From positions 1 through 48,747 of the forward strand of contig NZ_VCQT01000016.1 in NCBI RefSeq assembly GCF_005938655.1: DNA of 48,747 nt. Reading direction: 5' to 3'. This document shows positions 1 through 48,747 of the stretch, one piece after another. The first letter of the stretch is position 1; every line of letters starts with the position of its first letter. Both the position numbers and the translations under genes were made by a program. The notes beneath the pieces were generated by a model. The model ran no database searches. It was not told where the DNA came from and worked only from the letters and a program-made list of their open reading frames with translations. The DNA comes from Alloalcanivorax gelatiniphagus (GTDB taxonomy: Bacteria > Pseudomonadota > Gammaproteobacteria > Pseudomonadales > Alcanivoracaceae).

Positions 1-122
1 GCAGGGATGCCAAAAACGGGAGCGCCCAGGGACGGCTTGAGCGATCCCGGAAGGCACCCACACAGATCCGCGTCCCGGATAGAGACCCCTCGCATCGATT
101 TCCCGCCAAAGTGCGATGAACC

Positions 123-152
123 AAAAAAAAGGCCACCCGGGGGGAGGTGGCC
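123..152 (-). terminator. Rho-independent terminator, minus strand, no obvious upstream gene
   Basis: Read on the minus strand, GGCCACC and GGTGGCC form a 7-bp GC-rich stem around an 8-nt loop, followed by eight T residues (the A-run 123-130 on the plus strand). The plus-strand side lacks a T-tract, so the direction is leftward. The only neighbour on the right is a divergent plus-strand gene, which leaves about 200 nt of possible unannotated transcript. Confidence 0.75.
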
Positions 153-354
153 TTGGGGGTTCCTTCATTGCCTGAAGGAAGGGGGATATGCGTCGCTTAA
201 CGCCCTGGGGGAGGCGGTGACCATCCGTGGCCGGCGACGCAGATTTACTGTCTCATGATTTTTCGCCGCCGTGTGTAAAACAGATTTAAATGTGTTCGGG
301 GGCGAAATCAGGCCGCTTGGCTTCACGGTGTTTTCATCATGGCGGCCTGAAACT

Positions 355-378
355 TGTACAAGAACGACCACTTGTACA
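355..378 (+). promoter_or_regulatory. TGTACA-N12-TGTACA dyad, probable LitR/MerR-type operator
   Basis: TGTACA at 355-360 and again at 373-378, separated by exactly 12 nt. From memory this equals the T(G/A)TACA-N12-TGTACA motif reported for light-inducible promoters controlled by class II LitR (PplR) in Pseudomonas putida. It ends 11 nt before the probable start codon of the first gene of an operon that encodes a MerR regulator and photolyase. Either transcription starts very close to the start codon or the site blocks an upstream promoter. Confidence 0.75.
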
Positions 379-389
379 GGTACCACGCC

Positions 390-1364
390 ATGGATCGCGA
401 GCACCACGCCAAACCTCAGGACGACCGTATTCCGGTGGGCATCAGCGCCTGCCTTCAGGGCCAGGAGGTGCGCCACGACGGTGGCCACAAGCACTCCCGC
501 TACTGCACCGAGGTGCTGTCCCGCTATTTCGATTTCCATTCCCTGTGCCCGGAGATGGGCGCCGGCCTGGGCGCGCCCCGCCAGGCTATGCATCTGGTGG
601 ATACCGACCAGGGCGTGCGCCTGAAGGCCACCCGTGGGGAGCAGGATTTCACCGACCTGATGAACGGCTTCGTGGACCGCACCCTGGAGGGGCTGGCCGG
701 GCTGCGCGGTTTCGTGCTGATGGCCAAGTCGCCCAGCTGTGGCATGGCGCGTATCCGCGTGTACCGGGAGGACGGCGAAGTGGGGCGACGGGATGCCAGC
801 GGCCTGTTCGCCGCCGCCCTGATGGCGCGCTATCCGCTGTTGCCGGTGGAGGAGGAGGGCCGCCTCAACGACGACCGTCTGCGTGAGAACTTCGTGGAGC
901 GGGTGTTCGTTTACGACGACTGGCGCCGCCTGCGCGAGGCCGGGCTCACCGCCAAGGGGCTGATCGGTTTTCACAGCCGCCACAAATTCCAGTTGCTGGC
1001 CCACAGCGAGGTCACCTACCGGCGCCTGGGCCCGCTGCTGGCGGACCTCAAGAGCCGGCCGCTGGAGGAGATCGCCGACGACTATATCGGCGCCTTCATG
1101 CCGGCCATGGCCAGGCAGGTTTCCCCGGGCGCCCACGTCAACGCCATGCTCCACCTGGCCGGGTTCCTGCGCGACCACCTGGACGACGCGGACCGGCACC
1201 TGCTGCATGAGCAGATCGACGCCTATCACCGTGGCGACGTGCCCCTGGTGGTGCCCATGACCCTGCTGCGCGGCGCCCAACGCAAGGTGGCGCAGCCCTA
1301 TCTGGCGCTGCAGGACTACCTGAACCCCTATCCGGACGCCCTCGGCCTCCGCAACCGGGTATGA
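390..1364 (+). CDS. DUF523-DUF1722 fusion protein (YbbK/YbgA type)
   Basis: This 324-residue protein joins an N-terminal DUF523 domain (roughly residues 12-160, with ISACLQGQEVRHDGGHK and later SPSCGMARIRVY) to a C-terminal DUF1722/YbgA domain (about 185-310). The length is normal for the fused family. The biochemical function is unknown; conserved Cys residues in DUF523 suggest metal or redox chemistry, which is inference. In E. coli ybgA lies directly upstream of phr, and here the same association appears with a MerR gene in between. I chose ATG 390 rather than an upstream in-frame start because that start would put the operator inside the coding region. It is the first gene of the operon and overlaps the next by 4 nt. 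Confidence 0.85.
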   Translation: MDREHHAKPQDDRIPVGISACLQGQEVRHDGGHKHSRYCTEVLSRYFDFHSLCPEMGAGLGAPRQAMHLVDTDQGVRLKATRGEQDFTDLMNGFVDRTLEGLAGLRGFVLMAKSPSCGMARIRVYREDGEVGRRDASGLFAAALMARYPLLPVEEEGRLNDDRLRENFVERVFVYDDWRRLREAGLTAKGLIGFHSRHKFQLLAHSEVTYRRLGPLLADLKSRPLEEIADDYIGAFMPAMARQVSPGAHVNAMLHLAGFLRDHLDDADRHLLHEQIDAYHRGDVPLVVPMTLLRGAQRKVAQPYLALQDYLNPYPDALGLRNRV

Positions 1365-2275
1365 CCCCCATGGCGAGCAACGACTACAGCATCCAGGCGA
1401 TCAGCGAGCGTACCGGCGTGCTGCCGGTGACCCTGCGCGCCTGGGAGCGGCGCTACGGGCTGATTCGCCCGGCGCGCACCGCCCGTGGCCATCGCCGCTA
1501 CAGCGATGAGGATCTGGACCGTATCCGCCGGGTGTTGGGCTGGCTGGAGCGGGGCCTGCCGATCAGTCAGGTGCGGGCGGTGCTGGACGGGGAGGGCGGC
1601 CCGGTGCTGGCCGGTGATCCCTGGCGGTCCGCCGTGGAGGAGGCCTTGGCGGCCCTGGAGGCGCGCAATCTGCCGCGCCTGGAGCAGTGGTTCCAGCGCC
1701 AGGTGGCCGACTACGCGCTGGACAAGGTCCTCACGCACTGCTGCGACCCGTTGCGCGAGCATCTGCGGGCCCGGCCGGACGGCACCGCCGCCCGCTCGTT
1801 GCTGGACAGTTTTTTGCGCCAGAAGCTGGGTGGCCGGGCGCTGGCGCTGGCCCCCGGCCGTGCCGACCCGGCCTGGCTGGTGCTGGCGGTGGGTAATCCG
1901 CTGCCGGCGCTGAGCCGGGCGGTGCCGCGCGGCGTGCCGGTCTGGTGCCTGGAGGAGGCGCCGGCCTGGGGCGCCCTGGCGCCGTGGCTGGCGGACCCGC
2001 GCACCCGCGGGGTGCTGTGGGTGCTCGGCGAACATCCGGGCCGGCGCCGGGCGGAGCAGCTGTGGCCCGCCGACGCCGCCCCCGGCCTGCCGGTCTGGTG
2101 CACCGGCCCGGCGCTCACCGACGAATTGATCACCCCGCCCTGGTTGCGGCGGGTGCCCGGTGACCGGGCCGCGCTGTACGCCGCCTGGGACGCCCTGGGC
2201 GCCGGGCTCGACCAGAGCGGGCTTCAAGATACCCCTGCAAGAGGAGACGCCGGTGCGACTGGTGTGGTTTCGTAA
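1361..2275 (+). CDS. MerR-family regulator, LitR/CarH-like without a B12 motif
   Basis: This 304-residue protein starts with a MerR winged helix-turn-helix (YSIQAISERTGVLPVTLRAW, then ERRYGL, about residues 8-75) typical of LitR/CarH light-response regulators. The C-terminal part (about 85-300) has the length of a cobalamin-binding sensor domain, but I see no DxHxxG cobalamin motif. That fits class II LitR proteins, which need another light sensor such as a short LOV protein; none is encoded in this window. It overlaps the preceding gene by 4 nt (ATGA) and the photolyase start by 23 nt. It probably controls its own operon through the dyad at 355-378. ATG 1370 is an alternative start. Confidence 0.8.
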   Translation: MTPMASNDYSIQAISERTGVLPVTLRAWERRYGLIRPARTARGHRRYSDEDLDRIRRVLGWLERGLPISQVRAVLDGEGGPVLAGDPWRSAVEEALAALEARNLPRLEQWFQRQVADYALDKVLTHCCDPLREHLRARPDGTAARSLLDSFLRQKLGGRALALAPGRADPAWLVLAVGNPLPALSRAVPRGVPVWCLEEAPAWGALAPWLADPRTRGVLWVLGEHPGRRRAEQLWPADAAPGLPVWCTGPALTDELITPPWLRRVPGDRAALYAAWDALGAGLDQSGLQDTPARGDAGATGVVS

Positions 2276-3707
2276 CGACTTGCGCTGTCACGGGCACACG
2301 CCCCTGACCCAGGCGCTGGCCGGCGGCGATCCGGTGATCGCCCTGTATCTGTTGTGCCCGCGGCAGTGGGACCAGCACGAGGTGGCGCCGCTGCGCCGCT
2401 GGTATGTGCTGGAAAGCCTGCTGGAACTGGGTGACAACCTGGCCGCCAAGGGCATCGATCTGCATGTGCTGGACGCCGGTGACTTCGACGGCGCCGCGGA
2501 CACCCTGGCCGGCTTCGTGGCCGAGCACGGCGTTCGGGAAATTTTCTGCAACCGGGAGTACCCGCTCAACGAGCTGAACCGGGACCGGGCGGTGGCCCGG
2601 CGGCTGGAGCAGGACGGGGTGCGGCTGCACGGTTTCGACGACGGCGTGCTGGTGCCGCCGCGCACCCTGAGCACCGGCAAGGGCACGCCCTATACCGTGT
2701 TCACCGCCTACAAGAAACGCTGGGACCAGTGGATGGACGACGCCGACCGGTGCGCGGTGCCGGAGCCCGCCTGGCCGCAGCCGTCCGGCTCCTCGAACCA
2801 GGGCCGTTTCCATGGCCGTGACCGGGTGGCGGCGCTGCGCGACGGGTTGGACCTGCCGGAGAGCCTGACCCGGCCCTGGCGGCCCGGGGAAGCCGCCGCC
2901 TACCGGCAGCTCTACGACTTCGTGGAGCATCAGTTGGGCGACTACAAACGCTACCGGGACTTTCCCGCCGAGCCGGGCACCAGCGGCCTGTCCACGGCCC
3001 TGTCCGCCGGCACCCTGGCGCCCCTGGACGCCTACCTGGCGGCGCGCCGGGCGCTGGCCGACAGCGGCGCCCGGGAAGGCGCCGCCACCTGGATCGGCGA
3101 ACTGGCCTGGCGCGACTTTTACCGCCAGATCATGCACCGCTTTCCGGCGCTGGCCACCGGCGCGCCGTTCCGACCGGAAACCCGGCTGTTGCAATGGAAC
3201 GACAACGACGGGCATTTTCAAGCCTGGTGCGAGGGCCGCACCGGTTACCCGCTGGTGGACGCCGCCATGCGGCAACTGGTGCGTACCGGTTGGATGCACA
3301 ACCGGCTGCGCATGTTGACCGCCATGTTTCTCAGCAAGCATCTGTTTATCGACTGGCACAGGGGCGAACGCTTTTTCATGCAGCATCTTATCGATGGCGA
3401 TTTCGCCAGCAACAACGGCGGCTGGCAATGGAGTGCCTCCACCGGCACCGATGCCGCCCCATACTTCCGGGTGTTCAGCCCGATCCGCCAGAGCCAGCGT
3501 TTCGATCCGGACGGCCGCTTTATCGCCCGCTATGTGCCGGAGCTGGCCGAACTGGACAATGACAGCATCCACGAACCCTGGACCCAGCCGCTGCTGTGCC
3601 CGGACTACCCGGCGCCCATCGTCGCCCACAAGGGCGTCAAGGAACACGTTCAGCAAGCGTTCCGCCAGGCCGGTGACGCCTGGCGCCAGCAGGAGGGCGG
3701 CCAATGA
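2253..3707 (+). CDS. phrB: Deoxyribodipyrimidine photolyase (class I CPD)
   Basis: The protein repairs UV-induced cyclobutane pyrimidine dimers using reduced FAD and blue light. It has 484 residues, close to E. coli PhrB (472). The N-terminal antenna domain begins VRLVWFRNDLR, and the C-terminal FAD domain shows WIGELAWRDFYRQ and the hallmark NNGGWQWSASTGTDA with PYFRVFSP. I chose GTG 2253 because it lies 5 nt after GAGGAGA and directly begins the antenna-domain strand; the ATG at 2160 would add 31 unrelated residues inside the MerR gene. The stop overlaps the next ATG by 4 nt. Confidence 0.95.
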   Translation: MRLVWFRNDLRCHGHTPLTQALAGGDPVIALYLLCPRQWDQHEVAPLRRWYVLESLLELGDNLAAKGIDLHVLDAGDFDGAADTLAGFVAEHGVREIFCNREYPLNELNRDRAVARRLEQDGVRLHGFDDGVLVPPRTLSTGKGTPYTVFTAYKKRWDQWMDDADRCAVPEPAWPQPSGSSNQGRFHGRDRVAALRDGLDLPESLTRPWRPGEAAAYRQLYDFVEHQLGDYKRYRDFPAEPGTSGLSTALSAGTLAPLDAYLAARRALADSGAREGAATWIGELAWRDFYRQIMHRFPALATGAPFRPETRLLQWNDNDGHFQAWCEGRTGYPLVDAAMRQLVRTGWMHNRLRMLTAMFLSKHLFIDWHRGERFFMQHLIDGDFASNNGGWQWSASTGTDAAPYFRVFSPIRQSQRFDPDGRFIARYVPELAELDNDSIHEPWTQPLLCPDYPAPIVAHKGVKEHVQQAFRQAGDAWRQQEGGQ

Positions 3708-4954
3708 GCCAGCGTATCGCGGTGATCGGCGCCGGCATCAGTGGTCTGACCGCCGCCTGGTATCTGGGCGAGCGGCACCAGGTCACGGTGTTCGAGGCGG
3801 AACCGGAGCCCGGCGGCCACACCTACACCCTGGACGTGCACCGGGACCACGGCGACTATGCGGTGGACATGGGCTTTATTGTCTTCAATGACCGCACCTA
3901 CCCGAACTTCGAAGCGCTGCTGTCGGAACTGGGCATCGGCCGCCAGCCCACCGCCATGGGCTTCGCGGTGAGCGACGCGGCCAGCGGGGTGGAATACTGC
4001 GGCGACGGCCTGGCGGGCTTTTTCGGCCAGCGCCGCAACTGGCTGCGCCCCGGCCACTGGCGTCTGCTCGCCGACATTCTGCGCTTCAACCGGGAAGCGC
4101 CGGCACTGCTGGAGCAGAGCCAGGGCGAGCTGCCCCTGGGCGAGTACCTGCGCGCCCGGGGCTACGGCGAAGCGTTCCGGCGCCACTACATCCTGCCCAT
4201 GGGCGGCGCCATCTGGTCCTGTTCCCTGGCGCAGATGGAGGCGTTTCCGGCCCGTTTTTTCGTGCGCTTCTTTATCAATCACGGCCTGCTGGCCCTGCGC
4301 AATCGCCCGCAGTGGTACGTGGTGCCCGGCGGATCGCGCAGCTATGTGACCGCCCTCCGGCAGCGCTGCCAGGCGCAGATCCGCACCGCCACGCCGGTGC
4401 GTCAGGTACGCCGCGATGAACAGGGCGTGACCCTGACCCTGGACGGCGCCAGCGAGCGCTTCGACCAGGTGATCCTGGCCTGCCACAGCGACCAGGCCCG
4501 GGCTCTGCTGGCCGACCCGGACCCGCGCGAGCGGGACTGCCTGGCGCGGCTGCCGTACCAAAGCAACGACGTGGTGCTGCACACCGACACCCGGCTGCTG
4601 CCCCGCCAGCGGCGGGTCTGGTCAAGCTGGAACGCGCTGCTCGGCGAGGCCGGCGACGACCAGCCGGTGCAGGTCACCTACAACATGAACATCCTGCAGG
4701 GCCTGGAGGCGCCGGAAACCTTCTGTGTAACGCTCAACGCCGGCGACCGCATCGATCCGCAACGGGTGCTGCACCGGGTGCGTTTCGACCATCCGCTGTT
4801 CACCCTGGACGGGCTGGCGGCCCGCGACACCCTGCTGGCGGACAACGGTGCCCGCCGCACCTGGTTCTGCGGGGCCTGGTGCCGCAACGGTTTCCACGAG
4901 GACGGGGTGGCCTCGGCGCTGGCGGTGGTCAAGGGTCTGGAGGGCGCGCCGTGA
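3704..4954 (+). CDS. NAD(P)/FAD-dependent oxidoreductase (amine oxidase-like, COG2907 type)
   Basis: This 416-residue flavoprotein has an N-terminal Rossmann motif RIAVIGAGISGLTAAWYLGE, then the FAD ribose-binding region ending PGGHT. A C-terminal ENGVAS-like segment (NGFHEDGVASALAVVKGL) closes the FAD site. Relatives are found with DUF1365 and cyclopropane synthase genes in photo-oxidative or singlet-oxygen regulons. The substrate is not established; modification of a lipid or isoprenoid is a reasonable inference from the neighbours. It overlaps both neighbours by 4 nt and must be co-translated with them. Confidence 0.85.
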   Translation: MSQRIAVIGAGISGLTAAWYLGERHQVTVFEAEPEPGGHTYTLDVHRDHGDYAVDMGFIVFNDRTYPNFEALLSELGIGRQPTAMGFAVSDAASGVEYCGDGLAGFFGQRRNWLRPGHWRLLADILRFNREAPALLEQSQGELPLGEYLRARGYGEAFRRHYILPMGGAIWSCSLAQMEAFPARFFVRFFINHGLLALRNRPQWYVVPGGSRSYVTALRQRCQAQIRTATPVRQVRRDEQGVTLTLDGASERFDQVILACHSDQARALLADPDPRERDCLARLPYQSNDVVLHTDTRLLPRQRRVWSSWNALLGEAGDDQPVQVTYNMNILQGLEAPETFCVTLNAGDRIDPQRVLHRVRFDHPLFTLDGLAARDTLLADNGARRTWFCGAWCRNGFHEDGVASALAVVKGLEGAP

Positions 4955-5739
4955 TTCCCCGTTTCGCGCTGGCCCGGGGCCATGTCTGGCACCGCCGCTT
5001 CACCCCGGTGGACCACCGCTTCCGCTATCCGCTGTGGCTGGTGTGGTGTGACCTGGATGCCACCGATGAACTGGTTCGGCGCCACCCCGGCTGGGGGCGC
5101 CGCTGGCGGCCGGTGACCTTCCGGGATCGGGATTTCGTCGATCCGCAGGACCTCCCCCTGGACCACAAAGTGCGCGCCAAGGCCGCCGAGCTGGGCCTGG
5201 ACTGGAGCGCCGGCCGGGTCTGCATGCTTGGCCAGTGGCGCACCTTCGGCGTGTTGTTCAATCCGCTGGTGCTGTATTTCCATTTCGCCGATGGCGAGGA
5301 CAAGCCGGATGCGGCGCTGGCGGAGGTGCGTAACACCCCCTGGCGGGAGCGGCATTTCTACCCGCTGCGGTTCCGTCAGGAGAACGGGGATCAGGTGGTC
5401 GAACACGACAAAACCTTCCACGTGTCGCCGTTTTTACCCCTGGCGTTGCGCTACCACTGGACCCTTCACGCCCTATTTCCCGCCTTCCGCCTAACGTTGC
5501 GGGACCAGGACGGTGAGCAGACGGTGTTCGCCGCCGGCCTGGATCTGGCCATGCTCGAGGCCCGCCCGCCGGCGATGACGGCGGTGATCGCCCGCTTCGG
5601 GGCCCAGGGGGTTCGCACCCTGGCGGGGATTTACTGGCAGGCTTGGAAACTCTGGCGCAAGGGCGTGCGGGTGTACGCGCACCCTGGCGCCGGGGACGGG
5701 GACGGTGAGAATGGAGACAAAACACATGATGGACGGTGA
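4951..5739 (+). CDS. DUF1365 domain protein
   Basis: The 262-residue protein is a DUF1365 member: it opens with HVWHRRFTPVDHRFRYPLW near residue 10 and has NPLVLYFHFADG, WRERHFYPL and KTFHVSPFLPL later. The family has no proven reaction but nearly always accompanies the FAD oxidoreductase and cyclopropane synthase found on either side here, so a joint step in membrane lipid modification is likely (inference). GTG 4951 was chosen because it overlaps the previous stop as GTGA and begins the conserved domain; an upstream in-frame ATG at 4879 lies inside the previous gene. The 3' end overlaps the next gene by 14 nt. Confidence 0.88.
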   Translation: MIPRFALARGHVWHRRFTPVDHRFRYPLWLVWCDLDATDELVRRHPGWGRRWRPVTFRDRDFVDPQDLPLDHKVRAKAAELGLDWSAGRVCMLGQWRTFGVLFNPLVLYFHFADGEDKPDAALAEVRNTPWRERHFYPLRFRQENGDQVVEHDKTFHVSPFLPLALRYHWTLHALFPAFRLTLRDQDGEQTVFAAGLDLAMLEARPPAMTAVIARFGAQGVRTLAGIYWQAWKLWRKGVRVYAHPGAGDGDGENGDKTHDGR

Positions 5740-6976
5740 AAAAGCCCTGGCGACTCAGCGCCCGTCCTGGATGCAGGGTGTGGCGAGAAAGCAGGTGCAG
5801 GCGCACCTGGCGAAGCTGCCCCACGGCGGCGTGACGCTGCGCGAGCCGGACGGGGAAGTGGTGGTGATCGGCGACGCGGCATATTTCGGCGCGGAGATCG
5901 AAATCCACCACTGGGACACCTACCGGGCAATGATGACCGGCGGCTCCCTGGGCGCGGCGGAAGCCTATATGGCCGGCGCCTGGGACAGCCCGGATTTGCT
6001 GGCGGTGATCCGCTATTTCGCCGCCAACGTGGAGGCCATGCAAGCCATGGAAGCCGGCGCCGCGCTGCTGGCCCGGCCGGCCCTGAAGCTGCTGCACACC
6101 CTCAATCGCAACTCGCCGGCGGGCTCGCGCCGCAACATCGCCGCCCATTACGACCTGGGCAACGACTTCTTCGCCCTGTTCCTGGACCGCAGCATGATGT
6201 ACTCCAGCGCGGTCTACCCGGAGGTGGACGCGGACCTGGAAACCGCCTCCGAGTACAAGCTGGAACGGATCTGCCAGCGCCTGGAGCTGGCCCCCGGCCA
6301 GCACCTGCTGGAGATCGGCACCGGCTGGGGCGGGCTGGCCCTGTACGCCGCCCGCCACCATGGCGTGCGGGTGACCACCACCACCATTTCCCGGGAACAG
6401 GCCCGCTACGCCCGCGAGCAGGTGCGCGCCGCCGGCCTGGAAGACCGTATCGAGGTGCTGGAAAAGGACTACCGCGACCTGGACGGCAAGTACGACCGGG
6501 TGGTGTCCGTGGAGATGATCGAGGCGGTGGGGCACCAGTATCTGGACGGCTATTTCCGGGTGCTGGGCGAGCGGCTCAAGCCCGACGGGCTGCTGCTTTT
6601 GCAGGCCATCACCGTGCCCGACCAGCGCTACCGTTATGCCCGTGACCGGGTGGATTTCATCAAGCGCTATATTTTCCCGGGCGGCTTCCTGCCGTCGGTG
6701 TCGGTGATGTGTCAGGGGCTGCGCGACAACACCGCGCTGATGCCGCTGGCCCTGGACGATATCGGTGAACACTACGGCCGCACCCTGGCGGACTGGCGCG
6801 AGCGCTTCCTGCGCGCGCTGCCCCGCATCCGCGAGCTGGGCTTCGACGATCGCTTCTGCCGGATGTGGGATTACTATCTGTGCTACTGCCAGGGGGCCTT
6901 CATGGAGCGCGCCATCAGCACCGTGCATCTGCTGGCGGCGGGGCCCGGTTACCGCCCCCGGCAACGGCTGAACTGA
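5726..6976 (+). CDS. cfa: Cyclopropane-fatty-acyl-phospholipid synthase
   Basis: The enzyme transfers a methylene group from S-adenosylmethionine to the double bond of unsaturated phospholipid acyl chains. In its 416 residues I see the SAM-binding motif LLEIGTGWGGLALYAA, an NIAAHYDLGNDFF segment and FIKRYIFPGGFLPS near the C-terminus, all typical of CFA synthases. ATG 5726 has a GGAG at 5713-5716; in-frame starts at 5705, 5711 and 5729 are possible. It is the last gene of the photolyase operon. Cyclopropanation protects membranes against oxidation, which fits the proposed control by light or photo-oxidative stress. Confidence 0.92.
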   Translation: MMDGEKALATQRPSWMQGVARKQVQAHLAKLPHGGVTLREPDGEVVVIGDAAYFGAEIEIHHWDTYRAMMTGGSLGAAEAYMAGAWDSPDLLAVIRYFAANVEAMQAMEAGAALLARPALKLLHTLNRNSPAGSRRNIAAHYDLGNDFFALFLDRSMMYSSAVYPEVDADLETASEYKLERICQRLELAPGQHLLEIGTGWGGLALYAARHHGVRVTTTTISREQARYAREQVRAAGLEDRIEVLEKDYRDLDGKYDRVVSVEMIEAVGHQYLDGYFRVLGERLKPDGLLLLQAITVPDQRYRYARDRVDFIKRYIFPGGFLPSVSVMCQGLRDNTALMPLALDDIGEHYGRTLADWRERFLRALPRIRELGFDDRFCRMWDYYLCYCQGAFMERAISTVHLLAAGPGYRPRQRLN

Positions 6977-7025
6977 GCGGCCTGCGTCGCTTTTGACCAT
7001 GGCCGGGGTGCGGCCCTGATCAATA

Positions 7026-7034
7026 TGGTATAGT
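7026..7034 (+). promoter_or_regulatory. Extended -10 element upstream of nadA
   Basis: TGGTATAGT is a good extended -10 hexamer (TGn-TATAGT) 85 nt before the nadA start. I see no matching -35 hexamer at 16-18 nt, which extended -10 promoters can tolerate. Confidence 0.4.
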
Positions 7035-7118
7035 TTGCCGTCCGCGCCCCGGTGGCCACCCCGCCGGCGGTGTCCCAAGACCCAGAACAAAGCCCCCTAT
7101 CCGGGGCGGTATTGCCGT

Positions 7119-8168
7119 ATGACTGCACAGGCTCAAGAGATCGTGCGCGCCCATCTGGCGGGCACCGGGGATCAGCCCGAACTCACCGACGATCAACGCG
7201 CACTGTACCGGCGCCGCATTAAGGAACGGTTACAGCAGCGCGACGCCGTGATGGTGGCGCACTATTACACCGACCCGGAAATCCAGGCCCTGGCCGAGGA
7301 AACCGGCGGCTGCGTGGCCGACTCCCTGGAGATGGCCCGCTTCGGCCGCGACCACCCGGCCAGCACGCTGATCGTGGAAGGCGTGCGCTTCATGGGCGAG
7401 ACCGCCAAGATTCTCAGCCCCGAGAAGCGGGTGTTCATGCCCACCCTGGAAGCCACCTGCTCCCTGGACATCGGCTGCCCGGAGGATGAGTTCGCCGCCT
7501 TCTGCGACCAGCACCCGGACCGCACCGTGGTGGTCTACGCCAATACCTCGGCGGCGGTGAAAGCCCGCGCCGACTGGGTGGTGACCTCGTCCATCGCGGT
7601 GGAACTGATCGAATACCTGGACCAGCGCGGCGAAAAAATCCTGTGGGCCCCGGACAAACACCTGGGCAGATATGTGCGCGCCAAGACCGGCGCCGACGTG
7701 CTGTGCTGGGACGGCGCCTGCATCGTCCATGAGGAATTCAAGGCCCAGGGGCTGCTCGACCTGAAGGCCGCCCACCCGGGCGCGGCGGTGCTGGTGCACC
7801 CGGAATCGCCGGCGGCGGTGGTGGAGATCGCCGACGTGGTGGGCTCCACCTCGCAGCTGATCAAGGCCGCCACCGAGATGGCCAACGACCGCTTTATCGT
7901 CGCCACCGACAAGGGCATCTTCTACAAGATGCAGCAACTGGCGCCGCACAAGACCTTCGTGGAAGCGCCCACCGGCGGCAGCGGCGCCCAATGCCGCAGC
8001 TGCGCCCACTGCCCATGGATGGCCATGAACGGCCTGGAAAACACCCTGGCGGTGCTGGAAGACGACAACGGCTGCGGCCAGGAAATTTTCGTCGACCCGG
8101 CCCTGGCGGCAAAAGCCATGAAGCCCCTGGACCGCATGCTCGATTTCGGCGCCAGCCTGAAAAAATAG
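7119..8168 (+). CDS. nadA: Quinolinate synthase A
   Basis: NadA condenses iminoaspartate with dihydroxyacetone phosphate to quinolinate in de novo NAD synthesis, using a [4Fe-4S] cluster. The 349-residue protein matches the E. coli length (347). The three cluster-ligand regions are visible: [24 protein letters not shown] and [16 protein letters not shown]. Other family signatures are [13 protein letters not shown] near the N-terminus and [22 protein letters not shown] 7119 is chosen because upstream frame starts fall on the predicted promoter. It is a single gene bounded by the photolyase operon and a REP pair. Confidence 0.95.
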
Positions 8169-8178
8169 CCAACCCGAC

Positions 8179-8238
8179 ATCGCGGCTGAAGCCGCTCCTA
8201 CAGTGTCAGTGTGTTGTAGGAGCGGCTTCAGCCGCGAT
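8179..8238. repeat. REP inverted pair 1 (nadA / bepA 3' ends)
   Basis: Two REP-like palindromes in opposite orientation, 8179-8201 and 8216-8238, separated by 14 nt. Core GTAGGAGCGGCTTCAGCCGC. They lie between convergent genes and could fold into one long hairpin. Confidence 0.9.
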
Positions 8239-8247
8239 AGCCCCCGC

Positions 8248-9690
8248 CTAGAACTCCTCCGTCGACAGCCGCTCCATCTCATCCCCTCGGGCGGTCAGCT
8301 TGCTGCGCAGGGAGAACTGATCGCCGGCTTCCTTGAGCGCGAACTCCATTTGCCGCAACGCCTGGTCGTCCCGGCCGCGCAGGAACAGCACCTCGGCCCG
8401 GGCCCGGTGGGCCCGGGCCTGGTCGCCGGTGTTGCCCCAGGCATCGGCGGCCATGGACCAGACACCCGGGTCGCCGGGGCGGGACAGCACCAGCGGCTCC
8501 AGCAGCGGCAACGCCTGCTCCGGTTGCTTGGAGAGCAGATAGGCGCGGGCCATCACCAGGGAGGTGGCGTAGTCTCGCGGATTCACGTCCAGCAGCCGGC
8601 GGCCGCGCTCGATCACCGCCGGGTAGCGGCCCTGGTCCAGATCCACTTCCATAAGGCCGAGCTGATACCAGGGCTGGAAACCGTCCTCATCGGCGATCAG
8701 GTCGTTGAACGCCTTGCGGGCCGCGTCATAGCGGTCGGCGCGCAGTTCCGTCAGCGCCAGGCCGTAGCGGGCCGCCTGGGCCTCCAGGCCGCTGACCTTC
8801 TTGAGGCGCTCCTGAAAATACTGGCGGGCCCGTTCCGGGGTTTCGAAATAGCGGGCCTGGACGCGGGCGCGCACCAGCTCGAAGGGCAGGCTGGGGGCGG
8901 TCTCCGGGTGCGGCAGGTTGCGCGCCCGGGCGCGGGAATCCGCCACCCGTTCCTCGGTGAGTGGGTGAGTAAGCAGAAACTCCGGCGGATCGCCGGCGTA
9001 GCGCTGCTGTTCCAGCATGCGCTCGAAGAAGCGCGGCATGGCGGAGGGGTCCATGCCGGCGTTGGCCAGGGTCTGCATGCCCACCCGGTCGGCTTCGTAT
9101 TCGTTCTGCCGGGAGTAGGCCAGCTGCGACTGGATCGAGGCCGCCTGGGTGGCGGCCATGCCGGCCATGCCGGCGTCGGCGGCGCCGGCCACCGCCAGGG
9201 CGATACTGGCCAGCATGGCGGCCAGCACCGCCGGGCCACGACGTTTGGAATCCAGATAGCGGCGTGCAAAATGACGCTGGCTGACGTGGGCGATTTCGTG
9301 GGCCACCACGCCGGCCACCTCGTCCTCGGATTCGGCATTGAGGAACAGCCCCGCGTTCAGGCCGATCACCCCGCCGGGCACCGCGAAGGCATTGATGGCG
9401 CTGCTGTTGATCACCACTATGGCCAGATCCGGTTCGTTCAGATCACTGTAGGAGGCCAGCCGGTAGACCAGGCTTTCCACATACTCCTGAACCAGGGCAT
9501 CATCCATGATCGGTGTCTGGCCGCGCAGTTGGCGCAGCCAGGCGCGGCCCAGGCGATGTTCCTGGTCCGGGGACATCACCGCCACGGTGGGGTCGCCCAG
9601 TTCCGGCAGATCGTTGGCGGACTGCGCCTGGCCCGCCGCCGACAGCAGGCACAGCAGGAAAAGCAGGCTCAGACGGGTGACGGCGATCAA
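8248..9690 (-). CDS. bepA: Periplasmic beta-barrel assembly-enhancing metalloprotease (M48, BepA/YfgC type)
   Basis: BepA is a zinc protease and chaperone that helps assemble or degrades outer-membrane proteins such as LptD. The 480-residue protein has a hydrophobic signal peptide (residues 1-22, cleavage after AGQAQS is plausible), an M48 domain with the zinc motif VVAHEIAH near residue 130, and a C-terminal helical TPR region (about 310-480). The length agrees with E. coli BepA (487). The start codon appears to be TTG, placed 6 nt after GGAG. A TATAGT box on the minus strand (9711-9706) may be its -10. It is divergent from the tusA-like gene. Confidence 0.88.
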   Translation of the reverse strand: MIAVTRLSLLFLLCLLSAAGQAQSANDLPELGDPTVAVMSPDQEHRLGRAWLRQLRGQTPIMDDALVQEYVESLVYRLASYSDLNEPDLAIVVINSSAINAFAVPGGVIGLNAGLFLNAESEDEVAGVVAHEIAHVSQRHFARRYLDSKRRGPAVLAAMLASIALAVAGAADAGMAGMAATQAASIQSQLAYSRQNEYEADRVGMQTLANAGMDPSAMPRFFERMLEQQRYAGDPPEFLLTHPLTEERVADSRARARNLPHPETAPSLPFELVRARVQARYFETPERARQYFQERLKKVSGLEAQAARYGLALTELRADRYDAARKAFNDLIADEDGFQPWYQLGLMEVDLDQGRYPAVIERGRRLLDVNPRDYATSLVMARAYLLSKQPEQALPLLEPLVLSRPGDPGVWSMAADAWGNTGDQARAHRARAEVLFLRGRDDQALRQMEFALKEAGDQFSLRSKLTARGDEMERLSTEEF

Positions 9691-9701
9691 AGTGAACTCC
9701 T

Positions 9702-9730
9702 CTGAACTATATTGATCAGTACCTTATAAT
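9702..9730 (+). promoter_or_regulatory. Promoter of the tusA-like gene
   Basis: A perfect TATAAT at 9725-9730 lies 17 nt after a partial -35 (CTGAAC, 9702-9707). Transcription would start near 9737, 20 nt before the ATG at 9757. It overlaps the divergent bepA upstream region. Confidence 0.6.
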
Positions 9731-9756
9731 GACGGCCCCGGCGCAAGGATCACACC

Positions 9757-10011
9757 ATGGAAACAACATTTTTGGATGCCCGAGGGCTGAACTGCCCGCT
9801 GCCGTTGCTGAAGACCCGCCAGGCTCTGCGTGGCCTGCCGGTCGGGTCTCTGCTTGAGGTGGCGGCCAGCGATGCCGGCTCGGCACGGGACATTCCCGCC
9901 TACCTTCGACAATCTCCCCATGAGCTGGTTCGCCACGACGACCACCAGGGCGAGTTTCGCTTTGTGATTCGCCGTGGCGAGGAAGACGCCGCGCGACAAG
10001 GGGCGCGCTGA
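9757..10011 (+). CDS. TusA/SirA-family sulfurtransferase-like protein
   Basis: This 84-residue protein has the TusA/SirA fold signature FLDARGLNCPLPLLKTRQAL, with the conserved Cys-Pro-x-Pro at about residue 13 that carries a persulfide in characterised members. The genuine tRNA-thiolation TusA and several paralogues share this motif, so the exact role is uncertain. It uses an AGGA 7 nt before the ATG and its stop overlaps the transporter start by one base (TGATG), so the two are translationally coupled. In pseudomonads a tusA-like gene commonly sits next to a PerM transporter and bepA, as here. Confidence 0.88.
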   Translation: METTFLDARGLNCPLPLLKTRQALRGLPVGSLLEVAASDAGSARDIPAYLRQSPHELVRHDDHQGEFRFVIRRGEEDAARQGAR

Positions 10012-11084
10012 TGCTGGACGTGCTCAAGGGTTGGTTCAATACCTGGTTCTCCGACGACGAGGCGGTCTACCTGCTGGTGGTGCTGGTGGTGGGCTTCGCC
10101 GTGGTGGTGCTGTTCGGCGGCATGCTGGCGCCGGTGCTCACCGCGCTGGTGCTGGCCTACCTGATGCAGGGGCTGGTCACCCAACTCACCCGCCTGGGGC
10201 TGCCCACCAGGCTGTCCGTGAATCTGGTGTTCCTGCTGTTTCTGGCGGCGCTGACCATGGTGCTGGTGGTGGTGATGCCGATGGTGTGGCGGCAGACCGT
10301 GTTGCTGGTGCGCGACCAGTTGCCCTACATCGTGCACAACGCGGAGACCTGGCTGCGGGCGCTGCCGGACCGCTACCCGGAAATGGTGTCCATGGAGCAG
10401 GTCAACACCCTGGTCAACGTGACCCAGCGGGAGATGGCCCAGTTCGGCCAGTCGGTGCTGACCCTGTCGCTGTCGTCGATCCCCAACGTGCTGGATATCC
10501 TGGTGTTCCTGGTGCTGGTGCCGGTGCTGGTGTTCTTCTTTCTCAAGGACCGGCAACTGCTGGTGGGCTGGCTGCTGGGCTTTCTGCCGCAGCGTCGGCG
10601 CATTCTGTCCCATGTCTGGGACGAGATGGACCAGCAGATCGCCAACTATGTGCGTGGCAAGGCGGTGGAGATCCTGCTGGTGGGGGCCACCACCTTCCTG
10701 GCGTTCCTGTTCCTGGGGCTCAATTACACCGTGCTGCTGGCGGTACTGGTGGGCTTCTCGGTGCTGATTCCCTATATCGGCGCCACCATCGTCACCCTGC
10801 CGGTGGCGGCGGTGGGCTACCTGCAGTTCGGCTGGAGCGGTGATTTTGCCCTGGTGATGGTGGTGTACGGGGTGATTCAGTTTATCGACGGCAATATTCT
10901 GGTGCCGTTGCTGTTCTCCGAGGCGGTCAATCTGCACCCGGTGGCGATCATTACCGCCATTCTGTTCTTCGGTGGCATCTGGGGGCTGTGGGGAGTGTTC
11001 TTCGCCATTCCGCTGGCCACGCTGCTCAAGGCGGTGATCAACGCCTGGCCGCGCCGGCCGTTGCCGGCGGAACCGGAGGGGTAG
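10011..11084 (+). CDS. AI-2E family (PerM-type) transporter
   Basis: A 357-residue inner-membrane protein of the AI-2E transporter/UPF0118 family. Hydrophobic segments appear at about residues 17-60, 65-90, 155-175, 215-265 and 280-335. Family signatures include LVLVPVLVFFFLKDR and, near the C-terminus, FIDGNILVPLLFSEAVNLHPVA split by the usual glycines. Members export small molecules or act as Na+/H+ antiporters; a substrate cannot be assigned. It is translationally coupled to the TusA-like gene. The E. coli homologue PerM also lies next to bepA. Confidence 0.85.
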   Translation: MLDVLKGWFNTWFSDDEAVYLLVVLVVGFAVVVLFGGMLAPVLTALVLAYLMQGLVTQLTRLGLPTRLSVNLVFLLFLAALTMVLVVVMPMVWRQTVLLVRDQLPYIVHNAETWLRALPDRYPEMVSMEQVNTLVNVTQREMAQFGQSVLTLSLSSIPNVLDILVFLVLVPVLVFFFLKDRQLLVGWLLGFLPQRRRILSHVWDEMDQQIANYVRGKAVEILLVGATTFLAFLFLGLNYTVLLAVLVGFSVLIPYIGATIVTLPVAAVGYLQFGWSGDFALVMVVYGVIQFIDGNILVPLLFSEAVNLHPVAIITAILFFGGIWGLWGVFFAIPLATLLKAVINAWPRRPLPAEPEG

Positions 11085-11089
11085 GGGGG

Positions 11090-11162
11090 ATCGCGGCTGA
11101 AGCGGTACGCCGCCCGGCCGCTCCTACAGCGTGGTCGTTGTAGGAGCGGCTTTAGCCGCGAT
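11090..11162. repeat. REP inverted pair 2
   Basis: Inverted REP pair between the convergent transporter and atuH genes. The left copy is interrupted by about 14 extra bases inside its stem; the right copy (11140-11162) is intact with one T/C variant (CTTTAG). Confidence 0.85.
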
Positions 11163-11170
11163 AAAAGGCG

Positions 11171-13000
11171 TCAGAATCGGTACTGACCGCCGTCGATGCC
11201 TTGCTGGATTTCCGGGGTAAGCGGCTGGTAGGCGCTTTCGCCGGGCAGCAGCACGTAGACTGGATCGTCCACCTGGTTCAGGTCGTACTTCTCTTCCTTG
11301 AGTTTGTTTTTCTGGTGCTTGAAGGTGCCGGTGGTTTCCACGCCGTGGTCGGTGATACGCAGGAACACCGGGATCGCGTAGGGGGGCAGATCCCGTTGCA
11401 GGCCGGCGGTGAATGCGGCCCAGTCCACCTCGCCATGGGCCCGGTCCAGGCGCAGTTCCGCCATGCCGGCGCGGCCGTTGGTGCCGGGGATTTCCACCCC
11501 GTAAACCACGGACTCCACCACTTCGTCGGCGCCGTCGAGAATCTGCTCCACCTCGGTGGTGGACACGTTCTCGCCCTTCCAGCGGAAGGTGTCACCCAGG
11601 CGGTCCACGAACTGGGCATGGCGGAAGCCGATGTCGCGCATCATGTCGCCGGTGTTGAACCAGGCGTCGCCCTTCTTGAACACATCCCGGAAGATCGCCT
11701 TCTCGGTTTTTTCCTGGTCGGTGTAGCCGTCGAACGGGGTCTTGTCGGTGATCTCGCCGAGCATCAGGCCGGATTCGCCCTTGCTCACCTTGATCATGTG
11801 GCCTTTCTTATCCAGCACCGGCTTGTCCGCTTCCTTGTCGTATTTGACGATGGCGTAGCTGACCGGCGAGAAGCCCACGGTGTTGTCGAAGTTGAACACA
11901 TTGGTGAACGCCACGTTGCCCTCGGAGGAGGCGTACAGCTCCACCACGCGCTCGATGTCGAAGCGGTTCTTGAACTGCTTCCAGATGCTCGGGCGCAGGC
12001 CGTTGCCGACGATCACCCGCACCGGGTTGTTGGCGTCGTCCGGCTTCTCCGGCTGCTCGTGCAGGTAGCGGCACAGCTCGCCCACATAGCCGAAGGCGGT
12101 GCAGTTGTGCTTACGCACGTCGTCCCAGAAACGGCTGGCGGAGAACTTGCGGGCCACCGCCAGGCCGCCGTGGCCGGCGATCACCGAGGCCCAGCAGATC
12201 ACCATGCCGGTGGCATGGTAGAAGGGCAGGGTGCAGTACAACCGGTCGTCCTTGCCGAGACGCACGGCGGAGAAACCGAAGGCGCCGTAGGCTTTTTCCC
12301 AGCGGCCGTGTTTGAACACCACCGCCTTGGGCAGGCCGGTGGTGCCGGAGGTGTAGATGTAGAACAGCGGATCGTTCAGGAAGGTCTGGTGGGTGCTGGC
12401 CGGATTCTCGCTGGAGCAATCCTTGATCTCGGTGGCCAGGTTGGTGAACCCCTCCGGCGCGGTGCCCGGGTTGGCCAGGGTGTCCTGGTCGGCGAGGAAG
12501 AAGAAGTTTTTCTTCAGGTCCAGTTCGTCACGGATTTCCTGGATGGTCTCCACCAGTTCCTCGCCGACGATCACCGCCTTGGGCTCCACCAGGTTGACGC
12601 TGTGCACCAGCACCTTGCCTTTCTGGGAAGTATTGAGCAGCGCCGCGCACACGCCCAGCTTGGCGCAGCCCAGCACGGTGGCCAGCAGCTCCGGGCGGTT
12701 CTCGATGTCCACCGCCACGGTGTCGCCTTTCTTCAGACCAATGGAGGCCAGGTAATCGGCGATGCGGTTGGCCCAGGCGTTGAACTGCTTGTAGGTGAGC
12801 TCCCGGTCCTCGTAGAGAATGGCGATACCATTGGGGTTTTGCTCGGTGGCATGCTCGAAGGCCACGCCCAGCCCCAGCGGGGTGGTGGCGTCGGTGTTCT
12901 TGCTCATTTTCGAGCCCTTGATCAGACCGGGCAGATTGCCGATCACTTCGGGCACCTTGGACAGCAGCTTGGGCAACGTAATTACGTCGGCGTTGCTCAT
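11171..13000 (-). CDS. atuH: Long/very-long-chain acyl-CoA synthetase, AtuH-like
   Basis: An AMP-forming acyl-CoA synthetase of the FATP/very-long-chain type, 609 residues. It has the P-loop-like YIYTSGTTGLPKAVVFKHGR at about residue 235, ELYASSEGN in the adenylation core, and GDTFRWKGENVSTTEVE near the C-terminus. In the atu pathway it would activate citronellic, geranic or similar acids to their CoA esters. I chose ATG 13000 (GGAG 6 nt upstream) over an in-frame upstream ATG at 13084. It lies last in the atu cluster, with a 330-nt gap before it, so it may have its own promoter. A general fatty acid role remains possible. Confidence 0.75.
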   Translation of the reverse strand: MSNADVITLPKLLSKVPEVIGNLPGLIKGSKMSKNTDATTPLGLGVAFEHATEQNPNGIAILYEDRELTYKQFNAWANRIADYLASIGLKKGDTVAVDIENRPELLATVLGCAKLGVCAALLNTSQKGKVLVHSVNLVEPKAVIVGEELVETIQEIRDELDLKKNFFFLADQDTLANPGTAPEGFTNLATEIKDCSSENPASTHQTFLNDPLFYIYTSGTTGLPKAVVFKHGRWEKAYGAFGFSAVRLGKDDRLYCTLPFYHATGMVICWASVIAGHGGLAVARKFSASRFWDDVRKHNCTAFGYVGELCRYLHEQPEKPDDANNPVRVIVGNGLRPSIWKQFKNRFDIERVVELYASSEGNVAFTNVFNFDNTVGFSPVSYAIVKYDKEADKPVLDKKGHMIKVSKGESGLMLGEITDKTPFDGYTDQEKTEKAIFRDVFKKGDAWFNTGDMMRDIGFRHAQFVDRLGDTFRWKGENVSTTEVEQILDGADEVVESVVYGVEIPGTNGRAGMAELRLDRAHGEVDWAAFTAGLQRDLPPYAIPVFLRITDHGVETTGTFKHQKNKLKEEKYDLNQVDDPVYVLLPGESAYQPLTPEIQQGIDGGQYRF

Positions 13001-13330
13001 GGGGTCTCCATTAATCCGTGTTCTTGGAATGCCCGGATCGTGCCGGGAGCTCGGGTTGGCGGCCACTCGCTTACCGGGGGCCACCGTAACAAAGCCTGTA
13101 CCTCTTGTGTGAACAGGCTCTGAAAGCGTTGCAAAGGGCGCCCGCTGGGCCGTGAAAGCGGGGATACCTTAACCCCCGCTTCGTATACCAGCAAGCAAAC
13201 CCGGGCCCTGAACGCGACCCGTGAGTCGCGCCGAAGCCGGGGTTATTGAAGCACATTTTGGCACTATGGTCCCGCCACGGGAGCTTCGCCCACTTGTCAT
13301 CCGGTGACAATTCCTCCGGTCCCGAGGAGG
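13001..13330. other. 330-nt spacer between atuF and atuH
   Basis: No gene, REP or heptamer repeat is present, unlike most gaps of this cluster. I see small hairpins: GCGAC/GTCGC (13209-13224), TTGTCA/TGACAA with a 5-nt loop (about 13294-13310) and CCTCC/GGAGG just downstream of the atuF stop. A separate atuH promoter would have to lie here, but I cannot point to a convincing pair of hexamers. Confidence 0.5.
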
Positions 13331-15289
13331 TTACGGCTGGTCGGGGGTCACGGTGACCAACAGTTGCTGGCGGCGAACCTGGGCACCGGCGGTGGCGTCC
13401 ACCGCCGCCACCACGCCATCGCAATCCGCCGTCAAAGAGTGCTCCATTTTCATCGCTTCCAGTACCGCGATAACTTGGCCGCGGGTGACCCGATCGCCCG
13501 TCGCCACGGCCACCTCGGTGAGCGCGCCGTCCATCGGCGCCTGAATCCGGCCGGACCCGGGGCCGTCCACACCGGCCCCGGCGCGGTGGGTATGGTCCTC
13601 GAACCGCACCCGCAGGGTGCCGTCCTGCAGCCACAGCCGGGCGCCGTCCCGCCACCAGCGATAGTGCCGGCGCACGCCGTCCAGGGTGGCCACCAGGCCG
13701 CCGTCCGGGTCCACCCGCTCCAGGGTCAGGTCCGGGCCGTCGCGCAGCCCGTCCGGGGTCAGATAGAGGGTGCGTTCCTCGCCGGCGGCGGCCAGCACCA
13801 GCGGCTGGGCGCCCAGGCCGCTGGAATGCCAGCCGGCGTAGCCCGGGCCGCCCGGCGCCGAGCGGGACGGGCCCTGCCGGCCCAGCAGCAGCGCCGCCAG
13901 CCCCCACAGCGCCGCCGGTGGCGCCAGCGGACTGAGCGCCGGGTCGTCGGCGAAATCACCGCCGATAAAGGCGGTGGTGGCGTCGCCGGCGGCGAAGCTT
14001 GGATGGCGCAGAATCGCCGCCAGGAAACGGCGGTTGTCGTCCAGCCCCATCAATTCGGTCTCTTCCACGGCGCGCAGCAGCCGCCGGCGGGCCTCGTCCC
14101 GGCTGGCGCCCACCGCGATGATCTTGGCCAGCATCGGGTCGTAGTGGCTGCCCACCCGGGCGCCGTCCACCAGGCCGTGGTCCACCCGCACCCCTTCGCC
14201 CCGGCCCGGGCGCCAGCGCCCCACGGTGCCGGTTTGCGGCAGGTAGTTGCGCGCCGGGTCCTCGGCGTACAGGCGCACCTCCATGGCATGGCCGGTGATG
14301 GTCACCTGCTCCTGGCTGAGCGGCAGCGGTTCGCCGGCGGCCACCCGCAGCTGCCAGGCCACCAGATCCTGGCCGGTGACCAGCTCGGTGACCGGGTGTT
14401 CCACCTGCAGCCGGGTGTTCATTTCCAGAAAGTAGAAGTCACCGTTGTCCGCCAGCAGAAACTCCACCGTGCCGGCGCCCACGTAATCGCAGGCCCGGGC
14501 GGCGTTCACCGCCGCCTCGCCCATGCGCGCGCGCAACGCCGGGTCCACCGCCGGGGAGGGCGCTTCCTCCACCACCTTCTGGTGGCGGCGCTGCACCGAG
14601 CAGTCCCGCTCGCCCAGATGGATCACATTGCCCTGGCGGTCGCCGAACACCTGGATTTCCACATGGCGGGGATTGACCACCGCCCGCTCCAGGATCAGTT
14701 CGTCGTTGCCGAAACTGTTGGTCGCCTCCTGGCGGGCGCTTTTCAGCTGGGCGGCGATGTCGGCGGCGTCGGTGACCACGCGCATGCCGCGTCCGCCGCC
14801 GCCGGCGCTGGCCTTGATCATCAGCGGCAGGCCCACCCGCTGCGCTTCGCGGATCAGGGTGTCGTCGTCCTGGGCCTCGCCCTGGTAGCCGGGCACGCAG
14901 GGCACGCCGGCTTCCTGCATGGCGATCTTGGACAGGCGCTTGGAGCCCATCAGCCGGATCGCCGCCGGCGGCGGCCCGATAAAGGCGATGCCGGCGCCCT
15001 CGCAGGCCTCGGCGAAGTCCGCGTTTTCCGACAGGAAACCGTAGCCGGGATGGACCGCGTCGGCGCCGGTGCGCCGGCAGGCGTCCAGCAACGCGGCCAC
15101 GTTCAGATAGGATTGGGTGGCCGCCGCCGGGCCGATGCACACCGCCTCATCGGCCAGCGCCACATGGCGGGCGTCGGCGTCCGCCTCGGAGAACACCGCC
15201 ACCGTGCGGTAGCCCAGGGATTGCGCCGAGGCGATCACCCGGCAGGCGATTTCGCCCCGGTTGGCGATCAGTACTTTCTCAAAGCTCAT
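13331..15289 (-). CDS. atuF: Geranyl-CoA carboxylase biotin-containing alpha subunit
   Basis: The ATP-dependent biotin carboxylase half of an acyl-CoA carboxylase, 652 residues. The order is biotin carboxylase (about 1-450: KVLIANRGEIACRV, ATP-grasp loop KASAGGGGRGM, catalytic FLEMNTRLQVEHPVTE), a linker, and a C-terminal biotinyl domain with VLEAMKMEHSL (Lys biotinylated). With AtuC it carboxylates the gamma-methyl branch of cis-geranyl-CoA. Methylcrotonyl-CoA carboxylase (LiuD) is the closest alternative; the flanking atuA, atuB and atuC-type sequences favour the terpene enzyme. Confidence 0.85.
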   Translation of the reverse strand: MSFEKVLIANRGEIACRVIASAQSLGYRTVAVFSEADADARHVALADEAVCIGPAAATQSYLNVAALLDACRRTGADAVHPGYGFLSENADFAEACEGAGIAFIGPPPAAIRLMGSKRLSKIAMQEAGVPCVPGYQGEAQDDDTLIREAQRVGLPLMIKASAGGGGRGMRVVTDAADIAAQLKSARQEATNSFGNDELILERAVVNPRHVEIQVFGDRQGNVIHLGERDCSVQRRHQKVVEEAPSPAVDPALRARMGEAAVNAARACDYVGAGTVEFLLADNGDFYFLEMNTRLQVEHPVTELVTGQDLVAWQLRVAAGEPLPLSQEQVTITGHAMEVRLYAEDPARNYLPQTGTVGRWRPGRGEGVRVDHGLVDGARVGSHYDPMLAKIIAVGASRDEARRRLLRAVEETELMGLDDNRRFLAAILRHPSFAAGDATTAFIGGDFADDPALSPLAPPAALWGLAALLLGRQGPSRSAPGGPGYAGWHSSGLGAQPLVLAAAGEERTLYLTPDGLRDGPDLTLERVDPDGGLVATLDGVRRHYRWWRDGARLWLQDGTLRVRFEDHTHRAGAGVDGPGSGRIQAPMDGALTEVAVATGDRVTRGQVIAVLEAMKMEHSLTADCDGVVAAVDATAGAQVRRQQLLVTVTPDQP

Positions 15290-15346
15290 CGGTGGTTCCT
15301 TGTCGTTTGTTCGCGGCCGGGTGGTTGTTGTGGTGGGTTGGGTTTG

Positions 15347-15408
15347 ATCGCGGCTGAAGCCGCTCCTACAGCAGTTCCCATCATGGTAGGAGCGACTTCA
15401 GTCGCGAT
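15347..15408. repeat. REP inverted pair 3, overlapping the atuE 3' end
   Basis: Inverted pair, 15347-15369 and 15386-15408. The second copy is the GACTTCAGTC variant with a compensating base pair change on both stem sides. Its TCA (15398-15400) is the TGA stop codon of atuE on the minus strand, so the last three sense codons of atuE (Asp-Arg-Asp) also come from the repeat. Confidence 0.9.
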
Positions 15409-16213
15409 CCTGAGCCCAAGCCGGCGCCCGTTTCTGCACGAAGGCCAGTGTGCCTTCCTGACCTTCATCACCGTTCACCGCGTCGGCGAATTCCCGGGCG
15501 GCCCGGTCCAGCAGTTCGTCCATGGGCATCTGGTCCACGTCCAGCACCAGGGCCTTGGTGGCGCGGTTGGCGCCGGGGGCGCAGCGGCGCACCTGGGTGA
15601 GTTGCTCGGCCAGCTTGCGGTCCAGTTCCTCGGCGGAGTCCGCCACTTCGTGCACCAGCCCCAGGGCCAGCGCCCGGTGGCCGTCGAAGCGGGCGCCGGT
15701 GAGCGCCAGCCGGCGGGCCTGGGTGAGGCCCACCCGGCGCACCACGAACGGCGCGATCTGGGCGGGAATCACACCGAGCCCGGTTTCCGGCAGGGCGAAG
15801 CGGGCGTCACCGGCGGCCAGGGCCAGGTCGGACACGCAGGCCAGGCCGAAGCCGCCGCCCATCACCGCCCCTTCCAGCACCGCCACCAGCACCGCCGGCA
15901 ACCGGTTGGCCCGGGTGATCATTTCCCCGAACCGGCGGTTGAGCCGGAAGAACGCCTCCGGGTCGCCCCCGGCGGCTTTCTGGCGGGCGCCGGCCATGTC
16001 CTTGATATCGCCGCCGGCGCAGAAATGCCCCCCGGCGCCACGCAGCACCAGGGCCCGCACCCCGGCGTCCGCCTCCACCAGGTCGAACACCGCCAGCAAC
16101 TCCTCCACCATGGCCAGACTCATGGCGTTGCGCGCCTCCGGCCGGTTCAGGGTGACGTGCAGAACGCCTTTGTCACGGGTCAGGAGTAGGGTTTTGGTTT
16201 CAGGTAGCTTCAT
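15398..16213 (-). CDS. atuE: Isohexenylglutaconyl-CoA hydratase (crotonase family)
   Basis: AtuE hydrates isohexenylglutaconyl-CoA, the product of geranyl-CoA carboxylation. The 271-residue protein is a crotonase: TLNRPEARNAMS at the N-terminus, oxyanion-hole motifs GAGGHFCAGGDIKDM and AVMGGGFGLACVSDLALA. ATG 16213 was chosen because GGAAGAG precedes it at good distance; an in-frame ATG lies four codons upstream. The C-terminus ends in codons contributed by a REP element. LiuC-type methylglutaconyl-CoA hydratase is the alternative; the cluster context decides for AtuE. Confidence 0.82.
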   Translation of the reverse strand: MKLPETKTLLLTRDKGVLHVTLNRPEARNAMSLAMVEELLAVFDLVEADAGVRALVLRGAGGHFCAGGDIKDMAGARQKAAGGDPEAFFRLNRRFGEMITRANRLPAVLVAVLEGAVMGGGFGLACVSDLALAAGDARFALPETGLGVIPAQIAPFVVRRVGLTQARRLALTGARFDGHRALALGLVHEVADSAEELDRKLAEQLTQVRRCAPGANRATKALVLDVDQMPMDELLDRAAREFADAVNGDEGQEGTLAFVQKRAPAWAQDRD

Positions 16214-16240
16214 GGTCTCTTCCATCGTGCTGGTTCCCCC

Positions 16241-16306
16241 GTAGGAGCGGCTTTAGCCGCGATCCGCGCCACGGCTTGACCAAATCGCGGCTAAAGCAGC
16301 TCCTAC
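16241..16306. repeat. REP inverted pair 4 (atuD-atuE gap)
   Basis: Two REP units with the CTTTAG/CTAAAG loop variant, 16241-16263 and 16284-16306. The second has a G-to-A-type mismatch in its stem (AAGCAGC), showing some decay. Confidence 0.88.
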
Positions 16307-16325
16307 GGCGTGTTGTTCCCGGCGG

Positions 16326-17483
16326 TTACTTCTTTTTACCCGGCAGAATGTTCATGGTCTTGCAGATAATCCCCAGCATCACCTCGTCGGCGCCGCCGCC
16401 GATGGAGGCCAGGCGGCCGTCGCGGTACATCTGGCTGGCCGGGTTGTCCCACATGAAACCGTTGCCGCCCCAGTACTGCATGCAGCCGTCGGCCACTTCG
16501 CGCAGCAGGCGGCCGGCCTTGAGCTTGGCCATGGACGCCAGGCGCAGCACGTCGCCGCCGTTCACGTAGGTCTCGCAGGCCTGCCACACCAGGGCGCGCA
16601 GCAGCTCCACCTCGGTTTGCAGTTCCGCCAGCTTGAAATGCACCGACTGGTTGTCCAGCAACGACATGCCGAACACCTGGCGCCCGCGGGCGTACTCGAT
16701 GGTGTCGTGGATCAGGTTGTCACAGCCCTTGAGCGCGTTGGCGGCGCCCCACAGCCGTTCCTCCTGGAACTGCATCATCTGCATCATGAAGCCCATGCCT
16801 TCCTGGCCGATCAGATTGCTTTGCGGCACGCGCACGTCATCGAAAAACACCTGGGCGGTTTCCGAGCTGCGCATGCCCAATTTATCCAGGGGCTTGTCCA
16901 CGGTGATGCCGGCGGCGTCCTTGGGCACGATGATCAGCGACTTGTTGATGTGCGGCTTGTCGTCGGAGGTGTTGGCCAGCAGGCAAAAGAAGTCGGCGCT
17001 GGGCGAGTTGGTGATCCACATCTTGGTGCCGTTGATCACGTAGTCGTCGCCGTCTTTCTTGGCGCTGGTCTTGATGTTGGCCACATCGGAGCCGGCATGG
17101 GGCTCGGACACGGCGATGGACGCCACCATGTCACCGGCGATGGCCGGCGCCAGATAATCCCGCTTGAGCTGGTCGGAACCGAACCGGGCCAGGGCCGGGG
17201 TGGCCATGTCGGTCTGCACGCCGATGGACAGCGGCACGCCACCACAGGCGGCGCCGCCGATCTCCTCGGCCACGATCAGGCCGTAGGAATAATCCAGACC
17301 CATGCCGCCGTATTCCTCCGGCTTGGTGACGCCCAGCAGCCCCAGGTCGCCCATTTTCTTGAACACCTCATGGATCGGAAAACGACCGGCGTCCTCCCAC
17401 TCCCGCACATGGGGATTGATGTCCTTCTCGACAAAATTACGCACCGTGCGGCGCAGTTCCTCGTGTTCCTGGGTAAACAGCAT
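16326..17483 (-). CDS. atuD: Citronellyl-CoA dehydrogenase (acyl-CoA dehydrogenase family)
   Basis: An FAD-dependent acyl-CoA dehydrogenase of 385 residues, expected to convert citronellyl-CoA to geranyl-CoA. Visible motifs are AVSEPHAGSDVANIKT, VINGTKMWITNS and KLGMRSSETAQVFFDDVRVP. The usual C-terminal catalytic Glu (YEGT motif) is absent; the region reads SIGGGADEVM. The helix-G sequence FQEERLWGA instead offers a Glu, as in isovaleryl- and long-chain-type dehydrogenases for branched substrates. A CAGGAG lies 6 nt before ATG 17483. The C-terminal GKKK tail is short and basic. Confidence 0.83.
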   Translation of the reverse strand: MLFTQEHEELRRTVRNFVEKDINPHVREWEDAGRFPIHEVFKKMGDLGLLGVTKPEEYGGMGLDYSYGLIVAEEIGGAACGGVPLSIGVQTDMATPALARFGSDQLKRDYLAPAIAGDMVASIAVSEPHAGSDVANIKTSAKKDGDDYVINGTKMWITNSPSADFFCLLANTSDDKPHINKSLIIVPKDAAGITVDKPLDKLGMRSSETAQVFFDDVRVPQSNLIGQEGMGFMMQMMQFQEERLWGAANALKGCDNLIHDTIEYARGRQVFGMSLLDNQSVHFKLAELQTEVELLRALVWQACETYVNGGDVLRLASMAKLKAGRLLREVADGCMQYWGGNGFMWDNPASQMYRDGRLASIGGGADEVMLGIICKTMNILPGKKK

Positions 17484-17536
17484 GGGATTGCTCCTGGGTT
17501 TTCGCGTTCGTTAAAAGCGTTTCGTTTTTGTCTGGG

Positions 17537-17637
17537 CAGTTGAAAGTTACAAGTTAAAAGTTGAAAGGGCGGCTCCGCTAAAAGGGGCTGACGCTGACGG
17601 CTACGAAGCCGCCCTTTTAACTTTCAACTTTCAACTG
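17537..17637. repeat. Inverted heptamer-array element, GTTGAAA family (locus B1)
   Basis: Left arm 17537-17574 carries four 7-mers (GTTGAAA, GTTACAA, GTTAAAA, GTTGAAA) followed by GGGCGGCT. Right arm 17607-17637 is its complement but with only three 7-mers. The 32-nt centre has its own short repeats. It sits between the atuC stop and atuD, so on the minus strand it forms a long hairpin 3 nt after atuC. Confidence 0.85.
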
Positions 17638-17640
17638 CTT

Positions 17641-19251
17641 TTACAGCCTCGCCACGCCAAACGTATTGGCGCGGAGATCCCGTTCCTCCGCCTGCCGGAA
17701 AATATCCAACACATACGCCAGTACCTTGCGGGTGTCGCGGGGGTCGATGATGCCGTCGTCCCAGAGGCGCGCGGTGGCGTAGAGGGCGGTGGATTGGGCG
17801 TCCAGTTTCTGGGCGGTGCTTTGCTGCAGCATATCGAGCACCTTTTCGTCCGGTTCCAGGCCGTTGGCTTTTTGTTTGGCCTCGGCGACGATGCGCAGCA
17901 CCATGCCGGCCTGCTGGCCGCCCATCACCGCCACCCGGCTGTTCGGCCAGGAGAAGATGAAGCGCGGGTCCAGGCCACGGCCGCACATGGCGTAGTTGCC
18001 GGCGCCGTAGGAGCCGCCCACCAGGATCGACACTTTGGGCACCCGGGCGTTGGCCACCGCCTGGATCATTTTCGAGCCGTGTTTGATAACCCCGTTCTGT
18101 TCCGCGTCGGTGCCCACCATGAAGCCGGTGGTGTTGTGCAGGAACAGCAGCGGGCGGTTGGTCTGGTCGCAGAGCTGGATGAACTGGGCGGCCTTGGCGG
18201 CGCCCCGGGGGGTGATCGGGCCGTTGTTGCCGAGCACGCCCAGGGTGCGGCCTTTGATGTCGATCCAGCCGCACACGGTGGCCGCGTCCCAGTCGTTCTT
18301 GAAATCCAGAAAGTCGGAATCGTCGGCGATGCGGGCGATGATCTCGCGCACGTCATAGGGCTTCTTGGGATCGGCGGGCACCACCCCCAGCAGTTGCTCG
18401 GCGTCGTAACGGGGCGGGGCCCAGTCGCCGGCGGCACGGGGGTGATCCTTGAGGCCCAGCTTGTTCATGATGTCGCGGGCGTGGCGGATGCCGTCGGCAT
18501 CGTTTTCCGCCAGGTATTCGGCGGTGCCGGCCACGCCGGTGTGCATCTCCGCGCCGCCCAGTTCCTCGTCGCTGGCGATCTCGCCGGTGGCGGCCTTGAG
18601 CAGCGGCGGGCCGGCCAGAAACATCTTGGCCCGGTCGCGCACCAGCACCACGTAATCGGACAGGCCCGGCTGGTAGGCGCCACCGGCGGTGGCGTTGCCA
18701 TGCACCACGGTGATCTGCGGTATGCCGGCGGCGGACAGCCGCGCCTGGTTGGCGAAGGTGCGCGCGCCTTCCACGAACACTTCCGAGGCGTAGTTCAGAT
18801 TGGCGCCGCCGGATTCCACCAGGCTCACCATGGGCAGCCGGTTTTCCAGGGCGATTTTCTGCAGGCGCAGGGTTTTGTGCAGGCCCGACGGCGTCACCGT
18901 GCCGCCCTTGATGGCCGAGTTGGAGGCGGTGACCAGGCAGCGCACGCCGCTTACATAGCCGATGCCGGCGATGGTGCCGCCGCCGGCCTCGGTGCCGTCC
19001 CGGTCATCGTGCATCTTGTAGCCGGCCAGGTTCATCAGGCTCAGAAACGGGGAGCCGGCGTCCAGCAGCCGGGCCACCCGTTCGTGGGGCAGCAACTGGC
19101 CGCGTTTTTCGAACTTTTCCCGTTTGCTTTCGGCAGTGTCCACCACCGCCTGTTCAATGGCGCGGAACTCGTCCACGGCTTCCAGCAGGGCCGCGCGGTT
19201 CTGTTGGTAGACCTGGCTGTCGGGATCGAGAACGGAGTCGAGCACGGTCAT
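17641..19251 (-). CDS. atuC: Geranyl-CoA carboxylase carboxyltransferase beta subunit
   Basis: The carboxyltransferase subunit (536 residues) transfers CO2 from biotin-AtuF to geranyl-CoA. It has two crotonase-like carboxyltransferase domains: LVESGGANLNYASEVF in the first, and RTLGVLGNNGPITPRGAAKA, FLHNTTGFMVG, SYGAGNYAMCGRG in the second. Methylcrotonyl-CoA carboxylases read about EVFPDRxHFGRIF at one position; here it is EVFVEGARTFANQA, without that bulky Phe. As I recall from structural work, this difference opens the pocket for the longer geranyl chain. The stop is followed at 3 nt by heptamer element B1; atuB ends 16 nt upstream. Confidence 0.87.
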   Translation of the reverse strand: MTVLDSVLDPDSQVYQQNRAALLEAVDEFRAIEQAVVDTAESKREKFEKRGQLLPHERVARLLDAGSPFLSLMNLAGYKMHDDRDGTEAGGGTIAGIGYVSGVRCLVTASNSAIKGGTVTPSGLHKTLRLQKIALENRLPMVSLVESGGANLNYASEVFVEGARTFANQARLSAAGIPQITVVHGNATAGGAYQPGLSDYVVLVRDRAKMFLAGPPLLKAATGEIASDEELGGAEMHTGVAGTAEYLAENDADGIRHARDIMNKLGLKDHPRAAGDWAPPRYDAEQLLGVVPADPKKPYDVREIIARIADDSDFLDFKNDWDAATVCGWIDIKGRTLGVLGNNGPITPRGAAKAAQFIQLCDQTNRPLLFLHNTTGFMVGTDAEQNGVIKHGSKMIQAVANARVPKVSILVGGSYGAGNYAMCGRGLDPRFIFSWPNSRVAVMGGQQAGMVLRIVAEAKQKANGLEPDEKVLDMLQQSTAQKLDAQSTALYATARLWDDGIIDPRDTRKVLAYVLDIFRQAEERDLRANTFGVARL

Positions 19252-19267
19252 GGGGTGTCCTTGTGGT

Positions 19268-20137
19268 TCAGTCTTTCAACACGGCGGGCGTCACGGCCCG
19301 GTGGAAGCCGTCGTAGGGCCGCGAGTTGCGATGATCGGGCAGCGGGAACATGGCCACGTTGCCCTGGCTGGCGGCGCCGTCGATGCGCAGGGTGTCGCCG
19401 CTGATAAAGGCGGCGCCCTCGCACAGCAAAAAGCAGATCGCCGAGGACACTTCCGCCTCCAGGCCAAGCCGTTTGAGCGGCACCGCGTCGCGCAGGGTCT
19501 TGATGGTGCGCTGCATGCTTTCCGGGTAGGTGTCCATGCCCGAGGAGGCGATCCAGCCCGGCGCCACCGCGTTCACGCGCACGCCGCAGCAGGCCCACTC
19601 CAGGGCGGCGGTCTTGGTGAAGTTGTCCATGCCGGCGCGGGCGGCGCCGGAATGGGCCATGCCGGGCATGCCGCCCCACATGTCGGCGACGATGTTGACG
19701 ATGCTGCCGCCGTTTTGATTCATGCCCTGGGTGAACACCTCCCGGGCCATCAGAAAACCGCCGGTCAGGTTGGTGCGGATCACCGTTTCCCAGCCTTTCT
19801 GGCTGATCAGCGCCACCGGCGAGGGGAACTGACCGCCGGCGTTGTTGACCAGGCCGTCCACCCGGCCCACCGCCTTATAGATGGCGGCCACGGTGTCACG
19901 GACCTTGTCCTCGTCGCGGATGTCGCAGGCAAAGCGCAGGGCTTCCTGGCCGGTGTCCTCCAGAATTTCCCCGGCCACCGTGCGCAGCTTGTCTTCCTTA
20001 CGGCCGATCAGCACCACCCGGGCGCCCAGCGCCGCCAGTTCATGGGCGGTACAACGGCCGATGCCCGAGCCACCGCCGGTGACGATGATGGTTTTGTCCG
20101 CGAACAGGTCGTCGCGGAAAACGGAACGGTAGGGCAT
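19268..20137 (-). CDS. atuB: Short-chain dehydrogenase/reductase of the atu cluster
   Basis: A 289-residue SDR with the cofactor motif TIIVTGGGSGIG near residue 20 and NNAGGQFPSP in the middle. The segment where YxxxK normally sits reads HSGAARAGMDNFTK, so the catalytic Tyr and Lys appear to be replaced. This, with ALEW and APGWIASSGMDTY, resembles 2,4-dienoyl-CoA or trans-2-enoyl-CoA reductases rather than alcohol dehydrogenases. In P. aeruginosa atuB (PA2887) holds the same position and its exact step is not settled. ATG 20137 follows GAGGAT; an upstream in-frame start adds 15 residues. Confidence 0.8.
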   Translation of the reverse strand: MPYRSVFRDDLFADKTIIVTGGGSGIGRCTAHELAALGARVVLIGRKEDKLRTVAGEILEDTGQEALRFACDIRDEDKVRDTVAAIYKAVGRVDGLVNNAGGQFPSPVALISQKGWETVIRTNLTGGFLMAREVFTQGMNQNGGSIVNIVADMWGGMPGMAHSGAARAGMDNFTKTAALEWACCGVRVNAVAPGWIASSGMDTYPESMQRTIKTLRDAVPLKRLGLEAEVSSAICFLLCEGAAFISGDTLRIDGAASQGNVAMFPLPDHRNSRPYDGFHRAVTPAVLKD

Positions 20138-20198
20138 TCGGAATATCCTCACTGCAAAAAAATTAATTTGGGCCGGTGGCACGGCCAGCTTGCGGCTT

Positions 20199-20273
20199 GT
20201 AGGAGCGGCTTCAGCCGCGATCCGGCGGTTGGCGGGACCATTAACGCCGGATCGCGGCTGAAGCCGCTCCTAC
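20199..20273. repeat. REP inverted pair 5, overlapping the atuA 3' end
   Basis: Units at 20199-20221 and 20251-20273 with a 29-nt centre. CTA at 20270-20272 is the TAG stop codon of atuA on the minus strand; it is the first TAG of the repeat core GTAGGAGCGG. Confidence 0.9.
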
Positions 20274-22060
20274 GGGGTGGTTTTTACCTGGTGGGCGATC
20301 TCTTCGCTCACCGCGATCGGCATATCCAACAACTGCTGGGCGAACGCCTTGCCCTGGGGGTCGATGCGCAGGCTGGCGATGCCGCCGCCGCCCAGGGCGT
20401 GGCGCAGCAGGAAGTTGAAGGCGTCGAAGCCGGGCAGTTCCCAACCGCTCACGGAGCCCCGTTCCGGGTCCAGCACATGCTGCATATAGTCGGCCACCGC
20501 CTGCTCGGTGAGCGCCGCGCGCAGGTAGGGCAGGTATTCCGGCCGGCGCGCCATCACGCCGATGTTGGCGTGGTCGCCCTTGTCGCCGGAGCGCGCCCAG
20601 GCCAGTTTCACCAGCGGCACGCTGGCCGGCCCGTCGGCGGTGTCGGTGCCGCGGGTGGCGGGCAGGGTGGCCGGGTCCAGCGGTTCGCCCACCGGCACGC
20701 CCACCTCCACCGGTTGCCCTTCCAGGTCCACGGTGGCGGTCACGTCCACCTTCGGCACCAGGGTGGAGAACAGGCGAATGCGCGGCACCGGCTTGGGCCG
20801 GCCACCCACCAGCCCGGACAGGCCCGGCGCCATGCCGGTGGCGGCCTGGGCGATTTCCCGGGCAAACAGGCCCAGTGCCTTGCGGTCGTCGTGGAGGGCG
20901 GCGATTTTCACCACCACCTCGCGGGTGTCGCCGCGCCGGCCGTGGGCGCCGTAGGTGGCCTCGCTGCCGAGAATCTCCACGCTGGTGTCACGGAACGGCG
21001 CCAGCCCCAGCTGCTCGAACAGATGGCCGGTTTTGGTGAGGATGGCGTCGGCCACCACCTGCCCCTTGGCGGGGGCGTCCAGGCCGGCCATCAGAAACGA
21101 CACGGTGATGCGCTGGCCGTCCGGCCAGGTGGCGGACACCTTATAGGTGTCGGTGGGCGGCCGGCCCCGGGCGCCGCTGACCCGCACCCGGTGGTCGCCG
21201 TCCTGCTCCAGGGTCACGCCGGTGAAGTCACAGACCACGTCGGGAAGAATGTAGGCACGCGGATCGCCGATTTCATACAGCACCTGCTCGCCCACCGTGG
21301 CCCGGGTCACCAGGCCGCCGGTGCCCGGCGGTTTGGTGACCACGAAATGGCCGTCGGGGTAACACTCGGCCACCGGGAACCCCATATTGTGGAAGTCCGG
21401 CACCTGCCGCCAATCGGTGAAGTTGCCGCCGGTGCACTGGGCGCCGCACTCGATCACATGGCCGCACAGGGAACCCTGGGCGAGCTTGTCGTAGTCGTCG
21501 TCCGCCCATTGGAATTCGTGCATCAGCGGCCCCAGCGCCAGGGCGGAGTCGGCGATGCGGCCGGTCAGCACCAGGTCGGCGCCGGCGTCCAGGGCGGCCT
21601 TGATCGGCAGGGCGCCCAGGTAGGCGTTCATGGTCACGGTCATCGGCGGCAGTGGCGCGCCGCCGTCCAGCTCCCGGCAATCGGCGAAATCGCCGCGCCG
21701 GCCGTTCAGGTCGTCGCCTTCCACCAGGGCGATTTTCAGATCCACCCCGGCGGCCTCGAACACCTTGCGCAGGGCATCCCGGCAGGCCCGGGGATTGACC
21801 CCGCCGGCGTTGCTGATCACCTTGATTTTCTTGTCGCGGATCTCCCTGGCCAGCGGCGCCATCACTTGATCCACGAAATCGTGGGCGTAGCCGGCGGCGG
21901 GATCTTTCATGCGCGCCCCGGCCATGATCGACAGCGTCACTTCGGCCAGGTAGTCGAACACCAGGTAGTCGATGTCGCCCTGACGCACCAGTTGGAAGGC
22001 GGCACTGTTGGTGTCGCCCCAGAAGCCGGCGGCGCAGCCGATGCGAACAGATTCGGTCAT
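20270..22060 (-). CDS. atuA: Acyclic terpene utilisation protein AtuA (DUF1446)
   Basis: The first gene of the atu operon, 596 residues. DUF1446 fills about residues 1-450: [59 protein letters not shown] and [10 protein letters not shown]. The C-terminal part (about 480-590) is the AtuA-associated domain with [21 protein letters not shown]. aeruginosa AtuA (PA2886) is needed for citronellol growth, but its reaction is not established. The operator-like dyad at 22105-22122 lies 45 nt upstream. The stop codon is supplied by a REP element. Confidence 0.9.
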
Positions 22061-22104
22061 GGAAACGGGTCCTGATTGCCGTGGTTCGAAGGTTTTTGTA
22101 CACT

Positions 22105-22122
22105 ACCAAGCAAGCGCTTGGT
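22105..22122 (-). promoter_or_regulatory. Inverted repeat operator upstream of atuA (probable AtuR site)
   Basis: ACCAAGC and GCTTGGT are perfect complements separated by 4 nt, giving an 18-bp dyad of the size bound by TetR-family dimers. It is 45-62 nt upstream of the atuA start, where an RNA polymerase site is expected. The divergent TetR gene at 22493 is the obvious candidate to bind it. Confidence 0.65.
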
Positions 22123-22140
22123 TTGGCAAGGGGCGGCTTC

Positions 22141-22457
22141 AAGGTTCAAGCTGCAAGCTTCAAGCTACGGGTTGCAAGCTTGAGTCGGGCGGTGCTGGAA
22201 GGTGGGCCGTGCGGGTAGTAGCCGGTTGAAAGTTGAAAGTTGAAAGTTAAAAGGGTGGGGGCGGTGGGGCTTGCCGGGCCTGTGGCTTGTAGCTTGCGGC
22301 TTGCAGCCGCCCTGGGCGCGGGCAGGGCCTTGCGGCTCGCGGGGGCCTTCCCCGCGTTGCAACTTTGAACTTTGAACTTTCAACTGGCCGTGGCCGACAC
22401 ATTGCCCTCCAGCCAGACACGGCTCGCGGTCGCGGCTTGCAGCCTGCGGCTGGCCGC
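22141..22457. repeat. Composite heptamer-array element with CAAGCTN and GTTGAAA arms
   Basis: Between atuA and its divergent regulator, the arms run: CAAGCTG/CAAGCTT/CAAGCTA (22146-22168); GTTGAAA three times plus GTTAAAA (22225-22252); the CAAGC-type complement (22282-22306); the GTTGAAA complement (22357-22386); and another GCTTGCAG-type array (22431-22457). Two families are thus interleaved around GC-rich cores. No gene is seen in this stretch. Confidence 0.8.
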
Positions 22458-22492
22458 CTTTTAATGCGCCCCTGAATGAAAGGAGCCCCCAC

Positions 22493-23083
22493 ATGCCCGA
22501 CAATCCGTCCGTCCACGGTATCGACGATTCCCCCCGGGGGCGTTTGCTGAGCGCCGCCGCCCGGTTGTTCCGGGAGAAGGGGTTCGATCGGACCACGGTG
22601 CGTGATATCGCCGCCGCGGTGGGGATTCAGAGCGGTTCCATCTTCCACCATTTCAAGACCAAGGAAGACATCCTCTTCGCGGTGATGGAGGAGGTGATCC
22701 GCTTCAACACCGAGCGGTTGCGCCAGGCGGTGGCCGGCGCGGACTGCCCCCGGGACCAGTTGCGCAATCTGATCCGCGCGGAGCTTACCGCCACGGTGGG
22801 CGATACCCGCGAGGCAATGACGGTGATGGTCCAGGAGTGGCGTTGCCTCGGCGAGGACAATCAGCGCCGCGCCCTGGCCCTGCGCGATGTCTATGAGCGC
22901 CTGTGGCTGGATGTGCTGGATCGGCTCCATGCCGAGGGCGCGTTCCGGGCCGATCCGTTCATTATGCGGCGGTTGCTCACCGGCATGATCGGCTGGTCGC
23001 CCAACTGGTTCAGCACCAACCGCCGCCTGTCGGTGGACGATCTGGCGGAGATCATCGTCGAACGGGTGGTGGGGGAGTCATGA
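22493..23083 (+). CDS. atuR: TetR-family regulator, AtuR-like
   Basis: A 196-residue TetR protein with an N-terminal helix-turn-helix: LLSAAARLFREKGFDRTTV, then DIAAAVGIQSGSIFHHF with KTKEDIL (about residues 18-62), followed by a helical ligand-binding domain. It is divergent from the atu operon, as in P. aeruginosa, and probably represses it until an acyl-CoA intermediate binds. A strong AGGAG precedes the ATG. The distance to atuA is stretched to 432 nt by composite repeats. Its stop overlaps the next small gene by 4 nt. The name rests on context. Confidence 0.75.
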   Translation: MPDNPSVHGIDDSPRGRLLSAAARLFREKGFDRTTVRDIAAAVGIQSGSIFHHFKTKEDILFAVMEEVIRFNTERLRQAVAGADCPRDQLRNLIRAELTATVGDTREAMTVMVQEWRCLGEDNQRRALALRDVYERLWLDVLDRLHAEGAFRADPFIMRRLLTGMIGWSPNWFSTNRRLSVDDLAEIIVERVVGES

Positions 23084-23268
23084 TCGGCAACGGCTTCGCC
23101 TGGGGGCGCTACACCATCATGGAGGAGGGCGAGCTGGACCGGGCCACCTGGCAGCTGCGGGTGGACCACTATCTGGTGGCGGGCCCGGACGGTCTGCCCC
23201 TGCCGGGCCAGTTCCCCAGCCTGGAGGCCGCCAAGGCCTTTATCGACCAGCGTGAAGAGCGCGCCTGA
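23080..23268 (+). CDS. Small conserved-looking protein downstream of the TetR gene
   Basis: A 62-residue protein that begins MIGNGFAWGRYTIMEEG and ends FIDQREERA. The start overlaps the TetR stop as ATGA, and a GGGGGAG lies just upstream, so it is co-translated with the regulator. No signal peptide, membrane segment or known motif is seen; the composition (mixed charge, several aromatic residues) is that of a folded small protein. The phrase PSLEAAKAFIDQ resembles a C-terminal helix. I do not recognise a family. Confidence 0.65.
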   Translation: MIGNGFAWGRYTIMEEGELDRATWQLRVDHYLVAGPDGLPLPGQFPSLEAAKAFIDQREERA

Positions 23269-23377
23269 GGGCCGGCGTCCCGCGCCTGTATACTGCATCC
23301 CGGGCCCTGTATCGGCGCCAGGGGCGCCCTGTTCGGGCAATTTATGAACGAACGGTGTCCGTGGGGTAAAAAAGCCG

Positions 23378-23405
23378 TTGACACCCGGGGCCCAATCCCT
23401 AAAAT
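23378..23405 (+). promoter_or_regulatory. tRNA promoter
   Basis: A perfect -35 (TTGACA, 23378-23383) and a 5/6 -10 (TAAAAT, 23400-23405) with a 16-nt spacer. It is followed by a GC-rich discriminator (GGCGCCC), as at stringently controlled stable RNA promoters. The start would be about 23 nt before tRNA-Val. Confidence 0.85.
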
Positions 23406-23434
23406 GGCGCCCACTTCGCAACGCGAAGCCCAGA

Positions 23435-23510
23435 GGGTGGTTAGCTCAGCTGGGAGAGCGTCTGCCTTACAAGCAGAGGGTCGGCGGTTCGATCCCGTCA
23501 CCACCCACCA
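23435..23510 (+). tRNA. tRNA-Val(UAC)
   Basis: The 76-nt gene folds as a cloverleaf: acceptor GGGTGGT with ACCACCC, D-arm with AGCTCAGCTGGGAGAGC, anticodon stem TCTGC/GCAGA enclosing CTTACAA (anticodon TAC), T-arm GGCGGTTCGATCCCGTC, discriminator A and encoded CCA. It is co-transcribed with tRNA-Asp, 34 nt downstream. Confidence 0.97.
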
Positions 23511-23544
23511 GTTTCCCATAGGGCCCAGGCCCGCAGGGAGAGTC

Positions 23545-23621
23545 GGAGCGGTAGTTCAGTTGGTTAGAATACCGGCCTGTCACGCCGGGGGTCGCGGGTT
23601 CGAGTCCCGTCCGCTCCGCCA
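23545..23621 (+). tRNA. tRNA-Asp(GUC)
   Basis: The 77-nt gene has acceptor GGAGCGG/CCGCTCC, anticodon stem CCGGC/GCCGG enclosing CTGTCAC (anticodon GTC), T-arm GCGGGTTCGAGTCCCGT, discriminator G and encoded CCA. It is second in the two-tRNA operon and followed by a strong terminator. Confidence 0.97.
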
Positions 23622-23669
23622 ACTCTTCATGATCTTTTCTCCTTAAGTGGATATTTGCAGTTTGATTTG

Positions 23670-23697
23670 GCGCCGGCTGTTTCAGCCGGCGCTTTTT
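23670..23697 (+). terminator. Terminator of the tRNA operon
   Basis: A perfect 10-bp stem GCGCCGGCTG/CAGCCGGCGC with a 3-nt TTT loop followed by TTTTTG, 49 nt after tRNA-Asp. Confidence 0.92.
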
Positions 23698-23699
23698 GT

Positions 23700-23952
23700 T
23701 TGTGCCGGCTTCACGGCGCCCCTCCCCGCGTAGGCACGGCCCTGGCCGCCCTCTCCGGGAACTCCGCCCCCGAATTACCCTCTAACCCCAAGCGGCCATT
23801 GCCAAGGGGCTATTCCCCAAACGGCTATTCCCCAAAAGAACATGGAAACGGCCGTGTTCATGAATTCGTCACGAAAAAGCCGCTAGACTTTTACCGCGTG
23901 ATGAGTAAATAAAGAAAGAGCGAAAGCAATAACGAAAGAAAGGAGTCCCCAC
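23700..23952 (+). other. Leader region of the acidic peptide gene
   Basis: No gene is seen. It has two direct copies of GGCTATTCCCCAAA (23808-23821 and 23823-23836) and directly after them a dyad, GAACATGG and CCGTGTTC with 6 nt between (23838-23859). A TAGACT (23884-23889) could be a -10. The sequence then becomes purine-rich up to the ribosome binding site GAAAGGAG. The arrangement looks like a regulated promoter for the small gene at 23953. Confidence 0.5.
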
Positions 23953-24051
23953 ATGGACGAATACCTGGAAGACCAACTGGAAGAAAAACTGTGGCTGGAA
24001 AGCCTGGACGAACTGGACGATGACCTGTGCGACGACGGTGTGGAGCTCTAG
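23953..24051 (+). CDS. Very acidic 32-residue peptide
   Basis: ATG at 23953 is preceded by AAGGAGTCCCCAC, an excellent ribosome binding site. The 32 residues begin MDEYLEDQLEEKLWL and contain 15 Asp/Glu against one Lys, with Leu residues spaced as in an amphipathic helix and a single Cys near the end (DDLCDDG). There is no signal peptide. Function unknown; acidic mini-proteins can bind basic proteins, mimic nucleic acid or bind metal, but nothing here proves any of these. It is isolated between the tRNA operon and the coiled-coil gene. Confidence 0.65.
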   Translation: MDEYLEDQLEEKLWLESLDELDDDLCDDGVEL

Positions 24052-24362
24052 CTCCGGCCCCCGTCGCCTGCCTGATTTGCCTCTCCCGCCTCTCCATCCC
24101 GACACCCACACCCTTCTGACCTGATCCGGCCCGCGCCCGGCGCGTTGGCCTCGCTTTGCGTTTGGTGACCGGCTTCCTTGTTTTGCCGGTATGGCGCTGC
24201 CTATGCTGCGGCCATCCGGGGGAACATTGAGCACCTGGCCGGCGGCATCGGGCACTCCACCATGGACACCCTTCGTCCTGCCACCGGCACTGACCGAATG
24301 GGGCAGGGAGTGACGCCGCGCGTCACCGCTGGGGAACCGACAACAACGATAGGGAAGGCGTC
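24052..24362 (+). other. 311-nt spacer upstream of the coiled-coil gene
   Basis: No gene is supported; a 67-codon frame running from 24178 into the next gene has no ribosome binding site. It holds a candidate promoter at 24178-24207 and a 7-bp hairpin GTGACGC/GCGTCAC (about 24309-24325), 38 nt before the next start codon. Confidence 0.45.
24178..24207 (+). promoter_or_regulatory. Possible promoter of the coiled-coil gene
   Basis: TTGTTT (24178-24183) and TATGCT (24202-24207) with an 18-nt spacer. Each matches 4 of 6 consensus positions, so this is only a candidate. Confidence 0.35.
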
Positions 24363-25712
24363 ATGGCGGGCTCGTCCGTAACTTCCGAAGCGATTTTGTT
24401 CTTCGATCAGGAAGGCATTGGCAAAAGCATGCTGTTCTCCGATTTCGAGGCCATTCTGGACGGCATGGTGGGGATGCCCGAGTACGCCGGCCAGGAGCGC
24501 CGCGGCGCCTACTGCCTGGTCAATGGCCGCCTCAAGGTCAAGGCGATGGTGCTGTTTCTGATCGACTTCGACGAGGACGGCATGGCCGACCACACCTGGA
24601 ACGTGCCGCTGCGGCACCTGGCCGAGCACGGCGGCCCGGGCCCGGACATGGGCGCCGGCCCGATCCGGCTGGCCTGCCGCAGCCAGTGCCCGGTGGCCTG
24701 GCACCAGGACCAGCTCTGGGACCCGTCCATGAAGCCCGGCGCCAACGATTTCGTGGCGGCCCGGGACCTGCTGCGCCGGCGCGGCGCCAAGATGGGCCTG
24801 GAAGTGGATGAGGATCTGCCGCCGGCCGGCGAGGTGCCGACCCTGGAAGCGGTGGCCACGGTGAAGCCGCCCCGGGAGGAGGGCGATCCGGAGCGGGTGC
24901 GTCTGGCCCGCACCATCAAGGAATTGCGGCTGCGCATCCATACCCTGGAGACCAGCCAGCGGGAGGAGATGGCCCAGCTGCGCTACGCCCGCCAGCAGAA
25001 GGAAGAAATCCTCAGCGCCCAGTTGGATAAGGTGCTGATGCAGTTCAAGACCCTCAAGTCCCAGAACGCGGCGCTGCGCGAGCAGAACGGCTCGCTCAAG
25101 GCCCAGGTGGAGGCGCTCAACCTCAGCCTGGAGGAACGGGCCGGCCGCGACGCGGAGCAGGGCAGCGAGCTGGAACGGCTCACCGAGCAGTACCGGCTCA
25201 GCCTGGAGCAGCGCCTGGAAGAGGAACGGGCGCGGCTGGCCGATGAAATCCACAGCCGCGAGATGGACGTACTCAACCGGGACGACGTGATCAACCAACT
25301 TCGCGCGGAGATCTCGGAACTGAAGCGGGACCACCTCAAGGAGGCCCACTCCGGCGCCCGCAAGATGCTGGAAAAGCTGGAGGATCTGGGGCTCAGCTTT
25401 ATCGCCTTCCACCCCGGCGCCGGCCATCTGTCGGTGGGCGCCGGGCAAATCGCCGACTACATGAACAACCCCCAGGCGTTCGCCGCGCGCAAATGCCTGG
25501 TCACCGAGGACCACTACCGGGCCTGGCTGGCGCACTACGAAAACCCGGTGTGTCAGGTGTCGGTGGGGCCGGACCAGAAGCCCTGTGGCAAGCGCGTGAT
25601 CCGCGTGGATGTGCCCAACCAGTTCAAGCCCGGCGTGTCCGATTGCAACTCCAACCGGTGCCCGCATTGCCGCTCGGATTCCTCCATCGACAATGTTTTG
25701 AGATTCCGTTGA
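24363..25712 (+). CDS. Coiled-coil protein with C-terminal zinc-ribbon-like cysteines
   Basis: The 449-residue protein has an N-terminal globular part (about 1-150), a long coiled coil (about 175-345, rich in Glu, Arg, Leu and Gln, as in RTIKELRLRIHTLETSQREE) and a C-terminal domain (about 350-449). The last has CQVSVGPDQKPCGK followed by CNSNRCPHC, spacing that suggests a zinc ribbon. No signal peptide or membrane segment is seen, so it is probably cytoplasmic. A homologue lies upstream of the cNMP-rhodanese gene and nadK in pseudomonads, as here. The function is not known to me. Confidence 0.8.
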   Translation: MAGSSVTSEAILFFDQEGIGKSMLFSDFEAILDGMVGMPEYAGQERRGAYCLVNGRLKVKAMVLFLIDFDEDGMADHTWNVPLRHLAEHGGPGPDMGAGPIRLACRSQCPVAWHQDQLWDPSMKPGANDFVAARDLLRRRGAKMGLEVDEDLPPAGEVPTLEAVATVKPPREEGDPERVRLARTIKELRLRIHTLETSQREEMAQLRYARQQKEEILSAQLDKVLMQFKTLKSQNAALREQNGSLKAQVEALNLSLEERAGRDAEQGSELERLTEQYRLSLEQRLEEERARLADEIHSREMDVLNRDDVINQLRAEISELKRDHLKEAHSGARKMLEKLEDLGLSFIAFHPGAGHLSVGAGQIADYMNNPQAFAARKCLVTEDHYRAWLAHYENPVCQVSVGPDQKPCGKRVIRVDVPNQFKPGVSDCNSNRCPHCRSDSSIDNVLRFR

Positions 25713-25846
25713 GGGGACTCGGGATGCCGGCGAGAGGGGGCCGAGAGTCCGCCGTGAGGGATTGGTAAGTTTTTTGCAGGGTACCGGGTGAAGCGTACCG
25801 AAAAAGAATCCGAAACCGAATTTGAAACAGAGGGGAAGGGGTGGTC

Positions 25847-26917
25847 ATGGCCCAATCCATCGACAAACGCCTGCTGCAGACCTTCGTGCCGGTGAATGCC
25901 CTGTCCGGGGACCAGCTCGACTGGTTGCTCGACCAGCAGGAAGTACGCCGCTACGAGGCCGGCGACGTCCTGTTCCGCCAGGGGGACCGGGACAACACCA
26001 CCATTTACCTGCTCAGCGGCCAGGTGGAACTGTTCAGTGAACGGGGCGAACGCAGCGTGGTCAGCGCCGGCGACGGCGCCTCCTGGCACCCGCTCGGCCA
26101 CTTTCAGCCGCGCCGGGACGACTGCCGGGCGCTCACCGAGGTGAGCGTGGTGCGGTTCGACAGCTTCCGGCTGGACACCATCCTGTCCTGGGACCAGTCC
26201 GCCGGCTACGTGATTCTGGACATCAACGCCAACGCCGCCTACCAGCACGACCGGGAATGGATGATCCGGCTGCTCAAGTCCAATCTGTTCCACCGGGTGC
26301 CTCCCTCCAACATTCTGGAAATCTTCCGCCGGCTGCACGCCCGCCGCTGCAAGGAAGGCGAGGCCATCGTGTGCCAGGGCGATGAGGCGGACTGCTGCTA
26401 CATCATCAAGGAAGGCGTGTGCGAGGTGGCCATCGCCCTGGGCGGCCAGAGCGAGGCCACGCCGGTGGCGATGCTGGAAGAGGGCCAATGGTTCGGTGAG
26501 GAGGCGCTGCTGTCCGGCAAACCCCGCAACGCCACCGTGACCATGGCCACCGACGGCGTGCTGATGCGCCTGGACCGCCAGGACTTCGACGCCCTGCTGC
26601 GCGAACCGGTGGTGCACACCGTCAATGCCCGGGATGCCCGGGCCCGCATCGCCGCCGGCGGCCGCTGGCTGGACGTGCGCACCGGTGACGAATTCGACCA
26701 GCAGCACCTGGCGGCGGCCACCAATATGCCGCTCAGCGCCCTGCGTCTGAAGTCCCGGTTGCTGGACCCGGCGCGCCCCTATGTGGCCTATTGCGACACT
26801 GGCCGGCGTAGCGCCACGGCGGCATTTTTGTTAAAAAACGCCGGTCTGGACGTGTTCGTACTGGATGGCGGCCTCAACGCCAATACTGATACGCTGCACG
26901 AATACCTCACCGAATAG
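25847..26917 (+). CDS. Tandem cyclic-nucleotide-binding and rhodanese domain protein
   Basis: The 356-residue protein has two CNB (cAMP-receptor-like) modules, about residues 15-125 (YEAGDVLFRQGDRDNTTIYLLSG) and 140-255 (CKEGEAIVCQGDEADCCYI, then GQWFGEEALLSGKPRNATV). A rhodanese domain follows (about 265-356) with the active-site loop YCDTGRRSATAAFLL. It would couple ligand sensing to sulfur transfer or to a phosphatase-like loop. The second CNB module has FGEEALL and RNATV where nucleotide phosphate is usually bound, and seems more canonical than the first. ATG 25847 has AAGGGG upstream; GTG 25841 is possible. No DNA-binding domain is seen. Confidence 0.85.
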   Translation: MAQSIDKRLLQTFVPVNALSGDQLDWLLDQQEVRRYEAGDVLFRQGDRDNTTIYLLSGQVELFSERGERSVVSAGDGASWHPLGHFQPRRDDCRALTEVSVVRFDSFRLDTILSWDQSAGYVILDINANAAYQHDREWMIRLLKSNLFHRVPPSNILEIFRRLHARRCKEGEAIVCQGDEADCCYIIKEGVCEVAIALGGQSEATPVAMLEEGQWFGEEALLSGKPRNATVTMATDGVLMRLDRQDFDALLREPVVHTVNARDARARIAAGGRWLDVRTGDEFDQQHLAAATNMPLSALRLKSRLLDPARPYVAYCDTGRRSATAAFLLKNAGLDVFVLDGGLNANTDTLHEYLTE

Positions 26918-26963
26918 CCGCCCCCGCACCGCCGGGGCCGGCCCTGGCAACGGGCCCCGGAAC

Positions 26964-27854
26964 GTGACGCAAGACAAATTCCGCCTGATCGGGCTGATCG
27001 CCCGCTCGGAAAGTGAACAGGCGCTGTACTCCATGCGTCAGCTGATCCATTTCCTGCACGGCCGCGACTGCACCGTGATCCTGGAAAGGAGCATCGCCGA
27101 CAGTCTGCCGGAAATGGGGCTGCAAGCCGCCAGCGCCGCCCAGATGGGCGACAGCTGTGACCTGGTGATCGTGATCGGCGGCGACGGCAGCCTGCTGGGC
27201 GCCGCCCGCGCCCTGGCCCGCTACGACATCCCGGTGCTGGGCATCAACCGTGGCCACCTGGGCTTTCTCACCGACATCCTGCCCTCGGAAATCGAATCCC
27301 GGGTGGGCCAGGTGCTGGACGGCGACTACACCACCGAGCGCCGCTTTCTGCTCGACATGGAAGTGCGCCGGGGCAAGACCGTGATGGGCGAGGGCAGCGC
27401 CCTCAACGACGTGGTGCTGCTGTCCGGTGACAGCGTGCACATGATCGACTTTGAACTGACCATCGACGGCCACTTCGTCTACGCCCAGCGCTCCGACGGC
27501 CTGATCGTCTCCACCCCCACCGGCTCCACCGCCTACGCCCTGTCCGGCGGCGGCCCCATCATGCACCCGCGCCTCAACGCCATGGTGATGGTGCCGCTCA
27601 ACCCCCACACCCTGACCAGCCGGCCCCTGGTGGTGGACGGCGACAGCGAAATCAAGATCAAGATCACCACCGAAAAGGTGAACCCCCTGGTCAGCTGCGA
27701 CGGCACCGCCGGCATCCGCCTGAAAGTGGACGACGTCATCGCCATCCGCAAAAAACCCCACCGCCTCCAGCTCATCCACCCCCCGGGCCACGACTTCTAC
27801 CAGGCCTGCAGATCCAAGCTCGGCTGGAGCACCCGCCCCGGCGACGGGAATTAG
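26964..27854 (+). CDS. nadK: NAD kinase
   Basis: NadK phosphorylates NAD to NADP. The 296-residue protein has the signature VIVIGGDGSLLGAARALAR near residue 72, GINRGHLGFLTDI, NDVVLLSG and the second family motif DGLIVSTPTGSTAYALSGGGP. GTG 26964 is chosen because the family starts just before FRLIGLIAR and pseudomonad NadK proteins have about 295 residues; the in-frame upstream start lies inside the previous gene. A CAAGC-type heptamer array begins 4 nt after the stop codon. Confidence 0.95.
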   Translation: MTQDKFRLIGLIARSESEQALYSMRQLIHFLHGRDCTVILERSIADSLPEMGLQAASAAQMGDSCDLVIVIGGDGSLLGAARALARYDIPVLGINRGHLGFLTDILPSEIESRVGQVLDGDYTTERRFLLDMEVRRGKTVMGEGSALNDVVLLSGDSVHMIDFELTIDGHFVYAQRSDGLIVSTPTGSTAYALSGGGPIMHPRLNAMVMVPLNPHTLTSRPLVVDGDSEIKIKITTEKVNPLVSCDGTAGIRLKVDDVIAIRKKPHRLQLIHPPGHDFYQACRSKLGWSTRPGDGN

Positions 27855-27857
27855 GCG

Positions 27858-28195
27858 GCTGCAAGCCTCAAGCTTCAAGCCGCAGGCAGGCCGTGGAGGG
27901 CGGAGGGGCCGTGCCAGCAAGCGCCAGTTGAAAGTTAAAAGTTCAAAGTTAAAACGCGGGTTGGGCGCGTGGGGCGGCGAGGCCGTGCCCACGTTCAGGG
28001 TGGCCACAATCTCCAAGCTCCAAGCCACAAGCCACCCCATACCGGCCGCAGGCCGCGGCAGCCCCTCTCAGCCAGGCCCTTTCAACTTTTAACTTTAAAC
28101 TTTGAACTGGCCCGTTCCCGGCACGGCCTGCCCGCAGCTTGTAGCTTGTAGCTTGCCCCTTGAAGCTTGCCGCCCTTGCATCCTGTATCCTACCC
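27858..28195. repeat. Nested double inverted heptamer-array element
   Basis: Outer arms are CAAGCNN type (27858-27884 and 28131-28172). Inside them lie GGGGCCGTGCC (27905-27915) and CCCGGCACGGCC (28117-28128), then inner GTTGAAA-type arms (27927-27954 with four 7-mers; 28079-28107 with complements). The centre holds a third CAAGC-type array (28011-28034). A CAGGATR-type half arm ends the region (28177-28195). It fills the 377-nt gap between nadK and yeaC; no gene is present. Confidence 0.85.
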
Positions 28196-28231
28196 CCCAT
28201 TCTCTAAGCACAACCTGGACAGGTACCCGCG

Positions 28232-28516
28232 ATGTCTTCCGCTCCATCTTTTGACCAGATGATCGATGCCATGACCATGGAGGTCTGGCACAACATGCGC
28301 ACCGCCGTGGAGACCGGCCGTTGGCCGGATGGGCGGGCGGTGAGTGATGAGCAGCGTCAGCTGTGTCTGCAGGCGGTGATCGCCTGGGAGGCGCGCAATC
28401 TGCCCGAGGAAGAGCGTACCGGTTACGTGCCCAGCCACTGCAAGAGCCAGGACAGCGACCAAGCGGCGGAGCAGCCGGTGTCACTGCGTCCGGCCGGCGG
28501 CAAAGGAGAACACTGA
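28232..28516 (+). CDS. yeaC: DUF1315 (YeaC) family protein
   Basis: A 94-residue protein starting SFDQMIDAMTMEVWHNMRTAVETG, with WPDGR and LCLQAVIAWEARNLPEEERTGYV; these are characteristic of the small YeaC/DUF1315 family. Function unknown. Its stop overlaps the pepN start (TGATG), so it is translationally coupled to aminopeptidase N. The same gene pair is found in pseudomonads. Confidence 0.85.
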   Translation: MSSAPSFDQMIDAMTMEVWHNMRTAVETGRWPDGRAVSDEQRQLCLQAVIAWEARNLPEEERTGYVPSHCKSQDSDQAAEQPVSLRPAGGKGEH

Positions 28517-31149
28517 TGAGAGACGGCAATCCCAATCCGGTCACCCGGCTGAGCGACTATCGGCCGCCGGCGTTCCTGGTGTCCGACACCCGCCTGGACG
28601 TGGACCTGCGCGACGGCCACGCCCTGGTCACCGCCGATCTGACCCTGGCCCGCAACCCGGCCCGGGACGACCGGCCCACGGAGCTGGTGCTGGACGGCGA
28701 ACACCTGGACCTGCGTTCGGTGGTGCTGGACGGCCGCGAACTGGCCCCCGGGGATGACTACCGCCTGGACGGCCCCCGGCTGATCGTGCCGAACGCGCCG
28801 CAGGCCTTCACCCTGACCACCGTGGTACGCATCGAGCCGGAGAAGAACACCGCCCTGGAAGGCCTGTACCGCTCCAACGGCATGTACTGCACCCAGTGCG
28901 AGGCGGAGGGCTTCCGCCGCATCACTTTCTTCCCGGACCGGCCGGACGTGCTCAGCCGCTTCACCACCACCATCCACGCCGACAAGAGCGCCTACCCGCT
29001 GCTGCTTTCCAATGGCAACCCGGTGGACGCCGGCGACGAGGAGGGCGGCCGCCATTTCGCCACCTGGGAAGACCCCTTCCCCAAACCCTGTTACCTGTTC
29101 GCCCTGGTGGCCGGCGACCTGGCCTGCCTGTCGGACACCTTCACCACCGCCTCCGGCCGTGAAGTGGCCCTGCGCCTGTACGCCGAGCACCGCGACCTGG
29201 ACAAGCTCGACCACGCCATGGACTCCCTGAAGCGCTCCATGGCCTGGGACGAAAAGGTGTTCGGCCGCGAGTACGACCTGGACATCTTCCAGATCGTGGC
29301 GGTGAGCCATTTCAATATGGGCGCCATGGAGAACAAGGGCCTCAATATCTTCAACACCTCCTGCGTGCTGGCCCATCCGGCCACCACCACCGACGCCGGC
29401 TTCGAGCGGGTGGAATCGGTGGTCGCCCACGAATACTTCCACAACTGGAGCGGCAACCGGGTGACCTGCCGGGACTGGTTCCAGCTCAGCCTCAAGGAAG
29501 GCTTCACCGTGTTCCGTGACCAGGAATTTTCCTCGGACATGAACTCCCGGGCGGTGGTGCGCGTGGAGAACGTGGACTTCCTGATCAACAACCAGTTTCC
29601 CGAGGACCAGGGCCCCATGGCCCACCCGGTGCGGCCCGCCGAATACCAGAAGATCGACAACTTCTACACCCTGACGGTGTACGAGAAGGGCGCCGAGATC
29701 GTGCGCATGCAGAGCGAACTGCTGGGCGCCGAGGATTTCCGCCGCGCCACCGATCTGTACTTCGAGCGGTTCGACGGCCAGGCGGTCACCTGCGACGATT
29801 TCGTGGCTTGCATGGAGCAGGTCTCCGGCCTGGACCTGAGCCAGTTCAAACGCTGGTATGCTCAGGCCGGCACCCCGGTGCTCACCGTCACCGACGACTA
29901 CGCGGACGGCGAATACCGCCTGACCCTCGAACAGCACACCCCGGCCACCCCCGGCCAGCCGGATAAGCAGCCGCTGATGATTCCGGTGAAGCTGGCGCTG
30001 CTGGACGGGCAGGGCGCCGCCCTGCCGCTGGACCGGGACGGCCGCACCGAGACCGTGTTGATTCTGCGCCAGGCCCGGGAAACCCTGACCTTCCCGGCGC
30101 CCGCCCGGCCCACGCCGTCGCTGCTGCGCGGCTTCTCGGCGCCGGTGTCGCTGCGCTATGACTTCGACGAAACCCAGCTCAACACCCTGCTGGCCCACGA
30201 CAGTGACGGCTTCTGCCGCTGGGACGCCGCCCAGCGCCTGTACTTCGCCGCCCTGGCGCGCATCGTCGACGGCGGCGAAACGCCGGCGCAGCAGATCCAG
30301 CGCCTGATGCCGGTGATCGAGCAGGTCATCGCCCGTGCCGACGAGGACCCGGCCCAGGCCGCCCTGCTGCTGACCCTGCCCGCCGAGAACGCGGTGGGCG
30401 ACCGGCACACGCCGCTGCACCCGCAGCGGGTGCACGCCGCCGTCAGCGGCCTGCGCGCCGCGCTCGGCGAGGCGCTGGCCGACGCCTGGTGGCGCCTGGC
30501 CGAGGGCCTGCGCGAAAGCGACTACCAGGGCGACGGCGCCGCCATGGGCCGGCGCCGGCTGCGCCAGGTGGCGCTGGGCTATCTGGCCGCCGCCGCCGGC
30601 GCCGGCCAGGTGGACCCGGAGCCCCTGGTGGCCCACCTGGGCGACACCCTGGCGGCGCCCACCTGCATGACCGAGGAACTGGGCGCCCTGCGCGCCCTGG
30701 TGCACCACCGGCTGCCCGGCCACCAGGCGGCGCTGGAGGCCTTCGGCGAGCGCTGGCGGGACGAGGCCTTGGTCATGGATCAGTGGTTCGGCATCCAGGC
30801 CACGGTCCCGGGCCCGGACACCGTGGCCCGGGCGGAGGCGCTGCTGGCCCACCCGGCCTTCGAATGGACCCTGCCCAACCGGGTGCGGGCGGTGATCGCC
30901 ACCCTGGTCAACGCCAACCCCTCCGCCTTCCACGCGCCGGATGGCAGCGGTTACCGGCTGTTCACCCGGGCCCTGAAAAAGCTCGACGGCATCAACCCGC
31001 AGATCGCCGCCCGGCTGGCCAACGGCGCCGCCCGCCTCAAGCGCCTGGAACCGGGGCTCGCCGCCCAGCTCGGCGACGCCCTGCGCGAACTGCGCCCCGG
31101 CGCCTCCGCCAACCTGGCCGAAGTGCTGGACCGCATCCTCGACGCCTGA
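28516..31149 (+). CDS. pepN: Aminopeptidase N (M1 family)
   Basis: A zinc metallopeptidase that removes N-terminal residues from peptides in the cytoplasm. The 877 residues compare with 870 in E. coli PepN. Key motifs: substrate-binding GAMENKGL, zinc motif HEYFHNWSGNR starting at residue 305 with the second Glu in LKEGFTVFRDQEFSSD, and the catalytic Tyr region YEKGAEIVRM. The C-terminal half is the helical domain of the M1 bacterial type. ATG 28516 has AAAGGAGAA upstream; the longer frame begins inside yeaC. Confidence 0.96.
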   Translation: MRDGNPNPVTRLSDYRPPAFLVSDTRLDVDLRDGHALVTADLTLARNPARDDRPTELVLDGEHLDLRSVVLDGRELAPGDDYRLDGPRLIVPNAPQAFTLTTVVRIEPEKNTALEGLYRSNGMYCTQCEAEGFRRITFFPDRPDVLSRFTTTIHADKSAYPLLLSNGNPVDAGDEEGGRHFATWEDPFPKPCYLFALVAGDLACLSDTFTTASGREVALRLYAEHRDLDKLDHAMDSLKRSMAWDEKVFGREYDLDIFQIVAVSHFNMGAMENKGLNIFNTSCVLAHPATTTDAGFERVESVVAHEYFHNWSGNRVTCRDWFQLSLKEGFTVFRDQEFSSDMNSRAVVRVENVDFLINNQFPEDQGPMAHPVRPAEYQKIDNFYTLTVYEKGAEIVRMQSELLGAEDFRRATDLYFERFDGQAVTCDDFVACMEQVSGLDLSQFKRWYAQAGTPVLTVTDDYADGEYRLTLEQHTPATPGQPDKQPLMIPVKLALLDGQGAALPLDRDGRTETVLILRQARETLTFPAPARPTPSLLRGFSAPVSLRYDFDETQLNTLLAHDSDGFCRWDAAQRLYFAALARIVDGGETPAQQIQRLMPVIEQVIARADEDPAQAALLLTLPAENAVGDRHTPLHPQRVHAAVSGLRAALGEALADAWWRLAEGLRESDYQGDGAAMGRRRLRQVALGYLAAAAGAGQVDPEPLVAHLGDTLAAPTCMTEELGALRALVHHRLPGHQAALEAFGERWRDEALVMDQWFGIQATVPGPDTVARAEALLAHPAFEWTLPNRVRAVIATLVNANPSAFHAPDGSGYRLFTRALKKLDGINPQIAARLANGAARLKRLEPGLAAQLGDALRELRPGASANLAEVLDRILDA

Positions 31150-31153
31150 ACCC

Positions 31154-31284
31154 ATCGCGGCTAAAGCCGCTCCTACACCAAGCTCTCATTGTAGGAGCGG
31201 CTTCACCCGCGCCCCCCAAAGCCCTGTAGGAGCGGCTTCAGCCGCGATCCCCCAAGCCCCCGTAGGAGCGGCTTTAGCCGCGAT
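31154..31284. repeat. REP cluster 6, four units
   Basis: One unit in reverse orientation (31154-31176) and three forward units starting at 31191, 31226 and 31262, spaced about 35 nt apart. The second unit is diverged (CTTCACCCGC). It is followed without gap by a CAGGATR heptamer arm. Confidence 0.9.
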
Positions 31285-31285
31285 A

Positions 31286-31449
31286 CAGGCTTCAGGATGC
31301 AGGATACAGCCGCGAGAAAGCCCTTACCGACGGCAGGGGCCGGCACCCGCGCGGAAGCCCCCGCCCCGGTTTCAGCGCGGAGCACACCCCCGCGCGGCCC
31401 CGCCCAAACGATCCCCGCGCCTGCACCCTGTATCCTTCATCCTGCATCC
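31286..31449. repeat. Inverted heptamer-array element, CAGGATR family (locus C1)
   Basis: The left arm has CAGGCTT, CAGGATG, CAGGATA, CAG (31286-31309); the right arm (31420-31449) is its complement with CACCCTG, TATCCTT, CATCCTG and CATCC. The core of about 110 nt is GC-rich. It lies between pepN and pyrD, just upstream of the pyrD promoter. Confidence 0.8.
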
Positions 31450-31493
31450 AGCCCCTCGCATCACCCGGCCTGTATCGCGGGCGCCGGTGCCCG

Positions 31494-31499
31494 TATAAT
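31494..31499 (+). promoter_or_regulatory. -10 box of pyrD
   Basis: A perfect TATAAT 30 nt before the pyrD GTG. The expected -35 position (31471-31476, TGTATC) is a weak match. Confidence 0.5.
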
Positions 31500-31528
31500 C
31501 GCCGCGCCGATCGTTCTGGAGCCGCCCC

Positions 31529-32527
31529 GTGCTGTATCGCCTTGCCCGCCCGCTGCTGTTTTCCCTGTCCGCCGAACAGGCCCATGACCTGACCCTGGAC
31601 CTGTTGCGCCGGGGCGCCGGCCGGTTGCTGCCCGGCGCGCCGCCGGCGAAGCCGGTGGCGGTGATGGGGCTGTCGTTTCCCAATCCGGTGGGGTTGGCCG
31701 CCGGGCTCGACAAGAACGGCGACTGCATCGACGGCCTGGCGGAGCTGGGCTTCGGTTTCCTGGAGGTGGGCACGGTGACCCCCCGGCCCCAGCCGGGCAA
31801 CCCGAAACCGCGCCTGTTCCGCCTGCCCGAGGCCGACGCCATCATCAACCGCATGGGCTTCAACAACCACGGCGTGGACGCCCTGGTGGCCAATGTGCGC
31901 GCCAGCCGCTATCAGGGCGTGCTGGGTATCAATATCGGCAAGAACAAGGACACCCCGGTGGAGCGGGCGGTGGACGATTATCTGCTCTGCCAGGAAAAGG
32001 TCCACGCCCTGGCCAGTTACCTGGTGGTCAATGTGTCGTCCCCCAACACCCCGGGCCTGCGCAGCCTGCAGCACGGCGAAGCCCTGGATGGCCTGCTTGG
32101 CACCCTGCGCGAGGCGCAGACCCGGCTGGACCAGCAAAACGGCAAACGGGTGCCCCTGGTGATCAAGATCGCCCCGGACAACAGCGAACAGGAGCTGGCC
32201 GCCATGGCGGAGGCGTTCGTGCGCCACGGCATCGATGGTGTCTGCGTGGGCAACACCACCCTGGAACGGCCCGGCGTGGAACGCCTGACCCACGGCGGCG
32301 AGCAGGGCGGCCTCAGCGGCGCCCCCCTCAAACCCATCGCCGACCGGGCCCTGGAGACCATGGCCCGCGCCCTGGACGGCCGCCTGCCGATCATCGGCGT
32401 CGGCGGCATCCAGAGCGACGCCGACGCCCTCGACAAACAACGCCTCGGCGCGGACCTGGTGCAGGTTTATTCGGGTTTGATTTATCGGGGTCCCGGGTTG
32501 GTTCGGGAGATTGTTCGGGGTTGGTAA
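31529..32527 (+). CDS. pyrD: Dihydroorotate dehydrogenase (quinone), class 2
   Basis: A membrane-associated flavoenzyme that oxidises dihydroorotate to orotate with ubiquinone in pyrimidine synthesis. Its 332 residues carry the amphipathic N-terminal helix region, [27 protein letters not shown], the catalytic [15 protein letters not shown] (Ser base of class 2) and the FMN-binding GVGGIQS. GTG 31529 follows GGAG at 7 nt. The order pyrD, rmf, rlmKL is also found in pseudomonads. Confidence 0.96.
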
Positions 32528-32532
32528 GGGCA

Positions 32533-32677
32533 GTTCAAAGTTGAAAGTTCAAAGTTGAAAGCGCGGACTTGGCCTGAGGTACTCGCAGGCCGTGCCCGCG
32601 CCCATTTCGCGGGCACGGCGTCAACCGTCAGGATGAACCCGGCTCGCGCTTTCAACTTTGAACTTTCAACTTTCAAC
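32533..32677. repeat. Inverted heptamer-array element, GTTGAAA family, with inner hairpin (locus B4)
   Basis: The left arm has GTTCAAA, GTTGAAA, GTTCAAA, GTTGAAA (32533-32560); the right arm has TTTCAAC, TTTGAAC, TTTCAAC, TTTCAAC (32650-32677). GCGCG/CGCGC extend the stem inward. In the loop GCCGTGCCCGCG (32589-32600) and its exact complement (32608-32619) form a 12-bp hairpin with a 7-nt loop. The element starts 6 nt after the pyrD stop. Confidence 0.9.
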
Positions 32678-32684
32678 CGCAATT

Positions 32685-32706
32685 AAAAAGGGCCCGGGAG
32701 GGGCCC
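32685..32706 (-). terminator. Terminator of rmf
   Basis: On the minus strand GGGCCC, loop CTCCC, GGGCCC is followed by TTTTT. It lies about 95 nt downstream of the rmf stop codon. Confidence 0.82.
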
Positions 32707-32799
32707 TGTGGGGTCGACGCGCGAGGCGCCGGCGCTGATCGTTGATCGGGTTGTCAGGTCAGTTCCTTTTGTTGCCGAAATAGGGTCGCTATGGAGCGT

Positions 32800-33000
32800 T
32801 CAAACCCTGAGAGTGTGTATGCCGGCTACGCCGACCATGCCCTGAATCTGGTCGGTGCGGCCTTCACGCCATCCGCGCATCCAGTTACCGCGAGCCTCCA
32901 GTGCGCCGAAAGGGCAGAATTCCCTGGGTCTTCCTCTGAAGCCCGCTTGATAGCCCCGGCTGTAGGCCCGCTCGTCACGGTTGCGTTTTTGTCGCTTCAT
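32800..33000 (-). CDS. rmf: Ribosome modulation factor
   Basis: Rmf converts 70S ribosomes into dormant 100S dimers in stationary phase. The 66-residue protein begins MKRQKRNRDERAYSRGYQAG, followed by GRPREFCPF and NWMRGWREGRTDQ, a clear match to Rmf. It ends GMVGVAGIHTLRV; pseudomonad Rmf proteins carry a similar C-terminal tail that E. coli Rmf (55 residues) lacks. The start at 33000 has AGAGGA upstream. A longer frame upstream is an artefact. It is convergent with pyrD and divergent from rlmKL. Confidence 0.93.
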   Translation of the reverse strand: MKRQKRNRDERAYSRGYQAGFRGRPREFCPFGALEARGNWMRGWREGRTDQIQGMVGVAGIHTLRV

Positions 33001-33100
33001 AGACACTGTCCTCTTTTTCGTCGATCGCAGTGAAAGAACCTGCGCTTGCCGGGACAAAAATCGCCGCCCCGACCGGCACGTTCTCGAAAGCCTCACCTTG

Positions 33101-33129
33101 AGTATCCGAGAGCCGAGGGCGCCTGTCGA
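33101..33129 (-). promoter_or_regulatory. Candidate rmf promoter
   Basis: On the minus strand TCGACA (33129-33124, 5/6 match) and GATACT (33106-33101, 4/6) are separated by 17 nt. The leader to the rmf start would be about 94 nt. Confidence 0.45.
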
Positions 33130-33239
33130 ATAACAACTGGCCATAATGAAAGCGCGTGTTAAGCACATGACGCATAATGGACACTTTGATGAAATGGGCT
33201 GAAAAATCAGCGCCATCAAGTACTTAAAAGGCAAAATCG

Positions 33240-35354
33240 ATGGATTTCGTGATCACCTGTCTGCCTGGACTCGCTCCGCTGCTCGCCGATGAGCTGGCGG
33301 AACTGGGGATGACGGTAACGGATCAGGGCCAGGCCCATGTGGGCATCACCGGTCGCCAGCAGGACGCCCTGCGGGTGTGCCTGTGGTCGCGGCTGGCGGA
33401 ACGGGTGCTGTTGCCCCTGGCGGAACTGACCGTGGCGCCAGAGGAGGCCCCGGAAAAGCTGGCGGCGGCGGTGGACTGGCGCGCTTTGGTGGCTCCCGGC
33501 GGGGCGGTGCATCTGAGCCTGGACCACGCCAAGGGCGTGCGCGGCGACAGCCGGGTCAGTGGCAAGCGCCTGCTGCGGGCGCTGCCGCCGGACATTACCG
33601 TGAGCCCCCGGGAGAGCGGCGCCAGCGCGCTGCGGGCGCGGCTGGACAGCGACACCGCGCGGCTGTGGCTGGACCTGGCCGGCACGCCCCTGCACCGGCG
33701 CGGTTACCGGCTGGCCGGCGGCCGCGCGCCGCTGCGGGAGAACCTGGCGGCGGCCCTGTTGCGGGCCGGCGGCTGGCACCTGGAGGCGCGCCCGGAACTG
33801 CTGATGGACCCGTTCTGCGGCAGCGGCACGGTGCTGGTGGAAGCGGCCTGGATGGCCGCCGGGGTGGCGCCGGGGGCGCTGCGCAAGGACTACGGTTTCC
33901 TCAATTGGCGCGGCTGCCGCCAGGCGCTGGCCGAGGAGGCCCTGCGTGAGGCCGCCGCCAGCCTGGAGAACAGGTCGCCGCTGCCGGCCCTGAAAGGTTT
34001 CGACGCGGACCCGGACGCCCTCAAATACGCCCGCCATAACGCGGAGCGCGCCGGCGTGGAGGGTGCCATCCACCTGGAACGCCGGGAGCTGGGCGCTCTG
34101 CGGGCCCGGGATTTCGCCAGCCGCGAAGGGCTGGTGGTGACCAACCCGCCCTGGGGCGAACGGCTGGACCAGCAGGAACAGGCCGGCTGGCTGTACGCCG
34201 GCCTGGGCCGGCTGCTCGGCGAGAAGGCCCCGGCCTGGCGGGCGGTGCTGCTGGGCGCCGAGGTCACCGCCCTGGACCGCTCCGGCATGGACCTGGAAGC
34301 GCAATGGAAGGTGCGCAACGGCGCCCTCACCAACTTTATCCGCGTCAGCCGGCCCCGGGCGCCGCTGCCCCTGGACCCGCTGCAGGTGGGCGAGACCCCG
34401 GGCTTCGAACTGCCGGAGCCGGCCATGCCGCTGTTCAACCGGCTGCGCAAGAACGGCAAGCACCTGCGCCGCTGGATCGACCGGGAAGATATTCAGGCCT
34501 ACCGCCTCTATGACCGGGACCTGCCGGAATTCAACGTGGCGGTGGACATCTACGGCGACCAGGTGCTGGTGCAGGAGTTCAAGGCGCCGTCCACGGTGGA
34601 CCCGGAGAAGGCCGCCCAGCGCCGCCAGTGGGCGGTGAGCGCCACCCGCGCCGCCCTGGGCGTGCACCGGGAGCAGGTGCATCTGCGCACCCGGGAGCGC
34701 CAGAAAGGCCGTAACCAGTACCAGAAGCAGGCCACCCAGGGGCGCTTCCGGGTGGTCCGCGAGGGCCAGGCCCGGTTGCTGGTGAACCTGGAAGAGTACC
34801 TGGACACCGGCCTGTTCCTTGACCACCGGCCCATGCGCCTGCGCATCGCCGAGGAAAGCGCTGGCAAGCGCTTCCTGAACCTGTTCGCCTACACCGGCGC
34901 CGCCACCGTGCAGGCCCTGGTGGGCGGCGCCCGCCGGGCGGTGACCGTGGACACCTCCCGGCGCTACCTGGACTGGGCCGGCTGCAACCTGGCCCTGAAC
35001 GGCTTCGCCACCGACCGCCATCCCACGGTGCGCGCGGACGCCATGAGCTGGCTGGAGGAATGCCGCGAGCAGTTCGACATCGTGTTCTGCGACCCGCCCA
35101 CCTTCTCCAATAACAAGGACCGGGACGACTTCGTGGTCCAGGACCAGCACGGCGAGCTGATCCGCCGCATCATGAAACGGCTGGAGCCCGGCGGCGTGCT
35201 GTATTTTTCCTGCAACTACCGCCGCTTCGAACTGGAGGAAAGCCTGCGCCGCTGGTACGCGGTGGAGGACCTGACCGCCTGGAGCCTGCCGGAGGACTTC
35301 CGGCGCGGCGGTGCCATTCACCACTGCTTCGCGATCCGCCATGCCCAGGACTGA
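33240..35354 (+). CDS. rlmL: 23S rRNA guanine methyltransferase RlmKL (fused G2445/G2069)
   Basis: A 704-residue fusion of two SAM-dependent methyltransferases: RlmL makes m2G2445 and RlmK makes m7G2069 in 23S rRNA. The N-terminal part has a THUMP-like region (about 45-155), then the N2-G methyltransferase with DPFCGSGTVLVEAAW near residue 190 and the catalytic NPPWGERL near residue 302. The C-terminal RlmK half has FLNLFAYTGAATVQAL and FDIVFCDPPTFSN. The length matches E. coli RlmKL (702). The 3' end overlaps the glutaredoxin-like gene by 14 nt. Confidence 0.95.
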   Translation: MDFVITCLPGLAPLLADELAELGMTVTDQGQAHVGITGRQQDALRVCLWSRLAERVLLPLAELTVAPEEAPEKLAAAVDWRALVAPGGAVHLSLDHAKGVRGDSRVSGKRLLRALPPDITVSPRESGASALRARLDSDTARLWLDLAGTPLHRRGYRLAGGRAPLRENLAAALLRAGGWHLEARPELLMDPFCGSGTVLVEAAWMAAGVAPGALRKDYGFLNWRGCRQALAEEALREAAASLENRSPLPALKGFDADPDALKYARHNAERAGVEGAIHLERRELGALRARDFASREGLVVTNPPWGERLDQQEQAGWLYAGLGRLLGEKAPAWRAVLLGAEVTALDRSGMDLEAQWKVRNGALTNFIRVSRPRAPLPLDPLQVGETPGFELPEPAMPLFNRLRKNGKHLRRWIDREDIQAYRLYDRDLPEFNVAVDIYGDQVLVQEFKAPSTVDPEKAAQRRQWAVSATRAALGVHREQVHLRTRERQKGRNQYQKQATQGRFRVVREGQARLLVNLEEYLDTGLFLDHRPMRLRIAEESAGKRFLNLFAYTGAATVQALVGGARRAVTVDTSRRYLDWAGCNLALNGFATDRHPTVRADAMSWLEECREQFDIVFCDPPTFSNNKDRDDFVVQDQHGELIRRIMKRLEPGGVLYFSCNYRRFELEESLRRWYAVEDLTAWSLPEDFRRGGAIHHCFAIRHAQD

Positions 35355-35586
35355 CGCCCCGGAACTGACCCTCTACACCACCCTGGGCTGCCACCTGTGC
35401 GAACAGGCGGAGGAACTGGTGCGCACGGTGCGGCCGGACGCCCGGCTTCACGCGGTGGACATCGCCGAGGACGATATGCTGATCGCCGAATACGGCGAAC
35501 GCATCCCGGTGCTGCGCCGGGGCGACCGGGAACTGGGCTGGCCGTTCGGCTTGCTGGACGTGAGCGCGCTGCTCGCCGATCCCTGA
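35341..35586 (+). CDS. Glutaredoxin-like protein (DUF836 type)
   Basis: An 81-residue thioredoxin-fold protein with LTLYTTLGCHLCEQAEELV near the N-terminus, a CxxC motif (Cys-His-Leu-Cys), and the cis-Pro in RIPVLRRGDRELGWPF. This matches the small glutaredoxin family (DUF836) often found after rlmL or similar genes. The substrate is unknown. ATG 35341 overlaps the end of rlmKL and is preferred to an in-frame start 10 codons upstream. Confidence 0.85.
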   Translation: MPRTDAPELTLYTTLGCHLCEQAEELVRTVRPDARLHAVDIAEDDMLIAEYGERIPVLRRGDRELGWPFGLLDVSALLADP

Positions 35587-35630
35587 CCGCCGGGCCGCCG
35601 GTGCGGCCGCACCCCCGTTGAGGAGTAAAT

Positions 35631-35939
35631 ATGGAGAAAATCACGGTCAAGAAGCTCACCAACCGCCACGTGGACAAGGTGATCCTGCGGTCGGTGGTGA
35701 TCTCCATCTGCATCGTGCAGGTGGAAATGGACGGCGTGCTCTACCAGGTGGTGGACGAGAAAGGACGGATCGTGCGCTTCAATGGTCCGGAACACGCCAA
35801 TAACGTGCTCAGCCGCACGACCACCGACAAGGCGGTGCTGCTGCACCAATCCCCTTATGCGGAAATGGCCGGCCAACCGGAAGGCGAGCCGACGCCGCCG
35901 CTGGAAGTGGACTTCAACTGGCGCGCCGACCGCGCCTGA
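35631..35939 (+). CDS. DUF6482-like small protein
   Basis: A 102-residue soluble protein that begins MEKITVKKLTNRHVDKVILRS after GGAGTAAAT. It has a compact alpha/beta pattern with VQVEMDGVLYQVVDEKGRIVRF in the first half and a proline-rich C-terminus ending DFNWRADRA. I think it belongs to the DUF6482 family of pseudomonad proteins, but the assignment is from memory and moderate. It is 44 nt downstream of the glutaredoxin-like gene in the same direction and may be part of the rlmKL operon. Confidence 0.65.
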   Translation: MEKITVKKLTNRHVDKVILRSVVISICIVQVEMDGVLYQVVDEKGRIVRFNGPEHANNVLSRTTTDKAVLLHQSPYAEMAGQPEGEPTPPLEVDFNWRADRA

Positions 35940-35960
35940 AGGATCGCGGACCGCCGTCCA

Positions 35961-36400
35961 ATCGCGACTGAAGTCGCTCCTACAACAACCGCTCCGCTTA
36001 GCCGCGATGCCGGCACCGCCCCCCCCCCCGCTGTAGGAGCGGCTTCAGCCGCGATCCGGGCGCCGCCGCCCGCCGGAACGCCCGGGCAACGCCCCACTTC
36101 AGCCGCGATGCCGGCACCGCCACCCCTCTGTAGGAGCGGCTTCAGCCGCGACCCGGGCGCCGCCGCCCGGCAGGAACGCCCGAGCAACGCTCCACTTCAG
36201 CCGCGATGCCGGCACCACCGCCCCTCTGTAGGAGCGGCTTCAGCCGCGATCCGGACACCGCCGCCCGCCGGAACGCCCGGGCAAAGCTCCGCTTCAGCCG
36301 CGATGGCGGCACCGCCACCCCGCCGTAGGAGCGGCTTCAGCCGCGATCCGGACACCGCCGACCCGCCGGAACGCCCGGGCAACGCTCCACTTCCGCGATG
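35961..36400. repeat. Tandem array of a 97-98 bp REP-containing unit
   Basis: After one reverse REP (35961-35983), a unit containing a forward REP, a GC-rich CCGCCG stretch, CCGGAACGCCCGGGCAACGC and a half REP (CACTTCAGCCGCGATG) repeats about four times. REP starts lie near 36033, 36130, 36228 and 36325, so the period is 97-98 nt. It fills the 467-nt gap between two convergent genes and holds no gene. Confidence 0.9.
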
Positions 36401-36406
36401 CGGCGT

Positions 36407-37222
36407 TTATCGGTTCAGAAAACGGCGGGTATTGGCCAGGGTACGGGCCGCCAGGTCCGCCTCGTCCTCGCCGCGCAGGGTCGCCAGGCGGCGGCCGATC
36501 CAGGGCAGAAAACAGGGCTCGTTGCGGCGTTTCACCGGCGGTGGCTCCGGCAGGTCCCGGGGCAGCAGGTAGGGCGCGTCGGTTTCCACCAGCAGCCGGT
36601 CGCCGGGAATGTCCGGCACCAGCTCCGCCAGGCCCCGGCCGCGCCGTTCATCGCACACCCAGCCAGTGATGCCGATGTGGCAGTCCAGATCCAGATAGTC
36701 GTACAGCGCCCGCCGTTCATCGGTGAAGCAGTGCACCACGGCGGCGGGGAGCCGGTCGCGCCAGGCCCGCAGGATGGGAAGAAAACGGGCGTGGGCGTCG
36801 CGCTGGTGCAGAAAGACCGGCAGCCCCTTTTCCGCCGCCAGGGCCAGCTGGCTCTCGAACGCCTTTTCCTGATCCGGCCGGGGAGAAAAGTCCCGGTTGA
36901 AGTCCAGGCCCATTTCACCGGCGGCGGCCACTTCCGGCTGGTCCAGCAGCTCCGCCAACTCGGCGCGGGCGTCGTTATCGAACTGGCGGGCGTTGTGCGG
37001 ATGCACCCCGGCGGTGGCGAGCAGGCCCCGATCCGGGAAATCGCGGCACAGGGTCAGCGCCTGCCGGGATTCCGCCACACTGGTGCCGGTCAGCAGCATC
37101 AGTACCACGCCGGCGTCCCGGGCCCGGTCCAGCACCGCTTCGCCGTCGTCGCGGAACTGCCGGTCGCCCAGATTCACGCCGATGTCCGCCCAGCCGGCGG
37201 CGGTTCCGTCCCGGTCGCTCAT
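36407..37222 (-). CDS. tatD: TatD-family metal-dependent hydrolase
   Basis: A 271-residue TIM-barrel hydrolase of the TatD DNase family. It has [12 protein letters not shown] at the start, [47 protein letters not shown] and [16 protein letters not shown], which carry the metal-binding His, Glu and Asp residues. TatD proteins act as 3'-5' exonucleases in DNA repair. The ATG overlaps the DUF1499 gene stop by 4 nt, so it belongs to the lexA operon, which suits a repair function. Confidence 0.92.
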
Positions 37223-37785
37223 GAGGCCGGGCGGGGGCTGGGCTGCAAACGCTCTTCAAGGGCCTGGCGCAGGTCTTCCACCCGGCGCCGGTTGGCGCCC
37301 AGATCCCAATAGCCCAGCCGCGAGGCGGAGCGCACTTCGATCACCCCGTCCTCGTGCACGTAAAAGGTCACGTCGTCCACGAACCGCAACACGCGGGTGG
37401 TGAAGCGGGCTTCCACCCGGGCGGGTCCCACCGCCCGGTGGCTGACCCGGGGCCAGTCTTCCAGCACCGCGTCGAGCAGCGCCAGGCTATCGGCGCGATT
37501 GCCGGCGCCGGGCAGCGGCGCCACCCGGTGGCGGTCATCGTCCGCCAGACTGGACACGCAATTCGGTGACGAAGGACAAGGGGCAAGCAAACGGGTGTCC
37601 GTCATATTCGGTCTCTCCACTGACCTGACAGTCTTCTCTGAGGAAGGTGATCCTGACAGGGAATGTACCATGGCCGTGCCGTCGCCGCGCCCGTCGTTGC
37701 GGCAGCCGGCCAGCAGCAGCACGCCGGGCAGCAACAGGCCCAGCAGAACGGCGGTCAGTGCTTTTCTAGTGTCTGTTCGGGTCAC
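37219..37785 (-). CDS. DUF1499 lipoprotein
   Basis: The 188-residue protein has a signal peptide with a lipobox (VLLLAGC, Cys at about 28) and so is probably an outer-membrane or periplasmic lipoprotein. The DUF1499 domain (about 65-180) begins [13 protein letters not shown], with a typical [13 protein letters not shown] and [18 protein letters not shown]. No biochemical role is known. It overlaps lexA by 20 nt upstream and tatD by 4 nt downstream. Confidence 0.82.
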
Positions 37786-38380
37786 GGATAAGGCCCACGA
37801 AAATACCCTCGATCATCAGCTCGTCCGCCGGCACCCGGATCGGCTCATAGGCCTCGTTGGCCGGCAGCAGCGTGGCGTTGGAACGGTTCAGTCTAAGCGT
37901 TTTCACCGTGACTTCGTCGTCAATGCGCGCCACCACGATCTCGCCGGAGCGCGCGGTCTGGCTTTTGCGCACCGCGATCAGGTCGCCGTCGAAGATGCCG
38001 GCGTCGATCATACTGTCGCCCTGCACCTTGAGCAGGTAGGTGGGTCGCTGGCGGAACAGGCCCTGGGGCACCGGCACGGTGCGCTCCACGTTCTCGATGG
38101 CCTCGATGGGCGTGCCGGCGGCCACCTTGCCCACCACCGGCAGTTCGTCCTCGTGTTCCAGCGCCGCCTCCAGCAGCTGGATGCCCCGGGAGCGGTCGCT
38201 GTGCAGCCGGATGTAGCCCTTGCGTTCCAGCGCCCGCAGGTGGTCCGAGGCGGCGTTCTTGGACTGGAAGCCCATGCGCTCGGCGATTTCCGCCCGGGTG
38301 GGGGCCATGCCGGTTTCCATCTGCGAATCGCGGATGCAGTCCAGCACCTGCTGCTGACGTGCGGTTAGCGTGCTGCTCAT
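37766..38380 (-). CDS. lexA: LexA repressor
   Basis: The SOS repressor, 204 residues. The N-terminal winged helix begins LTARQQQVLDCIRD, with MAPTRAEIAERMGFQSKNAASDHL as recognition region (about 25-50). The C-terminal peptidase has the Ala-Gly cleavage site (KVAAGTP), the catalytic Ser in VQGDSMIDAGI and the Lys in VVARIDDEVTVKTL. ATG 38380 follows GGAGAACGTT; a longer frame upstream is an artefact. The operator lies at 38407-38422. It heads an operon with the DUF1499 and tatD genes. Confidence 0.97.
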   Translation of the reverse strand: MSSTLTARQQQVLDCIRDSQMETGMAPTRAEIAERMGFQSKNAASDHLRALERKGYIRLHSDRSRGIQLLEAALEHEDELPVVGKVAAGTPIEAIENVERTVPVPQGLFRQRPTYLLKVQGDSMIDAGIFDGDLIAVRKSQTARSGEIVVARIDDEVTVKTLRLNRSNATLLPANEAYEPIRVPADELMIEGIFVGLIRDPNRH

Positions 38381-38406
38381 AACGTTCTCCTGGAGTGTCT
38401 TGGACA

Positions 38407-38422
38407 CTGATAATATGAACAG
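38407..38422 (-). promoter_or_regulatory. LexA operator (SOS box)
   Basis: On the minus strand CTGTTCATATTATCAG fits CTGT-N8-ACAG with one end base changed. It overlaps a likely promoter with -35 TGGACA and a -10 near TATCAG. The box is 27 nt upstream of lexA and 62 nt upstream of the divergent cNMP-binding gene, so it may control both. Confidence 0.75.
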
Positions 38423-38483
38423 TATTATATGTCCAGTGTTTTTGGAAGTACCATGAGGAGGATTGAGGGGGAGAAAGGGATCA

Positions 38484-39137
38484 ATGCAACACGCGAACTG
38501 GCAGAAAACCGACCCCGGGCGGGTGGAAACACTGCTCGCCGGGGTGCCGTTTTTCAACGAGGTGGGCCGCGACGACCTGGCCCAGAGAGAGCGGCTTCTG
38601 GCGCGCACGGAAATCATCGAGGCGGCCTCCGGCGACACCGTGATCCGCGCCGGCGAGGTGGAATCCAGCCTCTACTTTCTGTTGCGCGGGCAACTGGTGG
38701 TGCTGGACGACGAAGACCCGGCCAAAGTGCTCTATTACGTGTCGCCGGGGGAGATGTTCGGCACCCTGTCCATGCTGCTGGGGCAGGCCCGCAGCGCCAC
38801 TATCCAGGTGGCGGACGCGGCCCGGGAAGCGGTGCTGGCCCGGCTGGATTTCAACGATTTCGACGACGATCGCGGCACGCCCTACACCCTGGCCACCCGC
38901 CTGGCGTTCTTTCATATGCTGGTGCATCAGATTCGCTGGGCGGTGGAGGTGCGGCGCATGCACCGCCCGGACCCGGCCATGGCCGCGGCCCTGCGCAAGG
39001 TGCCGGTGTTCGCTGGCGAACGGGACAGCGAAGCGGAACTGGCCTCCCTCCGCGACCAGGCCCGCGCCCTGGCGGATTTGCTTTATCGGTGGAATCATCC
39101 GCCGCCGGGGTCCACGGGGAATGCGCAGCTGACTTGA
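38484..39137 (+). CDS. Cyclic-nucleotide-binding domain protein
   Basis: A 217-residue protein with a CNB domain at about residues 20-125 (PFFNEVGRDDLAQRERLL, VIRAGEVESSLYFLLRGQLVVLDD, SPGEMFGTLSMLLGQARSATIQV). The rest is helical, rich in Ala and Arg, without a recognisable Crp-type helix-turn-helix, so it is not an evident transcription factor. A second protein with CNB domains is encoded in this window at 25847. ATG 38484 follows GAAAGGGA. It is divergent from lexA; the shared spacer holds the SOS box. Confidence 0.75.
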   Translation: MQHANWQKTDPGRVETLLAGVPFFNEVGRDDLAQRERLLARTEIIEAASGDTVIRAGEVESSLYFLLRGQLVVLDDEDPAKVLYYVSPGEMFGTLSMLLGQARSATIQVADAAREAVLARLDFNDFDDDRGTPYTLATRLAFFHMLVHQIRWAVEVRRMHRPDPAMAAALRKVPVFAGERDSEAELASLRDQARALADLLYRWNHPPPGSTGNAQLT

Positions 39138-39144
39138 GGGGGGA

Positions 39145-39313
39145 GTTACAAGTTGAAAGTTGAAAGTTGAAAGGGCGGGCATTGAGAAGCCTCGCCGCGG
39201 CCTCCGGCCGTTGGGGCGCGGGCTGTAACGTGCCGCCGCCGTTACTCGCGGGCACGGCCTTGCTGGCTTCGCGGCTTCTCTCGCGTTGTAACTTTTAACT
39301 TTGAACTTTCAAC
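39145..39313. repeat. Inverted heptamer-array element, GTTGAAA family (locus B5)
   Basis: Left arm GTTACAA then GTTGAAA three times (39145-39172) and GGGCGG; right arm TTGTAAC, TTTTAAC, TTTGAAC, TTTCAAC (39286-39313). The core contains GGGCACGGCC (39250-39259), also seen in other elements. It begins 7 nt after the stop codon of the cNMP-binding gene. Confidence 0.85.
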
Positions 39314-39332
39314 TTCCCAACGGGCCGGCCTT

Positions 39333-39393
39333 ATCGCGGCTGAAGCCGCTCCTACCGGGAATTGGTGGTTGTAGGAGCGGCTTCAGCCGCGAT
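39333..39393. repeat. REP inverted pair 8
   Basis: Perfect inverted pair, 39333-39355 and 39371-39393, directly following heptamer element B5, between the convergent cNMP-binding and uspA genes. Confidence 0.9.
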
Positions 39394-39413
39394 GCCCGGC
39401 CGGTTGGGGCGAG

Positions 39414-39863
39414 CTATTCCTTCTTCTTCCTCTCCATCTTCACCGCCAGCACATCACAATGGGCGCCGGGGACCAGTCCCCGGGCGGTGGAGCCGAGCAG
39501 CAGGGCCAGGCCGCTGCGGGTGTGGCTGCCCACCACGATCAGGTCGGCGTCCAGGTCGTCGGCCTTGTCGAGGATGGTTTTCTCGATGGAGCCCAGTTCC
39601 ACATGCACCCGTTCCTTGGGGATCTGGTACTGGCGGGCGTAGTTGCAGGCGGTTTCCCGGGCCTGCTTGACCAGGCCGCTTTGCAGGTCGGTCACGTCCA
39701 TGGGCACATCGGCGCCGTAGGCCAGGGCCAGCGGCTCGATCACGTGGATCAGGTGCAGTTCGCCCTCGGTGCCGGCGATGACCCCGGCGGCGCGGGCCAG
39801 TACCTCGGCGGATTCGTCGCTGCAGTCGATGGCCACCAGGACCTTGCGATAGGGTGCGGACAC
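39414..39863 (-). CDS. Universal stress protein (UspA family)
   Basis: A 149-residue Usp protein: YRKVLVAIDCSDESAEVLARAA at the start, a HLIHVIEP strand, DADLIVVGSHTRSG and LLLGSTARGLVPGAHCDVLAVK. The ATP-binding pattern G-2x-G-9x-G(S/T) is present as GSHTRSGLALLLGST. A GTG start at 39863 is preferred because GGAGAAAAATC precedes it and family members begin just before YRKVLVA; the ATG frame upstream adds 54 unrelated residues. Confidence 0.88.
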   Translation of the reverse strand: MSAPYRKVLVAIDCSDESAEVLARAAGVIAGTEGELHLIHVIEPLALAYGADVPMDVTDLQSGLVKQARETACNYARQYQIPKERVHVELGSIEKTILDKADDLDADLIVVGSHTRSGLALLLGSTARGLVPGAHCDVLAVKMERKKKE

Positions 39864-40039
39864 GATTTTTCTCCAGTGGCTCGGTGTCGCTACCGAGTAT
39901 AACTTGCCGGACGCCCGCCGCCAGCCCGCCGTTAAAGGGCCACCGGCGAGGGCGGCAAAGCCTTGCGGGGCGCGGCTTTGGCGGCCTTCGCGGGGGGCGC
40001 CGGCGGGCATCGGGGCGGTGCTCACCGGGCGGTCGGCGC

Positions 40040-40068
40040 TTGACCGGACAATACCGGCGCTGTCTAAA
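40040..40068 (+). promoter_or_regulatory. Candidate topA promoter
   Basis: TTGACC (40040-40045, 5/6) and TCTAAA (40063-40068, 4/6) have an ideal 17-nt spacer. The leader would be about 130 nt. Confidence 0.6.
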
Positions 40069-40135
40069 TAGGCGCCCGCCGGGGCCCTGAAGGCCGCCCG
40101 GCGGTACCTCCGGACACTTGGACCGGCACGGCGAT

Positions 40136-40156
40136 CCCGTGCGGCCCACGGGTTTT
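40136..40156 (+). promoter_or_regulatory. Terminator-like hairpin in the topA leader
   Basis: CCCGTG, a 5-nt loop, and CACGGG are followed by TTTT, between the candidate topA promoter and the start codon. It could act as an attenuator or mark an RNA end; the T-run is short. Confidence 0.4.
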
Positions 40157-40203
40157 ACGGAGGTTTCTTTTGGATATCCGCATCATGATCGGGTGAGCAA
40201 CGA

Positions 40204-42930
40204 ATGGGTAAGTCCCTTGTAATCGTGGAGTCGCCGGCCAAGGCCAAGACCATCAACCGCTATCTGGGCGACGACTTCGTGGTCAAGTCCAGTGTCGGCC
40301 ATGTGCGCGACCTGCCGGTGAGCGGTGGCGCGAAAAAGACCACGCCCAAGGAGCGTGCCAAGGAGGCCGCCTACACCCGGTCCCTGCCCAAGGAAGAACG
40401 GGAAGCCTATAAAAAGAAGAAGTCCCAGGCTCAGCTGATCAATCGCATGGGGGTGGACCCGGAGCACGACTGGAACGCCCACTACGAGATCCTGCCCGGC
40501 AAGGAAAAGGTCATCGACGAGCTCAAGCGTCTGGCCGCCAATGCCGACCGCATCTATCTGGCCACTGACTTGGACCGCGAAGGGGAAGCCATTGCCTGGC
40601 ACCTGCGGGAAGTGATCGGTGGTGACGACCAGCGCTTCGACCGGGTGGTGTTCAACGAGATCACCAAGAAAGCCATCCAGGCCGCGTTCCAGAAACCCGG
40701 CAAGCTGGACATGAGCCGCGTGGAAGCCCAGCAGGCGCGCCGTTTCCTGGACCGGGTGGTGGGCTTCATGATCTCGCCGCTGCTGTGGGAAAAGATCGCC
40801 CGGGGCCTGTCCGCCGGCCGCGTGCAGTCGGTGGCGGTGGAGCTGGTGGTGGAACGCGAGCGCGAGATCCGCGCCTTTACCCCGGAGGAATTCTGGGAGC
40901 TGCACGCGGACACCCACAGCCAGGCCAAAGCCAGCGACGAGATCCGCCTGCAGGTGACCCGCCATAACGGCGAGAACTTCCGCCCCAACAATGGCACGGA
41001 CGCGGAAAAGCACCGCGCCGCCCTGATGGCCGCCGGCCAGCTGACCATTACCCAGCGCGAGGAACGGCCCACCCGTTCCAAGCCGCCGGCGCCGTTCATC
41101 ACCTCCACCCTGCAGCAGGCGGCCAGCACCCGCCTGGGCTTCGGCGTGAAGAAAACCATGATGATGGCCCAGCGCCTCTATGAGGCCGGCCACATCACCT
41201 ATATGCGGACCGACTCCACCAACCTGAGCGCCGACGCGGTCAACGAGTGCCGTGCCTGGATCGACGACCAGCTGGGCGGCAAGTACCTGCCGGAAAAGCC
41301 GATCAGCTATTCCAGCCGGGACGGCGCCCAGGAAGCCCACGAGGCGATCCGCCCGTCCGACGTGAAGCGCGAAGCCAGCGGCCTGAAGGACATGGAGCGC
41401 GACGCCCAGCGTCTCTACGAACTGATCCGCCGCCAGTTCATCGCCTGCCAGATGCCGCCGGCGCAGTACCTGAGCACCACCATCACCGCTGAGGCGGACG
41501 GCTACGAGCTGAAAGCCCGCGGTCGCATTCTCAAATTCGACGGCTGGACCCGTATCCAGCCCCAGGCCTCCCGCAAGGGCCAGGAAGACACCGTGCTGCC
41601 GGACCTCAAGCAGGGCGACGTGCTGGCGGTGGACGACATCGACGCCACCCAGCACTTCACCAAGCCGCCGGCGCGCTACACCGAGGCCAGCCTGGTCAAG
41701 GAACTGGAAAAACGCGGCATCGGCCGCCCGTCCACCTACGCGGCGATCATTTCCACGATCCAGGACCGGGGCTATGTGCGGCAGGACAACCGCCGCTTCT
41801 ACGCCGAGAAAATGGGCGACATCGTCACCGACCGTTTGGTGGAGAACTTCCCCCACCTGATGGATTACAACTTCACCGCCGAGATGGAAGAAACCCTGGA
41901 CGAAGTGGCCGAGGGCAAGCGCCACTGGCGTGACGTGCTCGACGAGTTCTACCGGGATTTCCTGGCCAAGCTGGAAGCCGCCCAGGGCGAGGGCAGCGGC
42001 AAGCAGGCCAAGGGAGGCATGCGCGCCAACCTGCCCACGGACACCGACATCGAGTGCCCGAAATGCGGCCGGCCCATGCAGATCCGCACCGGTTCCACCG
42101 GCGTGTTCCTCGGTTGCTCGGGCTACAGCCTGCCGCCCAAGGAACGCTGCACCGCCACGCTCAACCTGCTGCCCGGCGAAGAGGCGGTGCGCGCCGACGA
42201 CGACGAGGAAGCGGAAACCAACGAGCTGCGTCGCAAGAAGCGTTGCCCCAAATGCGGCACCGCCATGGAATCCTACCTGATCGACGAAAAGCGCAAGCTG
42301 CACATCTGCGGGAACAACCCGGACTGTGACGGCTACGTGGTGGAGAAGGGCGAGTTCCGCATCAAGGGCTACGACGGTCCGACCCTGGAGTGCGAAAAGT
42401 GCGGCAACGAAATGCAGCTGCGCACCGGCCGCTTCGGCAAGTTCTTCAAGTGCACCAACGACGACTGCGGCAACACCCGCAAGCTGCTCAAGAACGGTGA
42501 ACCGGCGCCGCCCCGGGCCGACCCCATCGACATGCCGCACCTGCAATGCGAGAAAGTGGACGACCACTACCTGCTGCGCGACGGCGCCTCCGGCCTGTTC
42601 CTGGCCGCCAGCCAGTTTCCCAAGAACCGGGAAACCCGCGCCCCGCTGGTCGAGGAGATCCAGACCGTCGCCGACAAGCTGGACCCCAAGCACAAGTACC
42701 TGGCGGACGCCCCGGCGCAGGACTCCAAGGGTCGCAAGGCGGTACTGCGCTACAGCCGCAAGGCCAAGGAGCAGTACGTGATGACCGAGGAAGACGGCAA
42801 GCCCACCGGTTGGTACGCCTTCTACCGCGACGGCCACTGGGACGTGGAAGAGAAGAAAACCGCGCCCAAGAAAAAAGCCGCCGCCAAGAAGAAAAAGGCC
42901 CCGGCGAAGAAGAAAGCCGCCAAGAAATAG
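40204..42930 (+). CDS. topA: DNA topoisomerase I (type IA)
   Basis: TopA relaxes negative supercoils by single-strand passage. The protein has 908 residues: a TOPRIM domain ([19 protein letters not shown] and the acidic triad in [16 protein letters not shown]), the catalytic Tyr333 in [11 protein letters not shown], and [10 protein letters not shown]. There are three C4-type zinc-binding motifs after residue 615: [16 protein letters not shown] and CEKCGNEM. A Lys/Ala-rich tail of about 25 residues follows a small C-terminal domain and should bind DNA or RNA polymerase. The stop TAG runs directly into a CAAGC-type heptamer array. Confidence 0.97.
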
Positions 42931-43012
42931 CTACAAGCGACAGGCTGCAAGCAGCAAGCTAAAAGAGGTGCCGGTGCGATAGCCGGCTTGCAGCTTGTCG
43001 CTTGAGGCTTGT
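42930..43012. repeat. Inverted heptamer-array element, CAAGCNN family (locus A3)
   Basis: The left arm CTACAAGCGACAGGCTGCAA with GCAGCAAGCT (42931-42960) starts on the base after the topA stop codon. The right arm GGCTTGCAGCTTGTCGCTTG with AGGCTTGTA (42984-43012) is largely complementary. The core is only 23 nt, the shortest of the elements seen. It lies just ahead of the next gene's ribosome binding site. Confidence 0.85.
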
Positions 43013-43039
43013 ACCTGATAACCACCGGAGGTGGTGTCG

Positions 43040-43567
43040 ATGTCCCGAATGGTGCGAGAAAGCGAAATCAGCGGTTTGCGTGAGCGGCTGTTCTTCGCCC
43101 GCAGCCTGCTGAAAACCCTGAACCTGGACGAGGATGGCCCGGTGGGGCCGCGTCTGGCGTTGCGGGGCGGGGTGGTGTTCCATCTTTATTCGGTGCTGGT
43201 GGGCATCGCCCGACAGGCGGCGCGAAGCTATCAGGTGTCCGGTTACGAAGACCTGATCAGCCTGGCCGCCCTGGAGCAGGCGTTCGCCGCCGCCGGCGTC
43301 CAGGCCCCGGAGATGAACCTGCTGGCCCAGGCCCGCGCCAACCGCTCCGACCCGGTGTTCTGGCTGGATCAGGAAATGCGCGCCGCCGTGGGCGCCGCCG
43401 GCCTGGCCCGCCGCCCGGCGGCGCCGGAGGAGCGCGACGCCCTGGCGATCCGCGCCGAGGACCCCTACGTGCCCCTGGCCAGCGGCGACCGGCAACGGCT
43501 GGAGCAGGCCGCCACCCGGGTGGAGGAGTTGGTCACCCTGTGCAGCGGTTATATGGAGGAGTGGTAG
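43040..43567 (+). CDS. DUF6586 family protein
   Basis: A 175-residue, mostly helical soluble protein starting MSRMVRESEISGLRERLFFARSLL after a perfect GGAGG. It matches the pseudomonad family found between topA and lexA/psrA (DUF6586), identified from memory and context. HLYSVLVGIARQ and EMNLLAQARANRSDPVFWL are the most characteristic segments. No function is known. In-frame GTG codons at 43031 and 43034 are less suitable starts. Confidence 0.7.
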   Translation: MSRMVRESEISGLRERLFFARSLLKTLNLDEDGPVGPRLALRGGVVFHLYSVLVGIARQAARSYQVSGYEDLISLAALEQAFAAAGVQAPEMNLLAQARANRSDPVFWLDQEMRAAVGAAGLARRPAAPEERDALAIRAEDPYVPLASGDRQRLEQAATRVEELVTLCSGYMEEW

Positions 43568-43582
43568 TTCGCCACCCGTTTG

Positions 43583-43650
43583 ATCGCGACTGAAGTCGCT
43601 CCTACAGCGTGGGCGTGGTACCTCCATGTAGGAGCGACTTCAGTCGCGAT
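43583..43650. repeat. REP inverted pair 9
   Basis: Both units are the GACTTCAGTC variant with compensatory changes that keep the stem paired (43583-43605, 43628-43650). They lie between the DUF6586 gene and the psrA promoter. Confidence 0.9.
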
Positions 43651-43681
43651 ACCCCCCCCCCAGCTTGACGCCCGTATCGGC

Positions 43682-43704
43682 CAAACGTATGTTTGAAACG
43701 TTTG
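43682..43704 (+). promoter_or_regulatory. PsrA autoregulatory operator
   Basis: CAAAC-GTAT-GTTTG (43682-43695) and an overlapping GAAAC-GTTTG (43695-43704) match the recalled PsrA consensus (G/C)AAAC-N2-4-GTTT(G/C). The pair lies 20-42 nt before the psrA start codon. Confidence 0.75.
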
Positions 43705-43723
43705 TTCACCGGCGCGAGGCCCC

Positions 43724-44344
43724 ATGTCCCAGTCCGATACCGTTGAGCGCATCCTTGATGCGGCGGAAGTGCTGTTCGCCCAGAAAGGGTTCGCCGAGAC
43801 CAGCCTGCGCGCCATCACCAGCCGGGCCGGCGTCAATCTGGCGGCGGTGAATTACCACTTCGGTTCCAAGGAAGCCCTGATCCAGGCGGTGTTCGAACGC
43901 TACCTGACGCCGTTCTGCCTGGCCCTGGACGCCAAGCTCCAGGAACTGGAAGGGCAGGGCGCCGTGGATCTGGAGAAGCTGTTCGGCGTGGCCTCCAGGC
44001 TGGCGCTGGGCTCCCACGGCGACGAACCGCGCCGGGCGATGATCTTCTTCCGCTTGTCCGGGCAGGCCTACAGCCAGCCCCAGGACCATCTGCGCGCCTA
44101 CCTGCGCGAGCACTACGGCGCCGTGTTCCGCCGCTTTCTGGCGTTGCTGCGCACGGCGGTGCCGGAGGTGCCGCCCATGGAGCTGTTCCTGCGCGTGCAT
44201 TTCAGCCTGGGCGCGGTGATCTTCACCCTGTCCGGCATGGAGTCCCTGCAGACCATCAGCAAAAAGGACTTCAACACCGACGTCACCGCCGCCCGCATCA
44301 CCCAGCAGTTGCTGCCGTTCGTGGTTGGTGGCATTCGCGGCTGA
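43724..44344 (+). CDS. psrA: TetR-family fatty acid-responsive regulator PsrA
   Basis: A 206-residue TetR protein: SDTVERILDAAEVLFAQKGF, then ITSRAGVNLAAVNYHFGSK with EALIQAVF, almost identical to the N-terminus of Pseudomonas PsrA. PsrA binds long-chain fatty acids and controls beta-oxidation genes, its own gene and, in pseudomonads, rpoS. The position between DUF6586 and nagZ fits. It is shorter than Pseudomonas PsrA, and its C-terminus (GGIRG, stop) runs into a decayed REP unit that supplies the TGA, so the tail may have been replaced. Confidence 0.88.
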   Translation: MSQSDTVERILDAAEVLFAQKGFAETSLRAITSRAGVNLAAVNYHFGSKEALIQAVFERYLTPFCLALDAKLQELEGQGAVDLEKLFGVASRLALGSHGDEPRRAMIFFRLSGQAYSQPQDHLRAYLREHYGAVFRRFLALLRTAVPEVPPMELFLRVHFSLGAVIFTLSGMESLQTISKKDFNTDVTAARITQQLLPFVVGGIRG

Positions 44345-44422
44345 AGCGGCTGCCCCTCCATCCTCTGTAGGAGCGACTTCAGTCGCGATCCGGCGCTGAA
44401 TCGCGGCTGAAGCCGCTCCTAC
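44333..44422. repeat. REP cluster 10, including a decayed unit at the psrA stop
   Basis: A degenerate unit (about 44333-44351, TCGCGGCTGAAGCGGCT) overlaps the end of psrA. A forward GACTTCAGTC variant (44367-44389) and a reverse unit (44400-44422) form an inverted pair. Confidence 0.85.
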
Positions 44423-44473
44423 AGGATTCCTTCCCCGTTCCCGCCGTGCGCACGATTGCTGTATCGTTGCGCC

Positions 44474-44947
44474 ATGCACATTATCGTCTCGCTTTCCGAT
44501 CAGACTCTGACGCTCCAGGACGGCGCCGACCGGCGGGTATTCCAGGTGTCCACCGCCGCCGCCGGCGCCAGCTGCCAGCAGGGCAGCAACGGCACGCCCC
44601 TGGGCCGGCATCTGGTCCGCGCCCGCATCGGTGACGGGCTGCCGCCGGGGGCGGTGTTCCGGGGCCGCCGCTTCCTCGGTGAGCGCTACGATCCGGCGCG
44701 GGCCGCCGCCGACCCGGGACGGGATTGGATCCTGAGTCGCATTTTGTGGCTTGGCGGCCTGGAACCGAGCCGTAATCAGGGCGCGGACGTGGATAGTTTC
44801 CGGCGCTTTATTTATATTCACGGCACGCCGGACAGCGAGCCCATGGGTGAGCCGGCGTCCCACGGTTGCATCCGCATGCGCAACACGGATGTGATCGCAC
44901 TCTTTGCCCGGGTGCCGGTGGCCACGCCGGTGACCCTCGTCGAATAA
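44474..44947 (+). CDS. L,D-transpeptidase (YkuD) domain protein without signal peptide
   Basis: The 157-residue protein is a bare YkuD domain. MHIIVSLSDQTLTLQDGADR begins the fold, and the active-site motif is HGTPDSEPMGEPASHGCIRM with catalytic Cys. The family cross-links peptidoglycan or attaches lipoproteins in the periplasm, yet no signal peptide or membrane anchor is visible with this start, and a 6-codon longer frame does not provide one. It is followed by nagZ after 12 nt, consistent with a cell-wall role. Confidence 0.85.
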   Translation: MHIIVSLSDQTLTLQDGADRRVFQVSTAAAGASCQQGSNGTPLGRHLVRARIGDGLPPGAVFRGRRFLGERYDPARAAADPGRDWILSRILWLGGLEPSRNQGADVDSFRRFIYIHGTPDSEPMGEPASHGCIRMRNTDVIALFARVPVATPVTLVE

Positions 44948-44959
44948 AGACCCAACTGC

Positions 44960-45982
44960 ATGCAACGAGACAACGAGACCCAGCCTCTGCTGATGCTGGA
45001 CCTGGAAGGCCTTACCGTAAGTTCGGAGGAGCGCGAACTGCTGCGCCATCCGGCGGTGGGCGGCCTGATCCTGTTCAGCCGCAATTATCAGGCGCCGGAC
45101 CAGCTTCAGCAGCTGGTGCGCGCGGTACGCGCCGAGCGGCCGGACATCCTCATCGCCGTGGACCAGGAAGGCGGCCGGGTGCAGCGCTTCAAGACGGAAT
45201 TCACCCGCCTGCCGCCGATGGCCTCCCTGGGGCGCTATCACGACCGCGACCCGCAAGCGGCTCTGGTGGCGGCGGATCTGCTCGGTGAGTTGATGGCCGA
45301 CGAACTGCGCGGCTTCGACATCGACATCAGTTTCGCGCCGGTGCTGGATCTGGACCACGGCCAGTCGGCGGTGATCGGCGACCGCAGTTTCCACGCCGAC
45401 CCGCGCCGCGCGGTGGCGGTGGCCGGCGCCTTCCTGGACGGCATGGCCCGCGCCGGCATGGCCGCCACCGGCAAGCACTTTCCCGGCCACGGCCATGTGG
45501 CCGCCGATTCCCATCTGGAACTGCCCGAGGACCCCCGCGACTGGGCGGCGTTGCAGGACGACCTGTGGCCGTTCCGCGCCCTGGCTGGCCGGCTGGACGG
45601 CATCATGCCCGCCCATGTGCGCTACCCGGCGGTGGCGCCGGAACCCGCCGGCTTCTCGCCCCACTGGCTGGGCCAGGTGCTGCGCGGCGAGTGCGGCTAC
45701 CGGGGCGTGATCTTCTCCGACGACCTGGCCATGGCCGGCGCCGCCGGGGCCGGCGACTACACCCAGCGCGCCGCGGCGGCCCTGGAGGCCGGCTGCGACA
45801 TGGTGCTGGTGTGCAACGACCGGGCCGGCGCCGTGCAGGTGCTGCAATGGCTGGAAGGCCGTGCCTTCCCGGGCCGGGTGCCCGCCGCCGCCCTGCGCGG
45901 CCGGCCCCGGGCGCCGATGACCCTGAGCCGCCGGCACCAGGCCGGTGATGTGGCTGACCTGCTGATGAAGGACGTGCAATGA
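44960..45982 (+). CDS. nagZ: Beta-N-acetylhexosaminidase
   Basis: NagZ removes GlcNAc from muropeptides in the cytoplasm during peptidoglycan recycling, and so affects AmpC induction in many species. The 340-residue GH3 enzyme has LMLDLEGLTVSSEER, GLILFSRNY, AVDQEGGRVQRF, the substrate-binding KHFPGHGHVAADSH (catalytic Asp/His loop) and nucleophile region GVIFSDDLAMAGA. The length matches E. coli NagZ (341). The stop overlaps the mscS start by 4 nt. Confidence 0.96.
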   Translation: MQRDNETQPLLMLDLEGLTVSSEERELLRHPAVGGLILFSRNYQAPDQLQQLVRAVRAERPDILIAVDQEGGRVQRFKTEFTRLPPMASLGRYHDRDPQAALVAADLLGELMADELRGFDIDISFAPVLDLDHGQSAVIGDRSFHADPRRAVAVAGAFLDGMARAGMAATGKHFPGHGHVAADSHLELPEDPRDWAALQDDLWPFRALAGRLDGIMPAHVRYPAVAPEPAGFSPHWLGQVLRGECGYRGVIFSDDLAMAGAAGAGDYTQRAAAALEAGCDMVLVCNDRAGAVQVLQWLEGRAFPGRVPAAALRGRPRAPMTLSRRHQAGDVADLLMKDVQ

Positions 45983-47251
45983 ACTGGCAAAACCTCTCCG
46001 ACTGGCGCCAGTTGCTGGAATGGCCCGGTCCGGACACGGACACCGTGGTCTGGTTGACCCAGGTATTCGTGGTGGTGTTTCTCACCGTGGCCACCAATTT
46101 CCTGCTGATGCGGGTGATCGACCTGATCGACCACTTCAGCCGCAAGACCACCACCCTGTGGGACGACGCCCTGCTGGAGGCGGCCCGGGTACCGGTGCGT
46201 CTGCTGCTGTGGGTGGTGGGCCTGTCGGTGGCCGCCGAGATGCTGCAGGCGGTGTCGGAAAGCGCCATCTTCGAATACGTGGCGGAAGTCCGGCGGGTGG
46301 CGTTCATCGCCATCGTCGCCTTCTTCCTGACCCGGCTGATCAGCAATGTGGAAACCAACCTGGTCAACCCGGACCGGGTCAAAAAGCCCATGGACAAGAC
46401 CACCGCCAACGCGGTGGGCAAGCTGCTGCGCATCTCGGTGCTGATCACCGCGCTGCTGATCATCCTGCAGGCGCTGGGCTACAGCATCTCCGGGGTGCTC
46501 GCCTTCGGCGGCGTGGGTGGCATCGCGGTGGCCTACGCGGCCAAGGATCTGCTCGCCAACTTCTTCGGCGGCATGATGGTGTACCTGGACAAGCCGTTCA
46601 AAGTAGGGGAGTGGGTGCGCTCCCCGGACCGCGCCATCGAGGGCACCGTGGAGCACATCGGCTGGAGGCTGACGCGCATCCGCACCTTCGACCAGCGTCC
46701 CATCTACGTGCCCAACTCCCTGTTCACCACGGTGGTGCTGGAGAACCCGTCGCGGATGCTCAATCGCCGCATCAATGAGAAAATCGGCATTCGCTACGAC
46801 GACTGGCGGGTAATGCCGGACATCGTCGCCGCCGTGCGGCGGATGCTGATCGACCACGAGGACATGGAAACCGATTACCGGACCCTGATCGTCAATTTCG
46901 ATCACTACGGGGATTCCTACATCGAGTTCTTTATCTACACCTTCACCAAGACCACCGACTGGGTGCGTTATCACGAGATCAAGCAGGATGTGCTTATGCG
47001 CATCATGCACATCGTGGACGAGCACGGCGCGGAATTCGCGTTCCCCACCCGTACCCTGCACATGCACGCCGAGTCCGCCCCACGCAACTACGCGGAAGAC
47101 GACCACGGCGACGACCAGCGGGCCGAGCACGACCACGGCGACGACGGCGACCCGCCGCCGCCGCGGCGCCGGCCCGCGTCCCAGGGCGCGCCCCGTAACC
47201 GCCGCGACCGCAGCCAGGGCTGGAAAGGCGAACAGGATCAGGAGACAGGCA

Positions 47252-47268
<17 letters not shown>
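45979..47268 (+). CDS. MscS-family mechanosensitive channel with charged C-terminal tail
   Basis: A 429-residue inner-membrane protein. Hydrophobic helices at about residues 22-50, 68-90, 102-125 and 150-170 precede the pore-lining segment SGVLAFGGVGGIAVAYAAKD and the beta domain with GDxV-like KVGEWVRS and PNSLFTTVVLENPSRM. It resembles the larger MscS types (YnaI/YbdG) more than the minimal MscS. The last ~55 residues are unusual: a His/Asp-rich stretch DDHGDDQRAEHDHGDDGD, then PPPPRRRPAS and a basic end. It overlaps both nagZ and hpt. Confidence 0.88.
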
Positions 47269-48560
<1,292 letters not shown>

Positions 48561-48570
48561 CCGGCACAAC

Positions 48571-48747
48571 CCGGACGGCCCGAACCGGACGGCCCGAACC
48601 GGACGGCCCAAACCGGACGGCCCAAACCGGACGGCCCAAACCGGACGGAACAAACCGGACGGAACAAACCGGACGGAACAAACCGGACGGAACAAACCGG
48701 ACGGAACAAACCGGACGGAACAAACCGGACGGAACAAACCGGGCGGA
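48571..48747. repeat. 14-bp tandem repeat running off the window
   Basis: About 12.6 units: CCGGACGGCCCGAA twice, CCGGACGGCCCAAA three times, then CCGGACGGAACAAA seven times and a partial variant unit (CCGGGCGGA). The changes occur in blocks, so the array grew by local duplications. Because 14 is not a multiple of 3, translated frames read through the repeat in all phases; none is taken as a gene. Confidence 0.95.

What the first reader, a model, noticed from the sequence alone, without database searches (positions are those of the whole stretch)
17537..43012. Three unrelated sequence families share one design: 7-mer arrays arranged as long inverted repeats
Seen: GTTGAAA-type arms (17537-17637, 22225-22386, 27927-28107, 32533-32677, 39145-39313), CAAGCNN-type arms (22141-22306, 27858-28172, 42930-43012) and CAGGATR-type arms (31286-31449, half arm 28177-28195). 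Each arm has three to four tandem heptamers, one purine-rich, and the partner arm has the complementary heptamers. In several loci unit number differs between arms (four against three at 17537), so the 7-nt period is kept even when the copy number drifts. All lie outside genes, often within 0-10 nt of a stop codon. Known: heptanucleotide tandem repeats exist in other bacteria, for example cyanobacterial short tandem repeats, but I do not recall a family in inverted form with three unrelated sequences. Inference: a 3'-end RNA structure or a mobile/recombining repeat class.
Basis: partly seen in the sequence, partly recalled or inferred. Interest (0 to 1): 0.82.

Follow-up and report, generated by a model that had tools for sequence, protein, structure and literature searches.

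The report
Flipping inverted heptamer repeat elements
A bacterial genome close to Alloalcanivorax carries small DNA elements whose two ends are runs of a seven-letter repeat facing each other; they usually sit just behind genes, come and go between species, and their middle part is sometimes turned around, which makes them a testable new variant of a little-studied repeat class.

Summary
The window has 15 period-7 arrays against none in five shuffles. Of 149 complementary array pairs in the sampled DNA, 143 point inward, none outward, 6 undecided. Of 48 merged loci in this genome none lies in a called gene (8 touch one, by at most 21 nt), and 27 of 37 with a stop codon on one side are within 10 nt of it. 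The three 'unrelated' families share one unit grammar, RG[TCA]TN[AC]A, fifth base free. Arms of one element are barely or not more complementary than arms of different elements, so selection for each element's own hairpin is not supported. Between species, elements appear and vanish at the same gap. In 4 of 10 resolvable orthologous elements the core is inverted; these have the longer loops, 87-124 nt against 25-79. Inverted heptamer pairs are not new: Rehm et al. 2015 described GGGAATC pairs in Xanthomonas (PMC4692102). New here: several dialects in one genome, a core shared between dialects, nesting, core inversion. Verdict: new variant of a known kind, probably a small mobile repeat whose arms are recognition or recombination sites; the enzyme is unknown.

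The parts
17538..17567 (+). G arm (AGTTNAA x4) of element A, gap between two minus-strand genes (acyl-CoA dehydrogenase and carboxyl transferase by Pfam)
17568..17613 (.). core of element A (short, GC stem, without the shared core motif); same orientation in G003 and G009
17614..17636 (-). G partner arm (x3) of element A, 4 nt from the stop codon of the gene at 17641-19251
22138..22166 (+). C arm (RGCTNCA), interlocked with the next G element
22225..22253 (+). G arm of element B (divergent gap)
22277..22307 (-). C partner arm, inside the loop of the G element
22361..22385 (-). G partner arm of element B
27862..27880 (+). outer C arm, 7 nt after the stop codon of the NAD kinase gene
27926..27954 (+). 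G arm nested inside the C arms
28007..28035 (+).
28079..28108 (-). G partner arm
28136..28171 (-). outer C partner arm
28177..28195 (-). B half arm (CATCCTGTATCC); a longer CCTGCATCCTGTATCTTGAATCC arm stands there in G004 and G006
31286..31309 (+). B arm (GGATNCA) of element D
31310..31419 (.). core of element D; inverted in G006 relative to the window (77 reverse, 22 forward)
31420..31452 (-). B partner arm of element D
32532..32561 (+). G arm of element E, 4 nt after the stop codon of pyrD (dihydroorotate dehydrogenase by Pfam)
32562..32648 (.). core of element E; its first 44 nt are found inverted at the same gap in G009
32588..32600 (+). core motif GGCCGTGCCCGCG
32649..32677 (-). G partner arm of element E
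39144..39173 (+). G arm of element F, 6 nt after the stop codon of a cNMP-binding-domain gene
39286..39315 (-). G partner arm of element F
42929..42959 (+). C arm of element G, abutting the stop codon of the topoisomerase I gene
42986..43011 (-). C partner arm of element G

Best explanation
These are small non-coding repeat elements (loop 46-106 nt for the middle half of 149, each arm mostly 3-4 heptamers) that turn over in the genus like REP or MITE elements. Each heptamer RG[TCA]TN[AC]A acts as one unit of a sequence-specific recognition site, several units stand head to tail, and two such arrays face inward around a core. Shown: unit grammar, fixed polarity, placement mostly just behind stop codons, presence/absence between species, nesting, a core motif shared by a part of the elements under different heptamer dialects, and inversion of the core in some orthologous elements. 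Inferred: a DNA-binding or recombination protein reads the arms; exchange between the arms flips the core; slippage changes unit number; the same or another machinery spreads copies. The trans-acting factor and any use to the host are unknown.
For: Position profile from arrays found without a motif: six positions >=0.92 conserved in the G (586 units) and B (89 units) dialects, position 5 free; in C (230 units) position 4 is 0.73. Position 5 was left out of the register score and arms needed 0.72 agreement elsewhere. Polarity 143 inward, 0 outward, 6 ties of 149. Core motif GGCNNNGCCCGCG or its reverse complement: 46 of 128 hits lie in the 1.1% of DNA inside elements (49-fold); reversed-motif control 0 of 63 inside. 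Same core between B arms and between G arms. Patchy copies: overlapping AGTTNAA x3 matches 176, 139, 130, 62, 10, 2 and seven zeros in 13 genomes. Gap comparisons: 339 found no pair in the other genome, against 103 same-gap element pairs. Core inversion at gaps D, E, F, I, scores 64-137 reverse against 20-50 forward. Inverted loops 87-124 nt, uninverted 25-79 nt, Fisher p 0.005, which fits exchange that needs a DNA loop. Arms of one element covary little or not.
Against: No transposase or recombinase was tied to the elements, and no clear target duplication was seen. At gap H, G003 looks like a deletion that left half a heptamer (AACTT), so some absences are losses. Only 10 orthologous elements could be resolved; the length split is narrow (79 against 87 nt) and was noticed after the fact. 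Two further apparent inversions (gap B, L089) were dropped because a paralog matches better. Of the four kept, F could not be tested against paralogs (no other element in the L014 and L017 stretches), and E is locus-specific only over 44 nt. Inversions could also arise by hairpin-driven strand switching, or be assembly choices in draft genomes. About two thirds of elements (98 of 149) lack the core motifs.
Confidence: 0.5

Rival explanations
1. Selected 3'-end RNA hairpins: the arms pair in the transcript behind the stop codon and protect or end the mRNA.
For: 27 of 37 loci with a stop on one side are within 10 nt of it; RNA folding z median -5.9 against -1.05 for controls, arms at least half paired in 49 of 52 minimum-energy folds. 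Whole-arm complementarity within elements is slightly above shuffled partners (20.55 against 20.07, sd 0.25, maximum of 60 shuffles 20.65).
Against: Arm-arm agreement at the free base 0.506 against 0.523 for shuffled partners (39 elements); outer and inner flanks no better than shuffled (52 elements). No U tract (T fraction 0.19). Nine of 46 loci in divergent gaps. A hairpin would not need one fixed polarity. REP loci in the same genome also favour stops (34 of 99 within 10 nt), so placement alone may be tolerance.
Confidence: 0.2
2. Passive products of DNA instability: heptamer slippage makes the arrays, and hairpin-mediated strand switching during replication makes and flips the inverted form, without any dedicated protein.
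For: Array length drifts, up to 12-13 units; chloroplast loop inversions are tied to hairpins (search listing; passage in PMC3123225 citing other work); arms fold strongly.
Against: Free position 5 beside near-fixed other positions is not what slippage plus drift gives. Arms of one element hardly resemble each other more than arms of other elements, though strand switching should homogenise them. A core motif found at many loci needs dispersal. Shorter loops should flip more easily, yet the flipped ones are the longer.
Confidence: 0.18
3. REP-like elements moved by a RAYT (Y1) transposase of the host.
For: Some gaps hold a REP pair in one species and a heptamer element in another (gaps H and I); 3 of 149 loops contain a REP; both favour stop-proximal sites.
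Against: The two Y1 genes of this genome: one (C9, L213) has two REPs on each side and no heptamers, the other (L199) has neither in the 3.3 kb read. Y1 counts do not follow heptamer counts: 2 in G000 (176 matches) and 5 in G009 (130), but 5 each in G002, G008 and G010 with 0.
Confidence: 0.07
4. Binding arrays for a nucleoid or global regulatory protein, as proposed for paired tandem arrays in Geobacter.
For: Unit-wise constraint and fixed polarity; Geobacter metallireducens has tandem 7- and 8-mer arrays, mostly paired, annotated as global regulator sites (PMC2700814, passages).
Against: Patchy within one genus and mostly behind stop codons rather than at promoters; frequent presence/absence between species.
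Confidence: 0.05

Closest known systems
GGGAATC heptamer repeats of Xanthomonas (Rehm et al. 2015, PMC4692102; passages, sections 10 and 14 read)
   Same: Tandem heptamers, mostly four units, free bases in the unit (GGGANTN), convergent inverted pairs (70 and 75 cases), mostly intergenic and close to the upstream ORF (average 28 nt).
   Different: Different unit, G-quadruplex type; that paper finds mostly conserved sites (83% at the same place in the sister species), and the parts I read report no shared core, dialects, nesting or core inversion. In 14 pairs I found in that family 8 loops were under 60 nt and the core motif occurred once in 83 kb.
Cyanobacterial heptamers (STRR, name recalled) and Beggiatoaceae TAACTGA repeats (PMC4679880, passages)
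   Same: Intergenic tandem heptamers, patchy across taxa.
   Different: Beggiatoaceae: 169 direct sets and one indirect, mostly near start codons.
Geobacter metallireducens H4 heptamers and class 1-3 arrays (PMC2700814, passages)
   Same: Tandem 7- or 8-mers; the classes described as mostly paired, with legends that run from one strand to the other.
   Different: Other units; proposed regulator sites; no turnover or inversion in the passages I saw.
REP/REPIN elements with RAYT (definition recalled)
   Same: Small dispersed intergenic elements, stop-proximal, patchy.
   Different: Tandem-heptamer arms instead of a short palindrome, no RAYT linkage in this genome.
MITEs (definition recalled)
   Same: Short, inverted repeats at both ends, presence/absence.
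   Different: Ends are tandem units hardly matched within an element; no parent transposon or target duplication found.

Membership tests
Xanthomonas-type inverted heptamer repeats | tandem heptamers, mostly four units | tested here: met
   by array length, 175 of 298 arms have four units, 75 three
Xanthomonas-type inverted heptamer repeats | convergent inverted pairs | tested here: met
   143 inward, 0 outward, 6 ties of 149 pairs
Xanthomonas-type inverted heptamer repeats | intergenic, nearest the upstream ORF end | tested here: met
   no locus of 48 inside a gene, 8 touch one by at most 21 nt; tandem gaps nearer stop 22, nearer start 2
Xanthomonas-type inverted heptamer repeats | G-rich unit able to form G-quadruplex | tested here: not met
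   consensus units AGTTNAA, RGCTNCA, GGATNCA have no G3 run
REP/REPIN | RAYT gene flanked by its own repeats | tested here: not met
   in G000 one of two Y1 genes has REPs on both sides, neither has heptamers beside it; other genomes' Y1 loci were not read
MITE | terminal inverted repeats | tested here: met
   arms of opposite orientation at both ends
MITE | target-site duplication | tested here: inconclusive
   empty sites at gaps E, H and I read by eye; H is a deletion scar
MITE | related autonomous transposon | not tested
   no systematic look for genes between distant arms; 23% of the genome was read
Intrinsic terminator | GC stem followed by U tract | tested here: not met
   T fraction 0.19 in the 8 nt after the arms, both strands
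Known RNA family (Rfam 15) | match over gathering score | tested here: not met
   only two tRNAs in the window

The most novel reading that the evidence does not exclude
A distinct class of mobile, invertible elements whose ends are written in tandem heptamers that different lineages spell in different dialects under one grammar, moved and flipped by a still unknown dialect-specific recombinase, with the Xanthomonas repeats as a distant branch of the same class.
Probability: 0.25. Interest if true: 0.87.

Novelty: new variant of a known kind. Interest (0 to 1): 0.62.

Why it matters
Heptamers are over-represented among bacterial tandem repeats, and in 2015 Rehm et al. still noted that no detailed literature on them existed. 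This genus gives a direct test bed: congeners with 0 to 176 array matches, filled and empty orthologous sites, several unit dialects side by side, and cores that have turned around. If a protein reads the arms, it would be a new recombination or transposition system. If not, the elements are a clean case for studying how inverted tandem arrays arise and flip during replication.

Tried and rejected
The first class-wide try for GGGANTC x3 hit 3 of 185; the family around G102 gave 28 of 60. Two apparent inversions (gap B; L089 5414/5491) were dropped because paralogs score 71 and 105; with them the count would be 6 of 12. Core orientation relative to the adjacent gene was 9 against 3, too few to use. 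Whether different dialects share gaps more often than chance was not tested. Papers: the one search naming Alcanivorax with intergenic, repeat and palindromic listed 7 papers, none on such repeats by title and abstract; general heptamer searches led to the papers cited. Only the open-licence library was searched.
Full report
WHERE IT IS. The window is contig C8 of a 4.2 Mb genome. Its PyrD is 92% identical to that of Alloalcanivorax marinus and 90% to that of A. profundimaris. One further CAAGC arm lies at 28007-28035. Neighbouring genes by Pfam: acyl-CoA dehydrogenase, carboxyl transferase, AtuA, TetR, NAD kinase, dihydroorotate dehydrogenase, RlmL, cNMP-binding, Usp and topoisomerase I. 'rmf' for the small minus-strand gene after pyrD is my own reading, from no call.

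BEYOND CHANCE. A detector that knows only the period found 15 period-7 arrays in the window and none in five shuffles. I then took 389 kb chosen around GTTGAAA hits and 400 kb chosen by place. The first held 94 arrays and 35 complementary pairs, the second 13 and 5; periods 5-6, 8-13 and 15 gave no pair, and 14 gave some as a multiple of 7. In 69 loci from other Gammaproteobacteria and a few other taxa (L020-L088) there were 14 arrays and 1 pair, the pair in L065 with the unit GTGAGGC. The window is therefore a rich patch of a rich genome.

THE UNIT. Arms found without a motif were registered on four consensus units, position 5 left out of the score and 0.72 agreement required elsewhere. G (160 arms, 586 units): A .99, G 1, T 1, T .96, N (G .47, A .42, C .06, T .04), A .93, A .98. 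C (230 units): AGC with T .73, N, C, A. B (89 units): GGAT N CA. K (35 units, found in relatives): AGT[TG][AG]A[CT]. G, C and B thus fit RG[TCA]TN[AC]A with the fifth base free and C rare there. A hybrid array, AGTTGCA units beside AGTTNAA, stands at L089:15887-15921. So 'three unrelated families' should read 'dialects of one grammar'. G005 adds a GGACGCY dialect.

THE ELEMENT. Over all stretches (147 elements from the genus, one each from L014 and L017) I had 149 pairs. By array length, arms have mostly four (175 of 298) or three (75) units and differ in unit number in 84 of 149; the median loop is 83 nt. Polarity is inward in 143, outward in 0, undecided in 6. Many loops carry a common core: arm, ACGCGGG, about 25 nt, GGCCGTGCCCGCG, variable cargo, GGCCGNAGGCCGCGG, CGACCT, partner arm, or its reverse complement, read by eye from 39 G elements. 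The strict core motif occurs 128 times in 1.69 Mb, 46 of them in the 1.1% inside elements; the reversed motif occurs 63 times, none inside. With both core motifs counted, 51 of 149 elements carry one and 98 do not. Cargo includes C half arms, REPs (3 of 149 loops) and, at L123:982-1127, a terminator-like hairpin. A G009 element at gap F has this core between CAGGAT arms. Elements nest (7 pairs) or interlock (4 pairs): window 27862-28171 has G arms inside C arms, and at the same gap G010 has B arms inside C arms.

PLACE. With a simple codon-usage gene caller of my own, none of 48 merged loci lay in a gene; 46 could be classed: 24 in tandem, 13 in convergent and 9 in divergent gaps. Eight touch a gene, by at most 21 nt. 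Of 37 with a stop codon on one side, 27 were within 10 nt of it, small overlaps counted; the null was 10.8 (sd 2.1, maximum 18 in 1000). Of 33 with a start codon on one side, none was within 10 nt. REP loci in the same DNA: 34 of 99 within 10 nt of a stop.

HAIRPIN? Folding is strong: median z -5.9 for 52 elements, -1.05 for 50 control gaps. But the free base agrees between the two arms of an element no more than between shuffled arms (0.506 against 0.523, 39 elements). Outer and inner flanks gave the same answer; whole arms were marginally above shuffled partners (20.55 against 20.07, sd 0.25; 52 elements). There is no U tract. The stem exists mainly because both arms are spelled in one dialect, not because each element keeps its own pairing.

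TURNOVER AND INVERSION. I compared orthologous gaps in congeners. There were 103 same-gap element pairs and 339 gap comparisons with no complementary pair in the other genome. Twenty-five gap groups had elements in at least two genomes; in 13 the dialects were disjoint between two of them. I did not test whether that re-use exceeds chance. Gap A holds G elements in four genomes, K elements in three, a half arm of another unit in one, and is empty in G004. At gap H, G003 matches the G009 sequence minus the element, leaving AACTT, a loss. At gap I, G009 and G006 have B elements whose cores match only in reverse complement (137 against 24; paralogs at most 29). Gap D: the window and G009 against G006, 77 and 64 reverse against 22 and 20 (paralogs at most 40). 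Gap E: the first 44 nt of the window core match G009 reversed at 78, next best element 40; the rest of the G009 core has a better paralog (105). Gap F: L014 against L017, 124 reverse, 50 forward, around a palindromic terminator; no paralog was at hand to compare. Same orientation: gap A (G), gap A (K), L099:5372 (four genomes), L105:14058, L188:8111 and L188:3969. So 4 of 10 resolvable elements are inverted; their loops are 87-124 nt, the others 25-79 (scored with 2 nt of arm on each side, hence 91-128 and 29-83; Fisher p 0.005; a split noticed afterwards). Two more apparent inversions were dropped because of paralogs.

RANGE. AGTTNAA x3 occurs in 6 of 13 genus genomes, 0 to 176 overlapping matches; AGTTNAN x3 plus AGTT in 5 of 398 phylum genomes, this one included. 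The C and B units occur in 1 of 229 class genomes each, namely this one. GGGANTC x3 occurs in 28 of 60 genomes around G102, which I take to be Xanthomonadaceae because of the published unit. There 14 complementary pairs were found in 29 loci, 8 with loops under 60 nt that look unrelated by eye; the core motif occurs once in their 83 kb.

WHAT MOVES IT. This genome has two Y1 genes; one (C9) has GTAGGAGCGACTTCAGTCGCGAT REPs on both sides and neither shows heptamers in the 3.2-3.3 kb read. Y1 counts in the genus do not follow heptamer counts. I found no other candidate and did not search for one systematically.

LITERATURE. Rehm et al. 2015 (PMC4692102; passages, sections 10 and 14) describe GGGAATC arrays in Xanthomonas: 186 and 183 arrays, mostly four units, 70 and 75 convergent pairs, close to the upstream ORF. 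Geobacter metallireducens has paired tandem arrays read as regulator sites (PMC2700814, passages). TAACTGA heptamers in Beggiatoaceae are direct repeats (PMC4679880, passages). One search naming Alcanivorax listed 7 papers, none on such repeats by title and abstract. Hairpin-linked loop inversions are known from chloroplasts (search listing; a passage citing other work).

VERDICT. Real, orderly, not explained by chance or by selection for each element's own pairing; a new variant of the inverted-heptamer kind, with core inversion as its most surprising property.

Noticed in passing
window 31160-31285, 35990-36393, 39335-39393: Clusters of REP sequences (GTAGGAGCGGCTTCAGCCGCGA); 232 single REPs in 113 loci in 838 kb; one Y1 gene (G000 C9:20646) is flanked by the variant GTAGGAGCGACTTCAGTCGCGAT.
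   Followed up: partly
window 48562-48747: A 14-base tandem array (CGGAACAAACCGGA, about 13 copies) running to the contig end.
   Followed up: no
window 22106-22126: Imperfect palindrome CCAAGCAAGCGCTTGGTTTGG upstream of a TetR gene; its CCAAGCAAGCGCTTGG part is kept in all eight congeners compared although the rest of the gap turns over; looks like an operator.
   Followed up: no
G006 (L177/L178), gap after pyrD: About 8 kb stand where the window has element E; contents not examined.
   Followed up: no
L179:6108-6461: Two tandem copies of a GGACGCY-dialect element in G005 with very similar cores.
   Followed up: no
L065:4458-4516: Inverted GTGAGGC heptamer pair in an unrelated proteobacterial MAG.
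   Followed up: no
L014:17325-17470 and L017:17005-17160: Heptamer arms enclose the terminator between a cNMP-binding gene and a universal stress gene (by homology of the flanks); the enclosed segment is inverted between the two.
   Followed up: yes
window 23953-24051: Very short acidic ORF (MDEYLEDQLEEKLWLESLDELDDDLCDDGVEL) behind a ribosome-binding-like AGGAG.
   Followed up: no
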